The notes under the pieces: generated by a model | Seen by the model: only the letters and a program-made list of their open reading frames with translations | Databases searched by the model: none | Told to the model about the DNA's origin: nothing | Translations under genes and position numbers: made by a program | IMG/VR virus record: IMGVR_UViG_3300033146_003124 | Location: 1 to 26,496 of that record | Direction: 5' to 3' (one strand) | DNA: 26,496 nt | Origin: a virus | Shown here: positions 1-26,496 of the stretch, piece after piece | How positions within the stretch are numbered: the first letter of the stretch is position 1 | Layout of the letters: every line of letters starts with the position of its first letter

Positions 1-1
1 A

Positions 2-61
2 TTGATACTGTGGGTGGCACATTTATTTAGAGATATTGAAGATATTTTAAAAGAAACTTAA
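2..61 (+). CDS. C-terminal end of an unidentified gene (partial)
   Basis: The window opens inside a reading frame whose last 19 codons end LFRDIEDILKET before a TAA at 59-61. Only this tail is visible, so no function can be given. It is supported by tight spacing to the next small gene (28 bp) and by the same strand and composition as its neighbours. It could also be a chance open frame. Confidence 0.35.
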   Translation: MILWVAHLFRDIEDILKET

Positions 62-88
62 AAAATACTTAATTAAAAAACTTATTAA

Positions 89-235
89 ATGAATAAATTC
101 ACAAATCAAGAAATAGCAAATGAAATAATAAAATTAAAACTTCCATTAAAAACAGCAAAGCAAAGAAGAAATGCAAAAATATTTGCTATAGACAATCTAA
201 ATCAAAACTTTGAATTGAAAGAAATAGATGATTAA
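89..235 (+). CDS. Small hypothetical protein, 48 aa
   Basis: A short frame opens at an ATG preceded by AATTAAAA and ends in TAA. The product starts MNKFTNQEIANEIIKLKLP and ends in acidic residues; it is Lys/Asn rich with one predicted helix and no membrane segment. Its last 8 bases overlap the ATG of the next gene, which is the usual packing in this window and the main reason to believe it is translated. Family not recognised. It may be an early regulatory or accessory peptide, but nothing in the sequence proves this. Confidence 0.5.
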   Translation: MNKFTNQEIANEIIKLKLPLKTAKQRRNAKIFAIDNLNQNFELKEIDD

Positions 236-641
236 AATAATAATAATCTTAAATATTTATATAAGTATTTTTCCAGTTTTTGAAATTAAAACTCAAGAAA
301 TATTTGAAAAATTAAATGAAATTAAAAAAACTCAAGATCAAGAAGCTCTACTAAATGCAATAGTAAAAAAAGAAAACTCTAATCCGCTAAAAAATAGATA
401 TGGTTTAATGTGCTGGAATGGAAAACCTAGACATTTATGTATGATGACAGAAGAACAGGCAAGGCAAGAAGTTTTAGCGAGGTTTAAGAGATATGTTTTA
501 AGAAATGGCAATAATCTAACTCTTAGACAAGCAATGCATATCTATGCACCAGCAAATGAAAATAATATAGAATTATATTTACAACAAATTGAAGCTTGGA
601 CAGATCTAAATAGAAATATAAAAATGATTGATATTTTATGA
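228..641 (+). CDS. Secreted/membrane-anchored protein with a P5-like muralytic-type core (tentative)
   Basis: The 137-residue product begins with a very hydrophobic stretch (about residues 3-20), so it is probably a signal peptide or membrane anchor. A Glu/Lys-rich linker follows. The C-terminal half has NRYGLMCWNGKPRHLC, then a segment with EEQARQEVLARFKRY and a YAPANENNIELYLQQI motif. That final pattern (a residue run like 'WAPxxENxTxxYxxxV') is what I associate with phage P5-like virion or lysozyme-like proteins acting on peptidoglycan. The resemblance is from memory and limited. Two cysteines flank the core. The gene overlaps its upstream neighbour by 8 bp and shares an ATGA overlap with the downstream one, so the three are likely co-translated. 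Function is inference; coding status is firm. Confidence 0.65.
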   Translation: MIKIIIILNIYISIFPVFEIKTQEIFEKLNEIKKTQDQEALLNAIVKKENSNPLKNRYGLMCWNGKPRHLCMMTEEQARQEVLARFKRYVLRNGNNLTLRQAMHIYAPANENNIELYLQQIEAWTDLNRNIKMIDIL

Positions 642-784
642 ATGAAATAAAAGACTTTGGAGATTGGTTAGAAGAAACTCAAGACAATAGACCTGATGAT
701 ATCATACAAGCTGAATTGATAGAAGAGATAAGGAAAAGCAAGAAAAGGAAGAAGAGAAAAGGAGGATTGTTTAAAACAAATTAA
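638..784 (+). CDS. Small basic-tailed hypothetical protein, 48 aa
   Basis: The start codon overlaps the previous stop (ATGA), a typical translational-coupling arrangement. The product has an acidic first half (MNEIKDFGDWLEETQDN) and a very basic second half (KSKKRKKRK), so it could bind nucleic acid or an acidic partner. No known family recognised. It is the last gene before the promoter-containing gap, and transcription of the leader genes probably ends or resets after it. Confidence 0.55.
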   Translation: MNEIKDFGDWLEETQDNRPDDIIQAELIEEIRKSKKRKKRKGGLFKTN

Positions 785-806
785 AAAAAAGTAAAGGCGA
801 TTTTAC

Positions 807-835
807 TTGACAACTAATTTTAAAAAAACTACTAT
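807..835 (+). promoter_or_regulatory. Sigma70-type promoter
   Basis: A perfect -35 box TTGACA (807-812) is followed after 17 bp by TACTAT (830-835), with an overlapping TATAAG. Predicted transcription start is about 842. There is no start codon with a sensible frame until 1019, so the immediate product is an untranslated RNA or a long leader. Confidence 0.6.
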
Positions 836-841
836 AAGAAT

Positions 842-957
842 ACCTAAGTTTCTTCTGTCCGTCTTTGTTTTATTAATTGTTTTATCTTGGTTAAGCATAC
901 GGGAGGCAGAATAGATAAGAAAGAAAATATATTAATTTATTCTTATTAGTGGTTTTT
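842..957 (+). ncRNA. Candidate structured RNA or long leader upstream of terminase
   Basis: This stretch contains no gene but has its own promoter and two foldable elements. In the first, TTCTG (853-857) pairs with CAGAA (907-911) and CCGT (859-862) with ACGG (899-902), separated by a small internal loop and closing a loop of about 36 nt. In the second, ATAAGAA (915-921) pairs with TTCTTAT (940-946), followed shortly by TTTTT (953-957). The first stem is locally GC-richer than its surroundings. It could be an sRNA, a leader, or part of a packaging (cos/pac) site, since terminase is next. No known RNA family recognised. Confidence 0.35.
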
Positions 958-981
958 GTAATTTGAAAAATTTTATATAAC

Positions 982-1010
982 TTGACAATTCAAGTAAATA
1001 TTTGTTAATT
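982..1010 (+). promoter_or_regulatory. Sigma70-type promoter, apparently leaderless
   Basis: TTGACA (982-987), 17 bp, then TTAATT (1005-1010). The predicted transcription start falls at about 1017-1019, on the ATG of the following small gene, so its mRNA would have no leader. It probably also drives terminase, portal and the downstream head genes, since no terminator is seen before them. Confidence 0.55.
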
Positions 1011-1018
1011 TCTTTTTA

Positions 1019-1159
1019 ATGGCAAAGTTAAAAAAAGCTAAAAGTTATATCCAATATTTAGAAGAGAATAAAAAAAATAAAATCAATGATCATTTACAAG
1101 AGTTAGATTTAAACAAAGTAGAATCTAATTTTAAATACATGAAAAAGCACTACAGATAA
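1019..1159 (+). CDS. Small basic hypothetical protein, 46 aa
   Basis: The ATG lies 8 bp after a -10-like TTAATT, so it is probably translated from a leaderless transcript. The product starts MAKLKKAKSYIQYLEENKK and ends KKHYR; it is rich in Lys, likely helical, with no membrane segment. It precedes the small terminase gene by 44 bp in the same direction. A small DNA-binding or packaging accessory role would fit the position, but no family is recognised. Confidence 0.55.
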   Translation: MAKLKKAKSYIQYLEENKKNKINDHLQELDLNKVESNFKYMKKHYR

Positions 1160-1203
1160 ATAGAAACTTCGCAATCGCTATATATATAAGATAAAAAAAG
1201 ATT

Positions 1204-1653
1204 ATGTCAAAGCCAAAGAATAAGCCAAAAAAGAAGGTAGATAAAAAGCAACGATTTGTAGCACCAAAAGGCAATACATATAATAGAAAATATAAAACAG
1301 ATAAAGAAGTTAGAGGAATGTTCGATAGATATCTAGATCATATTAGAGGCGGATTATCAAAATCTTGCTTTCCAGAATGTGATAATGAAACAGTTTTATT
1401 CTATCTAACAAAGTTCCCAGAGATTTGTAAAAAAGAGGAAATAGAACAAGCAATGAGAGAACAAAGGAAATTATGGGAAGGGATAGGACTAAAAGGAACA
1501 ATTGGAAAAATACCATATTTTAATGCTCAATCTTGGAAATTTAACATGATGAACAGATTTAAAAAGGAATGGGGAGAAAGTCAAAAAATAGAAGTTAATA
1601 CAGACCCTTTTTTATTGGCAATAAATAAAAATGTTAGACCAGAAGACGATTAA
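1204..1653 (+). CDS. Probable terminase small subunit (TerS)
   Basis: The small terminase subunit recognises packaging sites on phage DNA and hands it to the large subunit motor. This 149-residue protein has a strongly basic N-terminus (residues 2-17), a helical core with EEIEQAMREQRKLWEGIG, and a C-terminal YFNAQSWKFNMMNRFKKEWG segment. That last motif resembles the family of DNA-packaging small subunits where it precedes a short acidic tail. Position immediately before, and overlapping by 23 bp with, the large terminase supports the call strongly. An AAGATAAA element sits 8 nt before the ATG, a variant of the start motif seen elsewhere in this window. Identity of the subfamily is uncertain. 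Confidence 0.75.
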   Translation: MSKPKNKPKKKVDKKQRFVAPKGNTYNRKYKTDKEVRGMFDRYLDHIRGGLSKSCFPECDNETVLFYLTKFPEICKKEEIEQAMREQRKLWEGIGLKGTIGKIPYFNAQSWKFNMMNRFKKEWGESQKIEVNTDPFLLAINKNVRPEDD

Positions 1654-3145
1654 ATTTATTGAAAGCGGTAAAAATGAAGCTTTCAAAAAATTATCTAATG
1701 TCTTTGAGGATTTTTGTTTAATATATTTTGATTTTCAAATAACAAAGGAACAAAAATTATCATCTCAAGTTTTATTCAAAAGAGTTTTTGCACGAAAAAA
1801 TCACACAGTTATTTTTAATTGGGTAAGGCAATATGGAAAATCAGAACTTATTTGTTTAATTCTTATTTTTCTTGCTAGAGTTTTTCCTTTATTTTTCAAC
1901 GAAAATTATAAAGTTTGTTTTACAGCTCCAGAAAAAAATACTTCTAGTGAAATATTTTTGAAGATTAAAAATAAATTAAATGAATTAAAAACTAGATACC
2001 CTGATACTTGGGGCGGTGAAATATCAAATGATAGAGCAACTTTGCATAATGGCTCTACTTTTATCCAGTTTGGAATTTATAAAGGATATGCAACAAAAGA
2101 AACACAAAAAAGCACAAAAGAGGGAAGAACATTCAATATCATTATAAGAGATGAAGCACATCTAGGAGATGACTACATCTACAGAGACCAATTGCTACCC
2201 GCATTATCTACAACTGGTGGAATAGATGTTTTAATTTCTACTGGTGGCTTTAGAAATTGTTTAGCAAAAGAAAAAATAGAAAGTGCAAAAAATGGAAGTA
2301 ATATAGAAAATATATATTGGAATGAAGACAATACTCTTTTTTATATGGACTATGTAAAGGCAAAAATATCAGCACAAGAGGAATATGAGAGAACAAAAAA
2401 TGAAAGGTGGATAAGGTGGATAGATTTTCAAGAAAAATACATAAAAGATAACGGAATAAGTTCAGATGAAGTTCAAAAAAATCTTTATCTTAAATGGTTA
2501 GTAAACTTCGGAAACTTTATACCTTGGGAAGATTTAATAAAATTAAGAAGAGAAAAAGAAGAATTTAACACAGATATTTGTGATGTAGGTATAGATTGGG
2601 GTAAGTCAAATGATGAAACATATGCAGTTATAACAGACTATGAGTTTAATGTAAGAGATATAGAAGTATTTAAAGGAGATTATATAAATAAGCAATGTCC
2701 AGATATAGCAGAATGGATAAAAGAAAAAAGAAAAACACTCAAAATCAAAAGAGTTTTTTCAGATAGTACAGGAGTTGGTGATCCCGTCATCTCAAGTTTG
2801 AAAGTAGAATTTAGAAAAAAGGGATTTGTATTACTAGTAAAAAGAATTGTTTTTACAGCTCAAAGTAAAAATCTTCTAGCTAGAAAAGGCCAAAAAGTAA
2901 TGTTCGCAGAAAAAGAAAAAGAAAGATTAAGCTATCCAGCAAACCATAAATTTACAAACAAATTCGAAAAACAATTTAGAAAGTTAATCAAAACTACTAG
3001 AGAAAGAGACGGATTAATAAGCTATTCACATCCAAATGAGCCAAATATACACGATGATATTCCAGATTCAACATTACTTTCTATCTTTGGGACAGCGAAA
3101 ATTAAAAAAACAAGAAACTTTGAAACAAAACCTAGCGAGTTTTAG
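1631..3145 (+). CDS. terL: Terminase large subunit (TerL), ATPase and nuclease
   Basis: This 504-residue protein is the packaging motor that pumps DNA into the prohead and cuts it. The ATPase domain shows a Walker A variant WVRQYGKSE (residues 64-72, K70) and Walker B with DEAH (IIRDEAHLGDD, D174/E175). The C-terminal RNase H-like nuclease domain has its acidic residues in place: D322 in DVGIDWGKS, D378 in FSDSTGVGDP and the NIHDD motif at 473-476. Length is normal for the family and all key residues are present, so it looks functional. It overlaps the small subunit by 23 bp and is followed 45 bp later by the portal gene. No frameshift or intron seen. Confidence 0.96.
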   Translation: MLDQKTIKFIESGKNEAFKKLSNVFEDFCLIYFDFQITKEQKLSSQVLFKRVFARKNHTVIFNWVRQYGKSELICLILIFLARVFPLFFNENYKVCFTAPEKNTSSEIFLKIKNKLNELKTRYPDTWGGEISNDRATLHNGSTFIQFGIYKGYATKETQKSTKEGRTFNIIIRDEAHLGDDYIYRDQLLPALSTTGGIDVLISTGGFRNCLAKEKIESAKNGSNIENIYWNEDNTLFYMDYVKAKISAQEEYERTKNERWIRWIDFQEKYIKDNGISSDEVQKNLYLKWLVNFGNFIPWEDLIKLRREKEEFNTDICDVGIDWGKSNDETYAVITDYEFNVRDIEVFKGDYINKQCPDIAEWIKEKRKTLKIKRVFSDSTGVGDPVISSLKVEFRKKGFVLLVKRIVFTAQSKNLLARKGQKVMFAEKEKERLSYPANHKFTNKFEKQFRKLIKTTRERDGLISYSHPNEPNIHDDIPDSTLLSIFGTAKIKKTRNFETKPSEF

Positions 3146-3190
3146 CGGAAAAAATTGTAAAATGTAAATAAATAAAGTAATTTAAACAAA

Positions 3191-4600
3191 ATGAAAATCA
3201 TAAATAATTTAAATTTTCCAAAGGCAGAGGAAACAGCAAGAGCAAAAAACATAGAAAATAACTATTCTTTATTTCTAGGAGAATACAACAAAATTCTAAA
3301 ATTTCTTGGAGAAGTAGCAGAAAAAAATAAATATTATCAAGATAAATCAGTCAAAAATAAAATAGAAGTAGTTTTAAATTATACGAGGTTAATAAGTAGA
3401 AATTTTGCGGATTTAATGTTTTTAGAAAATCCACAAATAAAAGTAGAAGATGAAAAAGCACAACAAGAACTAGATGACTTCTTGGACCGAGCAAATGGAA
3501 GTGGTAATTTTTATGATTTACTTTATAAATCAGCAATAACTCAAAGTTATGCTGGTTTTACATGCTTTGAAGCTTATAAGGAAGACAACGAAGTGAAAGT
3601 ACAGGAGATAATACCTTCAAGAGTTTTTCCTCAATTCGCCAATGGTAAAGACACACCAGAAGAGATAATAATATCTTGGATAGTAAATATTCCAGAAAAT
3701 AACAGAGATAAATTCTATTATTTTATGCGAAAACATACAGTAGGATTAATAAAATATGAATTGTACTCGATCAAGGCAAATGGAAGCATCGGTGAAAAAG
3801 TAAGTATAAAAAAATATAGCGAAGATTTACCAGAAGAAGAAAAAACAGGTCTTGACATTATGCCTGTTTGGTTTGTAAATAACTATTCTACAAGTAGAGA
3901 TTTTTTCGGATATTCAGACTATGAAGACATAAAAAGCCCTATCAAAGAACTTTGCAGAAGCTTATCACAGATAGCAACACAACTAGAAAAACACGCAAAT
4001 GCAAAAATTGCCGTGCCAGTCGGAACACTAGATGAAAATGGAGAAGTACAAAATAAAAATATGGAAGTTTTTGAAGTCGATTCAATGGAAAACGGAAATT
4101 TTATGATACCCGAATATATAGAGCCAAAAAATCCATTAATCGAACAAGCTTTTAAAAATATCAATCTAATGAATGAAGCAATAGCTAGATTATCTCAACA
4201 AGATAAAATGTCTTTTGGATTAGATGCAAAGGGAGGAGCTGAAAAAGTAGGGGCTTTACTACTTAGAATGTATCCAATGCTAATAGCAACAAAGAGGAAA
4301 TTAAAAGGATACACAAACTTCATTAAGACTTTTTTATCTTTTGCTATGCAATGGGAAGGGGTAGAAATACAAAAAAAAGATATAAGCATAAGTTATCACA
4401 ATGGACTTCCTCAAGATGTCTTAGAGCAAACTACTATTGAAGCAGAGAGGATAAAATACGGCATACAAACCAAAGGAGATGCAATCAGAAATTTAGATAA
4501 AATAAGTGGTGATGCTTTAACAAATAAATTAGAAGAAATAAAACTAGAAGCACAACAAGAACAAAGTGCAATTTTCGGAACACCGCAAATAAAACTTTAA
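3191..4600 (+). CDS. Portal protein (SPP1 gp6-like family)
   Basis: The portal forms the ring at the capsid vertex through which DNA enters and to which the tail attaches. This 469-residue protein has the expected size and the typical early segment NYTRLISRNFADLMFLENPQ (residues 58-77), then PSRVFPQF and a central INLMNEAIARLSQQDKMSFG stretch, and an acidic/Gln-rich helical C-terminus. These features match the SPP1 gp6-like portal family as I know it. Gene order (after TerL) confirms it. An AATTTAAA element lies 4 nt before the ATG, a shorter spacing than elsewhere. The next gene starts directly after the stop codon. Confidence 0.92.
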   Translation: MKIINNLNFPKAEETARAKNIENNYSLFLGEYNKILKFLGEVAEKNKYYQDKSVKNKIEVVLNYTRLISRNFADLMFLENPQIKVEDEKAQQELDDFLDRANGSGNFYDLLYKSAITQSYAGFTCFEAYKEDNEVKVQEIIPSRVFPQFANGKDTPEEIIISWIVNIPENNRDKFYYFMRKHTVGLIKYELYSIKANGSIGEKVSIKKYSEDLPEEEKTGLDIMPVWFVNNYSTSRDFFGYSDYEDIKSPIKELCRSLSQIATQLEKHANAKIAVPVGTLDENGEVQNKNMEVFEVDSMENGNFMIPEYIEPKNPLIEQAFKNINLMNEAIARLSQQDKMSFGLDAKGGAEKVGALLLRMYPMLIATKRKLKGYTNFIKTFLSFAMQWEGVEIQKKDISISYHNGLPQDVLEQTTIEAERIKYGIQTKGDAIRNLDKISGDALTNKLEEIKLEAQQEQSAIFGTPQIKL

Positions 4601-5101
4601 ATGAAAATAGAAAACATAGAAATTGATAAACTAAAACCTTATAAAAGAAATGCGAGAATCCATTCAAAAAAACAAATAGATTTGTTAGCTCAAAATATAG
4701 TTAAATTTGGATTTACAACACCAGTTTTAATTGATGAAAAAAATAATATCATAGCAGGACACGGGAGATTAGAAGCTATGAAGCAACTCAAAGGTAAAAA
4801 TATACCTTGTGTTAGAATGGAAAATCTAACTAAAGAAGAGGTAAGAGCTTTGAGATTAGCAGATAATAAAATAGCAGAAATGGGAGAGTGGGATCTCGAT
4901 TTAGCTATAGAAGAAATAAAAGGATTAAATGATGATTTGATAGGTTTAAGTGGATTTGATTTAGAGAAAATCTCTAAAATTGCAGAAGTAGAAGAAATTG
5001 ATTTTGATAACATAAAAGGAAATGAAGAAAGAGAAAAGCAATTCAAAGAAGAGCTTATAAATTGTCCTCATTGTAATAAATCTTTTAAAATACAAATTTA
5101 A
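4601..5101 (+). CDS. ParB/sulfiredoxin-fold domain protein (ParB-like)
   Basis: The 166-residue product begins with a ParB N-terminal-like domain (residues 5-110): KLKPYKRNARIH, GFTTPVLID, and the diagnostic GHGR motif (G53-R56) in AGHGRLEAM, followed by VRALRLADNKIAEMGEWD. In phages this domain is commonly fused or adjacent to DNA methyltransferases, where it is thought to bind DNA or nucleotide cofactors; it is not expected to segregate plasmids. The C-terminus ends in CPHCNKSFKI (C155, C158), half of a zinc knuckle. It starts right after the portal stop and is followed after 2 bp by an adenine methylase, so the two probably work together on DNA modification. A serine-kinase-like or nuclease role cannot be excluded. 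Confidence 0.87.
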   Translation: MKIENIEIDKLKPYKRNARIHSKKQIDLLAQNIVKFGFTTPVLIDEKNNIIAGHGRLEAMKQLKGKNIPCVRMENLTKEEVRALRLADNKIAEMGEWDLDLAIEEIKGLNDDLIGLSGFDLEKISKIAEVEEIDFDNIKGNEEREKQFKEELINCPHCNKSFKIQI

Positions 5102-5103
5102 AA

Positions 5104-5991
5104 ATGCCACTACCTTATTTAGGAAGTAAAAGAAAATCAGCTGGTAAAATATATCAAGCAATCAAAAATCTAAATCCAAAATCAACTAAATTAGTTGATT
5201 TGCTTTGTGGTGGTTTTGCTATTTCAGAATATTTTTTAAAAAATGGATGGAGTGTTTTAGCAAATGATAAAAACAAATATATAATAGCAATTTTAGAACA
5301 AACAATTTTAAAAGATTTAGATATAAATAAATGTTTAGAATTTGTTAGCAGAGAAAAATTTTTTGATGTCATTAATAACCCTCAAAAATATGAGAACTGG
5401 TATGTAGGATATGTTTTATCTTGCTGGAGCTTTGGAAATAATCAAAAAGGTTATTTATTTGGTAAAACAGTAGAAAAACATAAAAAAGCTGGACATGAAT
5501 TAGTTATAAATAAAAACCCTGAATTAATTAAAAAATTAATTCCGAATATGCCTCAAAAATATTTAGATGGAATTTTAAAGCAAGACAACTGGCACAAAAG
5601 AAGAATAGCACTTTTAAAAGTATGTAAATATTTGAAAACTAGAAAATTTGAACTACAACAACTAGAACGACTAGAACGACTAGAACGACTAGAACAACTA
5701 GAACAACTGGCATTTTCTTCTTTAGATTATAAGGAGGTTAAAATCTCTAAGAACGATGTTATATATTGTGACCCTCCATATGAAAAAACAGCAGAATACA
5801 AAGAAAGTGTAAATTATAAAGAGTTTTGGAACTGGTGCAGAGAAAAATCAAAAACAAATAATGTATATATAAGTGAATATAATGCCCCAAAAGATTTTAG
5901 AAAAATTTTAAGCTTTGAACAAAAATCAAGTTTATGCGGAGGCACAAACCAAGACCAGCCAAACGAATGTTTATTTACTTTTGATAAATGA
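5104..5991 (+). CDS. DNA adenine methyltransferase, D12 class (Dam-like)
   Basis: The 295-residue enzyme should transfer a methyl group from S-adenosylmethionine to N6 of adenine. Residues 2-12 (PLPYLGSKRKS) form the N-terminal motif of the D12 class, residues around 31-40 (LVDLLCGGF) the SAM-binding loop, and DPPY at 223-226 the catalytic motif, followed by YKEFWNWCREKS and ISEYNAP. Between these lies an unusual Leu-Glu-Arg/Gln repeat (residues 184-201) encoded by a 9-bp tandem array. Likely role: protecting phage DNA from host restriction, or modifying packaging or replication sites; no partner endonuclease is visible. It follows the ParB-like gene by 2 bp and its TGA overlaps the next ATG. 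Confidence 0.93.
   Translation: MPLPYLGSKRKSAGKIYQAIKNLNPKSTKLVDLLCGGFAISEYFLKNGWSVLANDKNKYIIAILEQTILKDLDINKCLEFVSREKFFDVINNPQKYENWYVGYVLSCWSFGNNQKGYLFGKTVEKHKKAGHELVINKNPELIKKLIPNMPQKYLDGILKQDNWHKRRIALLKVCKYLKTRKFELQQLERLERLERLEQLEQLAFSSLDYKEVKISKNDVIYCDPPYEKTAEYKESVNYKEFWNWCREKSKTNNVYISEYNAPKDFRKILSFEQKSSLCGGTNQDQPNECLFTFDK
5653..5706 (+). repeat. In-frame 9-bp tandem repeat inside the methylase gene
   Basis: Six 9-bp units: CTACAACAA, three CTAGAACGA and two CTAGAACAA, followed by a degenerate CTGGCA. Each encodes Leu-Gln/Glu-Arg/Gln. The three central units are base-identical, which suggests recent unit duplication rather than protein-level selection alone. Because the unit is three codons, gain or loss changes protein length without breaking the frame. 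Confidence 0.95.
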
Positions 5992-6233
5992 TTTTCTTTC
6001 TAGCAACTCCCTTATTATTACTTTCTGGAATACCGCAAATAATAAAACTGATTAAATCTAAAAAATCAGATGATATTTCTTTATTCACTTATGTTCTAAC
6101 TTATTTTGCTATAACTTTAATTTTAATTAAGTCAATTTTAGAAAATCAAATTGAAATAGCTTTGGCAAATTCAATGAGTTTTATAACGCTATCAATAAAT
6201 ATTTATCTTATTATTAAATTTAGATTAAAATAG
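5988..6233 (+). CDS. SemiSWEET / PQ-loop family small membrane transporter
   Basis: The 81-residue product is almost all membrane: three predicted helices at about 2-21, 30-50 and 54-77. It carries the PQ-loop signature SGIPQIIKLIKSKKSDDIS (P16-Q17 at the end of helix 1) and a conserved Asn (N60) in ALANSMSFITLSINIYLI, as in bacterial SemiSWEETs, which dimerise to move sugars across the inner membrane. Length matches a single SemiSWEET half. The ATG overlaps the methylase stop (ATGA), so it is part of the phage operon rather than a stray fragment. A sugar substrate is inference; it could instead act as a membrane-altering protein after infection. I know of no standard role for this family in a phage head module. 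Confidence 0.75.
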   Translation: MIFFLATPLLLLSGIPQIIKLIKSKKSDDISLFTYVLTYFAITLILIKSILENQIEIALANSMSFITLSINIYLIIKFRLK

Positions 6234-6237
6234 ATTT

Positions 6238-6693
6238 ATGAAAGATATAATTATATATGATGATTTTGATTTAAATATTAAAGAAGATATTTTTTATTTT
6301 TCAAAATTTCATTTTTTAATGATTTTATTAAAAATTTATGAAGATTATAAACAAGAAAAATTAGATATTTATACTTATAGTATTTCAGCTAAAGATTATT
6401 TTTTATTAAAAAATAATATTAAAAATTTAAAAGTTTGTGCAGATGAAACAATGAAATTTTATAGAAAAAATAGAAATTTTGCTTTTTTTTTAAAAGAAAT
6501 AAGATTTGCAAAAATCCATATTAAAACATATATATTTGATGATATGGTTATTTTTTCTTCTGCTAATGTAAGTTCAAAAAATAAAACAGAATTCTTTTTT
6601 TTAAAAAAAATTTGTAAAAAAACAAGAAAAAATTTAATTTCTAATATAGAAAAAACTTTGCTAAGAAGAAAAAGAAGAAAAATAGATTTATGA
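6238..6693 (+). CDS. Phospholipase D-fold protein with a single HKD motif
   Basis: The 151-residue protein carries one full HKD signature near the middle to C-terminal part: H94-x-K96-x4-D101-x6-S108-x-N110, read as HIKTYIFDDMVIFSSANVSS. This is the catalytic pattern of the phospholipase D superfamily (HxKx4Dx6GSxN, with Ser for Gly at 107). Single-HKD members work as homodimers and include nucleases (Nuc, BfiI) as well as lipid enzymes. The C-terminus is very basic (KKTRKN, LLRRKRRK), favouring a nucleic-acid or membrane-surface substrate. Composition is extremely AT-rich even for this genome, which hints at separate acquisition. An AGATTAAA element is 8 nt before the ATG. Reaction and target are not known. 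Confidence 0.75.
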   Translation: MKDIIIYDDFDLNIKEDIFYFSKFHFLMILLKIYEDYKQEKLDIYTYSISAKDYFLLKNNIKNLKVCADETMKFYRKNRNFAFFLKEIRFAKIHIKTYIFDDMVIFSSANVSSKNKTEFFFLKKICKKTRKNLISNIEKTLLRRKRRKIDL

Positions 6694-6896
6694 AAATCTA
6701 CAATATAGGAGGGAAAAATCCTATAAATAAAATCAAAAAGAAGCATGAGAAAGTAAATAAATTTATTGAAGATAAAAGAGAAATTATAGATTATTGGAAG
6801 TTTAGAATTTTGCTTGGATTTATATTTTGTCTCTTGAGTGGCTTTTTTGTATTTTCAACAACTTTTGCATTTAAATTTGTTTTATGGATATTTTGA
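6690..6896 (+). CDS. Small membrane protein, 68 aa
   Basis: Starts in an ATGA overlap with the preceding gene. The first 35 residues are hydrophilic and basic (NPINKIKKKHEKVNKF), the rest is hydrophobic (residues about 40-67: FRILLGFIFCLLSGFFVF then a second short hydrophobic run), so one or two membrane helices with a cytoplasmic N-terminus are likely by the positive-inside rule. No family recognised. Small phage membrane proteins in such positions are often superinfection-exclusion or lysis-timing factors, but nothing specific supports either here. Confidence 0.6.
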   Translation: MKIYNIGGKNPINKIKKKHEKVNKFIEDKREIIDYWKFRILLGFIFCLLSGFFVFSTTFAFKFVLWIF

Positions 6897-6935
6897 TAAT
6901 TTGTGATCACGAAGAATTTAAAACATACTCAACTT

Positions 6936-7187
6936 ATGAATAAAAATTTAGAAATTCATAAAGAATGTTTTGTTTTAAAAGCAGAAGAAAAAGAAGATTA
7001 TTTAAAATTTGAAATTCAAAAAGGGAAATTCAAAGGTCAAAATTTAGAAGCTAGTTTAGTACTCGGATATAGTGTTTTTATTGTTTTGATAAAAAGAAAA
7101 AATCTAAACTTTTCTTTAGAAGATATTTTTAAAACAGAAGCAGAAGCAAAAGAATATTTAATAAAAATATTAAGTGAAAAACAATAA
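6936..7187 (+). CDS. Hypothetical protein, about 83 aa
   Basis: A cytoplasmic-looking protein with alternating charged and beta-prone segments (EDYLKFEIQKGKFKGQNLE, then GYSVFIVLIKRKNLNF) and a helical end (AEAKEYLIKILSEKQ). I chose ATG 6936, which has an AATTTAAA 13 nt upstream; a GTG at 6903 would add 11 residues and sit only 6 bp after the previous stop, so either is possible. The stop overlaps the next gene by 14 bp. Family not recognised. It is the last gene of the cassette that separates portal from minor capsid protein. Confidence 0.6.
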   Translation: MNKNLEIHKECFVLKAEEKEDYLKFEIQKGKFKGQNLEASLVLGYSVFIVLIKRKNLNFSLEDIFKTEAEAKEYLIKILSEKQ

Positions 7188-8157
7188 AGAATTTTTAAAA
7201 AAGAATTCGGAAGAAATAGCTAGTTTTTATGCAAAAGCTCAAATAAAAATCATTGATAATTTAATGAGATTCGGGAAAGTCTCAATGACAAAACCACGAG
7301 CTGGAAAAATGCTAGAAAAGATAAATGAAGTAATAGAAGAATTAGATGAAGAAACTAAAAAATGGATAGCTGAAAAATTGCCAGAAAGTTATAAAAAATT
7401 TGGCAATGAAGCAAAAAAACAAATTAGATTATTCGGCTATGATGTAGGAGATGAGTTCGCAGTAATCCATACAAGAGCAGTACAGACCTTAGCAGATGAC
7501 AGTTATTTAAGATTTGCTAGGTCAATGACAGCGATAAATGAAGTAAGCGAGGAAATAATAAATTTTGGACTACAAAAAGAAATCAGAGAAGAAATAGCAA
7601 GTGGACTAATAACAGGAGAAGCCAGAAAAGAAATAAGCGAAGACATAGCAAGGAAAATAAAGAATGAGGGAATAACAGTCTTAGTGGATAAAGGAGGCAA
7701 GAGGTGGCAATTGAACAATTATACAAGAATGTTAGCAATTACAACTATGTCTAATGCTGGAAATCAAGGAGCAGAAAATATATTGATAGAAAATAACTTT
7801 GATGTAGTACAAGTTAGTAATCATGGAACTATATGTCCTTTATGTTTACCTTATGAAGGTAGATATTTATCACTAACAGGGAAAACAAAAGGATTAACAA
7901 CAATTTCAGAAGCTCGAAGTAATCATTTTCAGCATCCAAATTGCCTCCACAGTTTTTCGGCAGTCAATCCAAATGACTACAAAAAAGCACAAGCAGAGCC
8001 AAAACCAAAACCGCTAAATCAAGAAGAAAAGAAAAAGCTAAATGATATTTTAAAAGAAAATGACATAAAAGGAAATTTACAAGAAAATTTATCAACAGAA
8101 GATAAAAGACAAAAATTTTATCAAGCTCAAAGAGATGTAAAAAAAGAGTTTAAATAG
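7174..8157 (+). CDS. Phage minor capsid / head morphogenesis protein
   Basis: The 327-residue protein resembles the minor capsid protein 2 / Mu gpF-like group, which contacts the portal and helps initiate or complete head assembly. A long helical N-terminal half (residues 1-170, including the repeated-looking EISEDIARKIKNEG) leads to RMLAITTMSNAGNQGA and the characteristic Cys/His module: SNHGTICPLCLPYEGRYLS, then HFQHPNCLHSFSAV, probably a metal-binding or disulphide fold. The tail is charged and low complexity (PKPKPLNQEEKKK). The start is GTG, overlapping the preceding gene by 14 bp; an ATG 30 residues in would truncate the helical domain. In related phages this gene directly follows the portal; here six genes intervene. 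Confidence 0.84.
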   Translation: MKNNKEFLKKNSEEIASFYAKAQIKIIDNLMRFGKVSMTKPRAGKMLEKINEVIEELDEETKKWIAEKLPESYKKFGNEAKKQIRLFGYDVGDEFAVIHTRAVQTLADDSYLRFARSMTAINEVSEEIINFGLQKEIREEIASGLITGEARKEISEDIARKIKNEGITVLVDKGGKRWQLNNYTRMLAITTMSNAGNQGAENILIENNFDVVQVSNHGTICPLCLPYEGRYLSLTGKTKGLTTISEARSNHFQHPNCLHSFSAVNPNDYKKAQAEPKPKPLNQEEKKKLNDILKENDIKGNLQENLSTEDKRQKFYQAQRDVKKEFK

Positions 8158-8226
8158 TATAACTTTACAAAACTAAAATATATTGTATTCTTTTTTTAAT
8201 CGTGGCGTTGCACGAAAAACACGAAA

Positions 8227-8234
8227 AATTTAAT
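8227..8234 (+). promoter_or_regulatory. Start-site motif that decides the scaffold start
   Basis: AATTTAAT, 9 nt before ATG 8244. The same element stands 8 nt before the starts of the major capsid protein and the last gene of the window. It favours ATG 8244 over the upstream GTG 8202, which has no such element. Confidence 0.5.
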
Positions 8235-8243
8235 TTTAAACCT

Positions 8244-8939
8244 ATGATTTTTTACAAAAGAAATCAAAAAACAAATTCTTTATTTAAAGAAAAACGATTT
8301 ATTTTCTTAAATGAAAAAGCAGAATCCAACGAGTCGAACTCGAAAAAAAACGAGGAAAAAGCAGAAGACAATAAAGAAAATATGATACCGCAATCAAGAT
8401 TAAATCAAGTTTTAGATAAGTCTAAAGAACTTGAAAGCAAACTCGCAGAATTTCAAGCAAAAGAAACTGAAAGGGAAGCTAAATCTAAAACAGAAGCAGA
8501 GGCAGAGGCGGTAAAAAAGGGAGAATTTGAAAAAGTATTGAAATCTAAAGATGAAGAACTGGGAATATTGAAAGCTAAGCTAGAAAAAAATCAAACTTCT
8601 TTAACTGATTATGAATCAGAAGTAGAAAAGATTTTAAAAAGCAAAATTGAGAAAATACCAAAAGAAAATAAAAGTCTCTTGGATGCTTTACCTAGTAATA
8701 TTTCAAATGTTCATCTTCTCAGATTCGTAGAAGCAAACGAAAGTAAATTAATCGGAAAAATCAATGTCGGAAATGGTGGAGGAAATCCACAAGGAGAAGA
8801 AATTGACACGAAAGAAAAAACTTTTAATACTTTGATACAAAAAAAGGAAAAAGGGGAAAAATTAAGTTTTATGGAAGAAAGGGAGCTAATGAAAACAGCT
8901 CGTGAAATAACTCTCAAGAAGAGAGAATCAAAAACATAA
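8244..8939 (+). CDS. Capsid scaffolding protein
   Basis: Scaffolding proteins fill the prohead, guide capsid assembly and then leave. The product (231 residues from ATG 8244; 245 if the in-frame GTG at 8202 is used) is highly charged and almost wholly helical. A low-complexity Glu/Asn/Lys stretch precedes IPQSRLNQVLDKSKELE, then a long coiled coil (KLAEFQAKETEREAKSK onward) and a C-terminal region with LLDALPSNISNVHLLRFVEAN, the pattern typical of scaffolds lying just before the major capsid gene. The stop is 14 bp before the capsid start. A TCGTG...CACGA mini-hairpin lies over the GTG alternative. No protease domain is seen, so scaffold removal may rely on exit or another enzyme. Confidence 0.8.
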   Translation: MIFYKRNQKTNSLFKEKRFIFLNEKAESNESNSKKNEEKAEDNKENMIPQSRLNQVLDKSKELESKLAEFQAKETEREAKSKTEAEAEAVKKGEFEKVLKSKDEELGILKAKLEKNQTSLTDYESEVEKILKSKIEKIPKENKSLLDALPSNISNVHLLRFVEANESKLIGKINVGNGGGNPQGEEIDTKEKTFNTLIQKKEKGEKLSFMEERELMKTAREITLKKRESKT

Positions 8940-8953
8940 TTTAATACAAGAAA

Positions 8954-10171
8954 ATGAGTAATTTTAATCTTAACGGATGTTATACTAACTATGATGACGC
9001 AAGTAATAAACCAGATGAGTTTATACTAGGAACAGCACAAACATTTAAACCTTTAGCATTCGAAGGCACACTTTTTAATCGTCTTTCAGGATGGGACAGA
9101 CCACTAGACAGAACAGCTTTCGAAATAGGAGGTAGAACACAATCAAGCCTTAGCGGATTATTAGGAGATGGAAGTGCAGGAGGATGGGATGCAACAGCAA
9201 CTACAGACCTACCGATACAATCAGATTATATTAATAATATAGGTATAGGAGATACACTAGAGGTAAAAAGCGGTGCAACCATAGAAGTAGTAACAGTCAA
9301 AGACATAGACAGAACAGCAGAAACAATAGATGTTTTCGCTCGTGGAGTAGGTTCAACAACAGGGGCAATTTGGGCAGACGGTTCAGCTTTTTCTGTTATT
9401 GGTACAGCTAATAATGACGGAAATGAACAAAATACAACTCAAAGAAGCGAGGCAACATATACATATACTAATTACGCTCAAACTCTAATTGAGACAGTTC
9501 AGTATTCAAAATCTAATGCAAACGAACCTCAAAAGTTTTATCAATCTCCAGAAGTTCTCGAAAGAGAAGCACTAGAGAGAATTTTTAAATTGATGATGAG
9601 AACAACTGTAAAAGGTGTAAAGGGAGCAGGAACAAAAGCAGGGCAACCATATACAACAGCAGGACTGCTAGACCAAATATCAGATAGTGCAGGTTCAACA
9701 AGGGATACACTAAGAACAAATATTGGTGGAGCTTTAACTCAAGCTAAATTAGAAGGTGGATTATCTGATGCACATAACTATGGTTCAGCTAGTACTATAA
9801 TTTGCAATCTAACTAATGCGAGAACAATCTCAGGATTTTCACCAGCGGCAACAGCAAGTTCAAGTACTCCAGTCGGATTTAGCGGTACAAATCTATATAC
9901 AAGAAATCAAGGAGATTTAGCAACTTCTTATGAATATAATGGGATGATGTTTAATCTTGCAATTGATAGAGATATGCCAACAGATAGAATATCTATTTCA
10001 GACACAGACAAAATCAAAGCTGGATTTGTAGCAGGAGATGAATTGAGATATGAAAAAGAAGGTACTAGATCATCTTCTAGGTTAGAAGTAGGAACTTATC
10101 AATGTAAATTTGCGGTAGCAGTCGAAGGAGTAGGAAGAGACCATGTAGATTTATACGGAATAACTTCTTAA
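8954..10171 (+). CDS. Major capsid protein (SU10-like, HK97 fold)
   Basis: This 405-residue protein would form the icosahedral shell. It resembles the SU10 / DUF5309 major capsid family: an early FLGTAQTFKPLAFEGTL-like region preceding FNRLSGWDRP, a YTNYAQTLIETVQYSKS segment near residues 170-190, LEREALERIFKLMMRTTVKG, and a beta-rich C-terminus ending in VEGVGRDHVDLYGI. There is an insertion-like domain (about residues 95-150) with DTLEVKSGATIEVVTV, a typical surface beta domain of the family. Codons are slightly richer in G/C than in neighbouring accessory genes, as expected for a highly expressed structural gene. AATTTAAT is exactly 8 nt before the ATG. Confidence 0.92.
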   Translation: MSNFNLNGCYTNYDDASNKPDEFILGTAQTFKPLAFEGTLFNRLSGWDRPLDRTAFEIGGRTQSSLSGLLGDGSAGGWDATATTDLPIQSDYINNIGIGDTLEVKSGATIEVVTVKDIDRTAETIDVFARGVGSTTGAIWADGSAFSVIGTANNDGNEQNTTQRSEATYTYTNYAQTLIETVQYSKSNANEPQKFYQSPEVLEREALERIFKLMMRTTVKGVKGAGTKAGQPYTTAGLLDQISDSAGSTRDTLRTNIGGALTQAKLEGGLSDAHNYGSASTIICNLTNARTISGFSPAATASSSTPVGFSGTNLYTRNQGDLATSYEYNGMMFNLAIDRDMPTDRISISDTDKIKAGFVAGDELRYEKEGTRSSSRLEVGTYQCKFAVAVEGVGRDHVDLYGITS

Positions 10172-10242
10172 TTTGATTTAATATCAGATTTAATTTAAAA
10201 TATTTTTACTTTTTTATAAAGTTTTTTTAAATTTTAGAGTTC

Positions 10243-10268
10243 GTGGCTCTCTAACTAAAAAAAGCCAC
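10243..10268 (+). promoter_or_regulatory. Stem-loop between capsid gene and next gene
   Basis: GTGGCT (10243-10248) pairs perfectly with AGCCAC (10263-10268) around a 14-nt loop. No T-run follows, so it is not a standard terminator; it could stabilise the capsid mRNA 3' end or be a processing site. The rest of the 118-bp gap is featureless AT-rich sequence. Confidence 0.35.
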
Positions 10269-10289
10269 ACATAATTTTAAATTATAAAA

Positions 10290-10553
10290 ATGTTAATTAA
10301 AGCAATAGACAATGTCTATATAGGAAATAGATATATAACTAAAAAAACAATCATTAACACAGATGAGCTAACTAAAAAAGAAAAAGCAATTTTCAATAAA
10401 AATTGTAAAATGTCTTTTGAGAAAGTAGAAGTTTCAAAAGATATTTTAGATTTAGAATTAGAAGTAGCTAAAGAGAAAGTAGAAAAGAAAGAAGTAGCTA
10501 AATCAAAGAAAATAGAGAAGTCAAAAGAAGAAGACGGAGAATCACCTTTGTAA
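10290..10553 (+). CDS. Small charged protein after the capsid gene, 87 aa
   Basis: The first 50 residues look folded (MLIKAIDNVYIGNRYITKK, then ELTKKEKAIFNKNCKMSFEKVEV), while the C-terminal third is a Lys/Glu low-complexity helix (KEKVEKKEVAKSKKIEK). Small proteins in this position between capsid and connector genes are often head accessory or head-joining proteins; the N-terminal segment, which begins with a beta strand and a Tyr-Ile pair, is compatible with that. No family confirmed. ATTTTAAA lies 8 nt before the ATG. A terminator follows 22 bp after the stop, so this gene closes the head transcription unit. Confidence 0.65.
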   Translation: MLIKAIDNVYIGNRYITKKTIINTDELTKKEKAIFNKNCKMSFEKVEVSKDILDLELEVAKEKVEKKEVAKSKKIEKSKEEDGESPL

Positions 10554-10575
10554 GATTTTTTTTTATATATTTATG

Positions 10576-10608
10576 AAAAGGCATATTGTAAAAAATATGC
10601 TTTTTTTG
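10576..10608 (+). terminator. Rho-independent terminator inside the structural module
   Basis: GCATATT (10581-10587) and AATATGC (10594-10600) form a 7-bp stem with a GTAAAA loop, followed by seven T and preceded by AAAAG. It separates head genes from the connector genes, whose first ATG is only 14 bp further on. Confidence 0.75.
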
Positions 10609-10621
10609 TTATCATAAAAAT

Positions 10622-11032
10622 ATGAGTACAACATATACAACAGCGACAACAGTAAAAGCACAAACTAGAAATACAGCATTAGCATGTGAAAGTGATGACA
10701 CAGTCGATAATCTTATATTAAGAGCAGAAAAATATATTGACGCATTCTGTGGATATTGGACTAAATACGAAGATAGCCAAGATGAAGCAGAATATCAACA
10801 AAGATTATTTCCAAGAAAACAAGATGTCTATTCAGACGGCACAGATAATACATACATACCGGAAAGAGTAAAAGAGGCAACAATATCACAAGTCGAGTTT
10901 CTTTATCAAAATTCACCTGATATAGCTTATGGGATAGAGGAAGATAATAAGACAATGATCGAGACAGTCTCACCAAGAGCTAAAGAATTACTTAGAGGAT
11001 ATAAAAGAAGAATCGGAAAAATAACATTATAA
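10622..11032 (+). CDS. Head-tail connector / adaptor protein
   Basis: This 136-residue protein matches the general form of gp6/gp15-like head completion proteins that dock under the portal. The N-terminal helices carry the usual 'D..V..LI..AE.yID.fcG' pattern, here DDTVDNLILRAEKYIDAFCG (residues 26-45), followed by a YQQRLFPRKQDVYSDG beta part and VKEATISQVEFLYQN helix. It begins 14 bp after a terminator and no clear promoter precedes it, so its transcription depends on read-through or an unrecognised promoter. The next gene starts after 1 bp. Confidence 0.8.
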   Translation: MSTTYTTATTVKAQTRNTALACESDDTVDNLILRAEKYIDAFCGYWTKYEDSQDEAEYQQRLFPRKQDVYSDGTDNTYIPERVKEATISQVEFLYQNSPDIAYGIEEDNKTMIETVSPRAKELLRGYKRRIGKITL

Positions 11033-11033
11033 A

Positions 11034-11417
11034 ATGTCTAATAAAATAATTTCCATAGAATTTGATACAAGAGAAATAGAAAAAAAATTCAAAGAATATG
11101 GAGAAAAAGCAAGTAAAATTTTAGAAAAATCATTGATATTACTAGCAGAGGGAGAGTTAAAAAATAAATCTCAATCTTTAGTTCCATTAGATGAAGGACC
11201 ATTAAAAAATTCTTATACTTCCACAAAGCCAAAAGTGAATAGTGGAAAAGATTTTGAGATTACGGTCGGATATAATAAAAAATATGCAACTAGACTACAT
11301 GAAGATATGAGTTTAAATATTAAGAGACAAGGAAGAAGCCAGAAATATTTAGAGAAACCTTTAAAAGAATTAAACTTAGGAAGAGAAATAGCAAATAATA
11401 TGAGACAAATAAGATGA
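11034..11417 (+). CDS. HK97 gp10-like head-tail joining protein
   Basis: The 127-residue product has the family's shape: an N-terminal helix (REIEKKFKEYGEKASKILEKS), then SLVPLDEGPLKNSYTS, the conserved 'P.dtG.Lr.s' region of HK97 gp10-like proteins, and a beta segment with GYNKKYATRLHEDMS that fits the 'Y...vE.G/H' signature. These proteins link the head connector to the tail. It is packed between connector and tail terminator genes, with a 4-bp overlap (ATGA) with the next one, which confirms the assignment by synteny. Confidence 0.8.
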   Translation: MSNKIISIEFDTREIEKKFKEYGEKASKILEKSLILLAEGELKNKSQSLVPLDEGPLKNSYTSTKPKVNSGKDFEITVGYNKKYATRLHEDMSLNIKRQGRSQKYLEKPLKELNLGREIANNMRQIR

Positions 11418-11815
11418 TAGAACAAGTCGCACAATTTCTTGAAAATGAGGGAATAGGAGTAGTAGGAAAAACTATTTTTAAAGCATCAGCACCAAATAGA
11501 GTAAATTGTATTGTTTTATCAGATAGTGGAGGTTTACAATCAAATCAAAATGTACCTATTGATAATCCTACAATCCAAATAATGATAAGAGCAGATATAA
11601 GCAACGGAGGATATAAAAAGGCAATGGATACAGCAAAAAGTATTTACGCTTTATTGGATAAAAAACAAAATATCACAATAGGAACTGTACACGCTTTATA
11701 TTCAAGAGCAATCCAAAGACCTTATTCATTAGGATTAAGTACGGATGACGAAATAAAAAAAGTAGTCTGGAAAGTGGTCAATAATTATCTTTTTCATATT
11801 AGAGGTACTATATAA
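11414..11815 (+). CDS. Tail terminator / minor capsid protein
   Basis: The 133-residue protein resembles the tail-terminator (minor capsid) family that caps the tail tube and joins it to the head. It has the N-terminal helix EQVAQFLENEGIGVVGKTIF, a beta strand PTIQIMIRADISNGGYKKAMD followed by TAKSIYALLDKKQN, and a final RPYSLGLSTDDEIKKVVWKVVNNYLF, similar to 'R.....sp.f.g.De.gr..w..nf.v'. It is the last gene before an island with separate promoters. Gene order (connector, gp10-like, terminator) is canonical. Confidence 0.8.
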   Translation: MIEQVAQFLENEGIGVVGKTIFKASAPNRVNCIVLSDSGGLQSNQNVPIDNPTIQIMIRADISNGGYKKAMDTAKSIYALLDKKQNITIGTVHALYSRAIQRPYSLGLSTDDEIKKVVWKVVNNYLFHIRGTI

Positions 11816-11846
11816 TCATTTTTTAATTTATCAAGATATAAATAAG

Positions 11847-11864
11847 ACTTTATTATAATAAAGT
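11847..11864 (+). repeat. Perfect 18-bp palindrome upstream of a promoter
   Basis: ACTTTATTATAATAAAGT is its own reverse complement. It lies 11 bp upstream of a TTGACA box. It could be an operator for a dimeric regulator or a weak terminator hairpin (7-bp stem, followed by TTAGATTTTT) for the upstream operon. Confidence 0.5.
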
Positions 11865-11875
11865 TAGATTTTTCA

Positions 11876-11904
11876 TTGACAATCAAAATATTAATATATA
11901 AGAT
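11876..11904 (+). promoter_or_regulatory. Sigma70-type promoter of the first accessory gene
   Basis: TTGACA (11876-11881) is followed by an overlapping TATATAAGAT; the best-spaced -10 (17 bp) is TAAGAT (11899-11904), with TATAAG at 15 bp as alternative. Expected start near 11910, just before the AATTTAAA start motif. Confidence 0.55.
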
Positions 11905-11910
11905 GTTGGT

Positions 11911-11918
11911 AATTTAAA
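11911..11918 (+). promoter_or_regulatory. AATTTAAA start-site motif
   Basis: Exact octamer 8 nt before ATG 11927. No Shine-Dalgarno is present between it and the start. Confidence 0.5.
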
Positions 11919-11926
11919 AAAAGAAT

Positions 11927-12328
11927 ATGAAAAAGGAAGGAAACATCATAAAAAAAGGTAGAGTCGTGAGCTGTGGATACAGCGAAGACGGTTTAGGGTT
12001 TGGCAGAATACTGTCAATAAGGCTTAAAAAAGCCAAAACTACAAAAGAAAAATTAAAATGTACTAAAAACATTTTAACTTTCATAAACAGCTACAAAATC
12101 GCAAAAAGATTTTGTTTAAAAACTGAAAACTATGAATATTTTATATTCTTAGAATCAGATAAGAATTGGCTAACGCTAAAACCAATTCTTAAGACTGATA
12201 ATGATAATATTGTAAAAATGTTTAGTATATTTTTACAACTATATAGGTTTAAAAATATAAGAACAGCGATGCACGAAGAAGAGCTGGGCGAGGAATATGA
12301 TGAGTTTTTTCTTCAGTTCAAAAAATAA
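11927..12328 (+). CDS. Hypothetical accessory protein, 133 aa (moron candidate)
   Basis: A basic, apparently cytoplasmic protein: NIIKKGRVVSCGYSEDGLG, a long Lys-rich middle (KKAKTTKEKLKCTKNIL), an aromatic segment NYEYFIFLESDKNWLTLK and an acidic C-terminal stretch EEELGEEYDEFFLQF. Three cysteines are scattered, without a metal-binding spacing. No family recognised. It has its own promoter and an upstream palindrome and sits between tail terminator and major tail genes, where virion genes are normally contiguous; it is therefore probably an independently transcribed cargo gene, perhaps expressed in lysogeny. Its base composition is close to that of its neighbours. Confidence 0.65.
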   Translation: MKKEGNIIKKGRVVSCGYSEDGLGFGRILSIRLKKAKTTKEKLKCTKNILTFINSYKIAKRFCLKTENYEYFIFLESDKNWLTLKPILKTDNDNIVKMFSIFLQLYRFKNIRTAMHEEELGEEYDEFFLQFKK

Positions 12329-12341
12329 TATTAATTAAATC

Positions 12342-12367
12342 TTGACCTCCGTCTATATTGTAGGCGG
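12342..12367 (+). promoter_or_regulatory. TTGACC box with overlapping stem-loop
   Basis: TTGACC (12342-12347) could be a -35 box, but the expected -10 region (GGTAAT/TAATCA) is poor. Immediately after it CCGTCTA (12349-12355) pairs with TAGGCGG (12361-12367) around a TATTG loop. A regulated promoter or a short leader hairpin is possible. Confidence 0.3.
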
Positions 12368-12374
12368 TAATCAG

Positions 12375-12382
12375 AATTTAAA
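12375..12382 (+). promoter_or_regulatory. AATTTAAA start-site motif
   Basis: Exact octamer 8 nt before ATG 12391, in a purine-rich but Shine-Dalgarno-free leader. Confidence 0.5.
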
Positions 12383-12390
12383 AAAACAAA

Positions 12391-12795
12391 ATGGAAATTG
12401 AAAAAGAAAGTTTAATAATAGATATAGACATAAACAATCCACAGATTGAAGTATTTGAGTCAGATGAAAAAGCATATGCTAAGATAGGAAGCTTAATAAT
12501 AAAGCAATATCATGAACAAGATTGTTGTGAAATTGTATATGCTGATTTTTCAGTTTTAGAATTTTACAACGAAATGTTAAAAAAATTCAATAAGATAAAT
12601 AAGATAATTATAAAACAAGTAGAGGGTTGCGGTTTTCTACTAACATTGAAAAATGATTCAAACTCAATTTCTATGCTTATTAATTGTTATGATATACAGA
12701 ATGGATATTATAGCAGTAGTCTTGATATAATAATAGAATATAAAGGCAAAAAATTTAAAACTTCTGCTAAAACTTTTTATATAGAAAATTGTTAA
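12391..12795 (+). CDS. DUF7448-like protein, 134 aa (moron candidate)
   Basis: The product has an acidic N-terminus (MEIEKESLIIDIDINNPQ), then IGSLIIKQYHEQDCCEIVYADF (H-E-Q-D-C-C-E around residues 50-56), beta-rich segments ending in CYDIQNGYYSSSLDIIIEYKG. The His-x-Gln-Asp-Cys-Cys-Glu pattern followed by a Val-Tyr and acidic residues is what I associate with the DUF7448 family, found in many phages and without an established function. The assignment is from pattern memory only. It lies in the accessory island, and its stop codon is inside an 11-bp inverted repeat. Cytoplasmic; no membrane segment. Confidence 0.65.
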   Translation: MEIEKESLIIDIDINNPQIEVFESDEKAYAKIGSLIIKQYHEQDCCEIVYADFSVLEFYNEMLKKFNKINKIIIKQVEGCGFLLTLKNDSNSISMLINCYDIQNGYYSSSLDIIIEYKGKKFKTSAKTFYIENC

Positions 12796-12819
12796 AATTT
12801 AAAAACTCTAACAATTTTC
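12784..12819 (+). repeat. 11-bp perfect inverted repeat spanning a stop codon
   Basis: GAAAATTGTTA (12784-12794) and TAACAATTTTC (12809-12819) with a 14-nt AT-rich spacer; the stop TAA overlaps the left arm. It is followed by A rather than T, so it is not a classical + strand terminator. It may protect the mRNA 3' end or be a protein-binding site. Confidence 0.6.
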
Positions 12820-12862
12820 TAAAAAAAGAGTAAAATAAAATAGACATGGTGCGTTTCACATC

Positions 12863-12898
12863 AAAAGCAATAGTAGAAACATTATTGCTTTTTTTGTT
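12863..12898 (+). terminator. Rho-independent terminator of the accessory island
   Basis: AAAAGCAATA (12863-12872) and TATTGCTTTT (12883-12892) form a 10-bp stem with a 10-nt loop, followed by more T (to 12895). Strongest terminator in the window. Confidence 0.85.
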
Positions 12899-12910
12899 TA
12901 AAATAAAACT

Positions 12911-12939
12911 TTGACAATAATTTTTAGATTATTTAATCT
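12911..12939 (+). promoter_or_regulatory. Sigma70-type promoter, apparently leaderless
   Basis: TTGACA (12911-12916) followed by TTTAAT (12932-12937, 15 bp) or TAATCT (12934-12939, 17 bp). The start of transcription should fall at or next to ATG 12947, 36 bp after the first T of the -35 box, almost the same geometry as the promoter at 982. It probably drives the tail module, since it follows a strong terminator. Confidence 0.55.
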
Positions 12940-12946
12940 ACATTTA

Positions 12947-13138
12947 ATGAAAAAGAAAGAGAAGAAGGAAAAGAAAGTAGAAAAATTTGTATTTGCGAGG
13001 GTAAAGCAAAATGCTTTTTGTAATAAAGTTAAATTTAAAGAAATTTCAATCACAAAAGAAAAAGCTGTAAAAGTCTCAAAAGATATAGAAAAAATAGAAA
13101 GATTTAAATCACTTCTTGATCTAACACAAAATAAATAA
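12947..13138 (+). CDS. Small basic hypothetical protein, 63 aa
   Basis: The frame is open from a TTG at 12911, but that codon is the first half of the -35 box, so the ATG at 12947 is the credible start. The product starts with a Lys/Glu block (MKKKEKKEKKVEKF), then FARVKQNAFCNKVKFKEISI and a helical end. No family recognised. It is the first gene after the terminator and promoter and lies 14 bp before the major tail protein, so it may be a tail accessory or a leader gene. Confidence 0.6.
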   Translation: MKKKEKKEKKVEKFVFARVKQNAFCNKVKFKEISITKEKAVKVSKDIEKIERFKSLLDLTQNK

Positions 13139-13144
13139 TTTAAA
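13137..13144 (+). promoter_or_regulatory. AATTTAAA start-site motif
   Basis: Exact octamer 8 nt before ATG 13153 of the major tail protein, overlapping the previous stop codon region. Confidence 0.5.
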
Positions 13145-13152
13145 AAATAATA

Positions 13153-13665
13153 ATGGCAATTACAACAGCAAATCTAAAACTAGGAAGAGCAACAGTGACT
13201 TATAATTCAATAGACTTAGGAGAAACAGCAGGAGATGGTGTAAGTTTGACAATAAATACAGATACACATGATACAACAATTCAAAAATTCGGTTCTAGTC
13301 CAGTTAAAAAGACTTTAATAGGACAAACTGTAAGTCTTTCAATGACTTTCGCAGAATACAGTCAAACAAATTTAGCGAAGTTCATACCTATGGCAACACT
13401 AACCACAGGGAGTACAGAAGACCAAGTAGAAGTAGGAAATGAAGCAGGAGTAGAAATGACAGCAAGTGCATTAGTACTTCATCCAGTAGAAATGGCAACG
13501 GATTTATCAGAGGATTATAATTTCCATAAAGTAATCATAACTAATATTGATGATATAGTTTTTGATGTAAATAATGATAGAACTTTGACAATAACGGCAG
13601 AATGTATCATAGATGATAGCAAAGACAATAACAACAAATTATTTACAATTGGGATTTCTGATTAA
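13153..13665 (+). CDS. Major tail (tube) protein
   Basis: This 170-residue protein is predicted to polymerise into the tail tube. It is beta-rich with the usual opening LKLGRATVTYNSIDLGETAGDGVSLTIN-like layout (an early strand, 'G.v.l.i....'), a central LIGQTVSLSMTFAEYSQTNL helix-strand junction and a Gly/Asp-rich C-terminus. Thr/Ser/Asp content and lack of long helices fit tube subunits of siphoviruses. Position between tail terminator and the G/T chaperones is decisive. The stop codon overlaps the next ATG (TAATGG). Confidence 0.82.
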   Translation: MAITTANLKLGRATVTYNSIDLGETAGDGVSLTINTDTHDTTIQKFGSSPVKKTLIGQTVSLSMTFAEYSQTNLAKFIPMATLTTGSTEDQVEVGNEAGVEMTASALVLHPVEMATDLSEDYNFHKVIITNIDDIVFDVNNDRTLTITAECIIDDSKDNNNKLFTIGISD

Positions 13666-14063
13666 TGGATAATATAGCATTAGAAAATCACATAATAGTT
13701 AAAACTAACTTTGGAGAAGTAAAAGTAAAAAAACTTGGACTTGGAGAAATTGCTATTGTTAGTTCTAAACTTGAAAAATTACCAAAGATAATAAGTGAAA
13801 TTTCCAAGCAAAAAGAAGGGGAAGTGGTAGAAAATCTTTTGTCTAATTTTAATGAAATAATAGGTGGAGCATGGAATGATGTAAAAGAAATTTTAAAAAT
13901 CTGTTTAGATATTGAAGAAGAAAAAATAGACAAAATTCATCCAGAATATATATATGAGATTTTTCAAGCTTTAATCAAAGCAAATAGTTTTTTTTTAGAC
14001 AAAATAAAAACTCTAGTAAAAGCAGGAACAGAAACACAAAAAAGCGAAGCAGAAAAGAACTAG
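13665..14063 (+). CDS. Tail assembly chaperone, short form (gpG-like)
   Basis: The 132-residue protein lies in the position of lambda gpG, the chaperone that binds the tape measure during tail assembly. It shows the typical layout: a beta start (ENHIIVKTNFGEVKVKKLGLGEIAIV), then mostly helical sequence (NEIIGGAWNDVKEILKICLDIEEE, IYEIFQALIKANSFFLDKIKT) and ends in a polar tail. A slippery T-run near codons 108-111 allows a fraction of ribosomes to produce the longer GT form. Sequence identity between chaperones of different phages is usually poor, so the call rests on order, size and the frameshift. Confidence 0.8.
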   Translation: MDNIALENHIIVKTNFGEVKVKKLGLGEIAIVSSKLEKLPKIISEISKQKEGEVVENLLSNFNEIIGGAWNDVKEILKICLDIEEEKIDKIHPEYIYEIFQALIKANSFFLDKIKTLVKAGTETQKSEAEKN

Positions 14064-14410
14064 AAAAAGAAGAGAAATATCAAAAAAATTGGCTAGGCGA
14101 AATAATCCATCGTCTAGCTTTTTATTATGGTTTTTCTAAAAAGCAAACATTGGAACTATATTATGAAGAAGCAGTTTTTTATCTTGAAAAAATCGGAGAT
14201 GAAATTCTAGAAAATCATAGAATGAGAACTTTAGAATGTGCAAATGGTGCATTAACTACAATAATGAAGGACGAAGCGAGAAAAGATTTTTTTAATAAGT
14301 TAAAAAGTCTAAAATCAATTAAAGGAGAAAGCTCAAAAGATGAGAAAATAACAAAAGAATCAATTAGAGAATTTAACAAAAATTTTCTAGCTAAAAATAA
14401 ATTTTTATAA
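13665..14410 (+). CDS. Tail assembly chaperone, frameshifted long form (gpGT-like)
   Basis: After a -1 shift at 13991-13997 the ribosome leaves the G frame and reads to a TAA at 14408-14410. The -1 frame is open from the shift site onward. The product would be 111 residues of G plus 137 of T, 248 in total. The T part has WLGEIIHRLAFYYGFS, LELYYEEAVFYLEKIGDEI and HRMRTLECANGALTTIMKDE, a compact helical domain as expected. There is no ATG near the beginning of the T frame; the TTG at 14150 would cut the domain in half, so fusion is more credible than a separate gene. The stop is 3 bp before the tape measure start. Confidence 0.78.
13988..13997 (+). promoter_or_regulatory. Programmed -1 frameshift site (T9-A)
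   Basis: Nine T followed by A. In the G frame the heptamer T TTT TTA (13991-13997) has correct X XXY YYZ phasing, and T TTT TTT (13988-13994) also fits. RNA polymerase slippage on the T-run is an alternative mechanism with the same result. Confidence 0.7.
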
Positions 14411-14413
14411 AAT

Positions 14414-16069
14414 ATGTCATTTGACGCAGGATCAGTAATCGCAAAAATCAAAGCAGATGTAAGCAATTTTGAAAAAGGAATTGCCTCAAGTCAAAAAAAA
14501 GTAAAAAGTTTTAGTAGTACACTTAAAAATATGGCGGTTGGATTAACCGCAGGAGCAACAGCTATAGCATTTGCAAGTAAGAAATTTGTAGATTTAGCTA
14601 GTGATTCAGAAGAAACACAAAATAAATTTGAAGCAGTTTTTGGTTCATTAACAAATAGTGCAGAAGATTACACAAAGAAGCTAAGCGAGGCAGTAGGGAG
14701 AAACTCAACAGATATAAAAGAAGGCTTATCGTCTTTTCAAGGATTTGCAGTTGGAATGGGATTAGCTAAAGATGAAGCTTATAAAATGGCGACAGGTTTA
14801 CAAGCTTTATCAATAGATTTTGCATCTTTCAATAATTTATCAGATGCAGAAGCACAACAAAGATTTATTTCAGCAATGAGTGGAAGTTCAGAGGTTTTAG
14901 ATAGATTTGGTATCAATATAAAAGCTAGTGCTTTAGATTTAAAATTACAAGCATTGGGATTTGATGAGACAACAGCAAGTGCAACAGAACAACAAAAAGC
15001 AATAGCTAGATTGTCAATAATCACAGAGTCAATGACTATACAAGGAGCAGTAGGAGACGCGATTAAAACTTCTGATAGTTATGCGAACAGCACTAAAAGA
15101 CTTAGATCAGATTTGAAAACACTTGGAGAAGAAATAGGACAAAAGATTATCCCATTTGCAACATCTTTAGTTAGCAAAATACTAGAATTAATAAAAGTTT
15201 TTAAAAATTTTTCTTTATTTTTAAAAGAAAATAAAATTGCAATAATAGGAATATCAACAGCAATCACAGTTGCACTAATACCTGTAATGATGTCTTTGTA
15301 TGCAACAATAATAACTTCTTTAGTTCCAGCATTTGCAACATTAACAGTCGCAGTAGCCCCTTGGTTGTTAGGTGGCGCAATGGTCGGTGGAATGGTCGCT
15401 GGTGTTCTTTGGCTTGTTGATAATTGGGAATTTGCGAAAAATAAAATAATTGAATTTTGGGAAAACATAAAAACTTGGATATCTATAAAATGGCAAGAAA
15501 TAACAACTCAGCTTATAAATGGGATAGAGATTCTAAAAATAAAATGGATTGGAGGCTGGAGCGAAATTAAAAATATATCTTCTTTTGTTCTGGAAAGTAT
15601 AAAAAACTCAGTTTTCAATTTTTGGGAAGGCATTAAAGTTATATTTAATTCTGGACTTGATTTTATATCAGAGGCTTGGGGTAATACTTGGCAAGGCATA
15701 AAAGATACAGCAGAGGGAATTTTTGACTCTTTAATTAAAAATATAAAATCAAAAATAAATTCAGTTATAAAATTAGTCAATGATATGATTAGAGCGGTAA
15801 ATTCTGTAGATATTTATGGCGTAGGTAGTGCAAATATATCAACAGTCCCACAACTCGCAGAAGGTGGAATAGCAACAAAGCCAACTCTAGCAATGATAGG
15901 AGAGGGAGGAGAAAGCGAGGCAGTTATACCATTGAGTAAATTAAATAATTATGGAGGTGGCGGAAGCAATATTTTTAATTTTAATAATCCTATTTTAATT
16001 GATGAAGATAATGCAAAAGAAATCGTAGATCAAGCATTTAATAAAATGAAGCCTAATTTATCATACTAA
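14414..16069 (+). CDS. Tape measure protein
   Basis: This 551-residue protein sets tail length and is ejected with the DNA. The N-terminus FDAGSVIAKIKADVSNFEKGIASSQKKVKS is the classical opening of the family, followed by an Ala/Ser-rich helical domain with 'F...L..A..'-type repeats, a hydrophobic section (about residues 275-340), Trp-rich repeats (WENIKTWISIKWQEI, WEGIKVIFN, WQGIKDTAEGIFD) and the C-terminal IGEGGESEAVIPLSKL motif at about 493-508. Using the common rule of about 0.15 nm per residue, the tail would be roughly 80 nm long, which is short (inference). No peptidoglycan-hydrolase domain is seen inside it. Confidence 0.92.
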   Translation: MSFDAGSVIAKIKADVSNFEKGIASSQKKVKSFSSTLKNMAVGLTAGATAIAFASKKFVDLASDSEETQNKFEAVFGSLTNSAEDYTKKLSEAVGRNSTDIKEGLSSFQGFAVGMGLAKDEAYKMATGLQALSIDFASFNNLSDAEAQQRFISAMSGSSEVLDRFGINIKASALDLKLQALGFDETTASATEQQKAIARLSIITESMTIQGAVGDAIKTSDSYANSTKRLRSDLKTLGEEIGQKIIPFATSLVSKILELIKVFKNFSLFLKENKIAIIGISTAITVALIPVMMSLYATIITSLVPAFATLTVAVAPWLLGGAMVGGMVAGVLWLVDNWEFAKNKIIEFWENIKTWISIKWQEITTQLINGIEILKIKWIGGWSEIKNISSFVLESIKNSVFNFWEGIKVIFNSGLDFISEAWGNTWQGIKDTAEGIFDSLIKNIKSKINSVIKLVNDMIRAVNSVDIYGVGSANISTVPQLAEGGIATKPTLAMIGEGGESEAVIPLSKLNNYGGGGSNIFNFNNPILIDEDNAKEIVDQAFNKMKPNLSY

Positions 16070-16070
16070 T

Positions 16071-17690
16071 ATGAGTCAAATAATAGGAGCTGTAAAAGTA
16101 GAAATAACACGAGGAAGCGAAACAGAGGAAATTGACATAACTCATAATAGTTTAAAAATATCAAATTCTAATACAGCGAATGGTCAAACTTGCAGTTTTA
16201 AGACAGAAGAGGAAATAAAAGAATGGGATATAATCACGATCACAGAATTTGACAAAGAAATAATACATTCAGTAAATCCAGTAAATATTTTGACTGAAAG
16301 TTTAGATTTTTTAACTACAGAAGCAGGAGAAGAATTAAAAACAGAATATACACCGCAAATAATAGAAGAAATAAATAAAAATATTGTTTTTGCTGGAATT
16401 GTAGAAAAAGTAGAAATTCATAATAAAAAAGGTGTAAAAATATATACCGCCAAATGTTCAACTTGGAAAAGATTATTTGACAGAACTAAAATCGCATACA
16501 CTTATGAAACAGAAACCGCAGGAGATATAATAAAAGACATAATAACAAACTGGACTACAGGCTTTACCATAGGAGATATAGAAGACGGAGCAGATATAAA
16601 AATATATCCTATCAATAATGAAGCACCTAGTGATGCAATAGAAAAATTAGCAAATACAATAAATTATAATTGGAGAATTAACACGAATAAAAGTATTGAT
16701 TTTTTTTCAAGAACCACAGAAACCGCCCCTTTAAATATAGACGGTCAAGGAGAATTTTATGAAGAATTAAAAATAACTCCTAATGTATCAGAGATAACAA
16801 ATGTAGTTATATTAAGAGGTGGACAAGAAAAAACAATAGAACAAACACACACCGAAAAAGGAGATGGATTAAAAACTATTTTCTATTTACCACACTCCCC
16901 AACTGATATAACGGTCAAAGTAAATGGAACAATAAAAACTGTAGGAATAGAATTCATAGAAGAAACGCCAACAACTGATTTTGTAGTTAATTATAATAGT
17001 AAATATATTAAAAATGGAGTAGAGACAACTTTGACGAGTTCAGATACTTTGACAGTAGATTATAAATATTATTATGACATTAGAATCAAAGTAAAAAGAC
17101 AAAACTCAATAGATGCAATGAAGCTATTATTTCCTACTACTAATGGAGAATTTGAAAAGGTTTTGGAAGATACGAGTATTAGCTCAAAAGAAACAGCGAA
17201 GCAATATGCAGAAACTTATCTTGATAATTATAGCAATACAACAATAAGCGGAAGTTTTTACACAGAAGAAGAAGGACTTGAGGTCGGTCAATTGTTAAAT
17301 ATCTATTTACCAGAATTCACGGGATCGGCGGTTATTCAAAAAATAACTAAAAAATTAATAGCTGGTAGATTATGGAAAAATACAATTCAATTTTCAACTG
17401 TATTATTTGGCTTTGAAGAATTTTTAAAAAATCTACTATTTAAACAAAAAATTTCAATAGATGAAAACGAAACAGTAGAAGTTTTTGAGAATTACAGTGA
17501 AAATTTAACTTTTAGCGAATTGGTAAATGCAGAAACAGATGAGAATTCAATAAGTGAAGAAATAGAATTGGCAGACGAAAACTATAGCGAATTAAATAAA
17601 AGTATCAGTTATGTATTAACTCCATATTTTCCAACAGGCTTTACAGACAATAAAAGGGCTTTTCTTTTAGACTACAGTAAATTATCATAG
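16071..17690 (+). CDS. Baseplate hub / tail-tip protein
   Basis: The 539-residue protein follows the tape measure and looks like a tail hub with a gp27-like fold. It opens with a beta domain (AVKVEITRGSETEEIDITHNSLKIS), then VFAGIVEKVEIHNKKG and YTAKCSTWKRLFDRTK, a typical 'G.i....' hub pattern, then AGDIIKDIITNW and SDAIEKLANTINYNWRIN, and a C-terminal domain ending in NTIQFSTVLFGFEEFLKNLLF. About 90 acidic residues follow as an extra tail. AATTTATC, a variant start motif, is 8 nt before the ATG, inside the tape measure gene. Whether it merges Dit and Tal functions is not decided. Confidence 0.78.
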   Translation: MSQIIGAVKVEITRGSETEEIDITHNSLKISNSNTANGQTCSFKTEEEIKEWDIITITEFDKEIIHSVNPVNILTESLDFLTTEAGEELKTEYTPQIIEEINKNIVFAGIVEKVEIHNKKGVKIYTAKCSTWKRLFDRTKIAYTYETETAGDIIKDIITNWTTGFTIGDIEDGADIKIYPINNEAPSDAIEKLANTINYNWRINTNKSIDFFSRTTETAPLNIDGQGEFYEELKITPNVSEITNVVILRGGQEKTIEQTHTEKGDGLKTIFYLPHSPTDITVKVNGTIKTVGIEFIEETPTTDFVVNYNSKYIKNGVETTLTSSDTLTVDYKYYYDIRIKVKRQNSIDAMKLLFPTTNGEFEKVLEDTSISSKETAKQYAETYLDNYSNTTISGSFYTEEEGLEVGQLLNIYLPEFTGSAVIQKITKKLIAGRLWKNTIQFSTVLFGFEEFLKNLLFKQKISIDENETVEVFENYSENLTFSELVNAETDENSISEEIELADENYSELNKSISYVLTPYFPTGFTDNKRAFLLDYSKLS

Positions 17691-17695
17691 CAACA

Positions 17696-18178
17696 ATGGA
17701 AAATATAAAATCAAAGTTAAATTTAGATTTAAAAGGGGTTTGGACAATAGGAAAAATAAGAAATGGGATAAAATATGATATTACAGAATATGAGAATATT
17801 ATACCATTAATTTATCAATCTGCAATAGTCGAGAGAATGACAAGTGCAACTCCTACTTATTCATTATTAGCAAATTATATTGCAGTAGGAACTGGAACAA
17901 ATACACCTAGTACGAGTGATATAAAATTACAAACAGAAACAGCAAGAACTCTCGCAACTACAAGAGCAAATGATGATAATGTGGGAGCAGTAGCAACTAT
18001 ATTTGAAGCTGGAAGTATAAGTGGAAGCACGATCACAATAAAAGAAGCAGGGATATTTTCAGAAGGTACAGCAACAACAGATAGCGGTTTAATAGTCTCA
18101 AGGGTAGCAATCGATAAAACATTAACTTCACTTGACACACTTTTTTTAGATTGGAGAATAACAATTGCAAATGCTTGA
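17696..18178 (+). CDS. Tail tip / minor tail protein
   Basis: The 160-residue product has an N-terminal helix and then a Thr/Ser-rich beta domain. The motif LLANYIAVGTGTNTPSTSD (residues 57-75) and IKEAGIFSEGTATTDSGLIVSRV are shared by many small phage tail proteins that sit at the beginning of fibre clusters (from memory, 'YiavGtG...p...dt.L..E'). It probably forms a collar or adaptor on the tail tip to which fibres attach. AATTATCA lies 8 nt upstream of its ATG; the gap to the previous gene is 5 bp. Confidence 0.7.
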   Translation: MENIKSKLNLDLKGVWTIGKIRNGIKYDITEYENIIPLIYQSAIVERMTSATPTYSLLANYIAVGTGTNTPSTSDIKLQTETARTLATTRANDDNVGAVATIFEAGSISGSTITIKEAGIFSEGTATTDSGLIVSRVAIDKTLTSLDTLFLDWRITIANA

Positions 18179-18209
18179 TTTTAGAAAAAAATAAACTTAA
18201 ATTAAAAAT

Positions 18210-18572
18210 ATGAATGATAGTAAAAGATTTTCAAAAGATGACGAAGGATATAAAATACCAGTACCATCTAAATTTATGTGTGAAGATGGAGCAGACACTC
18301 CAGAAACTTCACCAGTAGATGTATCATCCTCAGAAATAGAGCTAGTAATACCAGACCAAGCCGTAGAGCTTGTTTTTTCTTATGCCTCTCAAGATGTAAG
18401 AATAGCAACGGCAACAGGAGAAACAGCAACAAAATATACTTTAATACCGTCAGGAAGTGGTGAAAAAATATTTGGAATTACAGATTTAAATTCTGTTTTT
18501 CTTTTAAGAAATGATGATACAGATAGCAAAGTGTATTTTCACTTTAATTTATTAAGCGGTACTCGAATTTAA
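18210..18572 (+). CDS. Small structural protein in the fibre cluster, 120 aa
   Basis: An acidic, beta-rich protein (SSSEIELVIPDQAVELVFSY, RIATATGETATKYTLIPSGS, KVYFHFNLLSG). Lack of helices and position between tail-tip and large fibre genes suggest a virion decoration or fibre-adaptor protein. The N-terminal 30 residues are polar and probably flexible. No defined family. AACTTAAA stands 8 nt before the ATG; no promoter or terminator nearby, so it is co-transcribed with the tail genes. Confidence 0.6.
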   Translation: MNDSKRFSKDDEGYKIPVPSKFMCEDGADTPETSPVDVSSSEIELVIPDQAVELVFSYASQDVRIATATGETATKYTLIPSGSGEKIFGITDLNSVFLLRNDDTDSKVYFHFNLLSGTRI

Positions 18573-18573
18573 A
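18566..18573 (+). promoter_or_regulatory. AATTTAAA start-site motif
   Basis: Exact octamer 8 nt before ATG 18582 of the large fibre gene; it overlaps the previous stop codon. Confidence 0.5.
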
Positions 18574-18581
18574 AAAATATA

Positions 18582-20957
18582 ATGCCTTTGAGATTAATTC
18601 TCGGACTTTGGAGGAGAGGCAGATCATCAATAAGTAATTTTTTATCAAGCTATAGACTACCACTCAAAAATAGTATTCTACAAGACAGGGGTAATGTAGC
18701 ACCTACTTTCTCAAGAAGTACAACAGGTACAGTTATTGATTTTGAGGGAGCTATGCACACTTGCAAGATTAATGAGGCTAGGTTTACTGGAGCTAGACGG
18801 GTTGAGAATTTGCTTAATAATAGTGAGAACTTTAATGCGTCTTATGGGTTTTATACTAATACAAGATGTACGATTGATTCTGAAGATAATGAAGCACCAG
18901 ACGGAAGCTCAACAGCAAGTCTATGCGTTCAGGGAGCAGGTCAAACTAATGCTGGGATTTGTAATAATACTAATATAGGAACTAATCCAGAACAGGGCAA
19001 TATTAGAGTATCAGTTCATTTTAAAAAAGGTTATTCAAGCTGGGGGGCTTTATATACAAACAGTAGTTGGGAAGCTAAAACTTGGTTTGATGTCGAAAAT
19101 GGGGTGGTAGGGACAACAGGAGCTGAACATTCAGACGCAACAATAACTGATATTGGTAATGGTTGGCATAGATGTTCAGTTGTAGTAGCAACAGCAGAAA
19201 TTAGAAGATGTGGTGTTTATTTAGCTGAAGGAAATCATGGTACAACTGCAATAGCAGGTACTTCAAGTTTATATATCTGGGGTTATCAAGTTGAACATTT
19301 ATCAGGCACACAAACAGAAGCCTCTGAGTATGTAAGTACAGGGGTGAGTGTTGCGACTGGTGAAGTTGTTTTAGATGATGATTTTAATACAGATACAACA
19401 GGAGATTATAGTCAAATTGAAACCACTTTGTCTTATGAAGATAGTTCTTTTATGAGAGCGACTTATACTACTACAAATGCAAATAAAGGATTTAATAGAA
19501 CATTAATAACAACTGGTAAATATTATAAAATTAAATTCAAGGCAAAAGGCACTAGAGCAAGTGTGTTCAGTTCTATAGGTAATAATGTTGATTTAGCTTC
19601 ACAATTAGTTATTAAAAATCCTACTTTAACAGCATCTTGGCAAGAGTATGAATTTATAATTAAAGCAACACAAGAACAATGCAGATTCTATTTAGCTAAT
19701 ACAGGATCTATAGGTGATGTGTTAGACATAGACAACATCTCAATAAAAGAAGAATACTACCATGGAGCAAATGTTGACGGAGTTAAATACTTCAAAACAA
19801 AAAGAGACGGCAGCTCAATAGAAGAAAGTACTTTGAAAGGTTATTTGAACGAACCTGCTGGGACTAACTTGATTACTTATAGTGAGGATTTTAATAATGC
19901 TGATTGGAATAAAATAGGAACATCTATCACTACTAATAATATTATATCAGTAGATGGTACTTTAACTGGCAATAAACAATTAGCAACTACAACTGGCAAT
20001 TGCTATACATCCCAAAGTGAAAGTGTAGTTTTAGGAGAATCATATAACCAAACAGTTTTTGCTAAAAAGGGAAATACTAATTATATATCGCTGACCTTCG
20101 GTGCAATAGGGTTTGGCATCCAACAAGCCATATTTGATTTAGATAACGGCACAGTAAATACAGAGATAAACGGAACTGCAACAATAACAGAACTATATGA
20201 TGGCTGGTATAAGTGTTCTTTTCAAGCGACTGCAATATTGACTACTCCAAGTGGCAGTATGGTTCTAACACCAAGTCGTTCAGGAGCAGGTAGGATACAA
20301 GGAGTTTCTGGTGATTATGTTTATATATGGGGCGCTCAACTAGAAGCCTCACCTTTCCCCACCTCATACATAAAAACCGAAGCCTCAACAGTCACAAGAA
20401 CAGCAGATTCTTTAACAGTAGACAACACAAGCAGAAAAGTTTTACCGAATAGTTTTTGTTTAGCTGGTACTTGGAGTCCTTTAGGTGCTGGGGCTGATTA
20501 TGCGGCTGCTAACACAAGGCTATTTGGTAGTCAAGACAATAGAGGAACAAGTTATGAAACACGCACGATAGGAAGTACAACGTACGGATATGCACCATAT
20601 ATTGGCGGGAGTTATTGGGTTTATGACGATGCAGATCTAACCCAATCAACAGAAAACAAATACGCTTTTTCAGTATTTCAAGATGGTTCAGATGTAAATG
20701 CTAAAATCTACAAAGACGGCGTACAGAAACTAAGCGAAGTAGAAACTCAAACACTTGACCATTCAAACGAAAGTTTAGAAATTGGAAACTGGGGTGGAAC
20801 TGTTTTTGCGAGTAATATTAAAGAGGTAAATATATACAATAAGGAACTTCCAAATTATGAATTAGCTAAAATAACAGATGTTAATTATTTATTAACAGAA
20901 AACGGAGATTTACTATTGACAGAAAGCGGAGATAATTTGATAAATGAAAAATGTTAA
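18582..20957 (+). CDS. Large tail fibre protein with duplicated carbohydrate-binding-like modules
   Basis: The 791-residue protein should bind the host surface. After an N-terminal anchor (residues 1-60, with YRLPLKNSILQDRG and APTFSRST) come two related modules: copy A about 74-252 (ENLLNNSENFN ... SLYIWGYQVE ... TEASEYV) and copy B about 428-600 (TNLITYSEDFNNADW ... YVYIWGAQLE ... PTSYI). A third beta-sandwich (about 262-392, ending DIDNISIKE) separates them. Residues 605-760 look like a LamG/concanavalin-type lectin fold, and the end repeats LLTENGDLLLTESGDNL. The YxWGxQLE signature is common in phage fibres. Codon and base usage shift along the gene (G-rich GAG/AGG/TTG codons at about 18770-18860, C-rich codons at about 20335-20400), implying mosaic assembly. 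Confidence 0.82.
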   Translation: MPLRLILGLWRRGRSSISNFLSSYRLPLKNSILQDRGNVAPTFSRSTTGTVIDFEGAMHTCKINEARFTGARRVENLLNNSENFNASYGFYTNTRCTIDSEDNEAPDGSSTASLCVQGAGQTNAGICNNTNIGTNPEQGNIRVSVHFKKGYSSWGALYTNSSWEAKTWFDVENGVVGTTGAEHSDATITDIGNGWHRCSVVVATAEIRRCGVYLAEGNHGTTAIAGTSSLYIWGYQVEHLSGTQTEASEYVSTGVSVATGEVVLDDDFNTDTTGDYSQIETTLSYEDSSFMRATYTTTNANKGFNRTLITTGKYYKIKFKAKGTRASVFSSIGNNVDLASQLVIKNPTLTASWQEYEFIIKATQEQCRFYLANTGSIGDVLDIDNISIKEEYYHGANVDGVKYFKTKRDGSSIEESTLKGYLNEPAGTNLITYSEDFNNADWNKIGTSITTNNIISVDGTLTGNKQLATTTGNCYTSQSESVVLGESYNQTVFAKKGNTNYISLTFGAIGFGIQQAIFDLDNGTVNTEINGTATITELYDGWYKCSFQATAILTTPSGSMVLTPSRSGAGRIQGVSGDYVYIWGAQLEASPFPTSYIKTEASTVTRTADSLTVDNTSRKVLPNSFCLAGTWSPLGAGADYAAANTRLFGSQDNRGTSYETRTIGSTTYGYAPYIGGSYWVYDDADLTQSTENKYAFSVFQDGSDVNAKIYKDGVQKLSEVETQTLDHSNESLEIGNWGGTVFASNIKEVNIYNKELPNYELAKITDVNYLLTENGDLLLTESGDNLINEKC

Positions 20958-21394
20958 AAATAATATGGGCGGAAGATATAGAGCCAGCTTTTACAGAAGA
21001 GCAAAAAGAAATTTATCGAGAATTAAAAATGCAACAGGTTTACCCTATTGGTAATATAAATAATGGAAAAAGATTATTTCACGGCATAGGAAATAAAGAA
21101 ACCATAGACAATATACTAGAATTTATAGCATTCAAAAATCCTTTGATTGTAAAAGTAGTAAACGAAAACAATATAGAATATGGATATAATGAAATTATTA
21201 CACCAGCAGAATATGATGATCAAGGAGAAATAATTCAAGAGGAAACTAGGGAAATAATAAGAGACGAAGAACTAGAAATATATTCAAATGAAATTAATGA
21301 AAGCCTTTTTTTTGAAGAAATTGAAATAAAAAATGAAGAAGGTAATATAGAAATGAAAGTTCCTAGTAATCATAATTTTGCAGGGTGGAAATAA
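20951..21394 (+). CDS. Acidic hypothetical protein in the fibre cluster, 147 aa
   Basis: Starts inside the end of the fibre gene (7-bp overlap). The N-terminus (MLKIIWAEDIEPAFTEEQKEIYRELKMQQVYPIGN) looks folded, the C-terminal half is strongly acidic (EIIQEETREIIRDEELEIYSN, EEIEIKNEEGNIEMKVPSNH). It may be a fibre-assembly chaperone, since such genes often directly follow a fibre gene and are small and acidic, but no chaperone family is recognised. Co-translation with the fibre is likely. No membrane segment or signal peptide. Confidence 0.6.
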   Translation: MLKIIWAEDIEPAFTEEQKEIYRELKMQQVYPIGNINNGKRLFHGIGNKETIDNILEFIAFKNPLIVKVVNENNIEYGYNEIITPAEYDDQGEIIQEETREIIRDEELEIYSNEINESLFFEEIEIKNEEGNIEMKVPSNHNFAGWK

Positions 21395-21408
21395 ATTAAA
21401 AAAAATAT

Positions 21409-24168
21409 ATGAGTTCAAAAAAAATCAGCGAATTAACAGCAATATCAACACTAGAAGGAACAGACGAAATACCTATAGTAGATGATAGTGCGAACGAAAC
21501 AAAAAAACTTACCTATACTTTATTACAAAGCAATATAGCAAGTGATACAGTATCAGATACAGCATACGATGATACAACTTGGGATGGGATAACAGATAAA
21601 GCACCAAGTAAAAATGCAGTTAGAGATTATATCCACGACAGAATCACAAAAGCCCCCGAAATTTCTTTGAGTTCTGTAAATTCAGATGGTGGTTTTATTT
21701 CTAAAATTGATAATGCAACAGGAGATATTGCACGAACAACTAGCGGTTGGATAGAAGACGAAGACTATGGGATTTATTTTTACAGAAGCACAACAGCGGT
21801 TAGTGGAGAATTTGACAGCGATATAAAAAGAACTGGAGATTTTACATTAAAATTATCCACAACAGATATAACAGGAAGATGCATAGGAGCAACTAGCAAT
21901 ATATCAGCACCTACAACTCGAAAAGATTTTATAAAATTAAAAGCTAGTACAAATTATAAATTTAGAATTTGGGTAAAAACTGAAAATGTAGCAACTGATA
22001 GTGTCTATGTGGTGGTAAGAACTAGCGACTATACAAGCGGAAATTCACAATTAATAACAAGTGATAAACTAAGCGGAGATCACGATTGGGTACTTTTAGA
22101 AAAAACATTTACAACAAATGCAAGTGCAGAAGCTTGTAGTATTAGATTTTATAATGATATAGCTGGTAATATTTCTAGTGCTTGGTTTGATATAAATTCT
22201 TTAGAATTAAAAGAAGTAATAGAAGTGGAAAATACAAATGATAATGTATTTAGTGGAATAACAAGCATAAAAGGAGAAACAACAAATACAATAATTGATC
22301 AATATTATTCACAAGATGATTTAACTTTAAACTTTGGAACTACTACACTTGATGCAGTAGGACAACAATTTACACCTGAAAGTGTGAAATTATCTCAAAT
22401 AAGTGTAAATCTTAAAACAATAGGAACTCCTACAGACAATTTATTTTTAAATCTTTATGATTTATCAACTGATTTACCAGATACACTTTTATCAAGTTAT
22501 TCAATAGCAGTAGATAGCTTATCATCAACTATGGCAGAATATACCTTGCCTTTACCTTATGAATTAGATGATTTATCAAAAGTAGCATTCACACTCGAAA
22601 GAGAAGGAAGCGCAAGCGATACAAATTATTTTGCAACTTCAAATAGTGCAAGTAGTTTATATGCAAGAGGAGACCAACTAGAATATGCAAGTGCAACTTG
22701 GACAGAAAACACTAGCAATGATATTTATTTTAAAACTCATTTTGCTAAAAAAACAGAAAATCCAAAAGCAACGATAAATGGAATTACAACACAGACAACA
22801 GGAGAAATACTAAATGGAGCAACTTATGATATTGTTAACGGAAAATATACTTTTCAAGAAGATTTTGAATTTGGAACTTCTAAATGGTTTGATAATTTGT
22901 ACTCTATAGATAATGGAGGATATACAGCAAATTCAACAGATAGTTTATTAACGAATGGCTGGAAACAAAGTTCTAATAATAGTGGCAGAATAGGAGCAAA
23001 TGTAGATACAAGTGAAAGAGCTTTGACTTGGGAGATATGTGCAAAATTTCCAATATCTAACTTGAAAGTTTATGCAGGATTATTTTCACCGAAAGATAAA
23101 GGAATAACAATCCAAATTTCTAATGATAATCTAAACTGGACTGAATTTATATTAAATTCAGAGGCAACAGAAGAAAGCAAAGTAGAAACAAATTTATTTG
23201 ATGGTCAATCAAGGGTTTTTATTAAAGTAGCTAAAGATACAACAAACGCATATTTTTCAATATATAATTTTAGAGTAGAATGTGATATTGATACTCATTC
23301 AGTATCAACAGGTAAGATATATCCAACAGGAAGAGATAATGCTTTTGCTTTAGGGGTTCAATTATCAAGCAATGTAGACAGAGTTTACTACAGAAAAAAT
23401 AAATATGGAGCAAGTGCTTTTGAATTTCAAGCAACTACAGATTCAAAAGGATTTGTTTATTTACCTATTGACACAAGCCTAGATGATAGCGAGACAATAA
23501 CAATAACGAACGCACAAGGAACAGCAGACGGCACAGAATTAGAAGACGGAGATTATATTTCATTTACTTCTAGTGATATTGTTTATTTAGATTATACGAT
23601 AAATATAAGTAAGAACTTTTTAGAACTAGGAGCAGGGGGCGGTCAAGGTATATTTAGCTATGTCGGACTAACTCAAGGAATGAAATACGATGTCATAAAT
23701 CTACAAAAAGAAGTGCAAACCTTAAAAGAAAATGGGAAAAATAGGGCTTATGTTTTTGGAAGTTTGGAAAGCGAAACAGCGACCACGATCACAACAGCGG
23801 GAACTTGGTATGCAGTAGAAGGAGTTTTTAATAATTTACCTATGAAAAACTTTATTTTAGATACAGATAAAATAAAATATATAGGAGAAAAGACAGGATA
23901 TTTCATTATAAATTGGGATTCTTGCGGGAAAGTAGATACAAATGGAACTACTTTTTCAACTACAATAAAGCTAAATGATGAAGTTCAATCAGATTTTAAA
24001 ATGTGTACATTTGGAAAAACAGCAGATGAATTATTTGTTAATGGTGGGAATATGATTTTAAAACTTGAGAAAAACGATACAATTCAAATTGTAAGCACAA
24101 ATGATAATTCAGGAGATGACATAACATTTTCAAATTTTAATATCTCAATAAACTCTTTAGATTTTTAG
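21409..24168 (+). CDS. Second large tail fibre / receptor-binding protein
   Basis: The largest protein of the window (919 residues). The N-terminus (KKISELTAISTLEGTDEIPIVD, then DGITDKAPSKNAVRDYI) is a well-known tail-fibre attachment layout. Several beta-sandwich modules follow: a CBM4/9-like one (about 90-275, with NYKFRIWVKTENV and WFDINSLELKE), one with SQISVNLKTIGTPTDNLFLNLYD and PDTLLSSYSI (about 290-450), another with DRVYYRKNKYG (about 480-730), a short helical stretch (YDVINLQKEVQTLKENG, about 763-780) that may trimerise, and a C-terminal C1q/TNF-like jelly-roll (about 785-919, with TAGTWYAVEGVFNNLPM and GYFIINWDS). The end domain is the likely receptor binder. AAATTAAA is 8 nt before the ATG. 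Confidence 0.8.
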   Translation: MSSKKISELTAISTLEGTDEIPIVDDSANETKKLTYTLLQSNIASDTVSDTAYDDTTWDGITDKAPSKNAVRDYIHDRITKAPEISLSSVNSDGGFISKIDNATGDIARTTSGWIEDEDYGIYFYRSTTAVSGEFDSDIKRTGDFTLKLSTTDITGRCIGATSNISAPTTRKDFIKLKASTNYKFRIWVKTENVATDSVYVVVRTSDYTSGNSQLITSDKLSGDHDWVLLEKTFTTNASAEACSIRFYNDIAGNISSAWFDINSLELKEVIEVENTNDNVFSGITSIKGETTNTIIDQYYSQDDLTLNFGTTTLDAVGQQFTPESVKLSQISVNLKTIGTPTDNLFLNLYDLSTDLPDTLLSSYSIAVDSLSSTMAEYTLPLPYELDDLSKVAFTLEREGSASDTNYFATSNSASSLYARGDQLEYASATWTENTSNDIYFKTHFAKKTENPKATINGITTQTTGEILNGATYDIVNGKYTFQEDFEFGTSKWFDNLYSIDNGGYTANSTDSLLTNGWKQSSNNSGRIGANVDTSERALTWEICAKFPISNLKVYAGLFSPKDKGITIQISNDNLNWTEFILNSEATEESKVETNLFDGQSRVFIKVAKDTTNAYFSIYNFRVECDIDTHSVSTGKIYPTGRDNAFALGVQLSSNVDRVYYRKNKYGASAFEFQATTDSKGFVYLPIDTSLDDSETITITNAQGTADGTELEDGDYISFTSSDIVYLDYTINISKNFLELGAGGGQGIFSYVGLTQGMKYDVINLQKEVQTLKENGKNRAYVFGSLESETATTITTAGTWYAVEGVFNNLPMKNFILDTDKIKYIGEKTGYFIINWDSCGKVDTNGTTFSTTIKLNDEVQSDFKMCTFGKTADELFVNGGNMILKLEKNDTIQIVSTNDNSGDDITFSNFNISINSLDF

Positions 24169-24202
24169 AATCCTTAAAATCAATTAAATTAAATTCAAAA
24201 CA

Positions 24203-24322
24203 ATGAAAAAAGAAATAACTTTTGTAAAAATCACGAATGGAAAAGTGGAAGCCAAAGAAATAGTAAATGAGGGTTCAGAACCAACTCAAGAATTTTCAAA
24301 AACAATTAAAAAAAACATATAA
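24203..24322 (+). CDS. Small hypothetical protein before the holin, 39 aa
   Basis: MKKEITFVKITNGKVEAKEIVN and a polar remainder; no membrane segment. The start has AAATTAAA 9 nt upstream, and its stop overlaps the holin start by one base (TAATG). Its packing inside the lysis cassette supports translation. Function unknown; a lysis-timing peptide is possible by position only. Confidence 0.55.
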   Translation: MKKEITFVKITNGKVEAKEIVNEGSEPTQEFSKTIKKNI

Positions 24323-24531
24323 TGATGAATTTATTAAATCTTTTAAAACAACGAAGAGTTTGGGCAAGTATTGTTTGTGTTGTCGGTTTTTTTTTACAGC
24401 TTTTCGGCTATGGAGATATAGACCAAAACGAGTTAACAAGCCAATTATTATCAATAGGAGTTAGTTTATCTTCTCTTATTGCGGGATTTTTGGCATTATT
24501 AAGCTATGCAAAACCAAAGATTAATAAATGA
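24322..24531 (+). CDS. Holin-like membrane protein
   Basis: A 69-residue protein with two predicted membrane helices: about residues 12-30 (RVWASIVCVVGFFLQLFGYG) and 42-62 (LLSIGVSLSSLIAGFLALLSY), a short polar turn between and a basic C-terminus (AKPKINK). Size and topology fit small two-helix holins that make membrane lesions and release endolysin. It lies two genes before the amidase, the normal arrangement. The start overlaps the previous stop by one base and its stop precedes the next start by 7 bp. Confidence 0.78.
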   Translation: MMNLLNLLKQRRVWASIVCVVGFFLQLFGYGDIDQNELTSQLLSIGVSLSSLIAGFLALLSYAKPKINK

Positions 24532-24538
24532 AGAAGAA

Positions 24539-24790
24539 ATGTTAAAAGATAAAAAGATAATTATTACAATCGGAACACTAATAACTATAATAAGTCTAGT
24601 TGTAGGATTGACTATAAAAAGTACTACAATTTCCAATAATGTAAATCGAAATCAAATAGATATTATGGAGGTGAAAATAAAATTAGAAGCAGAGGAAAAA
24701 CAAAATGAAATTATAAAAATTTCACTTGCGAAAATTGAAACACAACTTGCAAGTATTCAAACAATGTTAAAAGGACACAATGGAAACTAA
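24539..24790 (+). CDS. Membrane-anchored coiled-coil protein of the lysis cassette
   Basis: From ATG 24539 the 83-residue protein has one membrane helix (residues about 5-25: KKIIITIGTLITIISLVVGL) followed by a heptad-like coiled coil (NRNQIDIMEVKIKLEAEEKQ and beyond to KIETQLASIQTMLKG). The layout is that of XhlA-like or Rz/spanin-like lysis partners. An in-frame ATG at 24506 would overlap the holin by 26 bp; 24539 is preferred because it is preceded by purine-rich GAAGAAG and lies just after the holin stop. It overlaps the amidase by 11 bp. Confidence 0.72.
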   Translation: MLKDKKIIITIGTLITIISLVVGLTIKSTTISNNVNRNQIDIMEVKIKLEAEEKQNEIIKISLAKIETQLASIQTMLKGHNGN

Positions 24791-25340
24791 AAAATTAATA
24801 ATACACCATACCGCAGTAAGTAGAGATAAAAATAATAATCAATTTGATGCGGTAAATAATTATCATAAAGGGCTTTGGAACTTCAAAAGTAAATTAGGGT
24901 ATTATATTGGATATCACTATTTCATAGAGCCTCAAGGAGAGTTAAAACAAGCCAGAGAAGAAAGAGAAAGAGGAGCTCACACAGTCGGACAAAATAAAGA
25001 AATAGGAGTTTGCTTAACTGGTAATTTTGACATAGAAAAACCAACTGAAAAGCAAATTCAAAGTTTAAAAAATCTAGTCAAGGAGCTAAAAACTAGATAT
25101 GACTTAGAAATTTATTTTCATCGAGATTTTGCAAATTATAAGAGTTGTCCAGGTAGAAACTTTTCAGATGAATATATCAAGGAAATTTCAGAAAATGAAC
25201 TTGAAAATATACCGAAATGGGCAAAATTATCTTGCGAAAAAGCAAAGAAAAAGGGAATAATCACAAAGAATTTTAATGAGAATATAACAGCATATAGACT
25301 CGCAACTATATTTAATAATTTAGGATTATTAGATGAATGA
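24780..25340 (+). CDS. Endolysin: N-acetylmuramoyl-L-alanine amidase (T7 lysozyme-like) with an SLH-like end
   Basis: The enzyme cuts the bond between muramic acid and the peptide stem. The 186-residue protein begins LIIHHTAVSR with the first zinc ligand (H9 or H10), then YIGYHYFIEPQG, GAHTVGQN (H67) and YFHRDFANYKSCPGRNF with H114, K121 and C123, corresponding to the zinc and catalytic residues of T7-type amidases, so the active site looks complete. Residues about 144-186 (IPKWAKLSCEKAKKKGIIT to AYRLATIFNNLGLLDE) resemble one S-layer-homology repeat, a cell-wall anchor. A single repeat is short for the family. The gene overlaps both neighbours by 8-11 bp. Confidence 0.93.
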   Translation: METKKLIIHHTAVSRDKNNNQFDAVNNYHKGLWNFKSKLGYYIGYHYFIEPQGELKQAREERERGAHTVGQNKEIGVCLTGNFDIEKPTEKQIQSLKNLVKELKTRYDLEIYFHRDFANYKSCPGRNFSDEYIKEISENELENIPKWAKLSCEKAKKKGIITKNFNENITAYRLATIFNNLGLLDE

Positions 25341-26070
25341 TTTAAAAGATGATTATGTAGCAGGTGGAAATTTACCAGCGGTGGAAGTGAATGAGATCAC
25401 AACGAAAGTAAATAACCAATATCACGGTAAAAGCTTAGTCGGAATATCAACAGCAATAAATAATTTTTATACAGATAATTTTCTAAAATCAATTCTAATA
25501 AGTAGTACTACATTTACTATTTTTGATGCAGAAAATAAAATATGGGCGTCAAGAAATGTAACTAATGAAAAACCAACAGCAAGTTTAATAAATAATTTTA
25601 TTATCAATGGTAGTTATATCTATGTATTAATTGATAGCACGGAGCTTTGGCGATATGAAATCGCAGACTTGACAAATAATGTACAAATGACAGGCATTAC
25701 ATTTAATTCAAGTTCTAATATAAGTTTTGATGGAACTGATTTTTTTACATACAACAACACAGGAACATTTAACGAAATTCAACAAGTATCATTTTCTGGA
25801 ACAACTCTAACTTTAGATGATACAATCACACTAGCAACAGCAGATACAAATGATTTAGACTTACAAGACATATCAATAGACGAGGATTATATTTACACAA
25901 AAGCTAATAGCACAAATGGATTTTTATTTAAAAAATGGGATAAATCAAGCGGTGCTTTAATAAAAACAGGATTGGGAAATGTAAACCTTAGACTTTGGAA
26001 TATAGAAAATGAAGTTTATTTTCATTATGCAGTATCAGGACAATATTTTTTATACAAAGTACCTATCTAA
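25333..26070 (+). CDS. Adhesin-like / tail-fibre-type protein after the endolysin
   Basis: The 245-residue protein starts DLKDDYVAGGNLPAVEVNEI, a layout typical of the first residues of phage structural or fibre proteins ('d.y..G..l.a.dvN.i...vn'), then a beta-rich body with short repeats of strand-loop-strand containing Ser/Thr/Asn runs (SYIYVLIDSTELWRYEIADL, FDGTDFFTYNNTG, DLQDISIDEDYIYTKA, SGQYFLYKVP). This could form a small beta-propeller. It begins in overlap with the endolysin, with AATTTAGG 8 nt before its ATG. A structural gene placed after the lysis genes is unusual. Role unknown; an additional receptor-binding or decoration protein is the best guess. Confidence 0.65.
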   Translation: MNDLKDDYVAGGNLPAVEVNEITTKVNNQYHGKSLVGISTAINNFYTDNFLKSILISSTTFTIFDAENKIWASRNVTNEKPTASLINNFIINGSYIYVLIDSTELWRYEIADLTNNVQMTGITFNSSSNISFDGTDFFTYNNTGTFNEIQQVSFSGTTLTLDDTITLATADTNDLDLQDISIDEDYIYTKANSTNGFLFKKWDKSSGALIKTGLGNVNLRLWNIENEVYFHYAVSGQYFLYKVPI

Positions 26071-26331
26071 ACAAAAAATCAAGCTTTCAGAAAATCAGAG
26101 TTTGTTTTTCGTGATTTAATCTAAATTTAATATATCCACACAATCAGAGAATGATTTAAAAAACAAAAAAGCATAATCATACTAGCAGAGACTAAAAACT
26201 CTTAAAATTGATTTAAATAGCTTATTTTTAATATAAATATTATTAAATAAGATTTATTAATTTATGTAAACTATATTTAATTTATTTTTTCTTAATTTTC
26301 AAATAAAATAGACTTAATTTAATGAAGATTT
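26071..26331 (+). other. Gene-free AT-rich spacer after the late genes
   Basis: A 261-bp stretch without a credible gene. It contains two copies of AATCAGAG (26093-26100 and 26142-26149), an AT-only hairpin with arms CTTATTT (26221-26227) and AAATAAG (26245-26251), and the element AATTTAAT (26316-26323) 8 nt before the next gene. No clear TTGACA promoter or strong terminator is seen. An attachment site or early-region boundary may lie here, but no core can be identified. Confidence 0.5.
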
Positions 26332-26496
26332 ATGAGTGAAAAAGAAGAGAGAAAAAGAAAAATTATTGGCGTTTTTCTAATAAATTCAGCAGACAGAAAA
26401 CATACTAGATTTTTGAAAAAAAATAGCTGGATAAATAAAAAGGAACTAGAGGAGGTTTTGGAAGAAGAGGGAAATAATTTTTTAATGTTAGATAAA
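26332..26496 (+). CDS. Start of an unidentified gene (partial, 55 codons visible)
   Basis: The ATG at 26332 follows AATTTAAT by 8 nt, like many genes here, and the frame stays open to the window end. The visible part begins MSEKEERKRKIIGVFLINSA and continues with basic and acidic helical segments (NKKELEEVLEEEGNN). No family recognised. A five-codon frame starting at ATG 26322 is not a credible alternative. The gene lies past the late module, so it may belong to the early or lysogeny region. Confidence 0.65.
   Translation, partial: MSEKEERKRKIIGVFLINSADRKHTRFLKKNSWINKKELEEVLEEEGNNFLMLDK

Follow-up and report, generated by a model that had tools for sequence, protein, structure and literature searches.

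A probable accessory-gene insertion between the portal and minor capsid genes of an AT-rich phage

Why should six genes separate the portal and minor capsid genes of a phage, and do they form one functional system or cargo carried at this site? The window, by which we mean the whole stretch of DNA analysed here, is an IMG/VR record of 26.5 kb (29% GC) from an uncultured phage; its genes for terminase, portal, minor capsid, other head proteins, tail and lysis all run in one direction. Between the portal gene, which ends at 4600, and the minor capsid gene, which starts at 7174, lie six intact plus-strand genes (4601-7187), with a portal-minor capsid distance of 2,573 bp. The features of the region are as follows:

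3191..4600, plus strand: SPP1-type portal protein, left flank of the putative insertion (PF05133, 1.3e-14; phrog_533, 5.8e-29)
4601..5101, plus strand: ParB/Srx-type protein with a C-terminal CxxC pair (phrog_620, 1.7e-49; phrog_498, 2.1e-43)
5104..5991, plus strand: D12-class N6-adenine DNA methylase, DPPY intact (PF02086, 4.4e-13; phrog_56, 3.2e-27)
5651..5708, plus strand: 9-bp tandem repeat, part of an (Lxx)7 array just upstream of DPPY (TRF score 88, the highest in the window)
5988..6233, plus strand: PQ-loop, SemiSWEET-like membrane protein with three hydrophobic segments (PF04193, 2.7e-7; PDB SemiSWEET 4qnc, 4.6e-6)
6238..6693, plus strand: possible single-HKD PLD-like protein, net charge +14, no transmembrane segment (weak PLDc_2 and DrmC matches)
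6690..6896, plus strand: TM68, 68 aa, with a basic N-terminal half and one C-terminal transmembrane segment (67-aa ORF of like architecture and place in the relative L011)
6903..7187, plus strand: g94, 94-aa soluble protein (no convincing family match)
7174..8157, plus strand: minor capsid protein, right flank (PF06152, 8.7e-23; phrog_4611, 4.6e-38)

The initial annotation of this DNA described the six genes as tightly packed, with ATGA overlaps, and the measured gaps, which range from -14 to +6 bp, confirm this. Portal and ParB-like genes are separated by 0 bp, the ParB-like and methylase genes by 2 bp, the SemiSWEET and PLD-like genes by 4 bp and TM68 and g94 by 6 bp; the methylase gene overlaps the SemiSWEET gene, and the PLD-like gene overlaps TM68, by 4 bp (ATGA in each case), and g94 overlaps the minor capsid gene by 14 bp. 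The tight packing and the ATGA overlap across the methylase-SemiSWEET boundary argue for one translated unit, a point against reading the genes as cargo. A promoter scan returned 24 promoter-like sites where 29.5 were expected, the plus-strand result being not above chance, and no plus-strand terminator was found in 3000-9000. The cassette genes look co-transcribed, and the cassette does not show the promoter and terminator of its own that mark a moron.

Base composition divides the cassette at the start of the SemiSWEET gene (5988), where GC by gene steps from 27% to 15-23%. The segment 5988-6896 has 18.4% GC, while every 909-bp stretch elsewhere in the window has at least 23.3% (mean 29.9%, sd 3.1%), so that the additional AT-richness noted in the initial annotation is real. 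Among 36 genes, none is as AT-rich as the PLD-like gene (GC 0.15, GC3 0.05). Small membrane proteins and lysine-rich proteins have an amino-acid composition that could account for part of this bias. Shuffling the segment 5,000 times gave no plus-strand ORF longer than 100 codons, whereas the longest one observed has 151; hence the ORFs of the segment are not products of chance.

We collected portal loci by searching viral contigs with portal profiles, which yielded 80 loci in one scan and 21 in another. Portal and minor capsid genes were both identified in 81 loci; the gap between them has a median of 2 bp there, as expected if the two are usually neighbours, and it reaches at least 150 bp in 11 of the 81, at least 500 bp in two and at least 1 kb in one (L057). 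Portal and minor capsid genes likewise abut or overlap in annotated Paenibacillus, Bacillus and Terrisporobacter phages. The closest relative of the window, L011/G001, is a record of 31,312 bp with a 97-bp terminal direct repeat, which suggests a whole genome. The two are collinear between TerL and the tail, including the scaffold, head-tail, tail tube and tape measure genes and those that follow, at 41% (TerL), 38% (portal) and 31% (minor capsid) identity. Its portal-minor capsid gap holds a single ORF of 67 aa, basic, with one C-terminal transmembrane segment; neither ParB nor SemiSWEET was found anywhere in the 31-kb record, and a different methylase is placed in a non-structural region. 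Alignments of TerL and minor capsid proteins against viral contigs recovered no relative besides G001, scans of viral contigs with single proteins (portal, PLD-like and SemiSWEET queries) gave no confirmed relative, and TerL and portal alignments had no match in bacterial and archaeal genomes.

TM68 and the 67-aa protein have no significant sequence similarity. Since the latter stands alone in the gap of L011, with the same place and architecture, TM68 is probably the resident gene of the portal-minor capsid interval and not part of what was inserted. On comparison with relatives that are all distant, the ParB, methylase, SemiSWEET and PLD-like genes (4601-6693) probably constitute an extra block, to which g94 is perhaps a further addition. 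The start codon of g94, a GTG, is an uncertain call, and the product would be 83 aa long if translation began further downstream, at the ATG at 6936. Alternatively, G001 may have lost a cassette that was present earlier, since this nearest relative is just 38-41% identical. The explanation that we favour, and hold to be reasonably probable, is an accessory (cargo) insertion at the portal/minor capsid junction. The proposal of the initial annotation that the six genes are one system is not supported: TM68 has a counterpart without the remaining genes in G001, and a ParB with a modification enzyme occurs at or near the same site in two further relatives, L057 and L012, without SemiSWEET or PLD-like genes.

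Profile searches bear out the initial calls of a ParB-like gene and an adenine methylase. The phrog_620 match spans residues 1-163 of the ParB-like protein, which is most of its length; the Pfam ParB_N score is just below the cut-off (24.4 against 26.3). The protein is 43% identical to one from Vibrio phage X29 and resembles fused ParB-methylases in their N-terminal portion (PADLOC MTase_II, 2.2e-26 over residues 8-145 of 436). The methylase scores 50 bits against PF02086 (cut-off 22), matches the Dam structures 1yf3, 1yfj and 1q0s (E 2e-9 to 4e-9), and has an N-terminal MPLPYLGSKRK motif of the PY-GSK type and a CDPPY motif whose aspartate is residue 223. Together with the likeness of the ParB protein to fused type II methylases, these family matches support the DNA-marking role predicted for the pair.

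ParB with a DNA-modification enzyme is a recurring cargo in the packaging and head region of relatives. In L057 a ParB-Dam (PF05869) fusion, followed by a 121-aa gene, lies exactly between portal and minor capsid; in L012, whose portal is 32% identical, a ParB gene and then a Mom-type DNA-modification gene (PF25680, 1.1e-45) lie just upstream of the terminase genes; and in Streptococcus phage VA460 a D12 methylase of the window's family lies between TerL and portal. The stretches of L057, L012 and VA460 contained no SemiSWEET or PLD-like gene beside these genes. That three unrelated enzymes (D12, Dam and Mom) adjoin ParB suggests that it is functionally linked to modification enzymes. Phage ParB-methylase fusions (phrog_498) and the ParB-Dam protein of L057, the latter at the same site, resemble the window's pair in that a ParB-like domain is joined to or adjoins an adenine methylase; they differ in that the window has two separate genes and a D12 methylase (PF02086), where L057 has a Dam of PF05869.

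A published parallel comes from lactococcal 936 phages: their packaging module contains orphan methylases that shield the DNA from HphI and DpnII, and the terminase region is described as a hotspot for insertions (PMC4190342). Like the window's enzyme, M.Phi145I, M.Phi93I and M.Phi93DAM are accessory adenine methylases inserted among packaging genes; they lie between the small and large terminase genes, whereas that of the window follows the portal gene, and the passages of PMC4190342 on them mention no ParB, SemiSWEET or PLD-like gene. Corndog-type Cluster O mycobacteriophages are alike in carrying four non-structural enzyme genes between the portal gene and that of the protease, the next head gene, and the products of these four genes are absent from virions (PMC4351075). 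They are different phages with different genes, an O-methyltransferase and glycosyltransferases, for which capsid modification was proposed (PMC4351075).

That ParB and methylase genes are found next to those for terminase and portal might instead mean that their products mark or license packaging sites. Such a position recurs in the window, L057, L012 and VA460, and GATC methylation has a role in packaging in phage P1, according to PMC4190342. We nevertheless regard a packaging role as unlikely: the nearest collinear relative does without ParB and keeps its different methylase among non-structural genes, and just 4 of 48 other related records have a ParB_N match, which indicates that the ParB-methylase pair is dispensable.

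The methylase has a further peculiarity, a tripeptide array, (Lxx)7, at residues 184-204. An array in the same place before DPPY was seen in methylases of lactococcal 936 phages, Leuconostoc phage 1-A4, podophage Lau218 and a Cylindrospermopsis virus; the Streptococcus VA460 methylase also has one, and an exact search did not find DPPY there. The array-bearing homologue in 936 phages sits in the replication module, not the packaging module. Arrays in these phage methylases comprise 6 to 20 units, and none is present in the shorter Bacteroides, Vibrio, Enterococcus and Klebsiella phage relatives compared. The lactococcal phages LP0109 and LP9205b differ by two units between flanks that are 98.6% identical. 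The Phi15 methylase has 9 units and that of Phi93 has 20, and their motifs, CC6mAG and CY6mAG, respectively, were assigned by inference in PMC4190342. With one phage pair and motifs assigned in this way, it can be put forward only as a hypothesis that the number of units tunes the target motif.

The third gene of the cassette was called a SemiSWEET in the initial annotation, and a PF04193 PQ-loop match above the cut-off (30.7 bits, cut-off 22) and matches to PDB SemiSWEET entries agree with this. The NCBIfam NF037968 score is below its cut-off (40.8 bits against 80, E 1.8e-10), and from its profile matches we file the product as a PQ-loop protein, SemiSWEET-like. It is similar to the bacterial SemiSWEETs 4qnc and 4rng in length, in its three hydrophobic segments, in the conserved PQ of the first helix and in the LAN motif with the pocket asparagine (N61); unlike them it is phage-encoded, and the alignment places isoleucine (Ile45) at the position of the pocket tryptophan. 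In the Leptospira protein the sugar-pocket residues are W48 and N64. Because this tryptophan is part of the sugar-binding pocket, its replacement makes sugar transport by the window's protein doubtful.

SemiSWEET genes appear to be rare in phages. The window's protein had no match among 50,697 phage records. In the same records a Leptospira SemiSWEET fragment matched only MT837855 ('Bacteriophage sp.'), which we set aside: judged by eye, the remaining ORFs of that record are of bacterial appearance (glycosyltransferases, a transporter, a sugar kinase and a thioredoxin-reductase-like protein). A SemiSWEET alignment scan of viral contigs gave 183 pattern matches, 0 of which were confirmed; among the 48 other related records none had a SemiSWEET above the family cut-off, and one had a PQ-loop match far below it. 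Searches for literature on SemiSWEET or PQ-loop proteins in phages returned nothing relevant. The SemiSWEET-PLD pair was not found elsewhere among these distant relatives.

A PLD fold had been proposed for the fourth product, which has an HKD-like motif and a sub-threshold PLDc_2 match, but neither the canonical motif nor a profile score above the cut-off. The whole protein has no match in Pfam or PHROGs, and used as a query it found none in phages and plasmids. A fragment chosen around the motif (aa 42-119) has PLDc_2 as its only Pfam match (16.8 bits against a cut-off of 27, E 0.0064), and the only PADLOC match is DrmC (0.015), a PLD-family protein. The motif, HIKTYIFDDMVIFSSAN at aa 94, has H, K and D in place; compared with the canonical HxKx4Dx6GSxN it is one residue short before SxN and has S for G. 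Its pattern, relaxed after the motif had been seen, occurred in 0 of 200,000 shuffles and in no other ORF (1.14 million residues). PLDc_2 matched none of the 48 other related records, a result that is uninformative for divergent homologues, as the profile is also silent on the window's own protein. We therefore call the product PLD-like and not a member of the PLD superfamily, a weakly supported assignment made from the motif and these scores. Structure prediction, suggested earlier as a check on both folds, was run from single sequences and decided neither. For the SemiSWEET-like protein it gave a helical hairpin of two helices (pLDDT 81) whose best structural matches are designed bundles, with Z of only 3.8 and 2.4 against SemiSWEET chains; the AlphaFold model of the PLD-like protein has a pLDDT of 46, and fold searches with it gave no useful structural match.

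If the PLD-like protein were a nuclease, the cassette could resemble a restriction-modification unit that distinguishes self from non-self, with ParB and methylase marking the phage's own DNA and the basic PLD-like protein, in the manner of BfiI-type PLD nucleases or of DrmC, acting as the cognate nuclease against competing DNA. The weak PLDc_2 and DrmC similarity at the motif, the strong positive charge and the location of the gene 246 bp downstream of the methylase gene are in keeping with this. We think it quite unlikely: the protein has no recognition domain, the motif deviates as described, the SemiSWEET gene stands between the two genes, and such a nuclease would endanger the phage's own DNA prior to methylation.

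The initial annotation envisaged a single system for takeover or superinfection exclusion: the SemiSWEET, PLD-like and TM68 proteins would work at the host membrane, and phage DNA would be marked by ParB and methylase. Close packing with ATGA overlaps, and the adjacency of two membrane proteins to a basic, possibly PLD-like protein, would fit such a system; we judge it very unlikely, given the separate occurrence of the transmembrane gene in G001 and of ParB with a modification enzyme in L057 and L012, and PADLOC matches limited to methylases and the weak DrmC hit. It is more improbable still that the ParB, methylase, SemiSWEET and PLD-like proteins form a phage self/non-self system in which the PQ-loop protein recruits a PLD nuclease to the membrane to cut unmarked incoming DNA.

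Returning to the accessory insertion that we favour, we suggest that the ParB-like and D12 methylase genes were placed beside the short single-transmembrane gene presumed to be resident at the junction (6690-6896), and that their products most likely bind and methylate the phage's own DNA, which would protect it from host restriction. The rarity of SemiSWEET in phages and the composition shift at the SemiSWEET gene indicate that the very AT-rich SemiSWEET and PLD-like genes were probably acquired separately; they would be read from the same transcript as the ParB and methylase genes.

A SemiSWEET-type protein is very unusual for a phage, with 0 confirmed in the 50,697 records by two queries. 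The variable (Lxx)n array raises a separate, testable question, whether repeat number is a tuner of the target of phage methylases. The pairing of ParB with unrelated enzymes makes a common role of ParB in modification or packaging testable. Moreover, the portal/minor capsid junction, normally only a few bases wide, appears able to take in several accessory genes.

The presumed major capsid protein of the window was assigned from gene position only:

8954-10171, presumed major capsid protein, 405 aa

Searches of Pfam, PHROGs, NCBIfam and phage records with this protein gave no convincing match. In the closest relative, L011, a ~48-bp tandem repeat with one open frame (L011:12480-12621) lies between the minor capsid gene and scaffold; it also occurs at the opposite end of the record (G001), and is that record's 97-bp terminal repeat.

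ParB is found with modification enzymes in two related loci. In L012, whose portal is 32% identical, an incomplete ParB gene precedes one for Mom-type DNA modification, and the terminase genes lie directly downstream of the two (L012:1-2870). In L057, a ParB-Dam fusion and a 121-aa gene not assigned to a family sit exactly in the interval between the portal and minor capsid genes (L057:2720-4161). In two further loci, this interval is occupied by a 120-aa gene whose product begins with an HTH-like stretch (L072:2400-2762 and L073:3398-3760); judged by its appearance, it may be a small terminase gene.

Several phage D12 methylases carry an (Lxx)n array of 6-20 units immediately N-terminal of the DPPY motif, encoded by a 9-bp tandem repeat. 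We observed this in the window (5651-5708; methylase residues 184-204) and in loci L112, L113, L120, L130-L137, L009, L010, L114 and L115. Copy number differs among near-identical methylases of lactococcal phages: LP0109 has 6 units versus 8 in LP9205b, with flanks 98.6% identical. For one pair only, unit number can be set beside methylation motif: the Phi15 methylase has 9 units and that of Phi93 has 20, and differing motifs, CCAG and CYAG respectively, are assigned to them in PMC4190342.

Follow-up and report, generated by a model that had tools for sequence, protein, structure and literature searches.

The window, i.e., the whole stretch of 26,496 bases that was analysed, is coextensive with the IMG/VR record IMGVR_UViG_3300033146_003124, which is assigned to the linear class, has a GC content of 29%, and carries the gene content of a tailed phage, all of whose main genes lie on the + strand. 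In addition to head-tail connector and terminator genes and tail proteins, the following genes were recognized:

1631-3145, + strand, large terminase
3191-4600, + strand, SPP1-type portal
4601-5101, + strand, ParB-like protein
5104-5991, + strand, D12 methyltransferase
5988-6233, + strand, PQ-loop protein
7174-8157, + strand, minor head protein
14414-16069, + strand, tape measure
24780-25340, + strand, amidase

No family match was obtained for the 405-aa ORF that starts at ATG 8954 and occupies the position of the capsid gene, and searches of viral contigs with the terminase, the portal, this capsid-position protein and the minor head protein recovered no close relatives. Relatives of the ParB and D12 methyltransferase genes were found; the module formed by these two genes also occurs in phages that use Shine-Dalgarno (SD) sites, and it does not bring the element described below with it. 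An alternative genetic code was ruled out because TGA, which ends 8 of the 34 window genes, serves as an ordinary stop.

An earlier note on this DNA had claimed that an octamer, AATTTAAA, recurs exactly 8 nt before start codons, in place of SD sites. All 4 exact copies it named lie at start minus 16, with every coordinate correct, and the same position is occupied by each of the nine variant copies it reported. The copies in this register, together with related or off-register sites and with promoter-like arrangements near starts, are as follows:

11911..11918, + strand, exact AATTTAAA, 8 nt 5′ of ATG 11927
12375..12382, + strand, exact AATTTAAA, 8 nt 5′ of ATG 12391
13137..13144, + strand, exact AATTTAAA, 8 nt 5′ of ATG 13153 (Ig-domain/tail protein gene), overlapping the stop codon of the upstream ORF
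18566..18573, + strand, exact AATTTAAA, 8 nt 5′ of ATG 18582 (tail protein gene), including the stop codon of the upstream gene
8938..8945, + strand, variant AATTTAAT, 8 nt 5′ of ATG 8954 (405-aa ORF in the capsid-gene position)
26316..26323, + strand, variant AATTTAAT, 8 nt 5′ of ATG 26332
16055..16062, + strand, variant AATTTATC, 8 nt 5′ of ATG 16071, within the end of the upstream gene, also with TATCAT at -12
25317..25324, + strand, variant AATTTAGG, 8 nt 5′ of ATG 25333, within the upstream amidase gene
21393..21400, + strand, variant AAATTAAA, 8 nt 5′ of ATG 21409
18194..18201, + strand, variant AACTTAAA, 8 nt 5′ of ATG 18210
10274..10281, + strand, variant ATTTTAAA, 8 nt 5′ of ATG 10290
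6222..6229, + strand, variant AGATTAAA, 8 nt 5′ of ATG 6238
24764..24771, + strand, variant ATGTTAAA, 8 nt 5′ of ATG 24780 (amidase), within the upstream gene
5972..5979, + strand, TTA at -13 (TTTA at -14) 5′ of ATG 5988, the start of the PQ-loop protein gene (ATGA overlap)
10606..10615, + strand, TTA at -13, 5′ of ATG 10622, doubling as an extended -10 (TGTTATCAT) that is preceded by TTGTAA
3179..3186, + strand, exact AATTTAAA off-register, just 4 nt 5′ of ATG 3191 (portal gene)
982..1019, + strand, TTGACA-18-TAATTT-N7-ATG, probably a leaderless promoter driving the 46-aa ORF at 1019, TTA element absent
12911..12947, + strand, TTGACA-17-TAATCT-N7-ATG, probably a leaderless promoter driving the gene at 12947, TTA element absent

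The exact arrangement AATTTAAA-N8-ATG occurs 4 times in the window, against 0.36 occurrences expected (dinucleotide shuffles: mean 0.36, maximum 2), and similarity to the octamer over 35 starts peaks at offset -16, with z = 8.5 relative to internal ATGs, so that the enrichment over shuffles and internal ATGs, which had been proposed as a check, is indeed observed. A match of at least 7 of the 8 letters at -16 was found at 9 of 35 starts vs 0.4% of internal ATGs, and a leave-one-out weight matrix built on the window starts gave z = 8.0 (Mann-Whitney p = 1.4e-9). The core of the element is T-13 T-12 A-11, with information of 0.56, 0.40 and 0.48 bits, respectively, T-13 being the most informative position; A-16 and A-15 contribute more weakly. 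Of the 35 curated starts, 15 have TTA at -13, compared with 2.3% of 481 internal ATGs in the window (p = 5e-16), and this combination is by far the top scorer among approximately 1,400 trinucleotide-by-offset tests, whereas the best p in 200 random sets of internal ATGs was only 1.2e-6. In a separate profile of TTA over offsets, the window reached 47% at -13, compared with 2.0% of internal ATGs. Thus, of the octamer originally proposed as a start signal, the fixed register stands, but the invariant part shrinks to T-13 T-12 A-11, which marks about 43% of the starts.

In a genome with 29% GC and starts that are A-rich throughout, such a pattern might be thought an artefact of composition, devoid of function. 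However, the signal was reproduced neither by shuffles or internal ATGs nor by leave-one-out scoring or random sets of ATGs, and among 607 starts from similarly AT-rich IMG/VR virus contigs, TTA at -13 was found in 4%, i.e., at background level. These controls already refute this explanation, to which we assign next to no probability. No locus matching the signal strength of the window was detected among the AT-rich virus contigs sampled, and when viral contigs were scanned for AATTTAAAAAA-N5-ATG, the matches were of the kind expected by chance, none of them enriched as the window is.

The near absence of GGAGG-like sites, also claimed previously, was borne out: GGAG-like sites lie upstream of 2 of 34 window starts, so that the purine-rich complement of CCUCC in the 3′ tail of 16S rRNA, by which SD sites are recognized, is as a rule not seen. 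Equally, some copies of the element do reside within upstream genes, as exemplified by the variants at 16055 and 25317. The coupled starts at 4601, 6690, 11414 and 13665 lack the TTA element, as do most classical coupled starts; the coupled start at 5988 is an exception and carries it.

A precedent for starts of this kind comes from Bacteroidota, and the element had been likened to the A-rich start contexts of Flavobacterium. Starts of F. johnsoniae favour A at -14..-11 as well as at -3/-6 (PMC6847099), which raises the possibility that the phage infects a member of Bacteroidota and that its element is the ordinary A-rich initiation region of that phylum, shifted by chance. We measured five Bacteroidota phages (from Nonlabens, Flavobacterium, Cellulophaga, Bacteroides crAss001 and Riemerella) and found that they, too, do without SD and have a T-to-A step, located at -15/-13, with the octamer peak at -18/-19 (z = 12). 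However, their register is displaced by 2-3 nt relative to that of the window, and just 3% of their starts, the background level, have TTA at -13. Furthermore, the A enrichment at -14..-11 is not seen in the window, where A accounts for 32/21/26% at -14/-13/-12 and reaches 82% at -11 alone. In the window, the -7 promoter box of Bacteroidota, TANNTTTG, is present at chance frequency (47 found vs 48 expected), and canonical TTGACA promoters are found in the intergenic DNA. In view of these differences, we consider a Bacteroidota host with a shifted version of the A-rich region highly improbable. A Pelagibacter-type host was rejected as well, given that a Pelagibacter phage relies on SD.

The element was found again in bacteria. 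Starting from a Patescibacteria-like MAG (L016, genome G001) that was reached via the ParB gene, we sampled its phylum, reading approximately 60 genome stretches and calling bacterial starts by a simple longest-ORF rule. Counts of the exact octamer in 380 genomes of the phylum proved uninformative, the octamer being too AT-dependent, and the TTA register test was needed instead. In genome G235 (371 genes), octamer similarity peaks at -16 with z 14.0, the same offset as in the window, and TTA at -13 precedes 20% of starts vs 1.6%. G235 belongs to an order represented by ten genomes, of which five others (G287, G379, G401, G402 and G403) have TTA at -13 in 15-24% of starts, whereas the GC-rich member, G370, has it in 7% vs 0.6%; G404, G405 and G406 offer too few starts to judge. 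Pooled over the order (n = 581 starts), the frequency is 20% vs 1.8% of internal ATGs. In the remaining members of the class, it is 0-4% (about 3%), except for the small samples of G147 and G269. Outside the order, G009 shows TTA at -13 in 16% of starts (n = 62), so that the element is not proven to be unique to the order of G235. As for the affiliation of these bacteria, ribosomal protein uL30 is absent from 15 of the 15 genomes that were checked and present in 13 of 14 control genomes; lack of uL30 typifies Patescibacteria, the Candidate Phyla Radiation.

Well-sampled members of the order use SD at 0-8% of starts, and both G235 and G287 retain a normal 16S tail (CCTCCTTT; GGATCACCTCCTTT), with the anti-SD intact. 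No complement to AATTTAAA was found in these two tails. Given such ordinary 16S tails in two genomes of the matching order, a hidden SD pairing, which the earlier note had named as the potential undoing of its proposal, does not explain the element there.

The main competing interpretation, likewise anticipated in that note, sees in the element a promoter box of the -10 type (T-12 A-11 ... T-7, preceded by T-13) that adjoins each gene and gives rise to leaderless mRNAs, as in Deinococcus. Indeed, TAnnnT at -12 is found at 8 of 34 window starts vs 2% of internal ATGs, similarity to TATAAT peaks at -12 (z 6.8), and three starts, 1019, 12947 and 20951, have a perfect TTGACA at -37, -36 and -35, where about 0.14 such boxes would be expected. 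Moreover, a signature of the leaderless type does exist in other Patescibacteria-type genomes: in G138 and G188, T-7 goes together with TA at -12 (OR 3.5, p = 3e-5, and OR 2.6, p = 0.006, respectively), and in G138, a control whose 16S tail lacks CCTCC, TAnnnT at -12 is found at 26-39% of operon heads and mid-distance starts (26% at heads), compared with 8% of operon-internal starts.

The TTA element, however, displays neither the coupling to T-7 nor the concentration at operon heads. At -12..-7, all four exact copies have TAAAAA and thus miss the T-7 on which a -10 box depends, and T-13, the most informative position, lies outside the -10 consensus. Across the order of G235, T-7 is present in 37% of TTA carriers and in 38% of other starts (OR 0.97), and the coupling of TA to T-7 is not significant (OR 1.22, p 0.16); in the window, the corresponding figures are 7 of 14 TTA carriers vs 8 of 20 other starts (OR 1.5, p = 0.41), a sample too small to decide. 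With respect to operon position, the element is equally at home inside operons and upstream genes and at heads, with counts in the window of 9 among 20 starts inside operons and 2 among 7 at their heads, and frequencies in G235 of 18% for internal starts and 21% for heads. TTA carriers are no richer in -35 boxes at -38..-32 than control intervals, and the three starts that have a perfect TTGACA all lack TTA at -13. We therefore regard the promoter interpretation of the element as unlikely.

This does not mean that promoters are lacking next to starts. Boxes resembling -35 at -37..-32 occur at 18 of 34 window starts vs 31% of internal ATGs (p = 0.007), a mild enrichment which implies that some window starts are promoter-driven. 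Both 1019 and 12947 show the arrangement TTGACA-17/18-TAATYT-N7-ATG in intergenic DNA, and the site at 10606..10615 is best read as a leaderless promoter. A minority of window starts are probably leaderless, the TTA element being a separate signal; the leaderless proposal is unlikely for the TTA-bearing starts in general, as judged by operon position, T-7 and -35, but probably holds for 1019, 12947 and 10622. At 11911, a TTGACA-17-TAAGAT promoter (11876-11904) lies directly 5′ of the octamer and has a predicted transcription start at about 11911, so that this copy of the octamer would be transcribed and stand at the predicted beginning of the mRNA.

The phage probably has its host among the relatives of the G235 order; from the common element alone, we infer that the phage may infect a Patescibacteria-type group. 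No counterpart of the phage terminase or portal turned up in the genomes of the order or class of G235, and codon usage is unspecific, failing to single out this order as the host.

We consider it rather probable that the element is a sequence-specific, fixed-register, A/U-rich, non-SD translation-initiation signal in the mRNA, a variant of the A-rich element of Bacteroidota, with a presumed role in translation. Under this scenario, U-13 U-12 A-11 upstream of AUG (preferred context AAUUUAAA, followed by an A-rich stretch) would help the 30S subunit to place the AUG, substituting for SD mainly at starts that are not tightly coupled to an upstream stop codon. The element would be read by the 30S platform, for instance by bS1 or by a pocket of the platform, and not through pairing with 16S rRNA. 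The comparison with Flavobacterium made in the earlier note is apt with regard to the kind of signal, an A/U-rich one addressed to the ribosome, but not with regard to register, which is off by 2-3 nt, or to affiliation, given that the nearest genomes are Patescibacteria-type and not Bacteroidota. It is also possible, although we would not quite call it probable, that one Patescibacteria order and its phage select starts through a fixed-register U-13 U-12 A-11 recognized by the 30S subunit, with the anti-SD intact and unused, which would amount to a lineage-specific code distinct from the SD, leaderless and Bacteroidota types.

Each of the known systems shares part of this pattern. The Bacteroidota A-rich, Kozak-like region (PMC6847099) resembles it in the absence of SD, the retention of the anti-SD, an A/U-rich segment at a defined distance, and phages that follow their hosts; in F. 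johnsoniae, moreover, the region corresponding to the element is the presumed place of contact between bS1 and the mRNA (PMC6847099). Unlike the Bacteroidota phages, however, which have T at -15/-16, the window has a discrete trinucleotide, T-13 T-12 A-11, 2-3 nt nearer to the AUG, and the genomes that match it are Patescibacteria-type. In Deinococcus-Thermus, -10 motifs adjoin the ORFs of leaderless genes (PMC12340547), and the similarity extends to an AT-rich TANNNT motif at a preferred distance and the lack of SD; a few window starts fit this description, but most copies in the window have no T-7, no coupling to a -35 and equal representation within operons. Non-SD regions rich in U or in A/U, which might be sites for S1 (RPS1), have been described as broad nucleotide biases (PMC5397173); they likewise involve a U/A-rich stretch at approximately -20 to -10 in non-SD genes, although here a three-letter core is confined to one register. 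Some candidate-phylum genomes have been listed as SD-scarce, with the replacement not named (PMC10783764), and our limited search of the literature found no description of a discrete TTA in a single register.

How starts are chosen without SD pairing is an open question, on which Patescibacteria have barely been studied, and a discrete three-letter signal in one register, common to an order and a phage, presents a concrete target for mutational and structural work. The element would also improve start calling in genomes of the G235 order and could mark the hosts of their phages. With regard to the ribosomal proteins, bS21, which PMC9976891 describes as hiding the anti-SD in Bacteroidota, was found in just some members of the G235 order. 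Proteins with S1 domains are encoded in 16 of the 16 genomes compared; those of G235 and G287 include a four-domain protein of about 400 aa, a bS1 candidate of this order and a putative reader of the element.

Intergenic DNA is scarce in the window, and it is there that canonical TTGACA promoters, which differ from the promoters of Bacteroidota, are located:

807-835, canonical TTGACA promoter, intergenic
982-1019, canonical TTGACA promoter, intergenic, adjoining the ATG at 1019
11876-11904, canonical TTGACA promoter, intergenic
12911-12947, canonical TTGACA promoter, intergenic, adjoining the ATG at 12947

Judged by the closeness of promoter to start codon, the mRNAs from the ATGs at 1019 and 12947 would be leaderless. 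In the Patescibacteria-type control genome G138, the 3' tail of the 16S rRNA reads ...GGAATAATTCAATTTG and CCTCC is absent; extended -10 boxes (TGnTAnnnT) are located at leaderless distance, and 20% of the starts carry TAnnnT at -12. This genome apparently combines anti-SD loss with leaderless genes.

The Bacteroidota phages compared for start context (L212, L213, L215, L216 and L217) share an arrangement in which A at -13 to -11 comes after a T near -15/-16, so that the upstream half of their A-rich element is T-rich.

The window also holds the following genes and short open reading frames:

638-784, unlisted short ORF of 48 codons, with an ATGA overlap with the gene ending at 641
1019-1159, unlisted short ORF of 46 codons
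5104-5991, D12 methyltransferase gene, containing a short LERLERLERLEQLEQL repeat
5988-6233, PQ-loop (SemiSWEET-like) membrane protein gene inside the phage head gene block, sharing a 4-nt overlap with the methyltransferase gene

The ParB-methyltransferase neighbourhood of the D12 gene is repeated in unrelated phages (L358 and L359). Among SD-poor phages with a related D12 methyltransferase (L358, L373, L376 and L390), T occupies -1 in 77-90% of starts. In L183, a 168-kb IMG/VR viral contig, AAAGGTT directly precedes many starts, making AAAGGTT-ATG a recurring start context with zero spacer.
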